Below are positions 1-64,000 of a DNA stretch of 64,000 nt, one piece after another. Source of the DNA: an uncultured Bacteroidia bacterium. Its GTDB lineage: Bacteria; Bacteroidota; Bacteroidia; Bacteroidales; UBA932. The position numbers and the translations under genes were made by a program. How positions within the stretch are numbered: position 1 is the first letter of the stretch; each line of letters opens with the position of its first letter. Below the pieces are notes generated by a model. It was not told the origin of the DNA. It worked only from the letters and a program-made list of their open reading frames with translations, and ran no database searches. The stretch covers positions 1 through 64,000 of the forward strand of contig CACXNA010000016.1 in NCBI GenBank assembly GCA_902768985.1, given 5' to 3'.

Positions 1-93
1 GGAACCACCTCTTCCCATCCCGAACAGAGAAGTTAAACCCGCCCGCGCCGATGGTACTGCCCCACCAGGTGGGAGAGTAGGTCGCTGCCGCTT
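1..93 (+). rRNA. rrf: 5S ribosomal RNA, 3' part
   Basis: The first ~90 bases match the bacterial 5S rRNA 3' portion: the segment with CCGAACAGAGAAGTTAAACC, then GATGGTACTGCC and GGGAGAGTAGGTCGCTGCC. The 5' end lies outside the window, so this is the last gene of an rRNA operon on the plus strand. The mature 3' end is placed near base 90 by the closing GCCGC stem and is uncertain by a few bases. A terminator follows directly. Confidence 0.93.
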
Positions 94-97
94 TTCG

Positions 98-137
98 GAG
101 ATCCGATTAAGTTTATCTTAGTCGGATCTCTTTTTTT
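98..137 (+). terminator. rRNA operon terminator
   Basis: A perfect 9-bp stem (GAGATCCGA at 98-106, TCGGATCTC at 122-130) with a 15-base loop is followed by seven T residues at 131-137. This is a classic intrinsic terminator placed immediately after the 5S rRNA. It separates the rRNA operon from the ATP synthase operon. Confidence 0.92.
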
Positions 138-207
138 GTACCCATATAGTCATTACTTGTGCTCTTTTAGTCAGTTCGGGCATGAACCGTAATCTCGGGA
201 ATTTTGC

Positions 208-215
208 TAACTTAG
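208..215 (+). promoter_or_regulatory. possible -7 box for the atp operon
   Basis: TAACTTAG resembles the Bacteroidota -7 consensus TAnnTTTG with one mismatch and lies 26 nt before the atpD start. No convincing -33 element is visible, so this is a weak call. Confidence 0.3.
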
Positions 216-223
216 TGGTTTGA

Positions 224-1765
<1,542 letters not shown>

Positions 1766-1769
1766 GTAT

Positions 1770-2021
1770 ATGAAAACGAAGACGTTGACCATACGCATCC
1801 TCACCCCTGAGGGCACGCTCCACGAGGGCACGGCGAGCGCCGTGTTCCTGCCGGGCAGCGTGAGCCCCTTCGAGGTGCTGCCCGGCCACGCGCCCATCAT
1901 CTCCGCGCTCAGCGCGGGGGAGATCCGCGTCGTGGACGGAGAGGAGCGGCGCTTTGCCATCCGGGGCGGCGTGGTCAAGGTCCGGGACAATGAAATCGAA
2001 GCCTGCGTGGAGACGGTATGA
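1770..2021 (+). CDS. atpC: ATP synthase F1 subunit epsilon (short form)
   Basis: Epsilon subunit of the rotor stalk, 83 aa. The visible sequence covers only the N-terminal beta-sandwich domain: TLTIRILTPEG at the start, then the FEVLPGHAPIISAL motif. The C-terminal two-helix domain that can inhibit ATP hydrolysis in E. coli (about 139 aa protein) is missing; this short form is usual in Bacteroidota. The ATG at 1770 was chosen because it lies 4 nt after the atpD stop and gives the family N-terminus; a longer reading from 1701 would overlap atpD. The stop overlaps the atpB start as ATGA, suggesting translational coupling. Confidence 0.93.
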   Translation: MKTKTLTIRILTPEGTLHEGTASAVFLPGSVSPFEVLPGHAPIISALSAGEIRVVDGEERRFAIRGGVVKVRDNEIEACVETV

Positions 2022-3076
2022 GAAAATGCTTGCTCATATTGTTTCTGATGCTGCCGGCAATGCTGTCGGCACAGATTCCCGATCAGGTCGGGGATGACGG
2101 CGGCAGCGTCATGTCCGGCAGCGACCGGGCATCTGAGGATTTCGACGTGTCAGAGTACCTCTTCGGACATGTCGGCGACGCCTACGAATGGCACATTACC
2201 ACGATCAATGAGAAGGAAATCGCCATCCCCCTGCCTTGCATCGTCATCGAGAACGGGGTGCACGTCTTCACGCTGCACCACGCGGAAGAGAACGGCTATA
2301 CGCTCAACGAGGACGGCAAGCTGGTGAATGCGCAGACTCTCAGGCGCCCGCTGGACATCTCCATCACCAAGAACGTGCTGGGGCTGATGATCGACAGTCT
2401 CCTGCTGGTCGTGCTGATCCTGCTCTGCGCCCGCTGGTACAGGACACACGATGTCCTGAAGGAGAAGCCCACGGGCCTTGCAGCCCTGCTGGAGCCGGTC
2501 ATCGTGATGATCGAGCAGGATGTGGTCAAAGATGCCGTGGGGCCCGAATACAAGCGTTTCTCGCCTTATCTGCTGACCGCCTTCTTCTTCATCCTGATCA
2601 ACAATCTGATGGGCATTGTCCCGGTGTTCCCGGGCGGTGCCAACATCACGGGCAACATCGCCGTGACGGGCGTTCTCGCCCTCTTCACCTTCCTGATGGT
2701 CAACCTCTTCGGCAACAAGCATTACTGGAAGGACATCCTCTGGCCGGACGTGCCTATCTTCCTGAAGGCCATCCCCATCATGCCGGTTATCGAGATCCTG
2801 GGCATGTTCACCAAGCCCTTCTCGCTGATGATACGACTGTTCGCGAATATACTCGCGGGGCATATCATGCTCCTGAGCGTGATCATGCTGATCTTCCTCA
2901 CCGCCTCGATGGGCCCTGTCCTGAACGGCTCCATGACCCTCATCGCCGCACTTTTCGGCGTCTTCCTGGACTGCCTGGAGCTGCTCGTCGCCTTCCTGCA
3001 GGCCTATGTGTTCACCATGCTCTCGGCCGTCTTCATCGGCCTGGCGCATCAACATCCCGAAACAGAAACCAACTAA
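2018..3076 (+). CDS. atpB: ATP synthase F0 subunit a
   Basis: Membrane subunit a (352 aa), which forms the proton half-channels against the c ring. An N-terminal signal-like segment (MRKCLLILFLMLPAMLSA) is typical of Bacteroidota AtpB, followed by the periplasmic motif GHVGDAYEWHITT. Several membrane segments follow. The essential arginine is in SLMIRLFANILAGH, at about residue 273. Oddity: residues ~19-39, just after the signal peptide, are encoded by a pair of inverted repeats (2073-2134) of a family found elsewhere in this window, so they look like an in-frame insertion. The start overlaps the atpC stop. No separate atpI-like gene lies between atpC and atpB. Confidence 0.95.
   Translation: MRKCLLILFLMLPAMLSAQIPDQVGDDGGSVMSGSDRASEDFDVSEYLFGHVGDAYEWHITTINEKEIAIPLPCIVIENGVHVFTLHHAEENGYTLNEDGKLVNAQTLRRPLDISITKNVLGLMIDSLLLVVLILLCARWYRTHDVLKEKPTGLAALLEPVIVMIEQDVVKDAVGPEYKRFSPYLLTAFFFILINNLMGIVPVFPGGANITGNIAVTGVLALFTFLMVNLFGNKHYWKDILWPDVPIFLKAIPIMPVIEILGMFTKPFSLMIRLFANILAGHIMLLSVIMLIFLTASMGPVLNGSMTLIAALFGVFLDCLELLVAFLQAYVFTMLSAVFIGLAHQHPETETN
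2073..2134 (+). repeat. palindromic repeat pair inside atpB
   Basis: Two short palindromes, 2073-2098 (AGATTCCCGATC, then GGTCGGGGATGAC) and 2108-2134 (GTCATGTCCGGCAG, then CGACCGGGCATCT), face each other as in the repeat pairs at 6851-6910 and inside metH. They are read in frame as part of atpB, downstream of the signal peptide. Some bases have drifted from a perfect palindrome. Confidence 0.7.
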
Positions 3077-3089
3077 AAATGATACAGTT

Positions 3090-3335
3090 ATGATTGGAAC
3101 TCTTCTTCAAGCAGCTGCGCTCGCCAAGTTTGGCGGCGCGATCGGAGCCGGCATCGTGGCCATCGCGTCCGGTATCGGTATCGGTAAACTTGCCCAGTCC
3201 ACGATGGAGGCTTCCGCCCGCCAGCCGGAGATTTCCGGCAGTCTGCGGACCACGGCCATCATCATCGGCGCCCTTATCGAAGGCGTCTGCCTCTTCGGTG
3301 TGCTCGTTTGCCTGCTGGCCGTCCTCCGTTCGTAG
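3090..3335 (+). CDS. atpE: ATP synthase F0 subunit c
   Basis: Subunit c (81 aa), two membrane helices with the glycine-rich GAIGAGIVAIASGIGIG in the first and the ion-carrying glutamate E64 in GALIEGVCLFG in the second. The polar loop contains ARQPE. The glutamate is followed by Gly rather than the Ser/Thr seen in sodium-type rings, so proton coupling is the inference. The ATG at 3090 gives the normal family length; an earlier ATG at 3079 is out of frame. Confidence 0.96.
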   Translation: MIGTLLQAAALAKFGGAIGAGIVAIASGIGIGKLAQSTMEASARQPEISGSLRTTAIIIGALIEGVCLFGVLVCLLAVLRS

Positions 3336-3338
3336 CCT

Positions 3339-3845
3339 ATGTCGCTGATTACACCGGATTTCGGCCTCCTCTTCTGGATGGTCGTGATCTTCGGGATCGT
3401 GTTCTTCCTGCTTGCGAAGTTCGGCTTCCCGGTGATCACGAACGCCGTGCAGAAGCGCTCCGACCATATCGCCGACTCGCTCAAGGCCGCAGATGAGGCC
3501 CAGGCGCGGCTGGCAGGCATGGCTGAAGAGCACGCACGCATGATCGAGGAGACCCGCCTGGAGCAGAGCCGCATCCTCAAGGAGGCGTCCGAGTCGCGCG
3601 AGAAGATTATCGCGCAGGCGAAGGAGGACGCGGCCGCCGAGGCGGCGAAGCTGCTCGACCACGCCAAGGTGGAGATCGCCGCGGAGCGCGAGAGCGCCAT
3701 CCGCGACATTCGCCGCCAGGTGGCGATGATTTCGGTGGAAGTGGCGGAAAAGATCGTGCGCAAGGACCTCGCCGAGGGCGACGACCAGCTCGCCCTGCTC
3801 GACCGCCTGGTCGATGAGGCCGAACAGGCGCAAATTCCTAACTGA
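3339..3845 (+). CDS. atpF: ATP synthase F0 subunit b
   Basis: Peripheral stalk subunit b, 168 aa. One N-terminal membrane helix ([19 protein letters not shown]) is followed by a long charged, alanine-rich region expected to form the coiled-coil stator, ending in [10 protein letters not shown], a family signature. It starts 3 nt after the atpE stop and is followed 8 nt later by atpH. Confidence 0.96.
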
Positions 3846-3853
3846 CGGATTAG

Positions 3854-4329
3854 ATGAATACGGGTATTCTCGCTACGCGATATGCCACCGCCCTGCTCCG
3901 CTACACGGAGGAGACGGGCGGCGGGGAGCGCGTGTGCGCCCAGGTGCGCCGCCTGCTCGAGCATCCGCAGGAGAATCCCGGCCCGCTCGAGCCCGAGCTG
4001 GAGCGTCTCGTCCGCCTCTTGGTCAAGAACGGCCGCCTGGAGGACGTACGCTTCGTTTTCCGCTCATTCATCGCAATGTACTACCGCTCCCGCGGCATCG
4101 AGGTGGCCCGCCTGACCACCGCCGTGCCCGCGGAGGCGCTGGAGCGCAGGCTCCGTACCATGCTGGAGAAGCAGCTCGGCTGCGAGGTGCTTCTCGAGAC
4201 ATCCGTCGATCCCGACCTGCTCGGCGGCTTCACCCTCGAGATCGGCGACTACCTGCTGGACGGCAGTGTGCGTCGCCAGATCGAGACCATCCGTCGGCAG
4301 TTTGTCATTTCAAACAACAGAATCGTATA

Positions 4330-4330
<1 letters not shown>
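3854..4330 (+). CDS. atpH: ATP synthase F1 subunit delta
   Basis: Delta subunit (158 aa), which links the peripheral stalk to the top of F1. The N-terminal [11 protein letters not shown] motif and the C-terminal [21 protein letters not shown] match the family. The stop overlaps the atpA start by one base (TAATG), consistent with translational coupling. Confidence 0.95.
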
Positions 4331-5922
<1,592 letters not shown>

Positions 5923-5925
5923 GGG

Positions 5926-6846
5926 ATGGCATCGCTTCGCGAAATAAAAGACCGGATCGGGTCGGTCCGCAGCACGCTGAAGATCACTTCGGCGATGAAG
6001 CTCGTGGCCTCCGCGAAGCTCCGCAAGGCGCAGAAGGCCATCGAAGCCTTGCGGCCTTATGAGCGTACCCTCGCGGAAATCTATACGGCGATTGGATCTG
6101 CCGGGCCGGCAGCTGCCCCTTCTCCGCTATCGAGCTCCGCTTCGCTGACGCTCGACCCTGTCCGGGTGAACGGCTCCGAAGGGGCACTGCCGTTCCCGGC
6201 AGACCGTGTGACACCTACAGCAGTCGTGGCGATTGCGTCCAACAGTTCTCTGTGCGGCGGGTTCAACGCGAACGTGGTCCGCAAGGCGCTGGAGACCATC
6301 CGCGGCTGTGAAGGCGCGGTGGAGGTCTATCCGCTGGGGCGGAAGATGGCCGAGGCGCTGCGCCGCGCCGGCTACACCGCCGACCGGGACTACAACGACC
6401 TCGTCGGTCACCCGTCCTATGAGCAGTCCGCCGCCCTGGCGCGCAGCCTCGCCGAGCGTTTCGAACGCGGCGAGCTCGCCCGCGTGGTGCTGGTCTACAC
6501 CAGCTTCGTGTCGGCCTCCCGCCAGGAGCCCGTCGCGGAGACGTATCTGCCGTTCTCTGCGTCATACGCCGGCTTGACCGGTGAATCCCCCGAAGAGGAG
6601 TACCTCCTCGAGCCGGATGCGGCGGCGCTGACCGCGCAGCTGCTCCCGCAGGTGATGCTGCTGAAATTCCACGCGGCCATTCTGGATTCCGCAGCCGCGG
6701 AGCAGGCCGCCCGCACGCTTGCGATGCAGACCGCGACCGACAACGCCGAGGATCTGCTCGGCGAGCTCACGCTCGAATACAACAAGGGGCGCCAGCAGAA
6801 GATCACCGCCGAGATCCTCGATCTCCTCGGCGGCTCTCAGCAATAG
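5926..6846 (+). CDS. atpG: ATP synthase F1 subunit gamma, with in-frame repeat insertion
   Basis: Gamma subunit, the central rotor shaft (306 aa). The N-terminal helix (REIKDRIGSVRSTLKITSAM), the SSLCGGFNANV motif and the C-terminal helix (ARTLAMQTATDNAEDLL) are intact. Residues ~59-93 are encoded by a 102-bp palindromic element (6101-6202) that also lies inside manA. It sits between the N-terminal helix and the first strand of the globular domain, a surface loop where extra sequence could be tolerated. As the only gamma gene in an otherwise intact operon it is presumably functional. Last gene of the operon; facing inverted repeats follow. Confidence 0.95.
   Translation: MASLREIKDRIGSVRSTLKITSAMKLVASAKLRKAQKAIEALRPYERTLAEIYTAIGSAGPAAAPSPLSSSASLTLDPVRVNGSEGALPFPADRVTPTAVVAIASNSSLCGGFNANVVRKALETIRGCEGAVEVYPLGRKMAEALRRAGYTADRDYNDLVGHPSYEQSAALARSLAERFERGELARVVLVYTSFVSASRQEPVAETYLPFSASYAGLTGESPEEEYLLEPDAAALTAQLLPQVMLLKFHAAILDSAAAEQAARTLAMQTATDNAEDLLGELTLEYNKGRQQKITAEILDLLGGSQQ
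6101..6202 (+). repeat. 102-bp palindromic element, copy in atpG
   Basis: A 102-bp segment that aligns without gaps to 30535-30636 in manA, with under ten visible mismatches. The ends form a long inverted repeat: CCGGGCCGGCAG, one base, then TGCCCCTT at the left, and AAGGGGCA, CTGCCG, TTCCCGG at the right. The element is 34 codons long and is read in the same frame and orientation in both genes. It encodes an Ala/Pro/Ser-rich peptide containing DPVRVNG. Confidence 0.9.
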
Positions 6847-6850
6847 CAAA

Positions 6851-6910
6851 AGATTCCGGGTCAAGCCCGGAATGACTATAAAAAAGTCATTCCAGCGAAC
6901 GCTGGAATCT
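6851..6910. repeat. facing inverted repeats at the atpG / S41 protease convergence
   Basis: Two palindromes, 6851-6877 (AGATTCCGGG, spacer, CCCGGAATGACT) and 6885-6910 (AGTCATTCCAGCG, then CGCTGGAATCT), lie between convergent genes. Each can form a hairpin, and an AT-rich stretch (ATAAAAAAG) lies between them. They probably act as transcription end points for both genes. Related repeats occur at 35602-35648, 45736-45762 and 57195-57255, and inside atpB and metH. Confidence 0.8.
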
Positions 6911-6919
6911 CCTTCCTGT

Positions 6920-8371
6920 TTACGGTAATTTCAGATAAACGCCGAAACCGGGACGGTCGTAGTCCTGGAGAACCGGTGCGTCGTCAGCCCCGGTAGATTC
7001 GAGGCTGTGGGCTGCGGGCGCGGGCGTCGGATAGCCGCACAGGGCGAGCGCGCGGGCCAGCATGTCCTCCTGCGGATCGCCCAGGGGGCAGGGGTTTTTC
7101 GGATTGTCCTTCACGGCGTAGTCCGGCGTCAGGCCGTCCGGCATGCAGCGGGTCACGCCGTCCTTGTCCGCGAAGCGGGCGTACATCAGGTAGAGGGCCC
7201 AATTCTCGGTGTAGCGCTTGCCCTCGTCCGGGTCGACGCCCTTTTCCCGCGACTCGTCGGCCGTCTCCTTGTAGAAATCCGGTCCCCTGAAAAGCCAGCC
7301 GGTGCAGAATTTCCCGTGGGTCTGGGCTCCGACCAGGGTGATGTCCATGTAGGGATACAGGTCGCAGAGCAAGGCTTCCGACGCGGAAGCGGTGCCGGAA
7401 CTGACGATGGCGTACAGCCTGGAGAGCCCGAGATTGGCGTCAGCCGTGGAGAAATCGTATTTCTGGCCGTCGGTGGTTGAAAATTTGAACTCGGTCGTGA
7501 AGTAGCTCCTGTTATCCACGCCTTCCTTCGCATATTGCGCCGTCAGCTTGCTGTTGTATACTTCCGTGGACAGGACGCTTTTGGCCTTGACCTCCGCTTC
7601 GGGGGCCAGCATCGAGGCGAAGAACTGCTCCGCGAGGACGAAGCCGCCGCCGTTGTAGCGCAGGTCGAGGATCAACTCGCTGACGCCGGCCTGCTTGAAG
7701 GCCTTGCAGATGCTGATCAGGTCTTTGTAGGAGTCCAGGGTGAAGCTCGTGTAGGCCAGGTAGCCTACCTTCTTGCCGCCGCAGTCGAAGATCTTGCTGA
7801 GCAGGACGGGATTCTCGTACATGTCGCGGGCGGTCAGTTGGATGGTCGCGCCGGACTTCATGCCGAGGGTCACCCGGTCTTTGTTGCGGAGTGCCTGCTT
7901 GATGAAGGCGGAGTAGTCCTGGGTGGGGATTGGGCTGCCGTTCAGCGAGGTGATGGCGTCGCCGCGCTTCAGGCCCGCTTCCTCCGCGGGGCTGCCCGCA
8001 TAGGTGTAGAGCACGATGAGCTGCGCGGCGGACAGATCCATGCCTACCTCGAAGCCGAAACCCTTCCGGTGGCCGGTCGTGCTGTCATAGAAGCTGTCAA
8101 CATCGTCCGTGAGCAGGGTCCAGCGGTCGTCCCGGTAACGGACGGATTGCACTTTCGCAATCGGTTCGTCCGCGGTTTTCCAGTCCTTGAGCGCCGCAGC
8201 CACTTCCTCGTTCCAGAGGTAGTATTGATTGATGCGGTTGAACGCAAAGGTGTTGACATAGAGATAGACCTTCCGCTGCTCCGTCTGCTCCGGCAGGGTC
8301 GAATCCTTGTTGCAGCCGGCGAAGCAAAGCCCCAGCAGGAGTATCGTCAGAATACCGATCTTTGTCTTCAT
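6920..8371 (-). CDS. S41 family C-terminal-processing peptidase, lipoprotein
   Basis: Secreted serine protease of the S41 (Tsp/CtpA-like) family, 483 aa. A lipoprotein signal peptide (ILLLGLCFAGC) starts the protein. A PDZ domain follows (YAGSPAEEAGLKRGDAITSL), then the S41 catalytic domain with LDLRYNGGGFV and the serine motif GTASASE at about residues 326-332. The catalytic lysine is probably in the GKFCTG motif downstream. The ATG at 8371 was chosen because it gives a clean lipoprotein signal; the frame is open 42 codons further upstream without a signal. A TATATTTG box lies only 6 nt before this ATG. The substrate is unknown; surface protein turnover or peptide use are both possible. Confidence 0.9.
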   Translation of the reverse strand: MKTKIGILTILLLGLCFAGCNKDSTLPEQTEQRKVYLYVNTFAFNRINQYYLWNEEVAAALKDWKTADEPIAKVQSVRYRDDRWTLLTDDVDSFYDSTTGHRKGFGFEVGMDLSAAQLIVLYTYAGSPAEEAGLKRGDAITSLNGSPIPTQDYSAFIKQALRNKDRVTLGMKSGATIQLTARDMYENPVLLSKIFDCGGKKVGYLAYTSFTLDSYKDLISICKAFKQAGVSELILDLRYNGGGFVLAEQFFASMLAPEAEVKAKSVLSTEVYNSKLTAQYAKEGVDNRSYFTTEFKFSTTDGQKYDFSTADANLGLSRLYAIVSSGTASASEALLCDLYPYMDITLVGAQTHGKFCTGWLFRGPDFYKETADESREKGVDPDEGKRYTENWALYLMYARFADKDGVTRCMPDGLTPDYAVKDNPKNPCPLGDPQEDMLARALALCGYPTPAPAAHSLESTGADDAPVLQDYDRPGFGVYLKLP

Positions 8372-8377
8372 GGCAAG

Positions 8378-8385
8378 CAAATATA
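8378..8385 (-). promoter_or_regulatory. -7 box for the S41 protease
   Basis: Perfect TAnnTTTG match (TATATTTG on the minus strand) ending 6 nt before the start codon. Transcription would begin almost at the ATG. The -33 element is not clear. Confidence 0.5.
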
Positions 8386-8791
8386 GCGATTCCACAGGGA
8401 AAAAACCATAAATTAGGGGTGCGAGGTAACACTTTTTCAGGGAGAAAGGCGCGGAAAAGGGCTCGTTGTGAAGAGGATTCAAAACGCTTGAAATCAACCT
8501 ATTAGCGAGGGAGCGCGTATTTATTAAAAAAATTCAATATTAATGTTTGGAAGGGAATTTAAAAATTTGCTTACAATCCGAAATTTAAAATCTTCAAAAC
8601 TCGCAGATTCTTCCGATTTTGGCCTTGAATTCGCTCTTTGGCTCAATTCGTTACGCGATTACGAATTTGGAATTCTAAATTTTTTTTCCGACATTGCGCC
8701 AAAATTGCGTGTTCCCAAGCCGGAACACCAGTTGCAGGTTGACTATATAATTAGGTTAGTATAGTTTATTGTTTAATTAAAGTATCTGCTT
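8386..8791. other. AT-rich intergenic region before susC
   Basis: About 400 bases between the divergent S41 and susC genes, clearly richer in A and T than its surroundings, with several runs such as AAATTTAAAA and AATTTTTTTTCC. A 73-codon open frame (8543-8764) is present, but its composition is that of spacer DNA and I do not call it a gene. The susC promoter should lie here, probably in the segment 8730-8770, but no good TAnnTTTG match is visible. The long leader could hold regulatory sites for an ECF sigma or other activator. Confidence 0.5.
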
Positions 8792-11700
8792 ATGAAAAAA
8801 GCAAAACTGTTCTTCAGCACCCTGTTTGTGCTGCTTGGCGTGACGCTTGCCGCACAGAACGTGCAGGTTTCCGGCGTCGTTCGCGAGAGCAACGGAGATG
8901 CTGTTACAGGTGTAGCCGTGCAGCTTAAGGGCAGCACGACCATCTATGCGATGACGGATGTCTACGGTAACTACCGGATCACGGTCCCGTCCAATGGCAC
9001 CCTCACCTACACTTGTCTTGGTTTCAAGACCCTTGAGGTCCCTGTGGCCGGACGTGCCGTCATCGATGTCACCCTCGAGGCCGACACCGAAATGCTTTCC
9101 GAGACCATCGTCGTGGCCTTCGGTAAGTCGACGAAGGAGGCCTTTACCGGTTCCGCCAAGGTGCTCGACGACGAGAAGCTTTCGCTCTCTCAGGTCGCCA
9201 GCGCCACGAACGCTCTCGCCGGCCAGGTGGCCGGTGTGCAGCTGGTTTCCTCCAACGGCGCTCCGGGTTCCTCCGCCACCATCCGCGTGCGTGGTATCTC
9301 CTCCATCAACGCCGGTAAGGATCCGCTCATCGTCGTGGACGGTGTGCCTTACGACGGCGACATGAACAACATCGCCCCGAGCGATATCGAGTCCATGACC
9401 GTCCTCAAGGATGCTGCTTCCAACGCCCTGTACGGCGCCCGTGGTGCCAACGGTGTGATCATGATCACCACCAAGAAGGGTAAGGTCGGCCAGGCCGTGG
9501 TGTCCCTCGACGCCAAGGTCGGTTTCAACACCCGGGCCCTCCAGGAGTACGAAACCATCAGCGATCCGCGCGCCTACTACGAGCAGCACTACAAGGCTCT
9601 CTATAACTACTATACCGCCGCCACCACCGCTGACGGTCTCGGCCTGACGGCTGACGAGGCTTACATGCGTGCGAACGACAACCTGTTCGACGTCACCGCC
9701 GGTGGTCTGGGCTACCAGACTTACACCTTCCCGGCCGGCGAGTATGCCATCGGCCGCAACGGCAAGTTCAACCCGAACGCCACCGAGGGCTACCAGCTGG
9801 GTGACTTCCTGGTGAAGTCCGACAACTGGGCCAACGAGGTGTACCGCAAGGGTCTCCGCCAGGAGTACACGCTCACCATCTCCGGTGCGCAGAACCGCCT
9901 GTCCTACTTCTCCTCCCTCAGCTACCTGAGCAACAACGGTATCGTCGAGAACTCCGACCACAAGCGTCTGGCCGCCCGTCTGAAGGCTGACTATCAGGCC
10001 AAGGACTGGCTCAAGGTCGGCGCCAACATGTCCTATACCAAGTTCAACTTCAACCAGCTGAGCAACAACGGTACCGAAGGTTCGACCGGTAACATCTGGG
10101 CCTACACGTCCCAGATCGCCCCGATCTATCCGCTCTATATCCGCAACGCCGACGGTTCCCAGTACTACGACGTGAACGGCATCGCCGTCCTCGATCACGG
10201 TAACGGCAACCTCAACACCGGCGGTATCCCGGGCACGTCCCGTCCTTTCATCACGGACGCCAACCCGATCCTCGCCAACAAGTACAACACGAACAATGCG
10301 GAAGGTAACGCGCTCTCCGCGCAGGGCTACATCGACATTGACATCGTCAAGGGCCTGACCCTGACCATCAATGCTTCCGCAACGCTTGACGAGACCCGCT
10401 CCAACTACGTCTACAACCCGTACTACGGGCAGTTCCGCACCACGGGCGGTACCGTCAGCGTGGGCCACACCCGCAGCTATGCCTGGAATGCCCAGCAGCT
10501 CCTCAACTACACCCGTGACTTCGGTCAGCACTCCGTGAGCGCGCTCCTTGGCCACGAGTACTACAGCCGCAAGTACTACTATCTGGATGCTTCCAAGAGC
10601 CACATGTTCTCCCAGAGCAATAAGGAGCTCAACGGCGCCGTTGTGGATACCCAGGGTGCGTCTTCCTATCAGACCCACTACAACAACGAGGGTTACTTCA
10701 CCCGCATCCAGTACGATTACGCTGACCGTTACTTCCTGTCCGGTTCCTTCCGTTTCGACGCTTCTTCCCGCTTCGCTCCGGCCCGCCGCTGGGGTAAGTT
10801 CTGGAGCGTCGGTGCCGCCTGGATCATGAGCAAAGAGAGCTGGTTCAACGCTCCTTGGATTGACGAGTTCAAGCTCAAGGCTTCCGTTGGTAGCCAGGGT
10901 AACGACTCCGTCGGTTCCTACCGCTACACGGATATCTTTGAAATCGTCCCGTCCGACGGCGAGGTGTCCACGATCTTCTCCAGCAAGGGTAACCCCGAGA
11001 TCACCTGGGAGACCAACACCAACATCAACGCCGGTATCGAGTTCTCCTTCCTCCGCCGCCGCATCAGCGGTACCATCGAGTTCTTCAACCGCAAGACCAC
11101 GGACATGCTGTTCCCGACGCCGGTCGCCCCGTCCCAGGGTTACGACGAACTGTGGAAGAATATCGGTGACATGAACAACCGCGGTGTGGAAGGCGACTTC
11201 TACTTCGGTATCATCGACACGCGTGACGTCCAGTGGGACTTCAACCTGAACGTGTCCTACCTGAATAACAAGATTGCTTACCTCGCTGACAATGTGAAGG
11301 ACTCCGTCCGCTACGACTCCGAGGGCAACGCCTACGAGGGCTACACCAGCGGCAACTTCTTCTACGCTGAGGGCATGCCGATGTACACCTGGTACACCTA
11401 CGAGTATGCCGGTGTCGACCAGACCACGGGTAAGTCCCTCTGGTACAAGGATATCCTTGACGACAACGGTGTGCCTACGGGTCGCGAGACCACCGACGAG
11501 TACTCCAAGGCCACGCGCTACGTGACCGGCAAGAGCACCCTCGCTCCGATCTTCGGCGGTTTCGGTACCAGCCTCCGCGCCTACGGTTTCGACTTCGCCG
11601 TGAACTTCACCTACCAGCTCGGTGGTTGGCAGTACGACGGCACCTACGCGCGCTTCATGTACTCCCCGACCTCCAACTCGACTGGCTACAACTACCACAA

Positions 11701-12034
11701 GGATCTGCTGAACGCCTGGACGCCGACGAACAAGAGCACGACCATCCCGCGCTTCCAGTACGGTGATACCTACTCCAACTCTCACTCCACGCGCTTCCTG
11801 ACCTCTGCTTCCTACCTGACCCTGCAGAACATCAATGTCGGCTACACCTTCCCGGAGAAGCTGACGTCCAACATCCAGATCAGCGCGCTGAGACTCTACC
11901 TCGCCGTTGAGAACGTGTTCTACTGGTCCGCTCGCAAGGGCTTTGACCCCAGCCAGAGCTATTCTTCCGCATCCAACGCTACGAGATACGCTCCGATGAG
12001 AACGTTCTCCGCCGGTGTTACGCTTAAATTCTAA
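8792..12034 (+). CDS. SusC/RagA-family TonB-dependent outer membrane receptor
   Basis: Outer membrane importer of the SusC family, 1080 aa, energised by TonB. It has a signal peptide (to about residue 21) and a carboxypeptidase-regulatory-like beta domain (VSGVVRESNGDAVTGVAV to about residue 95). Next come a TonB-box-like segment (ETIVVAFG), a plug domain with the SusC hallmark ASNALYGARGANGVIMITTK, and a large barrel ending in Phe (VTLKF). It pairs with the SusD-like gene 18 nt downstream. Codons are strongly biased to GGT, CGT and TCC, suggesting high expression. No glycoside hydrolase lies nearby, so the substrate cannot be assigned; the protease genes downstream hint at peptides, but this is inference. 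Confidence 0.96.
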   Translation: MKKAKLFFSTLFVLLGVTLAAQNVQVSGVVRESNGDAVTGVAVQLKGSTTIYAMTDVYGNYRITVPSNGTLTYTCLGFKTLEVPVAGRAVIDVTLEADTEMLSETIVVAFGKSTKEAFTGSAKVLDDEKLSLSQVASATNALAGQVAGVQLVSSNGAPGSSATIRVRGISSINAGKDPLIVVDGVPYDGDMNNIAPSDIESMTVLKDAASNALYGARGANGVIMITTKKGKVGQAVVSLDAKVGFNTRALQEYETISDPRAYYEQHYKALYNYYTAATTADGLGLTADEAYMRANDNLFDVTAGGLGYQTYTFPAGEYAIGRNGKFNPNATEGYQLGDFLVKSDNWANEVYRKGLRQEYTLTISGAQNRLSYFSSLSYLSNNGIVENSDHKRLAARLKADYQAKDWLKVGANMSYTKFNFNQLSNNGTEGSTGNIWAYTSQIAPIYPLYIRNADGSQYYDVNGIAVLDHGNGNLNTGGIPGTSRPFITDANPILANKYNTNNAEGNALSAQGYIDIDIVKGLTLTINASATLDETRSNYVYNPYYGQFRTTGGTVSVGHTRSYAWNAQQLLNYTRDFGQHSVSALLGHEYYSRKYYYLDASKSHMFSQSNKELNGAVVDTQGASSYQTHYNNEGYFTRIQYDYADRYFLSGSFRFDASSRFAPARRWGKFWSVGAAWIMSKESWFNAPWIDEFKLKASVGSQGNDSVGSYRYTDIFEIVPSDGEVSTIFSSKGNPEITWETNTNINAGIEFSFLRRRISGTIEFFNRKTTDMLFPTPVAPSQGYDELWKNIGDMNNRGVEGDFYFGIIDTRDVQWDFNLNVSYLNNKIAYLADNVKDSVRYDSEGNAYEGYTSGNFFYAEGMPMYTWYTYEYAGVDQTTGKSLWYKDILDDNGVPTGRETTDEYSKATRYVTGKSTLAPIFGGFGTSLRAYGFDFAVNFTYQLGGWQYDGTYARFMYSPTSNSTGYNYHKDLLNAWTPTNKSTTIPRFQYGDTYSNSHSTRFLTSASYLTLQNINVGYTFPEKLTSNIQISALRLYLAVENVFYWSARKGFDPSQSYSSASNATRYAPMRTFSAGVTLKF

Positions 12035-12037
12035 TTG

Positions 12038-12045
12038 TAAGGAGG
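12038..12045 (+). promoter_or_regulatory. consensus Shine-Dalgarno site before the susD-like gene
   Basis: TAAGGAGG lies 7 nt before the ATG at 12053. This is a perfect Shine-Dalgarno sequence, unusual in Bacteroidota, where most genes lack one. It is the only such site I noticed in the window. Confidence 0.75.
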
Positions 12046-12052
12046 ATTATTT

Positions 12053-13759
12053 ATGAAAAAAACAATAATATCTCTGCTTGTGGCGGCTGCCGCCGTGTCT
12101 GTCCTGCCGGGTTGCATCCAGGAGACTTTCCCGCTCGAGGGTGTTGCCACCTCCGATCAGATGGCCGAGTCCTCTGCCGCCATGAAGGGTTCCGTGGACG
12201 GTATGGTCGCTCAGACCTATCAGCCGTACTATTTCTATGGCAGCAGCAACCAGCTGGAGTATGATATCTCCTACGCCGGTCTGCTGATCACCTACGCTCG
12301 TATGACCAACGACCTGGTCAACAACTCCGCCACGATCGGTTATGACTGGTGGTGCGGTTACGCTGGCGTGTCCGGTTATGTCATGAACGCTGACAACGCC
12401 CGTCAGAGGGTTCCGTACATGACCCTGTACAAGATCATCAAGAGTGCGAACGATATCATCGGCCCGCTGGCCGCTGCGGAGAATCTGAACGCTGAACAGA
12501 AGATCTACCTCGGCACCGCGTATGCCTACCGTGCCCTGATGTATCACGACCTTTACAACATGTACCTGCCGGCTGCCAACAAGTACACCGACGTGTCCGC
12601 TGTGGAAGGCCTGACGACTCCGATCGTCCTCTCCAGCGCCGAGCCTGAGTCTGAGTACAAGACCGCCCGCGCACCGAAGGAAGCGATGTCCGCGCAGGTG
12701 CTTTCCGACCTCGACAAGGCGGAGGAGCTCCTTGATGGCTACAAACCGGCGACCGCCCGCTATCCCGGCATCGCCGTCGTCTACGGCCTCAAGGCCCGTA
12801 TGTACCTGGCCATGTCCGACTATGCCAACGCTGCCACGTACGCCCGCATGGCGATCGACGCTTCCGGCAAGACCCCGCTGACGGAGGAGCAGTGGCACAA
12901 CCCCAAGCAGGCCTTCTGCGACGCCAACGGCAATAACTCCTGGATGTGGTACTACTCCATCTCCGGCAACAACATGGGTAACCTCTGCAACCCGACCGGC
13001 TTCCTCGCCGGCGAGTCTGACTGGGGCTACAACTCCCTGACCCACCTGGCCATCCACAAGTGGCTCTATGACCGTCTGAACCGCAGCGACTTCCGCAAGC
13101 GCTCCTTCATCGATCCGGACCGCGAGACCTATCCGGCTTCCTACTATGAGTGGGGCGATCAGGCCGGCTTCCTGAAGGACTATCCGTTCGCGAAGCTTCC
13201 GAACTACTTCTCCCTAAAGATCCGCTGCAGGGAAGGCAACTGGCAGACCTACTCCGTCGGTGGCGCCGTCGACTGGCCGATCATGCGCGTTGAGGAAATG
13301 TACCTCATCGAGGCTGAGGCTGTCGGTATGAGCCAGGGCGAGGCCAAAGGTATCGAGAAGCTGGAGGCCTTCATGCAGACCTACCGCGATCCGCAGTACT
13401 CCTACGCTCAGGCCGCTTCGACCTTCGACCAGGGCTTCGTCAAGAACTTCCAGGAGGAGGTGCTCTTCCAGAAGCGTGTCGAGTTCCTGGAGGAAGGTGT
13501 CGGCTTCTTCGATGCCAAGCGTATCCGTCCGGGCATGAAGACCTGGTACAAGGGTTCGAACGTGATCCACGACCGTGCGAAGTACGACATCGAGGAAGTG
13601 AGCCCGTACTGGAACTTCGTGATTCCGACGAGCGAAATCGAGAACAACGACTACATCGTCAAAGAGGATGATGTCGTCACCGAGATCGAAGGTGTCAAGA
13701 CGACCCGCAACAACCCGGATCCGACCGACAAGGTGAAGACCATCACGACCAAGTTTTAG
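12053..13759 (+). CDS. SusD/RagB-family surface lipoprotein
   Basis: Substrate-binding lid of a SusC/SusD transporter, 568 aa. The lipoprotein signal ends at the cysteine in SVLPGC. SusD features include the TPR-like helices (IYLGTAYAYRALMYHDLYNMY), the KSANDIIGPL region and the C-terminal RVEFLEEGVGFFDAKR motif (family form: ER..EL..EG.R..D..R). The gene follows susC by 18 nt and has a strong Shine-Dalgarno site. Expected location is the outer leaflet of the outer membrane, capping the SusC barrel. Confidence 0.96.
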   Translation: MKKTIISLLVAAAAVSVLPGCIQETFPLEGVATSDQMAESSAAMKGSVDGMVAQTYQPYYFYGSSNQLEYDISYAGLLITYARMTNDLVNNSATIGYDWWCGYAGVSGYVMNADNARQRVPYMTLYKIIKSANDIIGPLAAAENLNAEQKIYLGTAYAYRALMYHDLYNMYLPAANKYTDVSAVEGLTTPIVLSSAEPESEYKTARAPKEAMSAQVLSDLDKAEELLDGYKPATARYPGIAVVYGLKARMYLAMSDYANAATYARMAIDASGKTPLTEEQWHNPKQAFCDANGNNSWMWYYSISGNNMGNLCNPTGFLAGESDWGYNSLTHLAIHKWLYDRLNRSDFRKRSFIDPDRETYPASYYEWGDQAGFLKDYPFAKLPNYFSLKIRCREGNWQTYSVGGAVDWPIMRVEEMYLIEAEAVGMSQGEAKGIEKLEAFMQTYRDPQYSYAQAASTFDQGFVKNFQEEVLFQKRVEFLEEGVGFFDAKRIRPGMKTWYKGSNVIHDRAKYDIEEVSPYWNFVIPTSEIENNDYIVKEDDVVTEIEGVKTTRNNPDPTDKVKTITTKF

Positions 13760-13778
13760 GGAATAAAAAAGTAGTGAT

Positions 13779-14681
13779 ATGAAAATGAATAATGTATATA
13801 AAGCGTTTGCCGCTCTGTCCGTCGGCCTCGCCCTCTTCGCTTGCAAGAAGGACGAATATGTTCCTGCCGATCTGGAGCCGGTTCAAACCTATGTGGGCGC
13901 CGATATCACCGCGCCGCGCGATATTGATGCCGACGGTTCTGACCTGATGGTCCCGTTCACCCGTAACAAGGTGGCCGAGCCGCTGGATATCACCGTCTCC
14001 CTCCAGGATGCTTCCGGTATCTTCACGCTGAAGAACGCCGCCCTGCACTACGAGGTGGGTCAGGCCACTGCCTATGCGGCGGTGAGCTACTCCTACGACG
14101 CCCTTGTGCCGGAGACGGTCTACAACATCGCCGTGGAGCTTGCTTCCACCGAGTATGCTTCCCAGTATCGTCCGGTGGTCTTCCCGATCGCCGCGAAGAA
14201 AGCCTGGCAGAAGATCGATGCCCAGTTCTATGATAACTGGTTCCTGGGCAAGGTGGTTAATAAGGTTCTGCTTAAGTCTCCGGACGGCAGCGAAACCTAC
14301 CGCCTCATGAATCCTTATACCAAGGAGGACCTCGCGAACGCGGATCCTGCGGATGGTGACATCACCTTTGAGTACACCGGAGGCCTCGAGTATATCGAGT
14401 TCTCGGTCGCCGAGGACGGCAGCATCAGCTGGGGTGGCAAGAATGCCGTGATCAACCTCCCGATGAAGGGCTACGACATGACCCTGCACTTCCTCCATCC
14501 TTCCAAGAGGTCTGATGCTGCAAGTGTCGCGAAGAACAAAATGCTCATGGATGGCGTTGCCCAGTTCGTCTGGTATCCGGTCCTGGGCTATAATGGCTCC
14601 AGCTACTCCTGGTGGGGTACTACGAGTGCCGCACTCATTTCCTGGGGCGGTTTGGACCTGAACGACCTTCTGGCCAACTAG
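13779..14681 (+). CDS. lipoprotein of a SusCD locus, unknown function
   Basis: 300-aa predicted lipoprotein (ALFACKKDEY, cysteine at about residue 22), third gene of the SusCD operon, 19 nt after susD. The first half looks like a beta-sandwich: repeated PLDITVSLQDASG and TVYNIAVELAS style strands, like Calx-beta or DUF1735-type domains of SusE-position proteins. The second half (from about residue 150) has many aromatic residues (YDNWFLGKVV, WYPVLGYNGSSYSWWG) that could bind ligand. By position it is probably a surface glycan- or peptide-binding accessory protein. I do not recognise a specific family. Confidence 0.85.
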   Translation: MKMNNVYKAFAALSVGLALFACKKDEYVPADLEPVQTYVGADITAPRDIDADGSDLMVPFTRNKVAEPLDITVSLQDASGIFTLKNAALHYEVGQATAYAAVSYSYDALVPETVYNIAVELASTEYASQYRPVVFPIAAKKAWQKIDAQFYDNWFLGKVVNKVLLKSPDGSETYRLMNPYTKEDLANADPADGDITFEYTGGLEYIEFSVAEDGSISWGGKNAVINLPMKGYDMTLHFLHPSKRSDAASVAKNKMLMDGVAQFVWYPVLGYNGSSYSWWGTTSAALISWGGLDLNDLLAN

Positions 14682-14702
14682 TTTCCGAACAGGATTTTAA
14701 TC

Positions 14703-14743
14703 AAGAACCCGCCCGGTATCGAGCGGGTTCTTTGTTATTTTTT
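14703..14743 (+). terminator. terminator of the SusCD operon
   Basis: A 10-bp perfect stem (AAGAACCCGC at 14703-14712, GCGGGTTCTT at 14723-14732) is followed by a T-rich run (TGTTATTTTTTATT). It ends the susC-susD-lipoprotein transcript just upstream of the subtilisin gene. Confidence 0.92.
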
Positions 14744-14745
14744 AT

Positions 14746-14753
14746 TAAATTTG
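14746..14753 (+). promoter_or_regulatory. -7 box for the subtilisin-like gene
   Basis: TAAATTTG, a perfect TAnnTTTG match, lies 4 nt before the ATG at 14758 and directly after the upstream terminator. This implies a leaderless transcript. No good -33 element is visible because that position falls in the terminator stem. Confidence 0.45.
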
Positions 14754-14757
14754 TACT

Positions 14758-17388
14758 ATGAAAAAATTCATGTTCGCCCTGTTGCTGCTGGCAGGTTGTA
14801 CCGCCACGCTTCAGGATACCTCCGTCACGGAGCCGGACACCGATGCCCGGTCCCGTCAAGTTCAGGGGCAGGAATCATCCCTGATCCCCGGTTCCATGAT
14901 TATCGAAGTCACTGACGAGCTGGCTGACCAGCTCGCCACAGGTGCTCTGCAAACCAAGTCTACCTCCGTGAATGCCGCCTTCGAGGGGCTGGGTGTCGCG
15001 AAGATCGAGCGGGTCTTCCCGGATGCCGGCGAATGGGAGCCGCGCCACCGTGCGGCCGGCCTGCACCGCTTCTTCCGGGTGACCTACAACCCCGAGGCTG
15101 CGCCCGCCACCAAGGCGGCCGTGGATTTCTCGGCGCTGGACGGCGTGCTTTCCGCTTCGCCGGCCCGCCGGATCCGTTCGGAGGCCTATTTCAATGATCC
15201 CCAGGCGTCCAAGCAGTGGGCTCTCTATAACAATGGTACCCCGCCTATTCTTGGTGGCGATGCTGTAGCTGGCTGCGATATTAATGTACAGCCGGTCTGG
15301 TCCAGCTTCACCGGCGGCTCCTCCAATGTGATTGTGGCCGTGGTGGACGGCGGTGTCCAGATGGACCATCCGGACCTCGCCGCCGTGATGGTCCCTGCGG
15401 GCGAGAACGGCAGCAAGAGTTTTGTCTCGGGCTATGAGGGCTATACCATCTACCCCGAGGATCACGGCACGCACGTGGCCGGTGCCATTGGCGCCGTCAG
15501 CAACAACGGTGTCGGTATCAGCGGCATCGCCGGCGGCCTGAACGGCGAGGGCGGCGTCCGTATCCTCTCTTGCGGCGTCTTTCGGAAGAATCCTTCCGAC
15601 CCTGATAAGGATATCTGGGGCGACCCCGCGGTAGCGATTGTCTACGCCGCCGATAACGGCGCGGTCGTAGTGAACAACAGCTGGGGCTATATCTATGACA
15701 CAGAGGAAGAAGCGCTCGCTGACGGGATTTATTCCGACGATAAGGCGGCCGTTGATTATTTCATCAAGTATGCCGGTTGTGACAAGGAAGGCAATCAGCG
15801 CGCAGACAGCCCGATGAAGGGCGGCGTGGTGATCTTCTCGGCGGGCAACGACCATTGGAAGATCGGTTGGCCTGCTGCGTATGAACCGATTGTCGCCGTG
15901 GCGGCGACTGATGCGTGTTTTGCTCCGGCCAGCTATTCCAATTATGGCAACTGGGTGGACATCTGCGCCCCGGGTGGCCAAACCAATGCGGGTGCGCCGA
16001 TTCTCAGCACCGTGACCGGTAGCAATTATGGCTACATGCAAGGTACTTCCATGGCGGCGCCGCAGGTGACCGGCGTGGCTGCGCTGATCGTTTCGTATTT
16101 CGGCGGCCCTGGCTTCACCAACACCGATCTCAAGGACCGGCTCCTGGGCGGTGCCAGCAAGACCAAGATCAGTCAGGACCTGCTGGTCGGCCCGATGGTG
16201 GATACCTATGGCGCCTTCATGTATGGCGACAAGGAGGGACCCGAACCGGCCTCCAATATCTCGGTCAGCACCAAGGCCAACACCCTCACGCTGTCCTGGA
16301 AGGTCACGGTCGATCCTCCGTACAACGGTAAGGCCGCGGGCTATATCGCGGTGGCAGCCCTGAACGCCGCCACGCTCCAGGGGCTCAACCCCAAGAATAT
16401 CCCGGCTTCCGTCAAGCAGGCTACTGTCGAAGTGGGTGACCGCTCGGTGGGAGACGCCATCTCCGCTACGCTGACGGACCTGGATTTCGACACGCAGTAT
16501 GCGGTGGCGGTCTTTGCGTATGACCAGGCTGGCAATTATTCTGCGCTTTCGGCCATCCAGACGGTCCGTACCGTCAAGAACAACGCGCCCGTCGTCACGA
16601 CGGACTACAAGGGTGACTTCCGCGTGAAACCGTTTGCAAAACTGGAGGTCAAGTATGAAGTCTCGGATCCGGACGGACATGACTTCACGGTGGAAGTGGC
16701 GCCGGGCTCCGAGGCCCTGACGTACACGGTCAAGGACGACGGCACCGTCAACATCGTGATCGCCGGCAACGTCGCGCCGCACGGCAAGTACACGGCGCGC
16801 ATCGTGGCCAAGGACCAGTACGGCGCGACGACCGACTATCATATTGATTATGAGATCCTGGAGAACCATGCGCCGAAGGTGGTCGGCGGCATGGACAACC
16901 TGATCTACAACGCGACCGGCAAGGCCGAGACCTTCGACCTGACCAAGTTCATCCAGGATGAGGACGGCGAGACGCTCAGCTATAGCTTCAGCATGACGGA
17001 GGCGGATGTCATCAACCTCGCTGCCTCAAACGACAAAATGACCCTGACCACGCGTGGCTACGGCCTCACGACCGCCACGGTGACGGCGACGGATGCCTGC
17101 AAGGCCTCCTGTTCCTTCTCGTTCATGGTCCTGATCCGCGACGCGAACCGTCCGGTCGACCTCTATCCCAACCCGGTGGTGGACAAACTGAACATCCGCC
17201 CGGGCCAGGATGACCAGCTCGAGGTGACGGTCACGAACAAGGTGGGTGCGACCGTCTGGTCCGGCACCGCTGCGGCCGGCCCGTTCAACTCGCTGTCGGT
17301 GGACCTGTCCGCCCAGCCGGGCGGCGTGTACTACGTGCACGTCAAGGGCGCCTCCGTCGATGATAACTACACGATTGCTAAAAAGTAA
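14758..17388 (+). CDS. subtilisin-like (S8) serine protease lipoprotein with T9SS sorting domain
   Basis: 876-aa secreted protease. The N-terminus is a lipoprotein signal (FALLLLAGC, cysteine near residue 14). A propeptide-like region follows, then the S8 catalytic triad: Asp in VVDGGVQMDHPDL (about D197), His in HGTHVAGAIGA (about H236) and Ser in GTSMAAPQVTGVAAL (about S431). A fibronectin III-like domain (about 500-610) and cadherin-like repeats (about 615-800) come next. The last ~75 residues begin DLYPNPVVDKLNI and include GGVYYVHVKG, the pattern of a type A T9SS C-terminal sorting domain. A lipobox together with a T9SS tail is unusual. The PorV/PorQ-like gene starts 6 nt downstream, suggesting functional coupling. 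Confidence 0.93.
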   Translation: MKKFMFALLLLAGCTATLQDTSVTEPDTDARSRQVQGQESSLIPGSMIIEVTDELADQLATGALQTKSTSVNAAFEGLGVAKIERVFPDAGEWEPRHRAAGLHRFFRVTYNPEAAPATKAAVDFSALDGVLSASPARRIRSEAYFNDPQASKQWALYNNGTPPILGGDAVAGCDINVQPVWSSFTGGSSNVIVAVVDGGVQMDHPDLAAVMVPAGENGSKSFVSGYEGYTIYPEDHGTHVAGAIGAVSNNGVGISGIAGGLNGEGGVRILSCGVFRKNPSDPDKDIWGDPAVAIVYAADNGAVVVNNSWGYIYDTEEEALADGIYSDDKAAVDYFIKYAGCDKEGNQRADSPMKGGVVIFSAGNDHWKIGWPAAYEPIVAVAATDACFAPASYSNYGNWVDICAPGGQTNAGAPILSTVTGSNYGYMQGTSMAAPQVTGVAALIVSYFGGPGFTNTDLKDRLLGGASKTKISQDLLVGPMVDTYGAFMYGDKEGPEPASNISVSTKANTLTLSWKVTVDPPYNGKAAGYIAVAALNAATLQGLNPKNIPASVKQATVEVGDRSVGDAISATLTDLDFDTQYAVAVFAYDQAGNYSALSAIQTVRTVKNNAPVVTTDYKGDFRVKPFAKLEVKYEVSDPDGHDFTVEVAPGSEALTYTVKDDGTVNIVIAGNVAPHGKYTARIVAKDQYGATTDYHIDYEILENHAPKVVGGMDNLIYNATGKAETFDLTKFIQDEDGETLSYSFSMTEADVINLAASNDKMTLTTRGYGLTTATVTATDACKASCSFSFMVLIRDANRPVDLYPNPVVDKLNIRPGQDDQLEVTVTNKVGATVWSGTAAAGPFNSLSVDLSAQPGGVYYVHVKGASVDDNYTIAKK

Positions 17389-17394
17389 GTTCCC

Positions 17395-18240
17395 ATGAAA
17401 AAGATATCGATTCTCCTGATGTTGATGCTGGCCGCGCAGGCTGCGCTTGCGCAGGCCGTGCCGACCCTGCTGGTCCCGGCCGACTCCCGCTCCCTTGCGA
17501 TGGGCGGCGTGGTCCTGCCCAAGGACGCGTCCAAGCTGGACGTGCAGGCCTTCTACGGAATGTGGGCGCCGAATAGCGCCAACAACTCCGTGTTCGGCGG
17601 CGATGTGTTTTTCCGGGTGAGCAAGCGCGTGGCGGTGAGCGTTGAGGGCCGCTACTTTGCCGACAAGCCCTATGACGTCACCACCGCACAGGGACAGGTG
17701 ACGGGTACCTTTACCCCCAATGATTTCTTCGCTGGCGCTGGCGTATCGGTCGGATTCTCAGACACTTTCGGGGCTACGCTCAAGGCGCGCTACGTGTCTT
17801 CCGCGATCGCGGCGGACGCCAAGGGCGGTGCTTTCTGCGCGGATCTTTCCGTGGACTATAAGGGCGCGATCGCCTTCGTCTCGGCGGGCGTGCGCAACCT
17901 GGGTACGCAGATCAACTACGGCGGCGCCTCCTATGCGCTGCCGGCGATGGCGGCCGTCAGCGGCGGGGTCCGTCCGGTGGACGGCCTGACCGTCGGCGCC
18001 GAGGTGGATTACCTCTTCACGGGCGGCCTGATGGCCGGCCTGGGTGTGGAATACACCATCGTGGACATCGTGTCGCTGCGCGGCGGCTTCCACTACGGCG
18101 ACCCGGCCAAGGCCGTGCCGATGTACGCCTCCGTGGGCCTGGGCGTCAAGTTCGCGGGCGTCCACCTGGACGCCGCCTTCCTGACGGCCTCGCAGACCCT
18201 CGGCAACACGCTGATGATTGGGCTGGGGTACGCTTTTTAA
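17395..18240 (+). CDS. PorV/PorQ-like outer membrane beta-barrel protein
   Basis: 281-aa protein with a cleavable signal peptide (ending ALAQA) and a run of amphipathic strands ending in aromatic Phe (GLGYAF). The early motif DSRSLAMGGV and the late GVRNLGTQI and YTIVDIVSLRGGFHYG are typical of the PorV/PorQ family of T9SS barrel proteins (FadL superfamily). In T9SS, PorV collects cargo with a C-terminal sorting domain from the translocon; the upstream protease carries such a domain. It could be a dedicated partner rather than the core PorV. Its 3' end overlaps the convergent miaA by 4 bases. Confidence 0.8.
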   Translation: MKKISILLMLMLAAQAALAQAVPTLLVPADSRSLAMGGVVLPKDASKLDVQAFYGMWAPNSANNSVFGGDVFFRVSKRVAVSVEGRYFADKPYDVTTAQGQVTGTFTPNDFFAGAGVSVGFSDTFGATLKARYVSSAIAADAKGGAFCADLSVDYKGAIAFVSAGVRNLGTQINYGGASYALPAMAAVSGGVRPVDGLTVGAEVDYLFTGGLMAGLGVEYTIVDIVSLRGGFHYGDPAKAVPMYASVGLGVKFAGVHLDAAFLTASQTLGNTLMIGLGYAF

Positions 18241-19037
18241 GGATTGACCCAGTGGATGCGGGCGCCGGAGCGCTCCATCCCGCGGAACCAGGTCATCTGC
18301 CGCTTGGCAAACTGATGAATCGCAATGGCGAGCTTCTCACGCATTTCGGTGTAGGGGAGCTCGCCTTGCAGATATAGAGTAACGAATTTATACTCAAGGC
18401 CGTAGGCGATGAGCGTTTCGGCGGGCACGCCGCGCTCCAGCAGGCCGCGGATCTCCTCGACCATGCCTTCCTGCAGGCGCGCGTCCAGCCGCGCGTCGAT
18501 GCGCGCGTTGCGCGTGTCGCGGTCCATCAGCGTGCCGATGAAGAAAGGCCGCTGGGGGAAACCCTCGCGGGAAATGTCATCCCGGGCGGCGCTGAGGGGC
18601 TGTTTTTCGGAGAAATCGTAACCGCGCGTGACGGCGTTGATGTACATGCCCGTGCCGCCGCAGAGGATGGGCACGGCGCCGCGCCGGCGGATGTCGGCGT
18701 AGGCCCGCAGGAAATCCTGCTGGAACTGCCAGACGTTATACTTCGTGCCGGGCTCGGCGATGTCGATCAGGTGGTAGGGGACGGAGCCGTACTCGGCGAG
18801 GTCCTTGCCCGTGCCGATGTCCATCCCGCGGTAGACCTGGCGGGAATCCGCCGAAATGATCTCCCCGCCCAGCCGTTCGGCAAGCGCTACGGCGTAGCGC
18901 GTCTTGCCGGACGCCGTGGGGCCGAGCACGACCACGAGGTCGCAGCTGCCATCCGCGCAGTCGCGGGCGAGCTGCGCGAAGTCCAGCTGCTCGGGGGCGG
19001 GCAGCTCGGCGACGATGCTATGCTTGAAGCGGGGCAT
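18237..19037 (-). CDS. miaA: tRNA dimethylallyltransferase (compact form)
   Basis: Transfers a dimethylallyl group to A37 of tRNAs that read UNN codons (266 aa). Family motifs: P-loop VVLGPTASGKT, ADSRQVYRGMDIGTGK with the catalytic Asp, CGGTGMYINAV, and C-terminal AKRQMTWFR. Oddities: about 33 residues precede the P-loop (usually fewer than 15), and the region between YDFSE and ARLDARLQEG is much shorter than usual. This suggests that most of the helical insertion that grips the tRNA anticodon stem is missing. Last gene of metK-smpB-miaA, starting 7 nt after smpB. Confidence 0.88.
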   Translation of the reverse strand: MPRFKHSIVAELPAPEQLDFAQLARDCADGSCDLVVVLGPTASGKTRYAVALAERLGGEIISADSRQVYRGMDIGTGKDLAEYGSVPYHLIDIAEPGTKYNVWQFQQDFLRAYADIRRRGAVPILCGGTGMYINAVTRGYDFSEKQPLSAARDDISREGFPQRPFFIGTLMDRDTRNARIDARLDARLQEGMVEEIRGLLERGVPAETLIAYGLEYKFVTLYLQGELPYTEMREKLAIAIHQFAKRQMTWFRGMERSGARIHWVNP

Positions 19038-19044
19038 GGCGGAG

Positions 19045-19502
19045 CTATTCTCTTTCCATCTCGCGGCGGATGTCCTTCTCCTTGATGGTCGCGCGCTTGT
19101 CGTACTCCTTCTTACCCTTGGCGAGGGCGATGTGGAGTTTGGCGAAGCCGCCGGCGTTGATGTACATGCGCACGGCGACGATGGTCAGACCTTTGGTCTT
19201 GACCGCCTGCGCGAGGTGCTTGAGTTCGCGCTTGGAGAGCAGGAGCTTGCGGTCGCGCAGCGGCTCGTGGCTGCTCCAGGCGGAGGCCCAGAAGTAGGTG
19301 GCGACGTTCATGCCGCGCACGTAGAGCTCCCCGTTCGAGAAATAGCAGTAGGCATCCTGGAGGGAGGCCTTGCCGGCGCGGATGGATTTGATCTCCGTGC
19401 CTACGAGCACGATGCCGGCGTCGTACTCCTCGAGGAACTCGTAGTCGAACGACGCCCGCTTGTTGGTGATGCGGATCTGCTGCGGTTTTTTCTCCTTGGA
19501 AC

Positions 19503-19506
<4 letters not shown>
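19045..19506 (-). CDS. smpB: SsrA-binding protein
   Basis: SmpB (153 aa) binds tmRNA and delivers it to stalled ribosomes in trans-translation. The protein shows [34 protein letters not shown], the [13 protein letters not shown] strand and [14 protein letters not shown], then the basic tail [16 protein letters not shown] of the family. It overlaps the metK stop (ATGA), so the two genes are probably translated together. Confidence 0.97.
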
Positions 19507-20726
<1,220 letters not shown>

Positions 20727-20795
20727 CTTTTTAGCATTTTTGACGAGGTTGCAAGCAGTCAAATCTGTCCTCGTGGGTTTGTTAATAATTCGCCG

Positions 20796-20803
20796 CAAAG
20801 ATA
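20796..20803 (-). promoter_or_regulatory. -7 box for metK-smpB-miaA
   Basis: TATCTTTG on the minus strand, a perfect TAnnTTTG match, 69 nt before the metK ATG. It mirrors the identical box used by the divergent receptor gene at 20860-20867. The -33 element is weak. Confidence 0.55.
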
Positions 20804-20836
20804 GCAATAATTGTTGATAAAAAATCGTTAAAGAAC

Positions 20837-20867
20837 TTGGCTGATTCGAAATCGTAAACTATCTTTG
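20837..20867 (+). promoter_or_regulatory. Bacteroidota promoter for the Oar-like receptor
   Basis: TTGG at 20837-20840, a 19-bp spacer and TATCTTTG at 20860-20867 match the -33/-7 promoter of Bacteroidota in sequence and spacing. The predicted transcript start is near 20872-20875, giving a leader of about 65 nt before the ATG at 20937. Best promoter match in the window. Confidence 0.72.
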
Positions 20868-20936
20868 CGGCGCGGGAGAACCCCTTTTACGGAAATTGGC
20901 ATATAAGTGATTCAATTTTACCATATTACTAACGTT

Positions 20937-23900
20937 ATGAAACAAGCATTCAAGAGTGTATTGCTGTCTGTCGCAGCGATGCTTTTTGTCGTGTCTGCCG
21001 CCGCGCAGGTGACGACCTCTTCTTTCGGCGGCCATGTGACCGATAAGGACGGTGCTGTCGCCGGTGCCACGGTCATCGCGATCTATCAGCCGACGTCTTC
21101 GACCTACTATGCGCTGACCGATAAGAACGGTAACTACCGTATCAACAACGTCACCCCGGGCGGTCCTTACACCGTTACCATTTCCATGCTGGGCTACCGT
21201 TCTGATGAGAACAAGAATCTCTATGCCCCCCTGGGCGAGACCCTCGTGGTGGATTCGGTCCTTGAAGAAGATTCGATCAACCTCGACGCTGCCGTGTTCG
21301 TGGCCGACGGTAATCTGTCCAACATGAACATCCATCGCTCCGGCGCCGGCACCTCTGTCAGCCAGGGTACGATCAGCAACCTCCCGACTGTCAGCCGTAG
21401 CATGAACGATGTGATGAAGCTTACCCCGCAGGCATCTTCCACCTCCAACGGTCTTGCTATCGGTGGCGGTAACTACCGTTCCTCCTACATGACCGTTGAC
21501 GGTGCCGCGTTCAACAACGCCTTTGGTATCGGTTCCAACCTGCCTGCCGGCGGCGCTCCGATTTCCCTTGATGCCATCGAGCAGATGAGCGTCAATATCA
21601 CGCCGTTCGATGTCCGTCACTCCGGCTTCACCGGTGGTGCCATCAACGCCGTGACCAAGAGTGGTACCAACGAGTTCCACGCTTCCGTTTACGATTACTA
21701 CACCTCCCAGGCCGTCCGCGGCTACAAGGTGGAGGGTGAGGATCTGAACAAGACCGATTTCCTGGATAACACTGTCGGTTTCACCGTGGGTGGCCCGATC
21801 GTCAAGAACAAACTCTTCTTCTTCGTGAACGCCGAGTACAGCTCCGACGTTGTGCCTGGCTCCAGCAAGGTCGTCAGCACCGCCGCCGGACGCGTGGATC
21901 CGAACTTCGAGCCGAACAAGGACGTCGTCCGTCCGACCCAGCAGTTCATGGATGAGGTGCTCAGCTACCTCGACAAGACTTACGGCTACAATCCGGGCCG
22001 CTACCAGGGCTACTCCATCAGCACCCCGGACTACAAGGTGATGGCCCGTCTGGACTGGAACATCAACGACAACAACAAGCTGAACCTCCGTTTCAGCCAC
22101 ACGCATAATGCGACTGCTTCCAGCCCGTCCAACTCGGTGAACCCGATTAACCCGAACCCGTACAACCGTAACACCTACGGTCGTACCTCTACGTACTCCC
22201 AGTACTTCGAGTCCAACCGTTACACGACGGATATGAACTTCACCTCCGTTGCGGCCGAACTCAACTCCCGTATCTTTGACGGTCGCGGTACCAATATGTT
22301 CCGCGCCACCTGGTCTCACCAGAACGAGCCGCGCGGTTTTGTCGGCGGCAACTTCCCGACCGTGGATATCCTTGAGCCGTATATTGACGATAAGGGCAAA
22401 TCGAACAAGGCAGTCCTCACCTCCTTCGGTCCGGATCCCTTCACCTATGGCAACCTCCGCGACGTCCAGACGGTCGTCGTGACGGAAGAACTCACCTACA
22501 CCACCGGTATCCACAACCTCATCGGCGGTCTCCAGTACGAGTACGACAACACCAAGAACGGTTACATGCAGGGTGGTCTCGGCTACTATGTCTATGACAG
22601 CTGGGAGGACTTCGTGGCCGGTGGCAAGCCGACGGCTTTCGCCATCACCCACTCCAACCGCGACGACCTCGCTCAGGTGTACCCGTCCTTCGACTACCAC
22701 CAGGCTTCCGCCTACATCCAGGACGAGATCACCTTCAGCGATTACTTCAAGCTGACCGTCGGTCTGCGCGCCGAGCTCCCGTTCTTCCCGAACATCGCGG
22801 GCAACGTGAACAAGGAGTTCCTCGGCCTTGCCGCCGGCAGCCAGTCCATGAAGGGCATGAGCACCGGCGACATGCCGAAGGCCCGCCTGAACCTCAGTCC
22901 GCGTATCGGCTTCAATTGGGATGTCCTGAAGAACCGCAAGCTCGTCGTCCGCGGCGGTAGCGGTCTCTACACCGGCCGTATTCCTTTCGTGTGGATCGTC
23001 TCCGTGGCTGGCAACAGCAACTGCCTGCAGGCCCAGTTCATCGACACCGATGGCACCAACGAGCATACGCCGAACTTCCATGCCAATGTCGAGGATATCC
23101 TGAAGGACATCTACGGCGGCACTTTCAAGGCCCAAAATCTGGCCGCTCCGACCGGCGCTACGATTCTTGACAAGACCCTCCAGATGCCGACCACCTGGAA
23201 GAGCTCCCTCGCCGTCGACTTCGACCTGCCTTGGGGTATCAAGGGTTCCGTTGAGGGTATCTTCAACTACGACCTGAACTCCGTCGCGGCCCTGCGTCTC
23301 GGCTACACTCAGGACAGTGGAATCCAGCTCCCTGGCGAACCTGCGAAGCGTGCTCACTTCACCTCCGAGAACATCAAGAACTCGATGAACAGCACCGTTG
23401 CCCCTTACTACCTGACCAACTGCAACCTCCACGGTACTTACTACTCTGTGACCGCGCAGCTGTCCAAGGTCTTCCCGTTCGGCCTCAGCCTCATGGCTGC
23501 CTACACCCGTGCCGACTCCAAGTCCATCCAGGAAGGTTACGGTGATCAGGTCTCTTCCCTGTTCTCCGGCGGCAACTACGGTGTGAACGGTTCCAATGTT
23601 CCTGAGCTCGGCCACTCCGCGTTCGTTTCCCCGAACCGCGTGATCGCCAACGTGAGCTACCGCATTCCGGAAGGCAAGCATCTGGCCACCACCATCGGTG
23701 TCTTCTATGAGGGTTACAACCACTGCTACGTGGGCAGCTACTCCTACACCCGCTACTCCTACACCTTCGGTGTCCGCAGCGGCAGCTATGTGAACGACGT
23801 GACGGGTGTCAGCGGTTCCCAGAACCTGATGTACATCCCGACGGATGCCGAACTGGCCAACATGCCGTTCTCCAGCGAAGAGAACAAGGCTGCGTTCAAG

Positions 23901-24251
23901 AGCTTCATTGAGAACGACAGCTACCTCAGCTCCCACCGCGGACAGTACTCCGAGCGCGGCGCCAAGGCCGCTCCCTGGATGAGCCGTATCAATGTCAAGA
24001 TCGCCCAGGATATCATCGTGAACATCGCTAACAAGCCCACGACCCTGCAGATCGGTGTTGATATCAACAACTTCGCCAACCTGCTGAACTCCAACTGGGG
24101 TCTGTGTAAGCAGGTCAGCAGCGAGAATATTCTTGAGATCAGCAAGGCCAACGAAACCGGTGTTTACACCTTCAACGCTCCGACCGTCAAGAACTATCGC
24201 AGCACCTTCAACACCTGGCAGATGCTCTTCAGCGCCCGTCTGTTCTTCTAG
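20937..24251 (+). CDS. Oar-like TonB-dependent outer membrane receptor
   Basis: 1104-aa outer membrane protein with a signal peptide (ending SAAAQ) and a carboxypeptidase-regulatory-like domain (GGHVTDKDGAVAGATVIAI). A plug-like region contains the Oar signature NVTPFDVRHSGFTGGAINAV (here MSVNITPFDVRHSGFTGGA) and VTKSGTNEFHAS. A long barrel ends in FSARLFF. Unlike the SusC gene at 8792 it has no SusD partner. Codons are strongly optimised, suggesting abundant expression. The ATG at 20937 gives the signal peptide; ten upstream codons are in frame but unlikely. The substrate is unknown. A strong terminator follows. Confidence 0.93.
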   Translation: MKQAFKSVLLSVAAMLFVVSAAAQVTTSSFGGHVTDKDGAVAGATVIAIYQPTSSTYYALTDKNGNYRINNVTPGGPYTVTISMLGYRSDENKNLYAPLGETLVVDSVLEEDSINLDAAVFVADGNLSNMNIHRSGAGTSVSQGTISNLPTVSRSMNDVMKLTPQASSTSNGLAIGGGNYRSSYMTVDGAAFNNAFGIGSNLPAGGAPISLDAIEQMSVNITPFDVRHSGFTGGAINAVTKSGTNEFHASVYDYYTSQAVRGYKVEGEDLNKTDFLDNTVGFTVGGPIVKNKLFFFVNAEYSSDVVPGSSKVVSTAAGRVDPNFEPNKDVVRPTQQFMDEVLSYLDKTYGYNPGRYQGYSISTPDYKVMARLDWNINDNNKLNLRFSHTHNATASSPSNSVNPINPNPYNRNTYGRTSTYSQYFESNRYTTDMNFTSVAAELNSRIFDGRGTNMFRATWSHQNEPRGFVGGNFPTVDILEPYIDDKGKSNKAVLTSFGPDPFTYGNLRDVQTVVVTEELTYTTGIHNLIGGLQYEYDNTKNGYMQGGLGYYVYDSWEDFVAGGKPTAFAITHSNRDDLAQVYPSFDYHQASAYIQDEITFSDYFKLTVGLRAELPFFPNIAGNVNKEFLGLAAGSQSMKGMSTGDMPKARLNLSPRIGFNWDVLKNRKLVVRGGSGLYTGRIPFVWIVSVAGNSNCLQAQFIDTDGTNEHTPNFHANVEDILKDIYGGTFKAQNLAAPTGATILDKTLQMPTTWKSSLAVDFDLPWGIKGSVEGIFNYDLNSVAALRLGYTQDSGIQLPGEPAKRAHFTSENIKNSMNSTVAPYYLTNCNLHGTYYSVTAQLSKVFPFGLSLMAAYTRADSKSIQEGYGDQVSSLFSGGNYGVNGSNVPELGHSAFVSPNRVIANVSYRIPEGKHLATTIGVFYEGYNHCYVGSYSYTRYSYTFGVRSGSYVNDVTGVSGSQNLMYIPTDAELANMPFSSEENKAAFKSFIENDSYLSSHRGQYSERGAKAAPWMSRINVKIAQDIIVNIANKPTTLQIGVDINNFANLLNSNWGLCKQVSSENILEISKANETGVYTFNAPTVKNYRSTFNTWQMLFSARLFF

Positions 24252-24274
24252 TCCAGGATTTAGGATATGAGTTA

Positions 24275-24306
24275 GCGGCCCGGTTCCTCCGGGCCGCTTT
24301 CTTTTT
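24275..24306 (+). terminator. terminator after the Oar-like receptor
   Basis: GCGGCCCGG (24275-24283) pairs with CCGGGCCGC (24289-24297) across a 5-base loop, followed by TTTCTTTTT. A strong intrinsic terminator. Confidence 0.92.
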
Positions 24307-24319
24307 CCCGAAAAAGCCG

Positions 24320-24327
24320 TATCTTTA
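24320..24327 (+). promoter_or_regulatory. possible -7 box for the DNA/RNA endonuclease gene
   Basis: TATCTTTA differs from TAnnTTTG at the last base. It lies 22 nt before the ATG at 24350, or 7 nt before an in-frame GTG at 24335. The latter spacing matches that of several other genes here and could indicate a GTG start. Confidence 0.4.
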
Positions 24328-24349
24328 TCTCGTTGTGGCCTTCGGAAAG

Positions 24350-25231
24350 ATGAGAGTTGCCGTGCATATCTGTTTCCTGCTGCTGCCGGTGTCCCTGCTG
24401 GTGGCGCTTTGCTCCTGTGGAGATCCCCTGACGGAACCCCGCCGGGAACTGCAGGCGGATACGCCGGGCAGGTGGCTGGAACTGCCGGCGACGGATACGC
24501 CCGGCATGGTTTTCATCCACCATCCTATGCCGGAAGACCGCCGGTTGCGGAATTATTCCTATTGTTATGATCCCCGGGCCCGTGTGGCCGTGTGGGTCGC
24601 ATATCCGCTGAACAAAGGCTTGCGGGGGAGCGGGTCGCGCCCGGACCCGGAGCCCTGGGGGCTGGATCCCAAGGTCCCGGCGGATGCCCAGGCCGTAGTT
24701 CTGTACCATGGTTTCTCGAAGAACAAAATTTACGACCGCGGCCATCAGATTCCTTCGGCCGACCGATATGCCTACGGCGCGAACGCTGAGACGTATTACG
24801 GGACGAACATAACGCCGCAACTGCATGATTTCAACGGCGGGATCTGGGCGACGCTGGAAGGGAAGGTCCGCAACTGGGCCGGCAAATGTGATACGCTCTA
24901 TGTCGTGACGGGTGCTGACCTACGGGGCGCCTCCGGGAAGGTGAAAGACAACGAAGGGAAGGATGTCACGGTGCCGACGGGCTATTTCAAGGCGCTTCTG
25001 GCGTATAAGAAAGGAGGATCCTTTGGTGCGGGGACCGGGGAATACATCGGCGTGGGTTTCTATTTCGAGCACCGCACATATGAAAATACACAGGCGACGG
25101 TCAAGGCCCGGGCCATGAGTTTGGAAGCCCTGGAAGAAATACTAGGTATGGGTTTCTTCGTGAACCTTCCGGTCGATATCCAGCGTGTCGTCGAGTCTCA
25201 GTCTCCAGTTGCCTGGTGGTGGAACAACTAA
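24350..25231 (+). CDS. DNA/RNA non-specific endonuclease lipoprotein (NUC1 family)
   Basis: 293-aa predicted lipoprotein (VSLLVALCSC, then GDP). The nuclease core has the catalytic YDRGHQIPSADR motif of the beta-beta-alpha-metal NUC1 family, then ETYYGTNITPQ and FNGGIWATLE, which supply the metal-binding Asn and flanking residues. YVVTGADL follows. Such enzymes cut both DNA and RNA; the lipoprotein signal places it outside the cytoplasm. A GTG at 24335 would add five residues. It is followed 27 nt later by a second predicted extracytoplasmic nuclease, which suggests nucleic acid scavenging. Confidence 0.9.
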   Translation: MRVAVHICFLLLPVSLLVALCSCGDPLTEPRRELQADTPGRWLELPATDTPGMVFIHHPMPEDRRLRNYSYCYDPRARVAVWVAYPLNKGLRGSGSRPDPEPWGLDPKVPADAQAVVLYHGFSKNKIYDRGHQIPSADRYAYGANAETYYGTNITPQLHDFNGGIWATLEGKVRNWAGKCDTLYVVTGADLRGASGKVKDNEGKDVTVPTGYFKALLAYKKGGSFGAGTGEYIGVGFYFEHRTYENTQATVKARAMSLEALEEILGMGFFVNLPVDIQRVVESQSPVAWWWNN

Positions 25232-25244
25232 CGGATTTTATTCG

Positions 25245-25252
25245 TATCTTTA
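25245..25252 (+). promoter_or_regulatory. possible -7 box for the EEP nuclease gene
   Basis: TATCTTTA, one mismatch from TAnnTTTG, ending 6 nt before the ATG at 25259. It would give a near-leaderless transcript separate from the upstream nuclease gene. Confidence 0.42.
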
Positions 25253-25258
25253 CAAGTT

Positions 25259-26335
25259 ATGAATATCAAGCGCTTATTATTCATTACCGCCGCGCTGGTC
25301 CTGCTGGGGGCCTGCGGGCAGACGCTCCCCAAAGACGCCTACGTGGTCGGCTTCTACAATGTCGAGAACCTCTTCGACACGGAGCACGACGAAGGCAAGA
25401 ACGACCTGGCCTTCACCCCGGAAGGGGAGAATGCCTGGACGCCGGAGAAATATGAGCTGAAGCTCGCCAACATTGCGTCCGTGATCGCCGCGATGGCGGA
25501 AAAGAACGGCCGCTGGCACACGCTCCTGGGCCTCGCCGAGGTCGAGAACGACCGCGTGCTCGCGGACCTCGTGGCGCGCCCGGAGATCGCCGAGGCGGGG
25601 TACAAGTTCATCCACGTGGAGGGGCCGGACGTGCGCGGCATCGACTGCGCGCTGCTCTACCGGCCGGAAGAATTCAAGGTGGTGGACGTCCGCGCGCTGC
25701 CTTACGATTTCAACAGCGCGAGCGGTATCGTCTTCGAGAAGACCCCCGAGGAGCAGGCCGAGTTCAAGACGCGCGACGTGCTTTGCGTGCGCGGCGTGCT
25801 GGACGGTGAGGTGTTCGCGGTGTATGTGTGCCACTGGCCGTCCCGTACGGGCAACAAGGGCAGCGACCTGCGCTGCCGCGCCGCGGAAATTGTCCGGGAG
25901 GACATCTTCACGCTGGAGCAGCGCTTCGAGAACATCAACATCGTCGTGATGGGCGACATGAACGACAACCCGGAGGACGTCAGCATGACGGACTACCTGC
26001 GCGGCCGCGAGACCATCGAGGAGATGGCCGAGGGTGAGCTTTTCTCCCCGTTCCTGCGCATGCACAAAGACGGTTTCGGCACGGAGGAGTACCACGGCGA
26101 GTGGAACATCTTCGACTGCATCTGCGTGAACCGCTGCCTGGTGGACACCGACGCGAAGGGCAGCCTGCACATCCTCAAGAGCGACGACACGCACTACGGC
26201 TACGTCTTCAACCCGCCTTTCCTGGTCCAGCAGGATGGCCGCTACGCCGGCACGCCCTTCCGGACCTTCTCCGGCGGGCAGTTCATCAACGGCTACTCCG
26301 ACCATTACCCCACGTATATAGTAATCAGTAAATAA
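25259..26335 (+). CDS. endonuclease/exonuclease/phosphatase family lipoprotein
   Basis: 358-aa predicted lipoprotein (ALVLLGACG) with the EEP fold: GFYNVENLFDT at the start of the domain, LLGLAEVEND with the metal-binding Glu, VCHWPSRTGNKG, VVMGDMNDNPED and the final SDHYP histidine. The family includes DNases and phosphodiesterases; many Bacteroidota carry such secreted members. The next gene (M3 peptidase) starts at the base after its stop codon, so the two are probably co-transcribed. Confidence 0.9.
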   Translation: MNIKRLLFITAALVLLGACGQTLPKDAYVVGFYNVENLFDTEHDEGKNDLAFTPEGENAWTPEKYELKLANIASVIAAMAEKNGRWHTLLGLAEVENDRVLADLVARPEIAEAGYKFIHVEGPDVRGIDCALLYRPEEFKVVDVRALPYDFNSASGIVFEKTPEEQAEFKTRDVLCVRGVLDGEVFAVYVCHWPSRTGNKGSDLRCRAAEIVREDIFTLEQRFENINIVVMGDMNDNPEDVSMTDYLRGRETIEEMAEGELFSPFLRMHKDGFGTEEYHGEWNIFDCICVNRCLVDTDAKGSLHILKSDDTHYGYVFNPPFLVQQDGRYAGTPFRTFSGGQFINGYSDHYPTYIVISK

Positions 26336-28336
26336 ATGAAAAAAGTTTTCGCTATCGCAGCCCTTTTTGTTGCCATGACTGCTTGCAACAACCACGTGAA
26401 CCCCTTCCTGACGGAATGGGACACCCCCTACGGCATTCCGCCGTTCGATAAGATCCAGCCCGCCGACTATATCCCTGCCGTCCAGGCAGGCATTGACCAG
26501 CAGAACGCAGAGATCGACGCCATCACCGCCAATCCCGATGCGCCGACCTTCGAGAACACCATCGCTCCGCTGGAGCTCTCCGGCGAGATCCTCTCCAAGG
26601 TCGTCGGCGTGTTCTACAATATCACCGAGACCGACCGAACCGACGCGCTGAGCGCCATCGAGGAGGAAGTCATCTCCATGATGAGCGAGCACAGCAACAA
26701 CATGTCCTTCAACAAGGCGCTCTACAACCGCGTGGCCGCCGTCTACAACAGCGACCAGAGCGGCCTGACCCGCGAGCAGCAGGTCGTGCTGAAGAAGCAC
26801 TTCGACGCCTTCGAGCGCGAGGGCATCGGCCTCCCGGAGGAGCAGCAGGCGCGCCTGCGCCAGATCAACGCCGATATCGCCGCCAAGACGCAGAAGATCG
26901 GCAACAACATCCTCGCCGAGTCCAATGGTTTCCTCGAGAAATTCGGCTTCAGCGTGGCCGCCTATCCCGACAAGATGACCTCCACGGAGGACCGCGAGCT
27001 GCGCCGCCAGTACAACGAGGCGTACACCGCCCGCGGCCACCGCGGCAATGAGTTCGACAACCGCCAGCTCCTGCTGGAGGTGCTCGACCTGCGCGCCGAG
27101 AAGGCGAAGATCCTCGGCTACCCGAATGCTGCCGCATACATCCTCGCCAACAAGATGGCGGGCGACACCAAGACCGTCGACAGCTTCCTTGACGGTATCA
27201 TGAAGGCCGCCGTGGCCCGCGCCAAGACGGAGTTGGCCGATATGCAGGCCGTGATGGACCAGGAGGTCAAGGAAGGCAAACTGCCGGCCGGCTCGAAGAT
27301 CGAGCCCTGGGACTGGTGGTACTACGCCGAGAAGGTCCGCAAGGCTAAGTATGACCTCGACGAGGCCCTCACGAAGCCTTATTTCCACGTTGACAACGTC
27401 GTGAACGGCATCTTCACCAACGCCCACATCCTTTATGGTGTGAACTTCGAGGAACTGAAAGACGTCCCCGTGTACAACCCGCAGGTGCGCGCCTACAAGG
27501 TTACGGCCGCCGACGGTTCCCTGCTGGGTATCTTCACGACCGACTATAAGCCCCGCGCCAGCAAGCGCGGCGGCGCCTGGATGAACAACGTCCGCGAGCA
27601 GTACGTCAAGGCTGACGGCACCGAGGTCCGCCCGATCATCGTAAACGTCTGCAATTTCTCCGACGACTACCTCTCCATCGACGAGGTGGAGACCGCCTTC
27701 CACGAATTCGGCCACGCCCTGCACGGCCTGCTGACCCAGTGCCACTACTCCTCCGTGAGCGGCACGAACGTGACCCGCGACTTCGTCGAAATGTTCTCCC
27801 AGTTCAACGAGAACTGGGCCTTCCAGCCCAGCCTGCTCGCGCAGTACGCGAAGAACGCCGCCGGCGAGCCGATCCCGGCCGAGCTGGTGCAGAAGATCCT
27901 GAACGCCAAGAAGTTCAACCAGGGCTTCATGACCACCGAGCTCTGCGCCGCCTCCATCCTCGACATGCGCTGGCATGAGCTGGAGAGCACGAAGGGCGTG
28001 GACATCGACGCCTTCGAGCAGAAGATTGCCGAGGAGATCGGCCTGATCCCGGAGATCACCTACCGCTACCGTTCGACCTACTTCAACCATATCTTCTCCA
28101 GCGGCTACGCCGCCGGTTACTACGGCTACCTCTGGGCCGAGGTCCTCGACAAGGATGCCTTCAGCATCTTCGCCGCCTCCCCGGCTGGTCCGTACGACCT
28201 CGAACTCGCCAAGAAGTTCAAGGAGACCTTCCTGGAGAAGGGTGGCTCCGAGGAGCCGATGACGCTCTACAAGGCGTTCGCCGGCCGCGAGCCCGACTCC
28301 GCCGCCATGCTCCGCGGCCGCGGTTTAATAGATTAA
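26336..28336 (+). CDS. M3 family metallopeptidase, lipoprotein (Dcp-like)
   Basis: 666-aa zinc peptidase of the oligopeptidase A / dipeptidyl carboxypeptidase family. The active-site motif FHEFGHALHG is at residues ~455-464 (HExxH at 456-460), and the downstream glutamate is in RDFVEMFSQ. The N-terminus is a lipoprotein signal (ALFVAMTACNN), so the enzyme acts in the periplasm or at the surface on short peptides. Full length for the family. It starts immediately after the EEP nuclease stop and is followed 13 nt later by gpmI. Confidence 0.94.
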   Translation: MKKVFAIAALFVAMTACNNHVNPFLTEWDTPYGIPPFDKIQPADYIPAVQAGIDQQNAEIDAITANPDAPTFENTIAPLELSGEILSKVVGVFYNITETDRTDALSAIEEEVISMMSEHSNNMSFNKALYNRVAAVYNSDQSGLTREQQVVLKKHFDAFEREGIGLPEEQQARLRQINADIAAKTQKIGNNILAESNGFLEKFGFSVAAYPDKMTSTEDRELRRQYNEAYTARGHRGNEFDNRQLLLEVLDLRAEKAKILGYPNAAAYILANKMAGDTKTVDSFLDGIMKAAVARAKTELADMQAVMDQEVKEGKLPAGSKIEPWDWWYYAEKVRKAKYDLDEALTKPYFHVDNVVNGIFTNAHILYGVNFEELKDVPVYNPQVRAYKVTAADGSLLGIFTTDYKPRASKRGGAWMNNVREQYVKADGTEVRPIIVNVCNFSDDYLSIDEVETAFHEFGHALHGLLTQCHYSSVSGTNVTRDFVEMFSQFNENWAFQPSLLAQYAKNAAGEPIPAELVQKILNAKKFNQGFMTTELCAASILDMRWHELESTKGVDIDAFEQKIAEEIGLIPEITYRYRSTYFNHIFSSGYAAGYYGYLWAEVLDKDAFSIFAASPAGPYDLELAKKFKETFLEKGGSEEPMTLYKAFAGREPDSAAMLRGRGLID

Positions 28337-28349
28337 CAATTAAACGATT

Positions 28350-29863
28350 ATGAATAGAAAAGTACTCCTGATGATCCTCGACGGTTGGGGCGAGGGCAAA
28401 CACGATTATTCCAACGCCATCTGGGCGCAGGGCACGCCGGTCATCGACGGCCTGCGTGCGAAATATCCTTCCGGCCACCTGCAGGCCTGCGGCGAATACG
28501 TCGGTCTGCCGGACGGGCAGATGGGCAACTCCGAGGTCGGCCACATGAACCTGGGCGCCGGCCGCGTGGTCTACCAGGACCTCGTCAAGATCAACATGGC
28601 CGTCCGCGACCACAAGTTCCTGGAGAACGCCGAGATCAAGGCGGTCTATGACTATGTGAAGAATTCCGGCAAGAAGCTCCACCTGATGGGCCTCACCTCC
28701 CACGGCGGCGTGCACTCCTCCCTGGAGCACGTGTACGAATTCCTTCGCGTGGCGAAGGAGTACGGCCTGGACAAGGTCTACGTCCACGCCTTCATGGACG
28801 GCCGCGACACCGATCCGCGCAGCGGCAAGGGTTTCCTCGAGGAGCTCGAGGGGAAGATGGCCGAGACCACGGGCAAGATCGCTACCGTGTGCGGCCGCTT
28901 CTACGCGATGGACCGCGACAAGCGCTGGGCCCGCGTCAAGGAGGCCTACGACAGGGCAAGGGCGCTGCCTTTACGTCCGCGCTGGAGGGCATCCAGGCGT
29001 CCTACGACGCCGATGTGACCGATGAATTCGTCAAGCCGATCGTCATCACCGACGCCGCGGGCGCTCCGCTCGCGAAGATCGAGGAGGGCGACGCCATCAT
29101 CTTCTACAACTTCCGCAACGACCGCGCCCGCGAGCTGACGTCCGTGCTCACGCAGAAGGACATGCCGGAAGAGGGGATGCACACCCTGCCGCTGTACTAC
29201 TGCTGCCTGACCCCGTACGACGCCTCCTTCACCGGCGTGCACATCCTCTTCGACAAGGAGCTGGTGAACGACACCCTCGGCGAGACGGTCTCCAAGGCCG
29301 GCAAGCGCCAGCTGCGCATCGCCGAGACGGAAAAATACGCCCACGTGACCTTCTTCTTCAACGGCGGCCGCGAGCTGCAGTTCGAGAATGAGGACCGCAT
29401 CCTGGTGAACTCCCCGAAGGTGCCGACCTACGACCTGCTGCCGCAGATGAGCGCCCCCGAGGTGGCCGAGAAACTGATCGACGCCATCAACTCCGACAAG
29501 GAGGACCTCATCATCCTGAACTTCGCCAATGGCGACATGGTGGGTCACACGGGCGTCTACACCGCCGTCACCAAGACGGTCGAGTGCATCGACAAGCTCG
29601 TCGGCAAGGTGGTTGAGGCGGCCATCGCCCACGACTACGTGGTCCTGCTGACGGCCGACCACGGCAACGCCGACTTCGAGGTGAACCCCGACGGCACGCC
29701 GAACACGGCCCACTCCCTGAACACGGTGCAGTTCGTCGTGATGAACGCCGGCGACGCCGTGAAGACGGTCAAGGACGGTGCCCTGTGCAACGTGGCGCCG
29801 ACCATCCTCAAGCTCATGGGTATCCCGCAGCCGGCCGCGATGACGGCCGAGCCGCTGATCTAA
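28350..29863 (+). pseudogene. gpmI: phosphoglycerate mutase (cofactor-independent), frameshifted
   Basis: Interconverts 3- and 2-phosphoglycerate in glycolysis. The N-terminal part (28350-28952) reads LLMILDGWGEGK, GNSEVGHMNLGAGRVVYQDL and [16 protein letters not shown], then leaves frame. The rest (28955-29863) continues in another frame from [14 protein letters not shown] through [10 protein letters not shown] and ADHGNADFE to the normal C-terminus. At 28952-28955 the residues usually found between EAYD and GKGAA (about four) are replaced by two bases, equivalent to a net deletion of about 10 bp. The enzyme is normally essential and the rest is well conserved, so an assembly error or a very recent mutation is more likely than old decay. 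Confidence 0.88.
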
Positions 29864-29870
29864 AGATCCT

Positions 29871-30800
29871 ATGTATAAGTTCACGCCGATTCTCAAGACG
29901 CTGGTCTGGGGCACGGAGAGCTGGGTGCTCTCCGGTGTCCCGGGCAGCGAATCGGTGGTGGCTGAAGGCCCCGAAGCGGGCAAGAAGATCACGGACATCT
30001 ATCCCGGGACTTTCCCGCTGCTGATCAAATTCATCGACGCGAAGCGCGACCTCAGCATCCAGGTCCATCCGGACAACGAGCTGGCCGCAAAGCGCCACGG
30101 CTGCAGCGGCAAGTCGGAGATGTGGTACGTGATCGGCGCCGAACCCGGCGCAAAACTGATTTCCGGTCTGAAGGAGCGGATCACCCCCGACGACTACGTC
30201 CGCCTGGTGGCGGAAGACCGCATCACCGAGGTGCTGGCGGAGCATGCCGTCGCTCCCGGCGACGTCTTCTTCCTGCCCTCCGGCCGCATCCATTCCATCG
30301 GCGGCGGCTGCTTCCTGGCGGAGATCCAGCAGACCTCCGACATCACCTACCGCATCTACGATTACAACCGTCCCGGATTGGACGGCAAGCCGCGCCAACT
30401 GCACACGCAGGAGGCGAAGGATGCGATTGATTACGAGGTGTATGAAAATTACCGGACGCCGTACGCCCTGAAGCCGAACGCGCCCGTCGAGCTGGTGAAG
30501 TGCGAGCACTTCACCACGACGCTGTACGACTTCGCCGGGACGGCAGCTGCCCCTGCTCCGCTATCGTGCTCCGCTTCGCTGACGCCCGACCCTGTCCGGG
30601 TGAACGGCTGCGCAGGGGCACTGCCGATCCCGGCTGAGTTCCTGATAGCGATTGGGTTGAAGGGATCGGGCGTCCTGCGAACGGCGCAGGACGAGACGAC
30701 GCTGTCGGCAGGTGAAGCCGTGCTTATTCCGGCTTCCGACGGCTCCGTGTGCGTCGAGCCGGGGCCGGACGGCCTTCGGATGATGACGACGCACCCTTAG
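29871..30800 (+). CDS. manA: mannose-6-phosphate isomerase, with in-frame repeat insertion
   Basis: Type I phosphomannose isomerase (309 aa), interconverting mannose-6-P and fructose-6-P. Zinc ligands are visible in IQVHPDNE, GKSEMWYVI and SGRIHSIGGG. The N-terminal loop after LVWG is shorter than in Bacteroides homologues. Residues ~222-256 are encoded by a 102-bp palindromic element (30535-30636) that also occurs inside atpG. It falls at the start of the C-terminal cupin domain, between TLYDFAG and the strand FLIAIGLKG. The remaining C-terminus (LSAGEAVLIPAS) is intact. It starts 7 nt after gpmI; its 3' end overlaps the convergent rnr. Confidence 0.92.
   Translation: MYKFTPILKTLVWGTESWVLSGVPGSESVVAEGPEAGKKITDIYPGTFPLLIKFIDAKRDLSIQVHPDNELAAKRHGCSGKSEMWYVIGAEPGAKLISGLKERITPDDYVRLVAEDRITEVLAEHAVAPGDVFFLPSGRIHSIGGGCFLAEIQQTSDITYRIYDYNRPGLDGKPRQLHTQEAKDAIDYEVYENYRTPYALKPNAPVELVKCEHFTTTLYDFAGTAAAPAPLSCSASLTPDPVRVNGCAGALPIPAEFLIAIGLKGSGVLRTAQDETTLSAGEAVLIPASDGSVCVEPGPDGLRMMTTHP
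30535..30636 (+). repeat. 102-bp palindromic element, copy in manA
   Basis: Gapless match to 6101-6202 in atpG. Ends: CCGGGACGGCAG, C, TGCCCCTGC at the left, and GCAGGGGCA, CTGCCG, ATCCCGG at the right, forming arms of about 20 bp. An inner segment holds GCTCCGCTTCGCTGACG and CCTGTCCGGGTGAACGG, also present in atpG. It is read in the same frame as the atpG copy, adding 34 codons. Confidence 0.9.
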
Positions 30801-32856
30801 TGTTGTCATCCTGAGCAGAGCGAAGGATCTCATTCTCTTCTACCAGTTCATAATCCAGCAACCGCTGCTCCAGGTTGGCGCTCTTCACGCGAATGCGTAC
30901 GGGGTCGCCCAGGCAGAACTGGTGGTGGCGGCGCTTGCCGACCAGGCGGTAGCGCGGCTCGTCGAACTCGTAGAAGTCGGACTTGATGTCCCGCACGGAA
31001 ACCATGCCTTCGATCTTGGTCGGCTCGATCTCCACGTACATGCCCCACTCGGTGATACCGGACACGTGGCCGTCGTACTCCTCGCCGATCTTGTCCATCA
31101 TGAACTCGACCAGCTTGTACTTCGTGGAAGTGCGCTCGGCGTCCGCGGCCACGAGCTCGCGCTCGGAGGCGTAGCGGCACGCCTCCTCGTACTGATCCTT
31201 CTTGGCGCTCTCGCCGTTGTCCAGATAGCGGGCCAGCAGGCGGTGGACCATCAGGTCCGGGTAGCGGCGGATCGGGGAGGTGAAATGTGTATAGAACTTG
31301 AACGCCAGGCCGTAGTGGCCGATGTTGTCGGTGCTGTAGCAGGCCTTGGCCATCGCCCGCAGGGCGAGGTTCTCCATGGCGGCGAACTCCGGCTTGCCCT
31401 TCGCGCTGTTCAGTAGCTCGTTGAGGGCCTTGGCCGTCGCGCGGATGTTGCCGTGCTGGTCGGTCGGAATCTTGTGGCCGAAGCCCTTGGCGAAGGTATA
31501 AAGGTTCTCGAGCTTGATCTCATTCGGCTCGCCGTGGATACGGTAGACGAAGGTCTTGGCGTTCTTCTGCGCCACGCCGTTCAACTGCCCGCCAGTGGCC
31601 ACGAACTCCGCGACCGTGCGGTTCGCCAGCAGCATGAACTCCTCAATCAGCCAGTTGGCCTCCTTCGAAATCTTCTGGTACACGCGGATCGGCTTGCCCT
31701 TCTCATCCACCTCGACCTTCATCTCCGGCCGGTCGAAATCGATCGCCCCCGCCTTCCGCTCGTTCTCCTTCATAATAGAAGCAAGTTTGTTGAGGGTGGT
31801 GATGGCCTCGATGAGTGTCGGTTCGCTGGTGGTATCTTTGCCTTCAATGATAGCTTGTGCCTGGTCGTAATCGAGTCGGTGGTTGGAGTCAATGACGGTG
31901 CGGCCGATCCAGCGGGAGCGGATTTCGGCCTTCGGCGTCATCTCGAAGACGGCCGAGAACGTCAGCTTCTCCTCGTGCGGGCGGAGCGAGCAGAGTTTGT
32001 TGCAGAGCTTCTCCGGAAGCATCGGGACCGTGCGGTCCACCAGGTAGACGGACGTGCCGCGCTCGCGGGCCTCCTTGTCGACCAGCGAGCCGGGACGGAC
32101 ATACCAGGACACGTCGGCGATGTGCACGCCGACCTCATAATTGCCGTTCGCGAGCGGCTTGAACGACAGCGCGTCGTCGAAATCCTTTGCATCCGACGGG
32201 TCGATGGTAAATGTGAACGTGTCGCGGAAATCCTTGCGGCCCTTCAGATCCTCGGCCGTGATGGCGTCCGAGATCTGATCGGCGGCGTTCTCCACCTCGG
32301 GAGAGAAGCGATAGGGGAGATTGAACTCCGCCAGGATGGCGTGCATCTCCGTGTCATTCTCGCCCGGCTGGCCGAGCACATCCACCACGTGGCCCCAGGG
32401 CCCCGGTTCGCGGCGCTCCCAGCGGTCCACGACTGCGGCGACCTTCATGCCCGCCTGCGCACCCATGGCGGCCGCCGCTTCGGCGTCCACCTGGATATCG
32501 TACGGCATCGTCTTGCTCTGCATCAGGACCCAGGCCTGGGCCCCGACGGTATGGTAAAAGCCCACGAAGGGGCGCGTGGAGCGTTCGAGAATCTCCACGA
32601 CCTCGCCCTCGCGGCGGCGGTTGTCCCCGCCCTTCTGGCGTGTCACAGCCACGCGCACGAGATCGCCCTGCAGGGCGTGGCGCGTCTTGGAGGCCTTGAC
32701 GAAAATGTCATCCTCCTGACCTTCAACGATTACGAAAATAAACCCTTCGCGGGTCATCTGAACCTTGCCGACGAACTGCGGAAGCTCCTTCGCATGGCGC
32801 TCGCCGGATCTCTTTTTGCCGAACGGTTTTCGGCCTTTTCCACTTCTTTTCTGCAT
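30724..32856 (-). CDS. rnr: ribonuclease R, with C-terminus extended through a repeat
   Basis: 3'-5' exoribonuclease of the RNB family (710 aa) that degrades structured RNA. After a basic N-terminus come the cold-shock/OB domains (FVGKVQMTREGFIFV), the RNB catalytic domain (TIDPSDAKDFDDALS; GVHIADVSWYVRPGS; RRYPDLMVHR) and an S1 domain (GHVSGITEWGMYVEI). The last ~35 residues, from EILRSAQDDN on, are encoded by a short interspersed repeat (30804-30830) and then by the antisense of the manA 3' end. This tail looks acquired by loss of the original stop. A CAAAGGTA (TACCTTTG) box lies 16 nt upstream of the start. Confidence 0.94.
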   Translation of the reverse strand: MQKRSGKGRKPFGKKRSGERHAKELPQFVGKVQMTREGFIFVIVEGQEDDIFVKASKTRHALQGDLVRVAVTRQKGGDNRRREGEVVEILERSTRPFVGFYHTVGAQAWVLMQSKTMPYDIQVDAEAAAAMGAQAGMKVAAVVDRWERREPGPWGHVVDVLGQPGENDTEMHAILAEFNLPYRFSPEVENAADQISDAITAEDLKGRKDFRDTFTFTIDPSDAKDFDDALSFKPLANGNYEVGVHIADVSWYVRPGSLVDKEARERGTSVYLVDRTVPMLPEKLCNKLCSLRPHEEKLTFSAVFEMTPKAEIRSRWIGRTVIDSNHRLDYDQAQAIIEGKDTTSEPTLIEAITTLNKLASIMKENERKAGAIDFDRPEMKVEVDEKGKPIRVYQKISKEANWLIEEFMLLANRTVAEFVATGGQLNGVAQKNAKTFVYRIHGEPNEIKLENLYTFAKGFGHKIPTDQHGNIRATAKALNELLNSAKGKPEFAAMENLALRAMAKACYSTDNIGHYGLAFKFYTHFTSPIRRYPDLMVHRLLARYLDNGESAKKDQYEEACRYASERELVAADAERTSTKYKLVEFMMDKIGEEYDGHVSGITEWGMYVEIEPTKIEGMVSVRDIKSDFYEFDEPRYRLVGKRRHHQFCLGDPVRIRVKSANLEQRLLDYELVEENEILRSAQDDNTKGASSSSEGRPAPARRTRSRRKPE
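30804..30830. repeat. interspersed repeat at the manA/rnr junction
   Basis: A segment with GTCATCCTGAGCAGAGC and GAAGGATCT lies just after the manA stop. A related copy (GAGATCCGTCGCTGCGC, then TCAGGATGACA) is at 57256-57283 in opposite orientation. It is read through by rnr as ILRSAQDD. Confidence 0.7.
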
Positions 32857-32872
32857 AATTAAATAATCAAGA

Positions 32873-32880
32873 CAAAGGTA
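32873..32880 (-). promoter_or_regulatory. -7 box for rnr
   Basis: TACCTTTG on the minus strand, a perfect TAnnTTTG match, 16 nt before the rnr ATG. Confidence 0.5.
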
Positions 32881-32902
32881 ACGAATTCTCGCGGAAAATC
32901 CG

Positions 32903-32910
32903 TATCTTCG
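32903..32910 (+). promoter_or_regulatory. possible -7 box for the purine salvage operon
   Basis: TATCTTCG, one mismatch from TAnnTTTG, 18 nt before the apt start. The same variant box precedes cysS (42924-42931). Confidence 0.35.
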
Positions 32911-32928
32911 TATGTCGTTAGTTGCACT

Positions 32929-33453
32929 ATGAGTCTTGAAAGCCTAAAAGCGAGTCTCCGGACCATTCCGGATTTTCCGAAAAAAGGCATCCTCTTCTGG
33001 GATGTCACCACCATGTTCAAAGACGCCGCAGCCCTGCGGGAGCTCGAAGACGCCCTTTACGAACTCTACAAAGACAAAGGAATCACCAAAGTCGTCGGCC
33101 TTGAATCCCGCGGCTTCATCATGGGCCCGGCCCTGGCCATCCGCCTGGGCGCCGGCTTCGTGATGGCGCGCAAGCCGGGCAAGCTCCCCGCCGAGGTGAT
33201 CAGTCAAACCTATGTCAAGGAGTATGGCCGCGATACCATCGAGATCCACACCGACGCCATCACGCCCGACGACGTGGTGCTGATCCACGACGACCTCCTC
33301 GCCACGGGCGGCACGATGGGCGCCGCGTACAATCTGGTCCGCAAGTTCAACCCCAAGGCCATCTACATCAATTTCAACATCGAGATCGAAGGCCTCCCGG
33401 GGCGGGAAACCCTGCCGGAGGGCGTTGAGGTGACATCGGTCCTGAAAGTCTGA
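32929..33453 (+). CDS. apt: adenine phosphoribosyltransferase
   Basis: Converts adenine and PRPP to AMP (174 aa). Family motifs: IPDFPKKGILFWDVTTMFKD-type start (IPDFPKKGILFWDVTT), GLESRGFIMGPALA, ARKPGKLPAE and the PRPP-binding VLIHDDLLATGGTM. First gene of an apparent purine salvage unit with the DUF5020 barrel and the AzgA-type permease that follow. Confidence 0.97.
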   Translation: MSLESLKASLRTIPDFPKKGILFWDVTTMFKDAAALRELEDALYELYKDKGITKVVGLESRGFIMGPALAIRLGAGFVMARKPGKLPAEVISQTYVKEYGRDTIEIHTDAITPDDVVLIHDDLLATGGTMGAAYNLVRKFNPKAIYINFNIEIEGLPGRETLPEGVEVTSVLKV

Positions 33454-33476
33454 CGAATCATATCATTATTAATACA

Positions 33477-34226
33477 ATGAAAAAAGTGTTCCTGATGGCG
33501 GTCGCTACCGCCGCGTTGCTTTTTGCTCAAGGAGCAAAGGCGCAGACCAATCTCCAGATTTTCTATGACTTCGGCCCGGATCGTCAGCACGTGACGACGA
33601 CCCTCGAAGGCTTCTACAACGACAACTGGGGCAACACCTTCTTCTTCATTGACCACGACTTCAACACGCGTGACACGAAGAACCAGGTCTATGCGCCGAG
33701 CGGCACTTACTTCGAGATCGCCCGCTGCCTCAACTTCTGGCAGAACAGCGCCATCGCTCCGCTGAGCCTCCAGGTCGAGTACAACGGCGGCGTCTACAAC
33801 GGTTTCACGATCAACAGCGCCTTCCTCGTCGGTCTGGATTACTTCCTGCACAGCGTCGACTTCAAGAATACCTTCAACTTCAAGGTGCTCTACAAGAAGA
33901 TCACCTACACCACCCAGAAGGCTCCGGTGCAGCTCACTTTCGTGTGGGGCTTCCAGGATCTCTTCGGCGTGCAGGGCCTCCGCTTCAGCGGCTTCGCCGA
34001 TTTCTGGTGGGAGGACCATACGCTCTACACCGACCACAAGGGCAGCATCCTGCCTGAAATCTCCCACACCGTGTTCATCTCCGAGCCCCAGCTCTGGTAC
34101 AACGTCGGCCAGCACTTCGGCTGCGACAACCTCAATATTGGCGGCGAGGTTGAGCTCTCTTACGATTTCGGTACGGCCAGAGGTTTCTGGTGCCGTCCCT
34201 GCGCCGGTATCAAGTGGGTCTTCTAG
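33477..34226 (+). CDS. DUF5020-like outer membrane protein, probable purine/nucleoside channel
   Basis: 249-aa protein with a cleavable signal peptide (LLFAQGAKAQ) and strands typical of a 10-12-stranded barrel, ending in aromatic Phe (CAGIKWVF). The start (TNLQIFYDFGPDRQHVTTTL) and FFFIDHDF resemble the DUF5020 family, distantly like the Tsx nucleoside channel. The gene lies between apt and an adenine/guanine permease, 23 nt and 12 nt from each. The inference is that it lets nucleobases or nucleosides cross the outer membrane. This role is inferred from context. Confidence 0.75.
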   Translation: MKKVFLMAVATAALLFAQGAKAQTNLQIFYDFGPDRQHVTTTLEGFYNDNWGNTFFFIDHDFNTRDTKNQVYAPSGTYFEIARCLNFWQNSAIAPLSLQVEYNGGVYNGFTINSAFLVGLDYFLHSVDFKNTFNFKVLYKKITYTTQKAPVQLTFVWGFQDLFGVQGLRFSGFADFWWEDHTLYTDHKGSILPEISHTVFISEPQLWYNVGQHFGCDNLNIGGEVELSYDFGTARGFWCRPCAGIKWVF

Positions 34227-34238
34227 TCTTCGGACAAT

Positions 34239-35591
34239 ATGTCGAACTTCCTGAATAAGGCTTTCGGCTTCGAGGCCGACAAGCACAACGTCCGGACTGA
34301 GATTATCGCCGGCATCACCACCTTCCTGACGATGGCCTACATCCTGGCCGTCAACCCCAGCATCTTCAGTGCCCTGGACGGCATGCCCGGCGGCGCCGTG
34401 TTCACGGCCACCGCGCTGGCCGCCATCGTCGGTACGCTTGTGATGTCGCTCTACGCCAAGAAGCCCTTCGCCCTGGCTCCGGGCATGGGCCTGAATGCCT
34501 TCTTCGTCTACACGGTCTGCCTCACGATGGGCTACTCCTGGCAGTTCGCCCTGACGGCTGTGTTCCTGGAGGGTATCCTGTTCATCATCATGACGGTGAC
34601 GAAACTCCGTACCTTGCTGCTGAACTCCATTCCGGGTACGCTCAAGAAGGCCATCGGTGCCGGTATCGGCCTGTTCATCGCCTTCATCGGCTTCCAGAAC
34701 GCCGGTATTATCGTCAACTCCGACTCCACGCTGGTGACCCTCGGTGAGATCACGCAGGGCACGGCCCTCGTGGCCTTCATCGGCCTGATGGTCACCTCCG
34801 CCCTGATCATGCTCAAGGTGCGCGGCGGTATCCTCATCGGCATCATTATCACCACGCTGATCGGCCTGGTCGTCAAGGATCCCGTGACGGGCAGCGCCGT
34901 GACGCAGCTGACCCGCACCAGCACCGGTGCCGTGCAGCTCGTGTCGCTGCCGGACAGCGTTTCTCCGATCTTCTGCAAGTTCGAGTTTGGCCAGATCTTC
35001 AGCTGGGACATGCTCGTGGTCGTGTTCACCTTCCTGTTCGTCGATATGTTCGACACGATGGGTACGATCATCGGTGTGCACCAGGGTGCCGGCCTCATCC
35101 CGGACGGCGGTCCCCGCGACAACGTCCCCGGCGCCGAGAAGATGTTCCTGGCTGACTCCATCGCCACCGTGGCGGGCGCCTGCCTCGGCACCTCCACCAC
35201 CACGACCTATGTCGAGAGCGCCGCTGGCGTGGGTGAGGGTGGCCGTACCGGCCTCACCGCCTTCTCCACCGCGGTCTGCTTCGCCCTGGCCCTCTTCTTC
35301 TCCCCGATCTTCCTGTCCATCCCGAGTGCCGCTACGGCCCCGGCCCTGATCATGGTCGGCGTGATGATGATGCCTTCCATCAAGCGCATCCACTGGGAAG
35401 ATTACTGCAAGAGCATTCCGGCCTTCATCACGATCATCATGATGCCGGTGGCCTACAGCATCTCCGACGGTATCCTGATCGGTGTGATCTCCTACGTGGT
35501 CACCCACGCCATCGCCGGCCGCTACAAAGAGATCTCCGTCCCGATGTGGGTCCTCTCGGTCCTCTTCGTCCTGCGGTATATCTTTATCTAG
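34239..35591 (+). CDS. AzgA-type purine permease (NCS2 family)
   Basis: 450-aa inner membrane transporter with about 12-14 membrane segments. AzgA-like features: ITTFLTMAYILAVNPSIFS, PFALAPGMGLNAFFVYTV, KAIGAGIGLFIAFIGFQNAG, FLFVDMFDTMGTIIGV and GTSTTTTYVESAAGVGEGG. These proteins import adenine, guanine or hypoxanthine with protons. With apt and the barrel gene upstream this forms a complete uptake and salvage route for purines. Confidence 0.94.
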   Translation: MSNFLNKAFGFEADKHNVRTEIIAGITTFLTMAYILAVNPSIFSALDGMPGGAVFTATALAAIVGTLVMSLYAKKPFALAPGMGLNAFFVYTVCLTMGYSWQFALTAVFLEGILFIIMTVTKLRTLLLNSIPGTLKKAIGAGIGLFIAFIGFQNAGIIVNSDSTLVTLGEITQGTALVAFIGLMVTSALIMLKVRGGILIGIIITTLIGLVVKDPVTGSAVTQLTRTSTGAVQLVSLPDSVSPIFCKFEFGQIFSWDMLVVVFTFLFVDMFDTMGTIIGVHQGAGLIPDGGPRDNVPGAEKMFLADSIATVAGACLGTSTTTTYVESAAGVGEGGRTGLTAFSTAVCFALALFFSPIFLSIPSAATAPALIMVGVMMMPSIKRIHWEDYCKSIPAFITIIMMPVAYSISDGILIGVISYVVTHAIAGRYKEISVPMWVLSVLFVLRYIFI

Positions 35592-35601
35592 CGCCAAGGC
35601 C

Positions 35602-35648
35602 GTCATTCCGGGTCCGTAGATAGTCATTCCGGGCTTGACCCGGAATCT
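35602..35648. repeat. inverted repeats after the purine permease
   Basis: A half copy (GTCATTCCGGGTCCGTAGATA from 35602, given as a position range) is followed by a full palindrome at 35623-35648 (GTCATTCCGGGC, TTG, ACCCGGAATCT). This is the repeat family seen at 6851, 45736 and inside metH. It abuts the 83-bp element at 35647. Confidence 0.75.
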
Positions 35649-35729
35649 CGGAACCGAAAACCCCGAAAATTGGCGCCGACCCCGGTTTCAAAACCCCGGT
35701 CGGCGCCGTTTTTGGCCCTTTTTGGCGCC
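35647..35729 (-). repeat. 83-bp element, copy A
   Basis: 83-bp segment whose reverse complement matches 39768-39850 with about three mismatches and aligns without gaps, less closely, to 57114-57196. The core is a palindrome built on GGCGCCGACC and GGTCGGCGCC around a TTTTGAAA-like centre. It lies between the convergent permease and MATE genes and could terminate both. All three copies abut a small inverted repeat at the same end. Confidence 0.85.
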
Positions 35730-35756
35730 TAGATTCCGGAAGGCGGGGTCGAGGGC

Positions 35757-37115
35757 TTAGGCGACGGTGCTCAGCACCTCTTTCCGGTAGCGGAGCGTGA
35801 GCCAGAGCGTCCGGAAAGCGAGGTGGGCGAAGTAAGCCGCAAATAGCAGATGGATGGCTGTTGCGCCTGCGGGCTGCAGCAGCCATCTGCCTGTATACCA
35901 GACGGCGAAGAAGGCGGCCGCGGCGCCGGCCATGGAGGTCATCAGACCCCGGGAGGCCGTGGCGCCGAGGAAGATGCCGTCCCAGGTGAAGGCGGCGCAG
36001 CCCAGCGGCGGCATCAGCAGCAGCCAGGGCAGGAACAGGCGGCAGGCCAGCACGACGGTCTCGTCGCTGGTCAACAGCCGGACCACAGGCGAGCCGGCGA
36101 CGGCGTACAGGGCGGCGAAGAACACCGCCAGGACCATGCTCCAGACGAAAACATAGCGCACAGACTGGCGCAGCATCACCCCGTCGCGCTCGCCGATGAA
36201 GCGGCCCGTCAGGGCCTCGCCGGCATAGGCGAAGCCGTCGGTGAAATAGCTGAAGAACATCAGCAGCTGCATCAGGATGGAGCTGGCGGCCAGCATCACG
36301 TCGCCGTAGCCGGCGGCGATCATCGTAAAGCCGATGTAGATCAAAATGAAGAAGAAGGAGCGGCCGAGCAGGTCCAGGTTCATGCGGAAGAAGCGGCCCA
36401 GGGAGCCGTCGTGCAGCAGGCCCGCGAAGTCGCTGCGCCGCAGCAGCGAGAACACGCTCCGCCCGTATTTGAAGCGGCAGACCAGCAGGCCGTAGAGCAG
36501 GCCGCAGTACTGCGCGATCACGGTGCCGAGCGGGATGCCCGCGAAGCCGAGCCCCGGCCTGGGGCCGACACCGAAGGCGAGCAGGATGCTCGCGCCGATG
36601 TTGACGGCGTTGATGATCAGGTCCATCCACATCGGGTTGACGGAATTCTGCATTCCCACGAACCAGCCCCGCAGGGTCATCAGCGTCATGGTCGCGGGCG
36701 CCGCCCAGATGCGGATGAAGAAGTAGCGTTCCGCCAGGACGCGCACCCCGGGCGTCGCGTCCGGAATCAGCATCACGCCCTTGAAGAAGGGCCACTGGAG
36801 CGCGAGGGCGAAGAAGGCGGCCAGCAGGGCGAGGCCCGTGCCGCGCAGGAAGATGCGCCCGCATTCCGCGAAATCGCCCCGGCCGAAGGCCTGGGCCGTC
36901 AGGCCGCCCGTTCCGGTGCGCAGGAAGCCGAAGGTCCAGTACAGCAGCGAAAGAACCATCGAGCCTACGGAAATGGCGCCGATCTGCGCCGCCGTGTCGC
37001 CACCCAGGTGGCCCGCCACGGCGGTGTCCACCATGCCCACCAGGGGCACGGTAATCCCGGCCAGGATGCTGGGCACCGACAGCCGCAGAATCTCGCGGTT
37101 GAGGGAATGATTCAT
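35757..37115 (-). CDS. MATE family efflux transporter (DinF-like)
   Basis: 452-aa inner membrane protein with about 12 membrane helices. MATE features: VPLVGMVDTAVAGHLGG near the N-terminus, FLRTGTGGLTAQAFGRGD, NSVNPMWMDLIINAVNIGAS (shorter motif: MWMDLIINAVNIG) and a repeated half with YFTDGFAYAGEALTGR. The family exports drugs or metabolites with sodium or protons. The start overlaps the rsgA stop (ATGA), making it the third gene of the isoprenyl synthase-rsgA-MATE operon. Confidence 0.93.
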   Translation of the reverse strand: MNHSLNREILRLSVPSILAGITVPLVGMVDTAVAGHLGGDTAAQIGAISVGSMVLSLLYWTFGFLRTGTGGLTAQAFGRGDFAECGRIFLRGTGLALLAAFFALALQWPFFKGVMLIPDATPGVRVLAERYFFIRIWAAPATMTLMTLRGWFVGMQNSVNPMWMDLIINAVNIGASILLAFGVGPRPGLGFAGIPLGTVIAQYCGLLYGLLVCRFKYGRSVFSLLRRSDFAGLLHDGSLGRFFRMNLDLLGRSFFFILIYIGFTMIAAGYGDVMLAASSILMQLLMFFSYFTDGFAYAGEALTGRFIGERDGVMLRQSVRYVFVWSMVLAVFFAALYAVAGSPVVRLLTSDETVVLACRLFLPWLLLMPPLGCAAFTWDGIFLGATASRGLMTSMAGAAAAFFAVWYTGRWLLQPAGATAIHLLFAAYFAHLAFRTLWLTLRYRKEVLSTVA

Positions 37116-38050
37116 CGGAATTTCTGGTCCTCCTCGAGCATGCCGAGGTAGGAATTGTAGCGTTCGGGGCTGATCCGGCCGGCGTCCACGGCCGCCTTGA
37201 CGGCGCAGCCGGGCTCGTGCGTGTGCGTGCAGGGCACGAAACGGCAGTTGTCCATTTCCCGGAGCATCTCCGGGAAATATTTGGAGATTTCCTCCTTCTC
37301 CAGATCCACGAGGCCGAAGCCGCGCAGGCCGGGCGTGTCGATCACGAAGCCGCCGGAGGCGAGGCGGTACATCTCATAGAGGGAAGTCGTATGCTTGCCC
37401 TGCAGGTGCGCCGCGGAGATCTTGCCGATCTTGGGATCGAGCGCGGGGTCGAGCGCCTTGATGAGGCTGGACTTGCCGGCGCCGGACTCGCCGGAGAAGA
37501 GGTTGATCCGGCCCCGGCAGCGCTCCCGCAGGGCGTCGACGCCCTCGCCGGTGCGCGCGGAGACCTCCAGCACGGGGTAGCCGGCGCCTTCGTAGATGCG
37601 CCGGAAACTGGTCACCATTTCCGGGAGTTCCTCCCGGTAGAGATCCACCTTGTTGAGGGCGATCAGCACCGGGATCTTGTAGACCTCGCAGGTCACGAGG
37701 ATGCGGTCGAGGAAGGGTAGCTTGATCTCCGGGAAGAGCAGGCTGACGACGATGACCGCCTGGTCGAGGTTCGCCGCGATGACGTGCGACTGCCGGGAGA
37801 GGTTGGTCGAGCGGCGGATGATGTAGTTGTCGCGGGGGAGTATCTCCGTGATGACGGCGGGGTGCTCCTCGTTGGCCGGGCCGTCCATTTCGTAGCGGAC
37901 GCGGTCGCCCACGGCGACGGGGTTCGTGGCCCCGCTGCGCTCCAGCCGCACCTTGCCGCGCAGCACCGCCGGGAACAGCTCCCAGGCAGGCAGCGCGCTC
38001 AGCTCATAATGGCTACCGGCATTCTTGACGACTGTCGCGACCCCTTCCAT
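37112..38050 (-). CDS. rsgA: small ribosomal subunit biogenesis GTPase RsgA
   Basis: Circularly permuted GTPase that helps 30S subunit maturation (312 aa). An N-terminal OB domain precedes the G motifs in permuted order: NKVD (133-136), then GESGAGKS (187-194), then DTPG (238-241). The C-terminal zinc site is visible as C269, C274, H276/H278 and C282. It starts 3 nt after the isoprenyl synthase stop and overlaps the MATE gene. Confidence 0.96.
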   Translation of the reverse strand: MEGVATVVKNAGSHYELSALPAWELFPAVLRGKVRLERSGATNPVAVGDRVRYEMDGPANEEHPAVITEILPRDNYIIRRSTNLSRQSHVIAANLDQAVIVVSLLFPEIKLPFLDRILVTCEVYKIPVLIALNKVDLYREELPEMVTSFRRIYEGAGYPVLEVSARTGEGVDALRERCRGRINLFSGESGAGKSSLIKALDPALDPKIGKISAAHLQGKHTTSLYEMYRLASGGFVIDTPGLRGFGLVDLEKEEISKYFPEMLREMDNCRFVPCTHTHEPGCAVKAAVDAGRISPERYNSYLGMLEEDQKFR

Positions 38051-38053
38051 AGA

Positions 38054-39034
38054 TTATTTTGCGCGGCCGACCAGCCGCTCCGCGAAACGGCGCAGCACCT
38101 CCAGTTTGACCGGCCCGAGGCCGAGCTCCGCGACGGCGTCCAGGGCCCGGTCGGTGAAACGGACGATCTCGTCCTTCGCGTCGCTGTCCACGCCGTACTG
38201 CAGATAAATATCCTTGACGGCGGCAATCTTGGCCGCCTGCTGCTCCGGCGTGTCCGCCGGCACGGAAAAGGCGCTCAGGAAAGCCGCTTTGTCCTTCGTT
38301 TTTTCGAGCGTGCGGACGGTCAGCCAGCTCTTCTTGCCGTTGACGATATCCCCGCCGATAGGCTTGCCGAAGACCTTCTCGTCGCCGAAGGCGTCGAGGT
38401 AGTCGTCCGCCACCTGGAAGGCCATACCGAGCTCGTAGCCATAGTTGTAGAGCGCGTTGCATTCCGCCTCGGACGCGCCGCCGATCATGGCGCCCATCGC
38501 GGCCGAGCAGGCCAGCAGGACGGCCGTCTTGAGGCCGATCATCTTGTTGTAATCAGCCATCGGCACCTCCTGGAGCGACTCGAAGTCCATGTCAAACTGC
38601 TGCCCGTCGCAGACCTGGGCGGCCGTGCGGGAGAACAGCGCGAAGGCACGGGTCAGTACGGGGCGAGGCGCCTGGGCGATCCGGTTGTACGCATCGATCA
38701 GCATCACGTCGCCGGAGAGGATGGCGGTGTCTTCGTTCCATTTCTTCCAGACGGTCGGCATGCCGCGCCGCAGGGGCGAGCGGTCCATGATGTCGTCGTG
38801 CATCAGGGTGAAGGAATGGAAGACCTCCAGCGCCGTCGCAGGCGCGAGGATGCCGTTGTCGACCTCGTCGGAGAACAAGGAATACGTCGTCAGGCAGAGA
38901 CGCGGACGGATACGCTTGCCGCCGATCTCGATCATATAGCGCAGCGGGTCATAGAGGCCCGCGGGCTCGCGGGTGAATTCGATCTCGTCGAACATCCGTT
39001 CGACAAGCTGGTTGATTTCCGTTTCTTTCAGCAT
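38054..39034 (-). CDS. polyprenyl (isoprenyl) diphosphate synthase
   Basis: 326-aa trans-prenyltransferase that condenses isopentenyl diphosphate with allylic diphosphates. The first Asp-rich motif is HDDIMD followed by RSPLRRGMPTV, the second is FQVADDYLD, and GGKRIRPRL binds diphosphate. A Phe lies five residues before the first motif, which in related enzymes limits chain length to about C15-C20; this is inference. The ATG at 39034 gives the family N-terminus; 28 in-frame upstream codons run into the divergent rdgB promoter. First gene of the operon with rsgA and MATE. Confidence 0.92.
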   Translation of the reverse strand: MLKETEINQLVERMFDEIEFTREPAGLYDPLRYMIEIGGKRIRPRLCLTTYSLFSDEVDNGILAPATALEVFHSFTLMHDDIMDRSPLRRGMPTVWKKWNEDTAILSGDVMLIDAYNRIAQAPRPVLTRAFALFSRTAAQVCDGQQFDMDFESLQEVPMADYNKMIGLKTAVLLACSAAMGAMIGGASEAECNALYNYGYELGMAFQVADDYLDAFGDEKVFGKPIGGDIVNGKKSWLTVRTLEKTKDKAAFLSAFSVPADTPEQQAAKIAAVKDIYLQYGVDSDAKDEIVRFTDRALDAVAELGLGPVKLEVLRRFAERLVGRAK

Positions 39035-39041
39035 AGTCAGA

Positions 39042-39049
39042 CAAAGATA
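39042..39049 (-). promoter_or_regulatory. -7 box for the isoprenyl synthase operon
   Basis: TATCTTTG on the minus strand, a perfect match, ending 7 nt before the ATG at 39034. Only 24 bp separate it from the divergent rdgB box, so the two promoters overlap in their upstream halves. Confidence 0.5.
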
Positions 39050-39073
39050 GCACATATTTTCATCTTTTCGTGC

Positions 39074-39081
39074 TAACTTTG
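39074..39081 (+). promoter_or_regulatory. -7 box for rdgB
   Basis: TAACTTTG, a perfect TAnnTTTG match, ending 8 nt before the ATG at 39090. Suggests a transcript with almost no leader. Confidence 0.5.
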
Positions 39082-39089
39082 TTTCCGTT

Positions 39090-39755
39090 ATGAAGATCAT
39101 TTTCGCCACAGGCAACAAAGGTAAACTCCGCGAGGCCGCCGAGGTCCTCGGCCCGGACTACGAGATCGTTTCGCCCGCTTCGCTGGGCATCACCGAGGAT
39201 ATTCCCGAGACGGGATCGACCCTGCAGGAGAACTCCCTGCAGAAGGCGCAGTACCTCTTCGAGCGCACCGGCCTGCCGGTCTTCGCCGACGACACCGGCC
39301 TGGAAGTCGACGCCCTCGGCGGCGCGCCCGGCATCTACTCTGCGCGCTACGCCGGACCGGGCCATGACCACCAGGCGAATATGGACAAGTTGCTCAAGTC
39401 CCTTGAGCAACTTGTCCCCGACCCGGATGACGGGGGATGTTTCCCCCGAAACCCCCTCGGTCGCTGCGCTCCGACTGCCTCGGACAAACAGCCGACAAAT
39501 GACCGCCGCGCGCGGTTCCGCACCGTGGTCACGCTGATCCTCGCCGACGGGACGCCCCACTTCTTCGAGGGCACCTGCGAAGGCCGCATCGCCACCGAAA
39601 AGCGCGGCAACGGCGGCTTCGGCTACGACCCCGTCTTCCTGGCTGACGCCTACCCGGGCCGCACCCTCGCCGAAGTCTCGGAAGAGGAAAAGAACGCCGT
39701 CTCCCACCGGGGCCGGGCCGTCCGCGCCATGGCGGACTGGTTGAAATCCCGGTAA
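39090..39755 (+). CDS. rdgB: dITP/XTP pyrophosphatase, with in-frame insertion
   Basis: Removes deaminated purine nucleotides (dITP, XTP) from the pool; 221 aa, about 25-30 longer than usual. Motifs: FATGNKGKLREA, FADDTGLEVDALGGAPGIYSAR, GYDPVFL and the final SHRGRAV. Residues ~103-137, between NMDKLLK and NDRRARFRTVV, do not belong to the family. They are encoded by a 16-bp-arm palindrome (39383-39417) followed by a segment related to the repeat at 57290-57335. The insertion falls in a loop, so activity may be retained. Confidence 0.92.
   Translation: MKIIFATGNKGKLREAAEVLGPDYEIVSPASLGITEDIPETGSTLQENSLQKAQYLFERTGLPVFADDTGLEVDALGGAPGIYSARYAGPGHDHQANMDKLLKSLEQLVPDPDDGGCFPRNPLGRCAPTASDKQPTNDRRARFRTVVTLILADGTPHFFEGTCEGRIATEKRGNGGFGYDPVFLADAYPGRTLAEVSEEEKNAVSHRGRAVRAMADWLKSR
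39383..39495. repeat. hairpin plus repeat insertion inside rdgB
   Basis: GGACAAGTTGCTCAAG (39383-39398) and CTTGAGCAACTTGTCC (39402-39417) form a perfect 16-bp inverted repeat around TCC. From about 39426 to 39485 a segment with CCCCCGAAACCCCCTCGGTC follows; its reverse complement resembles 57303-57335 (GACCGAGGGGGTTT, GGGGGA, TCCCC). The whole block is in frame with rdgB. Confidence 0.75.
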
Positions 39756-39767
39756 TACAGGAAAGTC

Positions 39768-39850
39768 GGCGCCAAAAAGGGGCAAAAACGGCGCCGACCG
39801 GGGTTTTGAAACCAGGGTCGGCGCCAATTTTCGGGCTTTTCGGTTCCGAG
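39768..39850 (+). repeat. 83-bp element, copy B
   Basis: Lies between rdgB and the GH31 gene. Starts GGCGCCAAAAAGG and ends TTCGGTTCCGAG, with the internal palindrome CGGCGCCGACC and GGGTCGGCGCC. Its reverse complement matches copy A with about three differences. It is followed directly by a degenerate small palindrome (GAGATACCCGATC, then AGGTTGGGGA, 39847-39880). It may end rdgB transcription. Confidence 0.85.
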
Positions 39851-39897
39851 ATACCCGATCAGGTTGGGGAAGATAGTAATTATTCCGATAATTCGGT

Positions 39898-39905
39898 TAT
39901 CTTTG
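39898..39905 (+). promoter_or_regulatory. -7 box for the GH31 gene
   Basis: TATCTTTG, a perfect match, ending 5 nt before the ATG at 39911. A TTG at 39874-39876 is 21 bp upstream and could serve as the -33 element. Confidence 0.55.
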
Positions 39906-39910
39906 TAAGT

Positions 39911-42142
39911 ATGAGAAGATTCCCTTTGCTGTTTTGCCTTCTGGCGCTGGCGGCCTGCCAGCCGAAGGTGGTGCGGATCAACACGCCGCAGGGCACGCTG
40001 TGCCTCGAACCCATCGCCGAGGACGCCATCCGCGTGCGGATGACGCCCGAGGGCGCACCCGAACTCGGTGAGCTCATCTTCACCGAAAAGGTGAAGGCGC
40101 CGAAATACACCGTGGAGCGCAACGGCGGCGACGTCATCGTCCGCACGGCGAAGATGAGCGCCGTGTGGTACTCGGAGGCGCAGGCGCTCAGCTTCCTCGA
40201 CGCGGACGACAACCTGCTGCTGCGGGAGAACGGCCATAGCGTCGCACCCGCCGAGGTGCAGGGCGAGCCCGCCTGGGCGGCGAGCGCGCGTTTCGATTCG
40301 CCAGCAGGCGAACACCTCTACGGCACCGGGCAGTTCCAGGACGGCTACCTGGACATCCGCGGCCTGACGCGGCGCCTCACGCAGGTCAACACGCAGATCG
40401 CCCTGCCGATGGTCCTCTCCAGCCGCGGCTGGGGGCTGCTCTGGCACAACTACGGCCTCACGGACTTCAACCCCGCCGACCACAGCCTCGCGCTGACGGA
40501 GGCGAAGCAGGACGGCGGCTCGGTGACGGTCAACGCCACCGGCACGGCCGGCAACCGCCGCGAGATGCGCTTCTTCCGGACTTTCACCGGTGAGATCGAG
40601 CTGCCGGAGGACGGCGAATACGCCTTGCTGCTCGACGTCGGCCGCGACATGGCGCGTCGGCAGTACCTTGCCGTGGACGGGGAACCTCTGATCGACATTT
40701 CCAATACCTGGCTCCCGCCGACCGCCGCCGTCAAGGCGCAGCTCTCCGCCGGCCGGCACCGGCTGGTCGTCCAGGGCACCTTCGGCGACGCGCCCGTCGT
40801 CTACTGGCGCGCCGTCACGGACGAGACCGTCTTCTCCTCGCCCGTCGCGCCGGGCCTCGACTACGTCGTCTTCGCCGGCGACGCCGACGCCGTCATGCAC
40901 AGCTTCCGCAGCCTGGCGGGCCACGTACCGGCGCTTCCGGACTGGATCTTCCGCTACATCCACTGCCGCGAGCGCTTCGACACGCAGGACGAGCTGCTGA
41001 CCGTCGCGCGGAGGCTCCACGCGGAGCAGATTCCTGTCGGCACCGTCGTACAGGACTGGCAGTGGTGGGGCAAATACGGCTGGAACGCCATGCAGTTCGA
41101 CGAAGACAAATACCCCGATCCCAAGGCGATGACCGACGAGCTCCACGCGATGGACCAGCACCTGATGCTGTCCGTGTGGTCGCGCATCGGCCGCGACTCC
41201 GAGCTGGGCAAAGAGGTCGAGGCTCAGGGCTACTATATCGAAGGCACGGAATGGGTGGATTTCTTCCAGCCGGACGCCGCTGCCTTCTATTGGAAGAATT
41301 TCAGCGAGAAGCTGCTCCCGACCGGCATCGACGCCTGGTGGCAGGACGCCACCGAGCCGGAGAACGACGACCTGAAAGGCCGTCGCATCGGCCCGGACCA
41401 GATCCCCGGCGAATGGTACCGCAACGTCTATCCGCTGCACGTCATCCGCACCGTCTTTGAAGGCCTGCGGCGCGATCAGCCCGACCGCCTGCCGGTCATC
41501 CTGACGCGCAGCGCCTTCCCGGGCATCCAGCGCTACGGCGCCGTGACCTGGAGCGGCGACGTCGGCAACGACTGGGACGCGCTGCGCCGCCAGCTCGCGG
41601 GCGGCCTGGGCCAGATGGCCGCCGGCCTGCCATGGTGGACCTACGACGCCGGCGGCTTCTTCCGCCCCGGCAACCAGTACTCCGACGCGGACTACCAGGA
41701 GCGCATGATCCGCTGGATCCAGGCCGCCGTGTGGCTGCCCTTCATGCGCGTGCACGGCTACCAGAGCCGTACCGAGCCGTGGGAATACAGCCCCGAAACG
41801 GAGCGCCTGTACAAGGCCGCCGTCGCCCAGCGCGAGGCGCTGCTGCCGTACATTACGGAGCAGGCCGCGCGCGTCTGGGAGGAGGATTACACCCTGATGC
41901 GCCCGCTCGTTTTCGACTTCCCGCAGGACGAAGCGGCGCTGCAGCAGAACTGCGAATGGATGTTCGGCCCGGACTACCTCGTCTGCCCGGTCACGGAAGG
42001 CGGGGTCTCCAGCTGGACGGTCTATCTGCCTGAGAATGAGGCCGGCTGGGAAGACATCCGCACTGGCGCTCACCTTGCGGGCGGCCAGTACGCCGTCGTT
42101 CCCGTGGACCTCGAAGCGATCCCGGTCTTCCGGAAGCAGTAA
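39911..42142 (+). CDS. GH31 family alpha-glycosidase, lipoprotein
   Basis: 743-aa predicted lipoprotein (CLLALAACQPK). The N-terminal GH31 beta-sandwich is followed by a PA14-like insert (about residues 225-300: ELPEDGEYALLLDVG, AGRHRLVVQGTFG), then the TIM barrel. The nucleophile Asp is in WWQDATEPE and the acid/base Asp in WSGDVGNDW. The WQWWGKYGW motif shapes the active site. A PA14 insert is typical of alpha-xylosidases of Bacteroidota (BoGH31A type), but alpha-glucosidase activity is also possible. The ATG at 39911 gives the signal peptide; earlier in-frame codons run back into the 83-bp repeat. It converges on exonuclease III with a 3-bp gap. Confidence 0.92.
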   Translation: MRRFPLLFCLLALAACQPKVVRINTPQGTLCLEPIAEDAIRVRMTPEGAPELGELIFTEKVKAPKYTVERNGGDVIVRTAKMSAVWYSEAQALSFLDADDNLLLRENGHSVAPAEVQGEPAWAASARFDSPAGEHLYGTGQFQDGYLDIRGLTRRLTQVNTQIALPMVLSSRGWGLLWHNYGLTDFNPADHSLALTEAKQDGGSVTVNATGTAGNRREMRFFRTFTGEIELPEDGEYALLLDVGRDMARRQYLAVDGEPLIDISNTWLPPTAAVKAQLSAGRHRLVVQGTFGDAPVVYWRAVTDETVFSSPVAPGLDYVVFAGDADAVMHSFRSLAGHVPALPDWIFRYIHCRERFDTQDELLTVARRLHAEQIPVGTVVQDWQWWGKYGWNAMQFDEDKYPDPKAMTDELHAMDQHLMLSVWSRIGRDSELGKEVEAQGYYIEGTEWVDFFQPDAAAFYWKNFSEKLLPTGIDAWWQDATEPENDDLKGRRIGPDQIPGEWYRNVYPLHVIRTVFEGLRRDQPDRLPVILTRSAFPGIQRYGAVTWSGDVGNDWDALRRQLAGGLGQMAAGLPWWTYDAGGFFRPGNQYSDADYQERMIRWIQAAVWLPFMRVHGYQSRTEPWEYSPETERLYKAAVAQREALLPYITEQAARVWEEDYTLMRPLVFDFPQDEAALQQNCEWMFGPDYLVCPVTEGGVSSWTVYLPENEAGWEDIRTGAHLAGGQYAVVPVDLEAIPVFRKQ

Positions 42143-42145
42143 GGC

Positions 42146-42898
42146 TTATTCGCTGAGCACCAGCTCCACCGGGCAGTGGTCGGAGCCGAAGATTTCGTTG
42201 TGGATGTCGGTGCCCGCGATGCGCGGGGCGAGGCCCTCGGAGACGAGGAAATAATCGATGCGCCAGCCGACGTTCCGCTCGCGGGCGGCCATGCGGTAGG
42301 ACCACCAGGAGTACTTCGCCTCGCCCGGGTGGGCGTCGCGCCAGCTGTCGCGAAAGCCCGCGGCGAGCAGTTCGCTCATCTTGCCCCGCTCCTCGTCGGA
42401 GAAACCGGCGTTGAAATGGTTCGTGGCGGGATTCTTCAGGTCAATCTCCTCGTGGGCGACGTTCATGTCGCCGCAGATCACCACGCCCTTCTTCGCGGCC
42501 AGGCCGCTCACATAGGCGCGGAACGCGTCCTCCCACTGCATCCGGTAATCCAGGCGGCGCAGGCCGTCCTGCGAGTTGGGGACGTACACGTTGACCAGGT
42601 AGAAGTCCGGCAACTCCAGCGTGACGACACGCCCCTCGTGGTCGTGCTCGTCCACGCCGAGGCCGTAGCTGACGGACAGCGGCGTCTGCCGCGTGTAGAT
42701 GGCCGTGCCGGAGTAGCCTTTCTTGTCGGCGTAGTTCCAGTAGGACTGGTAGCCGAGGAACTCGAGGTCGAGCTGGCCGGCGGAGAGCTTGGTCTCCTGC
42801 AGGCAGAAAAAGTCGGCGTCGAGCGCCTCGAAGATGTCGGCGAAGCCCTTGCCGGCCACGGCCCGCAGGCCGTTGACATTCCAACTAATGAATTTCAT
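42146..42898 (-). CDS. xth: exodeoxyribonuclease III (AP endonuclease)
   Basis: Base-excision repair enzyme of the EEP family (250 aa). Motifs: FISWNVNGLRA, FFCLQETKL with the metal-binding Glu, YVPNSQDGLRRLDYR, VICGDMNVAHEEIDL, WRIDYFLVS and the final FGSDHCPV. No signal peptide, so it acts in the cytoplasm, unlike the EEP lipoprotein at 25259. Full length. A TATATTTA box lies 4 nt upstream of the ATG. Confidence 0.96.
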   Translation of the reverse strand: MKFISWNVNGLRAVAGKGFADIFEALDADFFCLQETKLSAGQLDLEFLGYQSYWNYADKKGYSGTAIYTRQTPLSVSYGLGVDEHDHEGRVVTLELPDFYLVNVYVPNSQDGLRRLDYRMQWEDAFRAYVSGLAAKKGVVICGDMNVAHEEIDLKNPATNHFNAGFSDEERGKMSELLAAGFRDSWRDAHPGEAKYSWWSYRMAARERNVGWRIDYFLVSEGLAPRIAGTDIHNEIFGSDHCPVELVLSE

Positions 42899-42902
42899 AA
42901 GG

Positions 42903-42910
42903 TAAATATA
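42903..42910 (-). promoter_or_regulatory. possible -7 box for exonuclease III
   Basis: TATATTTA on the minus strand, one mismatch from TAnnTTTG, ending 4 nt before the ATG at 42898. Confidence 0.35.
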
Positions 42911-42923
42911 CGCAGAAAATTTG

Positions 42924-42931
42924 TATCTTCG
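42924..42931 (+). promoter_or_regulatory. possible -7 box for cysS
   Basis: TATCTTCG, one mismatch from TAnnTTTG, 20 nt before the cysS ATG. The same variant precedes apt. Confidence 0.35.
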
Positions 42932-42951
42932 CCTGCTTATATTAATTGACT

Positions 42952-44478
42952 ATGCGCGAATTCTATATCACCAATACCCTGACCCGCAGCAAGGAGCTCT
43001 TCAAGCCGGTCCATCCCGGCCACGTGGGCATGTATGTCTGCGGCCCGACCGTCTACGGCGACGCCCACCTCGGCCATGCCCGCCCGGGCGTGACCTACGA
43101 CGTCCTGAGCAAGCTTCTGCGCCACCTGGGCTACAAGGTGCGCTACGTCCGCAACATCACGGACGTGGGACACCTCGAGCACGACGCCGACGAAGGCGAG
43201 GACAAGATCGCGAAGAAGGCCCGCCTGGAGCAGCTGGAGCCGATGGAGGTCGTACAGGCCTACACCCTGCGCTACCATGAGGCGATGCGCCTGCTGAACG
43301 TGGCGCCCCCCTCCATCGAGCCGCGCGCCTCGGGCCACATCATCGAGCAGATTGAGGCGGTGAAGAAGATCCTCGAGGCCGGCTACGCCTACGAGAGCAA
43401 CGGCAGCATCTATTTCGACGTCGAGAAATACAACAAGGACTTCCACTACGGCATCCTCTCTGGCCGTAACCTCAACGATACGCTGGAGGGCACCCGCAGC
43501 CTGGACGGGCAGAGCGACAAGCGCGCTCCCTACGACTTCGCCCTCTGGAAGAAGGCGGAGCCGGAGCACATCATGCGCTGGCCGTCCCCGTGGGGCGAGG
43601 GATTCCCGGGCTGGCACCTTGAGTGCTCGGTCATGGGCGAGAAATACCTCGGCCGCGAGTTTGACATCCACGGCGGCGGCATGGACCTGATGTTCCCGCA
43701 CCACGAGTGCGAGATCGCGCAGAACCAGGCCTCCCGCGGCACGCAGGGCGTGCACTACTGGGTGCATAACAACATGATCACCATCGGTGGCCAGAAGATG
43801 GGCAAGTCGCTGGGCAACTTCATCACCCTGCCGCAGCTCTTCGCCGGCGACCACCCGAAGCTCACCCAGGCCTACAGCCCGATGACGGTGCGCTTCTTCA
43901 TCCTCCAGGCCCACTACCGCGGCACGCTGGACTTCTCCAACGAGGCCCTGCAGGCCGCCGGAAAGGGTTTCGCGCGCCTGATGCAGGCCGCCCGCGACCT
44001 CTACGCCATGGCCGGCCGCAAGGCCCCGCAGTACGCCTACGGCGAGGAGCCCGTCCACGTTGCGCCGGACAGCTGCCCGGCCGACAGCGAGGCCGTGAAG
44101 GCCGTCTTCGACGGCATCTACGACGCCCTCTGCGACGACATGAACACCCCGGTCGCGCTCGCGCACATCTCCGAGGCGGTCAAGCTGATCAATTCCGCGA
44201 AAGCGGGCCAGCTGAAGCTCTCGAAGGGCGACCTCGACACGCTCGTGCAGCTCTTCGACGACATTGTCTTCGGCGTGCTCGGCCTCAAGGACGAGGAAGC
44301 CGCCGGCGACAGCGGCATGAAGGTGATCGACGGTCTGATGCAGATGGTCCTCGAGCAGCGCGCCGCTGCCAAGGCCGCCAAGGACTGGACGACCTCCGAC
44401 CACATCCGCGACGCCCTGAAGGCCCTTGGCATCCAGGTCAAGGATACCAAGGACGGCGCCGAGTGGACGCTGGAATAA
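42952..44478 (+). CDS. cysS: cysteinyl-tRNA synthetase
   Basis: Class I synthetase that charges tRNA-Cys (508 aa). The zinc-site start [19 protein letters not shown] contains the HIGH-type motif, with [10 protein letters not shown] and [11 protein letters not shown] following, and the KMSKS-type signature is KMGKSLGNF. The DALR-like and C-terminal domains are complete. The ATG at 42952 is chosen; a TTG two codons upstream is also in frame. The stop overlaps the next gene (TAATG). Confidence 0.97.
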
Positions 44479-45737
44479 TGAATAGGCAGGAGCTTGAAAT
44501 CATGGCGCCGGCGGGCGGGTTCGACTGCCTGCAGGCGGCGATCCAGGGCGGCGCGAACTCCGTTTATTTCGGCATCGGCCGGCTGAACATGCGCAGCCGC
44601 TCGGCGGCGAATTTCCTCCCGGAGGATCTGCCGGAGGTGGTCCGCATCTGCCGCGAGGCGGGGGTGCGCAGCTATCTGACGCTCAACATCACCCTCTTCC
44701 AGGACGACCTCGCCGCCATGCGGGAGGCGTTGGACGCGGCCCGCGCAGCGGGGGTGGACGCCGTGATCGCGTCGGACATCGCCGCCATCCAGTACTGCCG
44801 GCAGATCGGGCTCGAGGTTCACATTTCCACGCAGCTGTCCATCTCGAACGTGGAGGCGCTGCGCTTCTACGCGCAGTTCGCCGACGTGGTGGTGCTGGCG
44901 CGCGAGCTGACGCTCGACCAGGTGAAGGACATCCACGAGACCATCGTCCGCGAGCGGATCTGCGGCCCGTCGGGGCAGTTGGTGCGCATCGAGATGTTCG
45001 CCCACGGGGCGCTCTGCATGGCCGTGAGCGGCAAATGCTATCTCTCGCTCCACGCCGCCGGCGCCTCCGCCAACCGCGGCGCCTGCTACCAGGTCTGCCG
45101 CCGCAGCTACGAGGTGCGCGACCGCGAGACGGGCAACGAGCTGCTGATCGACAACGAATACATCATGTCCCCGAAGGACCTCTGCACGATCGAATTCATG
45201 GACCGCATCATCGAGAGCGGCGTGCGGGTCTTCAAGATCGAGGGACGGGCCCGCTCCGCGGAATATGTCAAGCGCTGCGCCTCCTGCTACCGGCGGGCGG
45301 CCGACGCCGTCTGCGACGGCAGCTACACGCCGGAGCTCGCGTCGGCGCTGAAGGCCGAGCTGGCCGAGGTCTTCAACCGGGGCTTCTGGGACGGCTATTA
45401 CCAGGGCGCGCGCCTGGGTGAATGGAGTGCCGTATACGGCACCCAAGCCACCCGGCGCAAGGTTTACCTGGGCAAGGTGACCAACTGGTTTGACAGGATT
45501 GGGGTAGCGGAGATCTCCGTGGAGACCTCCGACCTGCACTGCGGCGATCAGCTGATGGTCATCGGCGCCACGACCGGCGTCGTGGAATTCGAGGCCGCGG
45601 ACATCCGCCTGGAGTTCGATCCGGTGGAGCTGGCGCCCAAGGGCAGCCGCTGCTCCGTCCGCGTCCCCTGCGAACTGTGTCCCGACGGCAAACTCCGCCG
45701 CGGCGACAAGGTCTTCCTCTGGGTGGAAGCGGACTAG
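44478..45737 (+). CDS. U32 family peptidase-like protein (RNA hydroxylation type)
   Basis: 419-aa U32 protein. Features are MAPAGGFDCLQAAIQGGANS near the start and the family signature EMFAHGALCMAVSGKCYLS at about residues 173-191. Cysteines in NRGACYQVCRR and CASCYRR could bind an iron-sulfur cluster, as in TrhP/RlhA enzymes that hydroxylate tRNA or rRNA. Classical collagenase activity is unlikely. It overlaps the cysS stop by one base, and this link to a tRNA synthetase fits an RNA-modification role. The exact substrate is not determinable here. Confidence 0.9.
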   Translation: MNRQELEIMAPAGGFDCLQAAIQGGANSVYFGIGRLNMRSRSAANFLPEDLPEVVRICREAGVRSYLTLNITLFQDDLAAMREALDAARAAGVDAVIASDIAAIQYCRQIGLEVHISTQLSISNVEALRFYAQFADVVVLARELTLDQVKDIHETIVRERICGPSGQLVRIEMFAHGALCMAVSGKCYLSLHAAGASANRGACYQVCRRSYEVRDRETGNELLIDNEYIMSPKDLCTIEFMDRIIESGVRVFKIEGRARSAEYVKRCASCYRRAADAVCDGSYTPELASALKAELAEVFNRGFWDGYYQGARLGEWSAVYGTQATRRKVYLGKVTNWFDRIGVAEISVETSDLHCGDQLMVIGATTGVVEFEAADIRLEFDPVELAPKGSRCSVRVPCELCPDGKLRRGDKVFLWVEAD

Positions 45738-45762
45738 TCATTCCGGGCCTGACCCGGAATCT
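45736..45762. repeat. inverted repeat at the U32/metH convergence
   Basis: AGTCATTCCGGGCC, TG, ACCCGGAATCT: a single palindrome exactly between two convergent genes, starting within the U32 stop codon and ending 2 nt before the metH stop. Probably a bidirectional 3'-end structure. Confidence 0.8.
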
Positions 45763-45763
45763 T

Positions 45764-48700
45764 CTATAATAGATGGCTGAGGTATCGTTTTGCGTCTTCA
45801 GGACTGAAGCCGCGGGCGGCGGCGTAGGCGTCGAGGGCCTCCGCCGGGAGGCGGCGGATCTCCGGGTAGGAGGCCGCCGGGTGCGCGAAGACGAGCCCGC
45901 AGATGCTGGCGTCGGGGATCATGGCGCAGGACTCCGTGAGACGGATGTCGAGCTGATCGCCGTCCGGCAGCAGGGCGAGGATGTCGCGCTTGAGGCTGTG
46001 GTCCGGGCAGGAGGCGTAGCCCGCCGCGGGCTTGACGATCTTGACCGGGGAGCCTTTCGGGAGCTGTTTCTCCAGCTCGGCGTCCAGCCAGCCTGAGGCC
46101 GCCTCGGCGAGCGTCAGGCGCAGGGAGCGATTCAAGAGGGAATCATATTCCATCGAACACGCCGGACAGTCGCATCCGGCCGGATGTGTTTCGTGCACGC
46201 TAATCGCGAACATGCCGGCGGGACTATCAAATCCGTAGTCGCCCGGGGCGACGTAGTCGGCGAGGGAGCGGCCGTCGGCGCCGTCCTGGCGCAGCATCGG
46301 CAGGCGCCAGGCGGGCGCGACGATAGTGTCGCGCTCGGCGTGGCAGGCGTCGAAGCGGGCGGCGATGCGGATGCGGCAGAGACCCTCGCGCTTGATGACT
46401 TCCAGCCGCTCGATGGCGTCAGCGCTCAATTGCACGGTCTGGGATTCCGGGTCAAGCCCGGAATGACTATCAGTTATGCCGCCCTTTTCTTTAGTCATGC
46501 CGGACTTAGATCCGGCATCTTTTATCCCCCAGATCGCATAGAACAGCTTCCAGTCGAAGTAAGGCAGCACCTCGGCGATGCTGAGTTCCCGGCAGGGGAT
46601 GCTCTCGAAGAAGGCCCCGCGGAGGTAGCTGTCGGCCGGGAAGGGATGAGATTCCGGGTCAAGCCCGGAATGACTGTTCACCTTAGTCATGCCGGACTGC
46701 GATCCGGCATCTCCTGCCTTGTACAATGCCCTCATCTCCTCCTGCTTCCGGTGCTCCTCCGCCTCGGTGGCGGCGCGGTCGGAGAGCAGGCGCCCGGCGA
46801 GCACGGCGCTGGCCGAGGCGTCGGGGGCGTAGAAGACGTGGTCGTAGAGGGGCGCCAGCTTGACGGCCGTATGCAGGGCCGAGGTCGTGGCGCCGCCGAT
46901 CAGCAGCGGCGTGGAGAGGCCCCGGGCGGCCATTTCGCGGCAGAGCTCCTCCATCTGGTGGAGCGACGGCGTGATGAGCCCGCTGACACCGATGATGTCG
47001 GCGCGGATCGCTTCCGCCTGGGCGAGGATGGTCTCGCGGGGGACCATCACGCCGAGGTCGGTGACCTCGAATCCGTTGCAGCGGAGCACGATGCCGAGGA
47101 TATTCTTTCCGATGTCATGGACGTCGCCCTGGACGGTGGCGAGCAGGATGCGCGGCTTGCCGGCGCCGTCCTTCGAGGCGCCCATGTAGGGCTGCAGGAT
47201 CTCGACGGCGTCGCGCATCACCTTGGCGGACTTGACGACCTGCGGGAGGAACATCTTGCCGGCGGCGAAGCGTTCGCCCACGCGGGCCATGCCGTCCATC
47301 AGCGGACCCTCGATGACGTCGACCGCGCGGCCCTTCTCCTGCAGGGCCTCCATGAGGTCCTGCTGCAGGGTCGGCGAGCCGCCGCCGACGAGCGCTCTGA
47401 CGAGGCGCTCGGAGACCGGGCAGCTTTCCCCGCCTTTTTCTGCCAGGTCCCCTGTTTTTTCGGGGGACCCGCCAGGATTTCCCGGGTTTTTCTGGCCGGC
47501 TTCGGCCATTTGCTGCGCCAGGGCGATCAGGCGCTCCGTGGCTTCCGGGTCGCGGTCCAGGATTACGTCCTCGACGGCGTGCAGCAGCCCGGGCTCGACG
47601 GCGTCGTAGGGGAGCAGCATCCCCGGATTGACGATGCCCATGTCGAGGCCCGCCGCCACGGCGTGGTAGAGGAAGGCCGTGTGCATGGCCTCGCGGACGG
47701 GGTTGTTGCCGCGGAAGGCGAAGGACAGGTTGGAGATACCGCCGGAGCACATCGTGCCAGGCAGGTTCTGCTTGATCCAGCGGACGGCCTCGATGAAGTC
47801 CACCGCGTAGCGGGCGTGCTCCGCGATGCCGGTGCCGACCGACAGGACGTTGACGTCGAAGATGATTTCCCAGGGCTGGTAGCCGGCCTGCTCGGTCAGA
47901 AGCCGATAGGCGCGCTCACAGATCTCGATTTTGCGCGCGTAGGTCGTGGCCTGGCCCTGCTCGTCGAAGGCCATCACGACCACCGACGCGCCCAGGCGCC
48001 GGATCTCGCGGGCTTTCTTCAGGAATACCTCCTCGCCCTCCTTGAGGGAGATGGAGTTGACGATGCAGCGCCCCTGGGCGTTCTTGAGGCCGGCGAGGAG
48101 CGTCTCCCAGTGGGAGGAGTCGATCATCAGCGCGGCCTTGGAGACGGCCGGGTCGCCGGCGATGTGGCGCGTGAACTTCTCCATCTCGACGGTGGAGTCG
48201 AGCATCGCGTCGTCCATATTGATGTCGATCACCGCGGCGCCGCCTTCGATCTGGCCGGCGGCTACCTGCAGGGCGGTGTCGTATTCGCCCGCGGCGATGA
48301 GTTTGGCAAATTTGCGCGAGCCGGCCACGTTGGTGCGCTCGCCGATGTTGGTGAAGCGGCTCTGCCGCACGTCCAGGCAGACGGCCTCCAGGCCGCTGAC
48401 ATAGGGGCGCGCGTCCGGCGCGGGCACGGCCCGGGGGCTGAGCCCGCGCACGGCCGCGGCGATGGCGGCGATGTGCTCGGGGGTGGTGCCGCAGCAGCCG
48501 CCGACGAGGTTCACGAGGCCGTCCTGCGCCATCTTCTGCAGCGCGGCGGCGGTCTGCTCGGGCTTCTCGTCGTAGGCGCCCATCTCGTTGGGCAGGCCGG
48601 CGTTGGGGTAGCAGCTCACGGCGCAGTCCGCCCATGCGGCGATGTCCGCGACGAGCGGGGCCAGGTCGGCGGCGCCGAGCGAGCAGTTGAGGCCGAAGGT

Positions 48701-49336
48701 GAGCGGCCGGGCGTGCTGGACGGAGCGGTAGAACGCCTCCAGCGTCTGGCCGGTGAGGGTGCGCCCGCTGCGGTCGGCGACGGACACGGAGATGAGCAGC
48801 GGGAGGGCGGCCGCCTCGGGGATGCCGCTGATGGCGTAGAGGGCGGCCTTGGTGTTGAGGGCGTCGAAGCAGGTCTCCAGCAGGAGCGCGTCGACGCCGC
48901 CTTCCACCAGCCCGCGGACCTGCTCGGCGTAAGCCGCGGCCATCTCGTCGAACGAGACCGGCCGCCAGGCGGGATTGCCGAGGTCCTGCGGGAGGGTGAG
49001 GGATTTCCCGGAAGGGCCCATCGACCCCGCCACCCAAACTTTGCGGGGGGCGGCGTCGGCCTCTTTTCGGGCCAGGGCTGCGCCCGCCCTGGCGAATTCG
49101 CGCGCCTGCGCGGAGCAGCCGTAGTCGGCCTGCGAAATGGCGTTGGCGCCGAAGGTGTTGGTGCTGATGATGTCCGCGCCGGCGTCGATGTAGGCGCGGT
49201 GGATGCTACGGACGATGTCCGGATGCGTAAGGTTGAACGGCTCGCTGTTGCCGCTGAGGCCGTGGCGCTGGAGCATCGTGCCCATCGCCCCGTCCAGGAT
49301 CAGGATCCTGTCGCGGAGAGCTTGCCGGAGGTCCAT
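45764..49336 (-). CDS. metH: cobalamin-dependent methionine synthase, with repeat insertions
   Basis: Transfers a methyl group from methyltetrahydrofolate to homocysteine (1190 aa). Domains in order: homocysteine-binding (zinc cysteines in [10 protein letters not shown], ~277-286), pterin-binding ([18 protein letters not shown]), B12-binding ([11 protein letters not shown], ~736-746; [10 protein letters not shown] before it) and the SAM-binding activation domain ([26 protein letters not shown]). Two pairs of short inverted repeats are read in frame inside the protein: 46649-46712 (residues ~875-896) and 46443-46520 (~939-965), giving the peptide SHSGLDPES twice. A further odd linker lies at 47436-47506. 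The ATG at 49336 overlaps the metF stop by one base. Confidence 0.95.
46443..46520. repeat. repeat pair inside metH (second)
   Basis: Palindromes at 46443-46468 (GATTCCGGGTC, then AGCCCGGAATGACT) and 46493-46520 (AGTCATGCCGGAC, then ATCCGGCATCT) face each other across 24 bases. The pair is in frame with metH on the minus strand. It closely matches 46649-46712 and resembles 6851-6910. Confidence 0.85.
46649..46712. repeat. repeat pair inside metH (first)
   Basis: Palindromes at 46649-46675 (AGATTCCGGGTC, then AGCCCGGAATGACT) and 46685-46712 (AGTCATGCCGGAC, then ATCCGGCATCT), separated by 9 bases. In frame with metH, between the B12-binding and activation domains. Confidence 0.85.
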
Positions 49337-50232
49337 CAGAAGCAGTCTTTCAGGACGCTGATGACGTTGTCGCTGCGTCCCATCGTATAGAAATGGATTT
49401 CTTCGACCCCGTGCGCGAGCAGGTCGCGGCACTGCGCCTTGCACCACTCCTGGCCGATCTCATAGGCCTGGTCGGGGTGGGCGGCGATCTCCGCGGTCAG
49501 CGCCACGGGGATGTCGATGGAGAAACTCTCCGGCAGCAGGTCCACCTGCCGGGCGGACGAGAGCGGCTTGATGCCGGGGATGATCGGGATGGTGATGCCC
49601 GCGGCGCGGCAGCGCGCCACGAAATCATAGAAGACGGCGTTGTCGAAGAACATTTGGGTGATGATCTGGTCGGCGCCGGCGTCGACTTTCTCCTTGAGAT
49701 ATTTTATGTCGGTCTCGGGGTTGGGAGACTCGAAATGTTTCTCGGGATAGCCACCCACGCCCAGCGCGAACAGGCGCTGGCCGCCGTTCGCCGCCTCGAA
49801 GCGGCGGATGGCCGCGACCAGCTCGCTGGCGCGCGCGTAGCCGCCGGGCTCGGGCGTGAAACGCTTCTCGCCCGGCAGCGCGTCGCCGCGCAGGACGAGG
49901 ATGTTGCGGATGCCCATGAACTTGAAGTCCTGCAGCTGCGCCTCGATGAGGTCGGCGCTGGCGCCGCCGCAAATCAGGTGCGGGACCACTTCCACGTCGG
50001 GAAAGGCAGCCTGCACGGCCGCGCAGACGGCGGTCTGGCTGATGCGCTTTCGCAGCAGGTGGCGCGTGTAGCCGCCGTTCGGCTCCGCGCGGAATTCATA
50101 CTCGTCGCGGTGGCAGGTCACGTTGATATAGCGAGGTCCGAACTCCATGAACGGACGGATGCTGTCCAGGAGCTCGGTCTTGGTGATGCCCTTCAGGGGC
50201 GGGACAATCTCTAGCGAGGGAAACGGCTTCAT
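49336..50232 (-). CDS. metF: methylenetetrahydrofolate reductase
   Basis: FAD enzyme that makes methyltetrahydrofolate for MetH (298 aa). It is a TIM barrel with ITKTELLDSIRPFMEFGP and YINVTCHRDEYE near the start, HLICGGASADLIEAQL, NILVLRGDALPG, ADQIITQMFFDNAVFYDF and IIPGIKPLSS. Length is normal. It is first in the metF-metH operon, which joins the two successive steps of methionine methylation. A TATCTTTA-like box (50258-50265, minus) lies 25 nt upstream. Confidence 0.96.
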   Translation of the reverse strand: MKPFPSLEIVPPLKGITKTELLDSIRPFMEFGPRYINVTCHRDEYEFRAEPNGGYTRHLLRKRISQTAVCAAVQAAFPDVEVVPHLICGGASADLIEAQLQDFKFMGIRNILVLRGDALPGEKRFTPEPGGYARASELVAAIRRFEAANGGQRLFALGVGGYPEKHFESPNPETDIKYLKEKVDAGADQIITQMFFDNAVFYDFVARCRAAGITIPIIPGIKPLSSARQVDLLPESFSIDIPVALTAEIAAHPDQAYEIGQEWCKAQCRDLLAHGVEEIHFYTMGRSDNVISVLKDCF

Positions 50233-50287
50233 GGGGGCAATAACTACTTTCTGGGGGTAAAGATAGTGATTTTATCTTAATACTTTT

Positions 50288-50295
50288 TATCTTTG
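50288..50295 (+). promoter_or_regulatory. -7 box for cysE
   Basis: TATCTTTG, a perfect match, ending only 4 nt before the cysE ATG. If used, the mRNA would be leaderless. No clear -33 element. Confidence 0.5.
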
Positions 50296-50299
50296 GGGT

Positions 50300-51022
50300 A
50301 TGGAAGAACTGTTGACAGAACTGATTGTGCTGATGCGCCGCGTCGTCTTCCCCGAGTACGTCGGACAGGAAGACCGGGCGCTGGATTTCATGCGCATCCG
50401 GGGCGTGGTCCGCAAGATTGCGGGCGACAAGAAGGCGGACGCCTTCATGGAGCGCATCCCGGAGATCGACCGCCTGCTCCACACGGACGTGGAGGCCATT
50501 GCTGACAACGATCCCGCGGTCGAGGACCGCACGGAGGTGGTGCTCTGCTACCCTTGTATCAAGGTGATGCTGCACTACCGCACCGCACATGCGCTCCTGC
50601 AGCTTGAAATCCCCGTGGCGCCGCGTCTGCTCACGGAAATGGCCCATTCAGCCACCGGCATCGACATCCATCCCGGCGCGCAGATCGGCGAATACTTCGC
50701 CATCGACCACGGCACCGGCGTCGTGATCGGCGCCACGACCGTGATCGGCAACCACGTGATGCTCTATCAGGGCGTGACCCTCGGCGCCAAGAATTTCAAA
50801 TACGATCCTGACGGCCGTCCGCTCAACGAGCCCCGCCATCCTATCCTGGAAGACAATGTGACGGTCTATGCCAATACGACCATTCTCGGGCGTGTGACGA
50901 TCGGCCACGACACCGTGGTCGGCGGTAACGTCTGGCTCACGCACGACGTCCCGCCGCAGTCGCGCATCCTGCAGTCCCGCGCGGTCGAGCAGCCGCTCTT
51001 CGCAGACGGTGCAGGGATTTAA
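50300..51022 (+). CDS. cysE: serine O-acetyltransferase (EpsC/CysE type)
   Basis: Acetylates serine to O-acetylserine, the first step of cysteine synthesis (240 aa). An N-terminal helical domain is followed by a hexapeptide left-handed beta helix: GIDIHPGAQIGEYFAIDHGTG with the catalytic His, VVIGATTVIGNHVMLYQGVT, and GRVTIGHDTVVGGNVWLTHD. The product feeds cysK 3.2 kb downstream. Divergent from metF. Confidence 0.94.
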   Translation: MEELLTELIVLMRRVVFPEYVGQEDRALDFMRIRGVVRKIAGDKKADAFMERIPEIDRLLHTDVEAIADNDPAVEDRTEVVLCYPCIKVMLHYRTAHALLQLEIPVAPRLLTEMAHSATGIDIHPGAQIGEYFAIDHGTGVVIGATTVIGNHVMLYQGVTLGAKNFKYDPDGRPLNEPRHPILEDNVTVYANTTILGRVTIGHDTVVGGNVWLTHDVPPQSRILQSRAVEQPLFADGAGI

Positions 51023-51039
51023 ATCCTTTTTTCTTTATA

Positions 51040-51126
51040 TGCGGTAGGCGTCCCAAATCCTGGGACGCCTACCGCATTTTAGGCCGTTTTTGCGGTTAGC
51101 CTGCCAGATTTTGGGACGCCTACCGC
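51040..51126. repeat. two tandem hairpins between cysE and the esterase
   Basis: First hairpin 51041-51075: GCGGTAGGCGTCCCA, loop AATCC, TGGGACGCCTACCGC, a perfect 15-bp stem. After a TTTTAGGCCGTTTT spacer, a second copy at 51090-51126 has the same right arm but a mutated left arm (GCGGTTAGCCTGCCA). It lies between convergent genes and probably terminates both. The sequence is unrelated to the other repeat families here. Confidence 0.85.
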
Positions 51127-51129
51127 ACT

Positions 51130-52299
51130 TTAGAGTTGAAACACCTTCTGCACAAAGGCGGACAGGTTGCGGCGCCAGACCTTCCACTCGTGGCCGCCGG
51201 GGTAGGTCTCGTAGAAAACGTTCTTGTAGCCGAGGGCGTTGAGCTGGTCCACGAATTCCTTGGTGCCGCCGATGCGGTTGTCCTGCTCGCCGCAGGAAAT
51301 GTAGAACAGGTCCAGCTTGTTGTACTTCGCCGGGTTGGAGATCAGGCCCGGCATCTGCGCCTCGGGGTCGAAGGCCGCCTGGCCGGCACCCGAGCCGCCC
51401 AGCAGGCCGGAGGAGAAGATGCCGATGTTGGCGAAGACGTCGATGTTGCGCAGGCCGATGTAGAAAGACTGGCCGCCGCCCATGGACAGGCCCGCCACGG
51501 CGCGACCCGTACGGTTCTTAATCACATTGTAGTGACTCTCGACATAGGGAAGGATGTCCGCGACCAGCGAGGAATAGTTGTCGAAGCCGCTGGCGTACTG
51601 CCTGACATCCTGCTTGACCGGAATCTGGAGCGTGGAGGCCGCATACTGGTTGGGATTGCCGTTGGGCATCACCACGAGCATCGGAACGGCCTTGCCCTGC
51701 TCGATGAGGTTGTCCAGGATCTGGCAGGTGCGGCCCAGGGTGGACCAGGCGTCCTCGTCGCCCCCGCCGCCGTGCAGCAGGTAGAGCACCGGATACTTCT
51801 TCTTGCCCTTGGCGTCATAGCCGTACGGCGTGTAGACATACATGCGGCGCTCCATGTCGTTCTCGGCGGAGTAGTACCAGACATGCTCCAGGTTGCCCTT
51901 GTGCGTTGCTTCCTTGTACAGGTCGGCATAGCCGCCGTCCACTAACACAGCGCTCATATAGCGCGTGCCGTCGCGCTGGACGAAGGTGTTGGAAGGGTCC
52001 AGCGTGCTGATGCCGTCCACGACGAAGTTGTACGTATACAGCTCAGAGGCCGGCCGGGGCATTGTGATGGACCAGACGCCGCGCTCGCCCTTGGTCATGG
52101 GCTGGACGCCGTAACCCGCCCAGGAGGCCTGGATGCCGACTTCGGTGGCGTAGTTCGCGACCAGGCGGAAGGTGATCGTTTCCTCGGTCAGCTCCGGGGA
52201 CACGACGGCCTGACGGCCGAAATTGAAGATTTCCTGCGCGGAAGCGCTCCACGCGCACACGGACAGGAGGATGGGGAGTAGGAATCGGGATGATCTCAT
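51130..52299 (-). CDS. secreted esterase (CE1-like alpha/beta hydrolase)
   Basis: 389 aa with a cleavable signal peptide (CAWSASAQ). An N-terminal beta-sandwich like CBM48/E-set domains (GVWSITMPRPASELYTYNFV) is followed by an alpha/beta hydrolase: YPVLYLLHGGGGDEDAW (oxyanion region), the nucleophile in GLSMGGGQSF and the catalytic His in YPGGHEWKVW. This architecture is common in feruloyl or acetyl-xylan esterases of Bacteroidota. The exact ester is not determined. It stands alone, convergent with cysE. Confidence 0.9.
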   Translation of the reverse strand: MRSSRFLLPILLSVCAWSASAQEIFNFGRQAVVSPELTEETITFRLVANYATEVGIQASWAGYGVQPMTKGERGVWSITMPRPASELYTYNFVVDGISTLDPSNTFVQRDGTRYMSAVLVDGGYADLYKEATHKGNLEHVWYYSAENDMERRMYVYTPYGYDAKGKKKYPVLYLLHGGGGDEDAWSTLGRTCQILDNLIEQGKAVPMLVVMPNGNPNQYAASTLQIPVKQDVRQYASGFDNYSSLVADILPYVESHYNVIKNRTGRAVAGLSMGGGQSFYIGLRNIDVFANIGIFSSGLLGGSGAGQAAFDPEAQMPGLISNPAKYNKLDLFYISCGEQDNRIGGTKEFVDQLNALGYKNVFYETYPGGHEWKVWRRNLSAFVQKVFQL

Positions 52300-52327
52300 G
52301 GTTAATATGGTTTTGTGTGTGATGGCT

Positions 52328-52792
52328 TTACCTCACCGGGACGGCGTGGGTGTTCTTGACTTCGCCCATGACGAAGGAGCTGTTCAGGCCGCCGATGCAG
52401 TCGAGTTCGCCCAGGATCCTCAGCACGAACTGCTGGTACTCCTTCATACTGGAGACGTAGACTTTCAGGAGAAAGTCGTAGTCGCCGGAGATGTTGTAGC
52501 ATTCCCCGACTTCTTCCATGGTCTGCACGGCGTCCATCAGGCGCTGGGCGTTCTCGAAGGTGTGCTGCTTCATCTTGATGTAGCAGAAGGCGATGAAAGA
52601 GCAGTCCAGCTTCTCCGCATCGAGCACGGCCACGTAGCCCTTAATGTAACCCTGCTCGCGCAGGCGCTTGATGCGCTCGAAGACAGGCGTAGGAGATAAA
52701 TGTACGCGCGCGGCGACCTGTTTGTTGGTCAGCGCGGCGTCTTCCTGCAGGATGCGCAGGATGGAAAGATCGATGGCGTCAAGTCCGCTCAT
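52328..52792 (-). CDS. lrp: Lrp/AsnC family transcriptional regulator
   Basis: 154-aa regulator with an N-terminal helix-turn-helix (LDAIDLSILRILQEDAALTN, VAARVHLSPTPVFERIKRL) and a C-terminal ligand-binding RAM domain (ECYNISGDYDFLLKVYVSSM). Lrp proteins sense amino acids and often control adjacent genes. It is divergent from metY, so control of the metY-cysK sulfur genes in response to methionine, leucine or a related amino acid is a reasonable inference. Confidence 0.93.
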   Translation of the reverse strand: MSGLDAIDLSILRILQEDAALTNKQVAARVHLSPTPVFERIKRLREQGYIKGYVAVLDAEKLDCSFIAFCYIKMKQHTFENAQRLMDAVQTMEEVGECYNISGDYDFLLKVYVSSMKEYQQFVLRILGELDCIGGLNSSFVMGEVKNTHAVPVR

Positions 52793-52866
52793 GGGGCCAA
52801 AAGATTTTAATTCTGTCCGCTCTGCTTAAATGTGCGCTTCGCGGAATTTCCATTCTGTTTACATGG

Positions 52867-52896
52867 CAAATTTAGCAATATTATCCAATTTTCAAA
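52867..52896 (-). promoter_or_regulatory. promoter for lrp
   Basis: On the minus strand, TTTG (52893-52896), an 18-bp spacer and TAAATTTG (52867-52874) match the Bacteroidota promoter. The leader to the lrp ATG is about 70 nt. Confidence 0.55.
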
Positions 52897-52901
52897 AAGT
52901 C

Positions 52902-52933
52902 TTTGGAAGATTATTCTAAACACCCGACCTTTG
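52902..52933 (+). promoter_or_regulatory. promoter for metY
   Basis: TTTG at 52902-52905, a 20-bp spacer and GACCTTTG at 52926-52933 (one mismatch from TAnnTTTG). It lies back to back with the lrp promoter; the two -33 elements are 5 bp apart, so a regulator bound here would affect both genes. Confidence 0.5.
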
Positions 52934-52962
52934 CAACAGACAACGACAAAAACAAGAAGCAT

Positions 52963-54246
52963 ATGAGCACGAAAAATTACCATGTTGAGACGCTGGCCAT
53001 CCATGTCGGCCAGGAGACCCCGGACCCCGCATCTGATTCCCGCGCAGTTCCTATTTATCAGACGACTTCTTATGTTTTCCGCAACTCCCAGCACGCGGCC
53101 GACCGTTTCGGCCTGCGCGACCCGGGTAATATTTACGGCCGACTGACCAACTCCACCCAAGGTGTGTTCGAGGAGCGCGTTGCCGCCCTCGAGGGTGGCG
53201 TGGCCGGCCTGGCGGTCGCTTCCGGCGCCGCCGCCATCACCTACGCCCTGCAGAACGTCCTGCAGAACGGCGACCACATCATCGCCGCCGACAACCTCTA
53301 CGGCGGTTCCTACAACCTGATCACCCACACCCTCACCACGCAGGGTGTTGAGAATACCATTCTGAATGTCAATGATTTGAAAGCCCTCGAGGCTGCCATC
53401 CGGCCGAACACCAAAGTGATCTATGCCGAGACCTTCGGCAATCCGAACTCTGATGTCGCCGACTTCGAAGGCATTGCTGCCGTGGCGCACCGGCACGGGA
53501 TCGTGTTCATCGTGGACAACACCTTTGCCCCTATCGTCATCCGACCGCTCGAGCATGGCGCCGACATTGTCGTCCACTCCGCGACCAAATTCATCGGCGG
53601 CCACGGCAGTTCCCTCGGCGGCGTGATCGTCGACGGCGGCAAGTTCGACTGGAAGGCGAACGCCGACAAGTACCCGACGCTCGCGAAACCCGATCCCAGC
53701 TACCACGGTGCCGTCTTCGCCGACGTGGCCGGCCCGGCCGCCTTCGTCACCCGCATCCGTGCCGTCCTGCTGCGCGACACCGGCGCCGCCATCAGCCCCT
53801 TCAACGCGTGGATTCTCCTCCAGGGCGTCGAATCCCTCCCGCTGCGCATCGAGCGCCACACCGAGAACGCCCTCAAGGTCGTCGAGTACCTCGCCAAGCA
53901 CCCGAAGGTAGCGAAAGTCAACCACCCGGCCCTGCCCGAACACCACGACCACGCGCTGTACTGTCGCTATTTCCCCAAGGGAGCCGGCTCCATTTTCACC
54001 TTTGAGATCAAGGGCACGCAGGAAGACGCCTGGCGTTTCATCGACAACCTCAAGATCTTCTCCCTGCTCGCCAACGTGGCCGATGTCAAGAGCCTGGTCA
54101 TCCATCCCTACACCACCACCCACTCGCAGCTCAGCCCGGAAGAACTCGCCGAGCAGCACATCACCCCGACGACCATTCGCCTGTCCATCGGTGTGGAGCA
54201 TGTGGACGACATCATTGCAGATCTCGAACAGGCGTTCAATGCATAA
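52963..54246 (+). CDS. metY: O-acetylhomoserine sulfhydrylase (Cys/Met PLP enzyme)
   Basis: 427-aa PLP enzyme of the Cys/Met metabolism family. TLAIHVGQETPDPASDSRAV at the start and the long C-terminal region (GVESLPLRIERHTENALKV) favour O-acetylhomoserine sulfhydrylase over cystathionine gamma-synthase. The PLP lysine is K209 in HSATKFIGGHG. It makes homocysteine from O-acetylhomoserine and sulfide, substrate for MetH. The ATG at 52963 gives the family start; 20 upstream codons are in frame but contain the promoter. cysK follows after 23 nt. Confidence 0.92.
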   Translation: MSTKNYHVETLAIHVGQETPDPASDSRAVPIYQTTSYVFRNSQHAADRFGLRDPGNIYGRLTNSTQGVFEERVAALEGGVAGLAVASGAAAITYALQNVLQNGDHIIAADNLYGGSYNLITHTLTTQGVENTILNVNDLKALEAAIRPNTKVIYAETFGNPNSDVADFEGIAAVAHRHGIVFIVDNTFAPIVIRPLEHGADIVVHSATKFIGGHGSSLGGVIVDGGKFDWKANADKYPTLAKPDPSYHGAVFADVAGPAAFVTRIRAVLLRDTGAAISPFNAWILLQGVESLPLRIERHTENALKVVEYLAKHPKVAKVNHPALPEHHDHALYCRYFPKGAGSIFTFEIKGTQEDAWRFIDNLKIFSLLANVADVKSLVIHPYTTTHSQLSPEELAEQHITPTTIRLSIGVEHVDDIIADLEQAFNA

Positions 54247-54254
54247 AAAATTTG

Positions 54255-54262
54255 TAACTTTA
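54255..54262 (+). promoter_or_regulatory. possible -7 box for cysK
   Basis: TAACTTTA, one mismatch from TAnnTTTG, 7 nt before the cysK ATG. It may give cysK a transcript independent of metY. Confidence 0.38.
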
Positions 54263-54269
54263 CGACATC

Positions 54270-55187
54270 ATGATATATCAGAATCTTACCGACCTCATCG
54301 GGAACACACCCCTCCTGGAGGTCTCCGGCCTGGAAGGCCAGCAGGCGCGCATCGCGCTCAAACTCGAAAAATATAACCCCGGAGGCAGCGTCAAGGACCG
54401 TATCGCCCTGGCCATGATCGAAGACGCAGAGCAGAGCGGCACCCTCAAACCCGGCGCTACCATCGTGGAGCCCACCAGCGGTAACACCGGCATCGGTCTC
54501 GCCTGGGTGGCCCGCGCCAAGGGGTACAAAACCATCCTTACCATGCCCGACACGATGAGTGTCGAGCGCCGCAACCTCCTCAAAGCCTTCGGCGCCGAGA
54601 TCGTGCTCACGCCAGGTGCGGAAGGCATGAAGGGGGCCATCGCCAAAGCGGAAGAAATCCGTCAGAACACACCGGGCGCCGTGATCCTCGGGCAGTTTAC
54701 TAACCTGGCCAACCCGGCCGCCCACGAGCGCACCACCGCCCAGGAGATCTGGCGCGACACCGACGGCCAGGTGGACATCTTCGTGGCCGGCATCGGCACG
54801 GGCGGTACCGTCAGCGGCACCGGCAAGGGCCTGAAGGCCCACAAAGCCAGCATCCAGGCCATCGGCGTGGAGCCCGCTTCCTCCGCCGTCATCACCACGG
54901 GCGTCCCCGGCAAGCATAAGATTCAGGGCATCGGCGCAGGCTTCGTCCCGCAGACCTTCTTGAAGGATTATGTCGACAACGTGCTCACCGTCACCGACGA
55001 CGATGCCTTCGCCGGCGCCCGCCTGCTGGCCGACCGGCTCGGACTGCTCGTCGGCATCTCCTCCGGCGCCGCCTTCAGCGCAGCCTACGCGCTCGCAAAG
55101 AAGCCGGAGAACAAGGGCAAGCTCATCGTGGCCCTGCTCCCCGACACCGGCGAGCGCTACCTCTCTACGCCGTTGTTTGAACGCTAA
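54270..55187 (+). CDS. cysK: cysteine synthase (O-acetylserine sulfhydrylase)
   Basis: PLP enzyme that makes cysteine from O-acetylserine and sulfide (305 aa). The PLP lysine is K42 in NPGGSVKDR; EPTSGNTGIGLAW binds the substrate and GIGTGGTVSGTGKGLK the cofactor phosphate. Length is normal. It works with CysE encoded upstream. A terminator follows. Confidence 0.96.
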   Translation: MIYQNLTDLIGNTPLLEVSGLEGQQARIALKLEKYNPGGSVKDRIALAMIEDAEQSGTLKPGATIVEPTSGNTGIGLAWVARAKGYKTILTMPDTMSVERRNLLKAFGAEIVLTPGAEGMKGAIAKAEEIRQNTPGAVILGQFTNLANPAAHERTTAQEIWRDTDGQVDIFVAGIGTGGTVSGTGKGLKAHKASIQAIGVEPASSAVITTGVPGKHKIQGIGAGFVPQTFLKDYVDNVLTVTDDDAFAGARLLADRLGLLVGISSGAAFSAAYALAKKPENKGKLIVALLPDTGERYLSTPLFER

Positions 55188-55215
55188 GAGATTCGCCCAA
55201 TAGAGTATAATCTGC

Positions 55216-55277
55216 AACGAAGAAATCCAGCAAAACGGCAAATACGGGCCGAATAGTTGGATTTCTTCGTTTATTTT
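55216..55277. terminator. bidirectional terminator after cysK
   Basis: AACGAAGAAATCCA (55216-55229) pairs perfectly with TGGATTTCTTCGTT (55258-55271), then TATTTTT follows. The 28-base loop is long. It lies between cysK and the convergent toxin-antitoxin cassette; the right arm overlaps the last base of the 102-aa gene. Confidence 0.85.
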
Positions 55278-55579
55278 TCTCTGGGGTTTCGCTCTTCGTG
55301 TGAGACATTTGCCGGGTCGGCTATTGCTGTGGCGATGACGCTGAGGTATTCCAGATCGTCAGTAATATCTCCAAGCACATCTTCGTTATTACCCAGAATG
55401 ACATGCCCGTCTTTGACGGAAACCAATCGACCGCCCAAGCCAGATAAACCCAAATGCTTGAGATAGAAGTTCTGGTATTCTACGTAGCACGGGTTACCAT
55501 ATGATTCGACGGCCTGCCGAATAAACTCGACGGTTTTGTCTTTGAGTTCCTGAAGAGCTGAATCTAAGTCTATCCCCAT
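55271..55579 (-). CDS. small protein of the HEPN-MNT cassette, unknown
   Basis: 102-aa protein of no family I recognise. It begins MGIDLDSALQELKDKTVEFI, probably helical, and continues with a mixed region (KHLGLSGLGGRLVSVKDGHV) and an acidic stretch (NNEDVLGDITDDLEYL). No signal or membrane segment. Its start codon overlaps the hepT stop by one base, so it is co-translated with the toxin-antitoxin pair and may be a third component. Base composition is lower in GC than the housekeeping genes nearby. Confidence 0.7.
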   Translation of the reverse strand: MGIDLDSALQELKDKTVEFIRQAVESYGNPCYVEYQNFYLKHLGLSGLGGRLVSVKDGHVILGNNEDVLGDITDDLEYLSVIATAIADPANVSHEERNPREK

Positions 55580-55920
55580 TATGATCGTTTAAGGCGTTCT
55601 ATTTGTATTTTTAATTGAGGAACATCAATTAGGGCGGTGTGCCAAAGTAGCTCGGGCATAATCGTGGCATAGCCATGAACGAGAACGTGGCGCATCTTTA
55701 TTATGTCATTCCAGGGGATTTCATTATGCGCTTCTTTGAAGGAAAGAGACAACATGTAGGCTGCTTCTCCGATTATTTCTACATTCTTTACGACGGCGAA
55801 ATAACGCAACTTATCATTAGTCAGTTCTTCCAGAGAAAACCCCTCGGTAAACGATGCAATATGATTTGCGGCTTCAATAATATCTGCAAGACGACCGTTA
55901 TCTCGTTCAGGTTCTCTCAT
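55579..55920 (-). CDS. hepT: HepT-like HEPN toxin (DUF86)
   Basis: 113-aa HEPN-domain protein. The catalytic RX4HXY motif of HepT RNases is present exactly: R77, H82, Y84 in KMRHVLVHGY. Upstream helices (YFAVVKNVEIIGEAAYMLS, IPWNDIIKM) match DUF86. In characterised pairs the MNT partner AMPylates the tyrosine to silence the toxin. Its start overlaps the MNT gene by 14 bases. Confidence 0.9.
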   Translation of the reverse strand: MREPERDNGRLADIIEAANHIASFTEGFSLEELTNDKLRYFAVVKNVEIIGEAAYMLSLSFKEAHNEIPWNDIIKMRHVLVHGYATIMPELLWHTALIDVPQLKIQIERLKRS

Positions 55921-56677
55921 ATATTAAAATTTTATCATGATTAATACTGTCTAGCGCAAAAGGTTTGATCGTGCTATTCTCCACGAGATCGACCTTTTTC
56001 CCCAGTCGCGATTCCAGGTCATTGATCATTCCCGCAAATTGGAGAAGTCCAAAAGGCTCGGACTTGTCCAGGTCTATGAGAATATCAATATCACTTTCCG
56101 GTTTTTCCTCCATTCTAGAGAAGGAACCAAACAGCCATGCCTTTTCTACGGGTTCCTGTTTGAAGAAATCCTGAATGGTGTGGACAATCGCTACTCGATG
56201 TTGATCAATGAGCTCCACCCGTTTCTGGATTTCTTCCTTTTCTCCTTTTCTGCTGGCATACCTATACAAGCGGGAGGTGTTTACAGGAAACAGTTCAAAG
56301 GCGCGTTGAAACTCTTTCTGGAGAGTTGCTTCAGGAAGATAGACAAATTCCTTGTCGGAGGCGTGGTCAACCAGCAGTTTCTCCAATTCAGGAACAGACA
56401 GGCCATCTTGCTTGAACAGTGGCGATTCGGAGATGAGCGGCTTAACCAGGATGAAATCATGCAAGTCCTCAATAAGAGGATACGCATTTTTAATCAAGGC
56501 CACATCTCTGAAATGCTTCTTTAGTTCAGCACGAACAGCCTCGCATAGCCCTTTGGGGGTTTCAACAATCAGATTCTCCTTCATTTCGGAGATACAATGA
56601 TTCATCCCGACGAAAGCCTCCATCAGCAGGTCTTCGACGGCACGCATCTTGGGAGTTATGACCACCTTATAATCCAT
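55907..56677 (-). CDS. mntA: MntA-like nucleotidyltransferase antitoxin fused to an N-terminal domain
   Basis: 256 aa, about twice the size of usual MntA antitoxins. The C-terminal part (from about residue 155) is a minimal nucleotidyltransferase with the exact GSX10DXD motif (G184-S185, D196, D198) in WLFGSFSRMEEK and ESDIDILIDL. The N-terminal ~145 residues contain VPELEKLLVDHASDKEFVYL and NTSRLYRYASRKG, resembling the C-terminal half of DUF6577/AbiEi-like regulators; that assignment is from memory. The fusion may add DNA binding or target recognition. The ATG at 56677 is preferred over one 17 codons upstream because a TATCTTTG box lies between. It overlaps hepT. Confidence 0.85.
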   Translation of the reverse strand: MDYKVVITPKMRAVEDLLMEAFVGMNHCISEMKENLIVETPKGLCEAVRAELKKHFRDVALIKNAYPLIEDLHDFILVKPLISESPLFKQDGLSVPELEKLLVDHASDKEFVYLPEATLQKEFQRAFELFPVNTSRLYRYASRKGEKEEIQKRVELIDQHRVAIVHTIQDFFKQEPVEKAWLFGSFSRMEEKPESDIDILIDLDKSEPFGLLQFAGMINDLESRLGKKVDLVENSTIKPFALDSINHDKILIYERT

Positions 56678-56686
56678 ATTCGTCGA

Positions 56687-56694
56687 CAAAGATA
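56687..56694 (-). promoter_or_regulatory. -7 box for the HEPN-MNT cassette
   Basis: TATCTTTG on the minus strand, a perfect match, 9 nt before the ATG at 56677. Confidence 0.5.
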
Positions 56695-56738
56695 ACCCAT
56701 TTTGGCAATATTTCAAATAAAATGCCATATAATGATAG

Positions 56739-57062
56739 CTACGCAGGATTCTGCAAACGCTTCCTCACCCTCCGTTTTTCTTCGCAATATCCTGGCAATG
56801 GAAAATGGATTATGTGGTCATGTTGCCCGTTAATCCGCCAACACTCCAACCGGCGCCTGTTTCAGGTGGATCTGGCTCTCCGAGTCGGAATTTCGAGGGG
56901 GAGTATCCAATATATGTCCCTGCGGAAAGCGTGTCGAGTTATAAAAATGCCGCAGGTTGGTACTATTATGCCTCCAGAATACATTCGATAGAAGAAATGT
57001 ACCCCACACTCAATTATGCATTTTGTGGCCAGGAGAAATCCTGGCTACAATTGCTATTTTAG
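56739..57062 (+). pseudogene. C-terminal remnant of a BspA-like leucine-rich-repeat surface protein
   Basis: The frame is open from 56739 (after a TAG at 56736) to a stop at 57060-57062. From about 56805 it reads VMLPVNPPTL and later YPIYVPAESVSSYKNAAGW and YYYASRIHSIEEM. The pattern IYVPAxSVxxYKxAxxW at a protein's end is typical of BspA-like LRR_5 surface proteins of Bacteroidales. The repeats and signal peptide are absent, so this is a decayed tail. It supports the view that 55.2-57.1 kb is an accessory region. Confidence 0.65.
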
Positions 57063-57113
57063 ATTGGTGTCTGGGAACTTTTCCCCTGCGGCTCCCGCGC
57101 GGACGGAAATGTC

Positions 57114-57196
57114 GGCGCCGAAAAGAGGCTAAAACGGAACCGACCCGGGTTTCAAAAATGGGGTCGGCGCCGTTTTTGGCCAATATTGGTTCCGAG
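57114..57196 (+). repeat. 83-bp element, copy C
   Basis: Aligns to copy B without gaps over 83 bases, from GGCGCCGAAAAGAGG to TTGGTTCCGAG, but with more mismatches; the left inner arm has decayed (CGGAACCGACC). It is followed immediately by small palindromes, as in copies A and B. Confidence 0.8.
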
Positions 57197-57345
57197 ATTC
57201 GCCGGTCGGAGCCGGCGAATGACGGAGGGAGATGCCCGATCAAGTCGGGCATGACGAGATCCGTCGCTGCGCTCAGGATGACAGAGAAAGGACTCGGAGG
57301 CCGAAGGCCGACCGAGGGGGTTTGGGGGATTCTTTCCCCAATAAT
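57195..57345. repeat. mosaic of short palindromic repeats upstream of the rpoC terminator
   Basis: In order: a palindrome at 57195-57223 (AGATTCGCCGG, then CCGGCGAATGAC), another at 57230-57255 (AGATGCCCGATC, then AGTCGGGCATGAC), and a GAGATCC / AGGATGAC type repeat at 57256-57283 related to 30804-30830. A segment at 57290-57335 (GACCGAGGGGGTTT, GGGGGA, TCCCC) follows, related to the insertion in rdgB. I see no gene in this stretch. Confidence 0.8.
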
Positions 57346-57379
57346 AAAAGAAAGCCGGCCCGGAGGGGTCGGCTTTCTT
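57341..57379 (-). terminator. rpoBC operon terminator
   Basis: AGAAAGCCG (57349-57357) pairs with CGGCTTTCT (57370-57378) around a GC-rich loop. On the minus strand the stem is followed by TTTTATTAT. It lies 18 bases after the rpoC stop. Confidence 0.88.
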
Positions 57380-57396
57380 CTATAGAGAGGTAAACT

Positions 57397-61593
<4,197 letters not shown>

Positions 61594-61615
61594 ATTACGT
61601 TTCGTTCAAACCAAT

Positions 61616-64000
61616 TTAATCCAAAGTAACCTTGAGACCAAGACCACGGAGTTCGTGGAGGAGCACATTGAGGGACTCCGGGATGCCTGCGGGCGGCATC
61701 GGGTCGCCCTTGACAATCGCTTCGTAAGTCTTGGACCGTCCGACGACGTCGTCGGACTTGACGGTCAGGATCTCCTGCAGGGCGTTGGCTGCGCCGAAGG
61801 CCTCGAGCGCCCAGACTTCCATTTCACCGAAGCGCTGGCCACCGAACTGGGCTTTACCGCCGAGCGGCTGCTGGGTGATGAGGGAGTACGGACCGATGGA
61901 ACGGGCGTGCATCTTGTCGTCGACCATGTGGCCGAGCTTGATCATATAGATGACACCCACGGTCGCGGGCTGGTCGAAGTAGTCGCCGGTGCCGCCGTCG
62001 CGAAGCCGGGTCTTACCGAAACGGGGAACGCCAGCCTTGTCGGTGTACGCGCAGATCTCGTCGATGCTCGCACCGTCGAAGATCGGGGTGCTGAACTTCA
62101 GGCCCAGGCGGGCGCCGGCCCAACCGAGGACCGTCTCGTAGATCTGTCCGAGGTTCATTCGGGAAGGCACGCCGAGCGGGTTCAGCACGATATCCACGGG
62201 AGTACCGTCCTCGAGGAACGGCATATCCTCCTGGCGGACGATCTTCGCGACGATACCCTTGTTACCGTGGCGGCCGGCCATCTTATCACCGACGGTGATC
62301 TTACGCTTCTTGGCGATGTACACCTTGGCAAGCTGCATCACGCCGTTCGGGAGCTCGTCGCCCACCTTGATCTTGTCCATCTCACGCTTGCAGATCGCCT
62401 GCTCGGTCTTGAGGGCGATGCAGTAGTTGTTGATCAGGTCGCGGATCAGCAGGTTGGCGTCCTTGTCGGTCGTCCACTTGGCGGACGTGATGTTGGTATA
62501 GTCGATGCTCTTGAGCATCTCGGTGGTGATCTTCTTGTCCTTCGGGATGATCTCCACGCCGTAGAGGTCGGAGATACCGGCGCTCTTGCGGTTCTTCGTG
62601 AGGATCACGAGCTTCTGGATGAAGTCGGCGTACAGTTTCTCGGCCTTGCGGTCGAACTCGGCCTGACGCATCTCGAGGCGGGTCTTCTGGTCGTTCTTGG
62701 CCTGGCTCTTCTTGCCGGTCTCCTTGGAGAGCTTGGCATAGAGGGCGGTGCCGACGACCGTACCGCTCAGGGACGGGTTGGCCTTGAGGGAAGCGTCCTT
62801 GACATCGCCGGCCTTGTCGCCGAAGATGGCCTTGAGGAGCTTCTCCTCCGGGGACGGATCGCTCTCACCCTTCGGGGTGATCTTACCGATCATGATGTCG
62901 CCCGGCTCGATGTGCGCGCCGATGCGGACGATACCGTCCTCGCCGAGGTTCTTGGTGGCATCCTCGCTGACATTCGGAATGTCGGAAGTGAGCTCCTCCA
63001 TGCCGCGCTTGGTGTCGCGGACTTCGGTGAGGTACTCATCCACGTGGATGGAAGTGAGGACATCCCACTTCACCATCTCCTCGGAGAGCACGATGGCATC
63101 CTCATAGTTGTAACCCTTCCAAGGCATGAACGCGACCATCAGGTTGCGGCCGAGGGCGAGCTCACCGTTCTGGGAGGCGTAGCCCTGGGTCAGCACCTGG
63201 CCCTTCTCCACCTTGTCGCCCTTGGAAACGATAGGCGAGAGGCAGATCGTGGTGCTCTGGTTGGTCCTGCGGTAGATAGGGAGCTTGTAGACCGTCTCCT
63301 CCGGGGAGAAGCTGACGAATTTTTCGTCCTCGGTCTGCTCGTAGCGGATGCGGATCTCGTTGGCGTCGACATAGGTCACCTCGCCCTTGCGCTCGGCGAT
63401 GAACTGGGTGCGGGAATCCAGGCAGACGCGCTCCTCCAGGCCGGTACCCACGATCGGGGACTCCGGCTTCAGAAGGGGAACGGCCTGGCGCATCATGTTC
63501 GCACCCATGAGGGCGCGGTGCGCATCGTCGTGCTCCAGGAACGGGATGAGGGAGGCCGCGACCGAAGCCATCTGGTTCGGGGCGACGTCCATGTAGTTGA
63601 CCTCTTCCTTGGTGACCACCGGGAAGTCAGCCTCGAGGCGGCACTGGATGCGGTCTTCGAGGATGTTGCCATCGTTGTCCATGCGGACGTTGGCCAGGGA
63701 GACGAGCTTGTTCTCTTCCTCCTCGGCGCTCATGTAGTGGCAACCGGCGGCGGTCAGGTCGACCTTGCCGTCCTTGACGTCACGGTACGGGGTCTCGATG
63801 AATCCCAGCGCGTCGATGCGGGCATAGACGCACAGGGAGGAGATCAGACCGATGTTCGGACCTTCTGGGGACTCGATAGGGCAGAGGCGGCCGTAGTGCG
63901 TGTAGTGCACGTCACGGACTTCGAAGCCCGCGCGGTCGCGGCTCAGACCACCGGGGCCGAGAGCGGAAAGACGACGCTTGTGGGTGATCTCCGCCAGCGG
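61616..64000 (-). CDS. rpoB: DNA-directed RNA polymerase subunit beta, 3' part
   Basis: Partial: the frame is open to the window edge, giving the C-terminal ~794 residues. The first visible residues ([19 protein letters not shown], then [19 protein letters not shown]) are the end of the rifampicin-resistance region. The His, Arg and Ser at the usual resistance positions (E. coli H526, R529, S531) are wild type. Later motifs include [20 protein letters not shown] and [14 protein letters not shown], with [19 protein letters not shown] near the end. Normal rpoB-rpoC order. Confidence 0.98.

What the first reader, a model, noticed from the sequence alone, without database searches (positions are those of the whole stretch)
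6101..30636. A 102-bp palindromic element inserted in frame in two unrelated housekeeping genes (atpG and manA)
6101-6202 (atpG) and 30535-30636 (manA) align over 102 bases without a gap and with under ten visible differences. The ends form a long inverted repeat. In both genes the element has the same orientation and the same reading frame, and 102 bp is 34 codons, so each protein gains a near-identical Ala/Pro/Ser-rich peptide with DPVRVNG. Both sites are between conserved blocks (after the N-terminal helix of gamma; at the edge of the C-terminal cupin of ManA). This parallels the Rickettsia palindromic elements that create peptides within proteins, which I do not know to be described in Bacteroidales. 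The matching frame suggests selection for copies that can be translated, or a mobile module adapted to coding sequence.
Basis: partly seen in the sequence, partly recalled or inferred. Interest (0 to 1): 0.92.

Follow-up and report, generated by a model that had tools for sequence, protein, structure and literature searches.

The report
Palindromic DNA repeats translated inside genes
Two housekeeping genes of an uncultured Bacteroidales bacterium carry copies of one hairpin-shaped repeat that, read from the DNA, adds a short loop to each protein, and related species carry many such repeats inside genes in reading frame, which suggests that mobile DNA often builds new protein loops in this group.

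Summary
Observation confirmed. Window 6100-6203 (atpG) and 30534-30637 (manA) are 92% identical copies of a palindromic element, with the same orientation and the same frame. The genome holds 7 clear copies. Five lie in genes (atpG, manA, a YfhO-like gene, an MFS gene, the C-terminus of ligA), all five in frame. Relatives in the genus carry it too, plus a denser sister type (R2): a near-invariant 38-nt core between inverted arms that differ from copy to copy yet stay 95% complementary. R2 copies sit mostly inside genes (atpB, atpG, ligA, murB, murE, dnaX, dnaG, polA, uvrA, rsmH and others). All 27 copies with clearly coding flanks on both sides are in frame and stop-free; the other 86 could not be judged by that test. 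Sites without the element exist in manA, atpB and yfhO. In other species the same loops hold other repeat families. Core orientation differs between species at several sites, which suggests in-place flipping. It works like Rickettsia palindromic elements, but in Bacteroidales, more strictly intragenic and nearly locked to one phase. How it moves is unknown: no transposase could be tied to it and no target duplication was seen. New variant of a known kind.

The parts
5926..6846 (+). atpG (ATP synthase gamma subunit), host gene
   Evidence: 306 aa, Pfam ATP-synt residues 3-304, E 9.7e-80
6097..6122 (+). left arm of the palindromic element in atpG
   Evidence: pairing computed (26 nt); fold
6123..6177 (+). 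core (two small hairpins) of the element in atpG; its first base is codon position 3 (phase 1)
6178..6203 (+). right arm of the element in atpG
29871..30800 (+). manA (mannose-6-phosphate isomerase, type I), host gene
   Evidence: 309 aa; Pfam PMI_typeI_cat and MPI_cupin_dom; PDB 1qwr matched, E 2.4e-32
30534..30556 (+). left arm of the element in manA
30557..30611 (+). core of the element in manA, same frame and orientation as in atpG
30612..30637 (+). right arm (and outer pairs) of the element in manA

Best explanation
The element is a non-autonomous mobile palindromic repeat with a conserved hairpin core between long inverted arms. Copies land in genes, and those that survive sit in permissive loops or at protein ends, in frame and without a stop, so the host protein should carry an extra loop of about 25-35 residues, mostly small and hydrophilic. 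Shown by computation: dispersed multi-copy repeat; structure with covariation; in-frame, open copies in conserved genes; sites with and without it; the same loops used by several repeat families; both core orientations at one site; shrunken remnants. Inferred: (a) arms need only stay complementary, kept so at DNA level (hairpin or cruciform, or template switching) rather than by RNA pairing; (b) the core flips in place between its arms; (c) copies decay to in-frame scars by deletion; (d) the loop is translated and tolerated, with no proven benefit; (e) an enzyme acting in trans, not identified, moves it.
For: Copies: 7 in the genome; 71 of 400 genus genomes hit model R1 at E 0.01, with only 9 candidates scored per genome. 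Structure: pairs with a change on both sides, R1 16 of 35 and R2 23 of 32, and covariation score: 0 of 500 shuffles reach either; slid registers fall far below. Frame: 27 of 27 copies with both flanks clearly coding are in frame and stop-free; not all independent, some are orthologues. Host genes: 45 of 48 phase-0 R2 ORFs tested have a Pfam family, including 19 of 20 drawn at random from those not yet tested. Sites without the element: ManA G281, G207, G213; AtpB G223, G289; YfhO site A G000, G251, G259, against filled G058, G108, G308 and G200. Flipping: atpG L121/L122 and L126 share a distinctive core variant in opposite orientations between similar arms; YfhO site B has near-identical outer arms with the core forward in G000 and reverse in G308 and in a shortened copy in G058. 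Remnants: GT loop and YfhO site C of G108, dapF and an ABC-F gene of G000. R2 arms: 54% identical between copies against 94.5% for the core, 95% complementary within a copy.
Against: No target-site duplication or exact insertion boundary could be read; loops are hypervariable and the empty sites diverged. No transposase is linked: PF01797 (Y1) matches occur in 17 of 21 genomes, namely 11 of 12 with R1-model hits and 6 of 9 without, and none in G140 with 13 places. Translation rests on open frames only. Flipping could be independent insertions at one loop. Of 113 copies, 44 had one flank and 41 no flank scored as coding, 1 was too short; atpG itself scored 'neither', so that test is insensitive. 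In 11 of 64 R2 copies the longest spanning ORF was not phase 0: 9 of these have a Pfam family in phase 0, but 2 (L053, L207, one locus) have it in another phase. 'Further pair types' is reached by 13 and 12 of 500 shuffles, and related sequences can exceed shuffles without structure. G-T makes 22 of 70 non-Watson-Crick pairs: no excess, but no proof against RNA pairing. R1 is not stop-depleted (3.2 against 3.17).
Confidence: 0.86

Rival explanations
1. The element is a structured RNA or regulatory motif kept for function in the mRNA, and its in-gene position is incidental.
For: Strong covariation, a branched core and near-invariant junctions.
Against: It sits in many unrelated genes in either orientation; over window 5900-6400 no Rfam family reaches its gathering score; R2 arms show no excess of G-U pairs (22 of 1520 pairs); relatives lack it at the same site.
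Confidence: 0.07
2. The segment is removed before function: a mini-intron, a translational bypass element or an excised peptide.
For: Intervening sequence with a strong hairpin inside essential genes.
Against: Removal would relax frame and stops, yet 27 of 27 clearly coding copies are in frame and open, and remnants also keep the frame.
Confidence: 0.03
3. These are ordinary hypervariable linkers that grew by slippage or local duplication; resemblance between genes is coincidence or local recombination.
For: Loops such as AtpG loop 1 differ in nearly every species aligned.
Against: The same 38- or 55-nt core, between paired arms, recurs in many unrelated genes and genomes.
Confidence: 0.02
4. 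Assembly, binning or contamination artefact.
For: The genomes are in many contigs and some are listed at 4-6% contamination.
Against: Orthologous inserts occur in separate assemblies: manA in G000 and G200; atpB in G019, G141, G271 and G095, whose flanks are 70-84% identical.
Confidence: 0.01

Closest known systems
Rickettsia palindromic elements (RPE) and Wolbachia palindromic repeats
   Same: About 100-150 bp palindromes, several families in one genome, in frame in unrelated ORFs including conserved enzymes (passages read in PMC2229807, and PMC10969869; Wolbachia seen only as a cited title).
   Different: Other phylum; a conserved core between freely varying arms; R2 mostly intragenic, whereas nearly half of the RPEs counted are in ORFs; one dominant reading phase; both orientations at one site. 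I did not check whether RPEs share the last two.
Bacterial MITEs (ERIC, Correia/NEMIS, RUP, YPAL)
   Same: Short, non-autonomous, with inverted repeats; several are fused in frame to ORFs (PMC2229807 passages).
   Different: Described there as primarily intergenic, several with target duplications; none was seen here.
REP/REPIN elements with RAYT (Y1) transposases
   Same: Short dispersed palindromes; Y1 genes are present in the genus.
   Different: REPs are extragenic and flank their RAYT gene (recalled). Here R2 is intragenic, and the flanks of the nine Y1 genes examined lack this core; one of them is flanked by copies of a different repeat.
Integron attC sites (recalled, no call)
   Same: Stem sequence free to vary while pairing and a few bases are kept; recognised as folded single-stranded DNA.
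   Different: No integrase or cassette context was looked for; analogy only.

Membership tests
Rickettsia palindromic element | Palindromic repeat of about 100-150 bp | tested here: met
   R1 101-107 nt in the window, hairpin z about -5.5; R2 shorter, mostly about 80-90 nt
Rickettsia palindromic element | In-frame, stop-free insertion in unrelated ORFs | tested here: met
   27 of 27 copies with two coding flanks, of 113; Pfam hosts
Rickettsia palindromic element | Several palindrome families in one genome | tested here: met
   Three in frame within this window
Rickettsia palindromic element | Sequence homology with an RPE family | not tested
   No RPE model or sequence was searched. Model R2 had no match at E 1e-5 in the other 343 genomes sampled in the order, 12 candidates scored in each listed genome
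Rickettsia palindromic element | Peptide present in the mature protein | not testable with these tools
   Needs mass spectrometry
MITE | Terminal inverted repeats | tested here: met
MITE | Target-site duplication | tested here: inconclusive
   Sites without the element too diverged to fix the boundary
MITE | Parent transposase with matching ends | tested here: inconclusive
   Only PF01797 was searched; other transposase families were not
REP/REPIN-RAYT | Extragenic location | tested here: not met
   R2: 61 of 76 interior to a phase-0 ORF, 8 C-terminal, 4 N-terminal, 3 none; 19 of 20 random ORFs have a Pfam family. R1 in this genome: 5 of 7 in genes
REP/REPIN-RAYT | RAYT gene in the genome flanked by the element | tested here: not met
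   No Y1 match in G140; none of the nine Y1 genes examined is flanked by this core: one loose pattern match (L254) proved to be a different repeat
Rfam structured RNA | Score above a family's gathering threshold | tested here: not met
   Window 5900-6400 only: 9 matches up to E 10, all below gathering

The most novel reading that the evidence does not exclude
R2 is a mobile element specialised for life inside coding sequence. Its commonest core is stop-free in all six frames; its arms encode the same flanking peptides (consensus AEGETL / ERVSPS) whichever way the core points; its register lets third codon positions of the two arms pair with each other; and nearly every tested copy lies in a gene in one phase. 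Insertion or retention would then be coupled to translation, and loop-building in essential proteins would be a routine, reversible process: insert, flip, shrink to a scar, replace by another family.
Probability: 0.35. Interest if true: 0.9.

Novelty: new variant of a known kind. Interest (0 to 1): 0.78.

Why it matters
Protein-coding palindromes are known chiefly from Rickettsia and Wolbachia, with scattered in-frame MITE fusions elsewhere. Here a large, uncultured genus, found in ruminant stomachs by its record titles, shows the phenomenon widely: several repeat families reuse the same loops of ATP synthase, sugar, cell-wall and membrane proteins, and many sister species supply empty, filled, flipped and scarred states. 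That makes open questions testable: how such elements move, why frame and phase are so constrained, and how much new protein loop sequence comes from mobile DNA. Such loops can also mislead annotation and phylogeny.

Tried and rejected
Idea that one arm is host target and the other its inverted copy: not supported. At atpB neither arm is seen at the empty sites, and several R1 copies of one relative (L143) share the same arms, so arms travel with the element; growth of the outer arms into flanks stays possible (YfhO site B).

Y1/RAYT as the mover: inconclusive to negative. Virus carriage: the core pattern has 0 exact matches in viral contigs. Rfam on 501 bases around the atpG copy: nothing above threshold. 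Codon usage left 86 of 113 copies undecided, so Pfam was used for hosts. A first regex for cores missed many R1 copies and was replaced. R1 six-frame openness: no depletion. R2 six-frame openness rests largely on its one shared core: with arms shuffled as palindromes and the core kept, 56% of sequences are open in all six frames against 72% observed (55 of 76), and 13.6% of core shuffles are open. No structure prediction was run: its rule does not list loci from the genome search, and a single sequence would give a poor model.
Full report
The observation. The pair at 6100-6203 and 30534-30637 is real: 104 ungapped nt at 92% identity, each a hairpin more stable than all of 200 shuffles. Both host genes are identified (Pfam; PDB relatives). 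In PDB alignments the AtpG insert (residues about 58-93) falls where gamma subunits pass from the N-terminal helix to the globular domain; most matches start or resume at residues 85-99. In ManA (insert about residues 222-256) the significant match to 1qwr ends at residue 225, the later part being insignificant, and Pfam's cupin domain starts at 256.

The family. The genome G000 (2.35 Mb, 28 contigs) has 7 copies at E below 1e-6 (an eighth hit, E 0.6, I discard): atpG, manA, a YfhO-like membrane protein, an MFS permease, the C-terminus of ligA (reverse), upstream of malQ, and a truncated copy with only short ORFs. The 5 in genes are in frame. Short remnant-like matches lie in dapF and an ABC-F gene, also in open frame (E 0.005 and 0.009). 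A DNA query hit 7 of 151 genomes of the genus. A covariance model (R1) hit 71 of 400 at E 0.01, this genome included; only 9 candidates per genome were scored, and many weaker hits are the sister type. A pattern fitting both types found 23 stretches in genome contigs, 22 from six Bacteroidales/Bacteroidia MAGs (titles naming water deer, roe deer and goat stomachs, or RUG isolates) and one from an actinobacterium, probably chance; viral contigs gave 0. The genus is probably Cryptobacteroides: that name is my inference and comes from no call.

The R2 type. Weaker R1 hits showed a sister type with a 38-nt core, TCCGCGTCGCTTCGCGACCCTGTNCGGGCAAATGCTCC. This genome and nine others picked gave 2 to 28 matches to model R2 at E 0.001, some being one place read on both strands; the matches in G000 are its R1 copies. 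From the fetched loci, which favour high scores and are no census, I listed 113 distinct copies: 76 R2, 37 R1 or intermediate. Between R2 copies the arms are 54% identical and the core 94.5%; within a copy, 1450 of 1520 arm pairs are Watson-Crick, 22 G-T, 48 other. On 15 aligned R2 copies all 22 outer pairs show two-sided changes, no shuffle reaches the covariation score, and one-sided G-U variants appear at one of the 22. I read this as complementarity kept at DNA level; that is inference.

Inside genes, in frame. By a codon-usage score trained on long ORFs of the loci, 27 copies had both flanks clearly coding; all 27 were in frame without a stop. 44 had one such flank, 41 none, 1 was too short. 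By ORF geometry 61 of 76 R2 copies are interior to a phase-0 frame, 8 C-terminal, 4 N-terminal, 3 none; one of the 4 and one of the 3 (L053, L207) in fact lie in a gene in another phase. Pfam: 45 of 48 phase-0 R2 ORFs tested have a family: 26 of 28 that I picked and 19 of 20 drawn at random from the rest. The three without are L158, L204 and L163. Some hosts are orthologues of one another, and a domain match does not always span the element; it does in AtpG, RsmH, peptidase M16_C and the MurE N-domain. Hosts include AtpB, AtpG, LigA, MurB, MurE, RsmH, DnaX, DnaG, PolA, an IleRS-like synthetase, UvrA, TruA, TruB, a MiaA-like protein, a FabD-like acyltransferase, a ketoacyl synthase, a FolP-like protein and prephenate dehydrogenase. 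In ligA the C-terminus holds R1 in G000 and R2 in G141.

Phase. All 20 R2 copies in the strict set are read in one phase at the core edge, 13 forward (SSASLRDPVRANAPE) and 7 reverse (SGAFARTGSRSDAEE), although 55 of 76 copies are open in all six frames. Whole-element shuffles give 11% and 2.34 stops per copy against 0.37; with the core kept and palindromic arms shuffled, 56% and 1.11, so much of the openness is that of one shared core. By the longest spanning ORF 53 of 64 are phase 0 (39 forward, 14 reverse). Of the other 11, nine have a Pfam family in phase 0 and two (L053, L207, one locus) a DUF6259 match in reverse phase 1. Because the arms are inverted repeats in this register, both orientations give the same flanking peptides (consensus AEGETL / ERVSPS). 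Common ancestry, peptide-level selection or biased insertion could each cause the lock; I cannot separate them.

Empty, filled, flipped, scarred. ManA: 21 genomes searched, 17 with a match, 12 aligned; five with only distant matches were left out. G281, G207 and G213 have no insert; G000 and G200 hold R1 forward; G364 R1 reverse; G108 and G302 an NYFSDKFAEKPIS-type stretch (G108 diverged and in another reading), which also recurs in AtpG and dapF of relatives; G259 a related partial stretch; G205 [11 protein letters not shown]150 and G097 a short GC-rich palindrome. AtpB N-terminus, 11 sequences read from 14 fetched regions: G223 and G289 empty; R2 in G019, G141, G271, G095; other inserts in G184, G382, G316, G125, G054, not checked as dispersed repeats. 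YfhO site A: empty in G000, G251, G259; reverse R1 in G108, G058 and G200; forward in G308. AtpG has two hypervariable loops with varied in-frame inserts (28 of 30 fetched sequences aligned). The core variant AATACGGGCATATG in opposite orientation in L121/L122 and L126 favours in-place inversion.

Mover. PF01797 matches occur in 17 of 21 genomes (14 over the cut-off), with and without the element, and not in G140. Nine Y1 genes examined are not flanked by the core. Model R2 had no match at E 1e-5 in the other 343 genomes sampled in the order; the listing shows one of the same genus and three of the same family among them. The mover stays unknown.

What is known. RPEs are described as 105-146 bp, in frame in 19 reading frames, with guanylate kinase shown to be translated and active (passages of PMC2229807); a 2024 review gives 44 insertions and nearly half in ORFs (passages of PMC10969869). 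The original RPE papers were not read (one was not held). Six library searches (listings only) showed no title or abstract start on such elements in Bacteroidales; most subscription journals are missing from that library, so this is weak evidence.

Noticed in passing
window 46443-46467 and 46650-46674 (minus), in metH 45767-49459: Two exact copies of GTCATTCCGGGCTTGACCCGGAATC, a different repeat, are in frame (SHSGLDPES) in the methionine synthase gene, one before and one within the activation-domain match.
   Followed up: partly
window 30805-30829: A TCATCCTGAGC...GAAGGATC repeat right after manA is in frame (EILRSAQDD) near the C-terminus of the convergent RNase R-like gene 30727-32943.
   Followed up: partly
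window 35636-35748, 39760-39861, 57095-57200: Another family of about 100-nt repeats with GGCGCCGACC...GGTCGGCGCC arms, 70-91% alike.
   Followed up: no
L254 (G083), around 1226 and 2341: A Y1 transposase gene is flanked on both sides by near-identical copies of a repeat unrelated to R1/R2, as expected of a RAYT with its own REP.
   Followed up: no
L123 (G023 atpG): The AtpG loop of another species holds a 21-bp perfect hairpin around an unrelated loop, TTTGTCCTAAGTTTAT.
   Followed up: no
L009 and L118: A longer stretch read as RGSSSEAKSASADRPA...GGSGD(M/T)PP recurs in frame in an ABC-F gene of G000 and in AtpG of G119.
   Followed up: no
L237 and L238 (G019 contigs C19 and C34): The G019 assembly has two equally good atpG matches on different contigs, perhaps two strains in one bin.
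   Followed up: no
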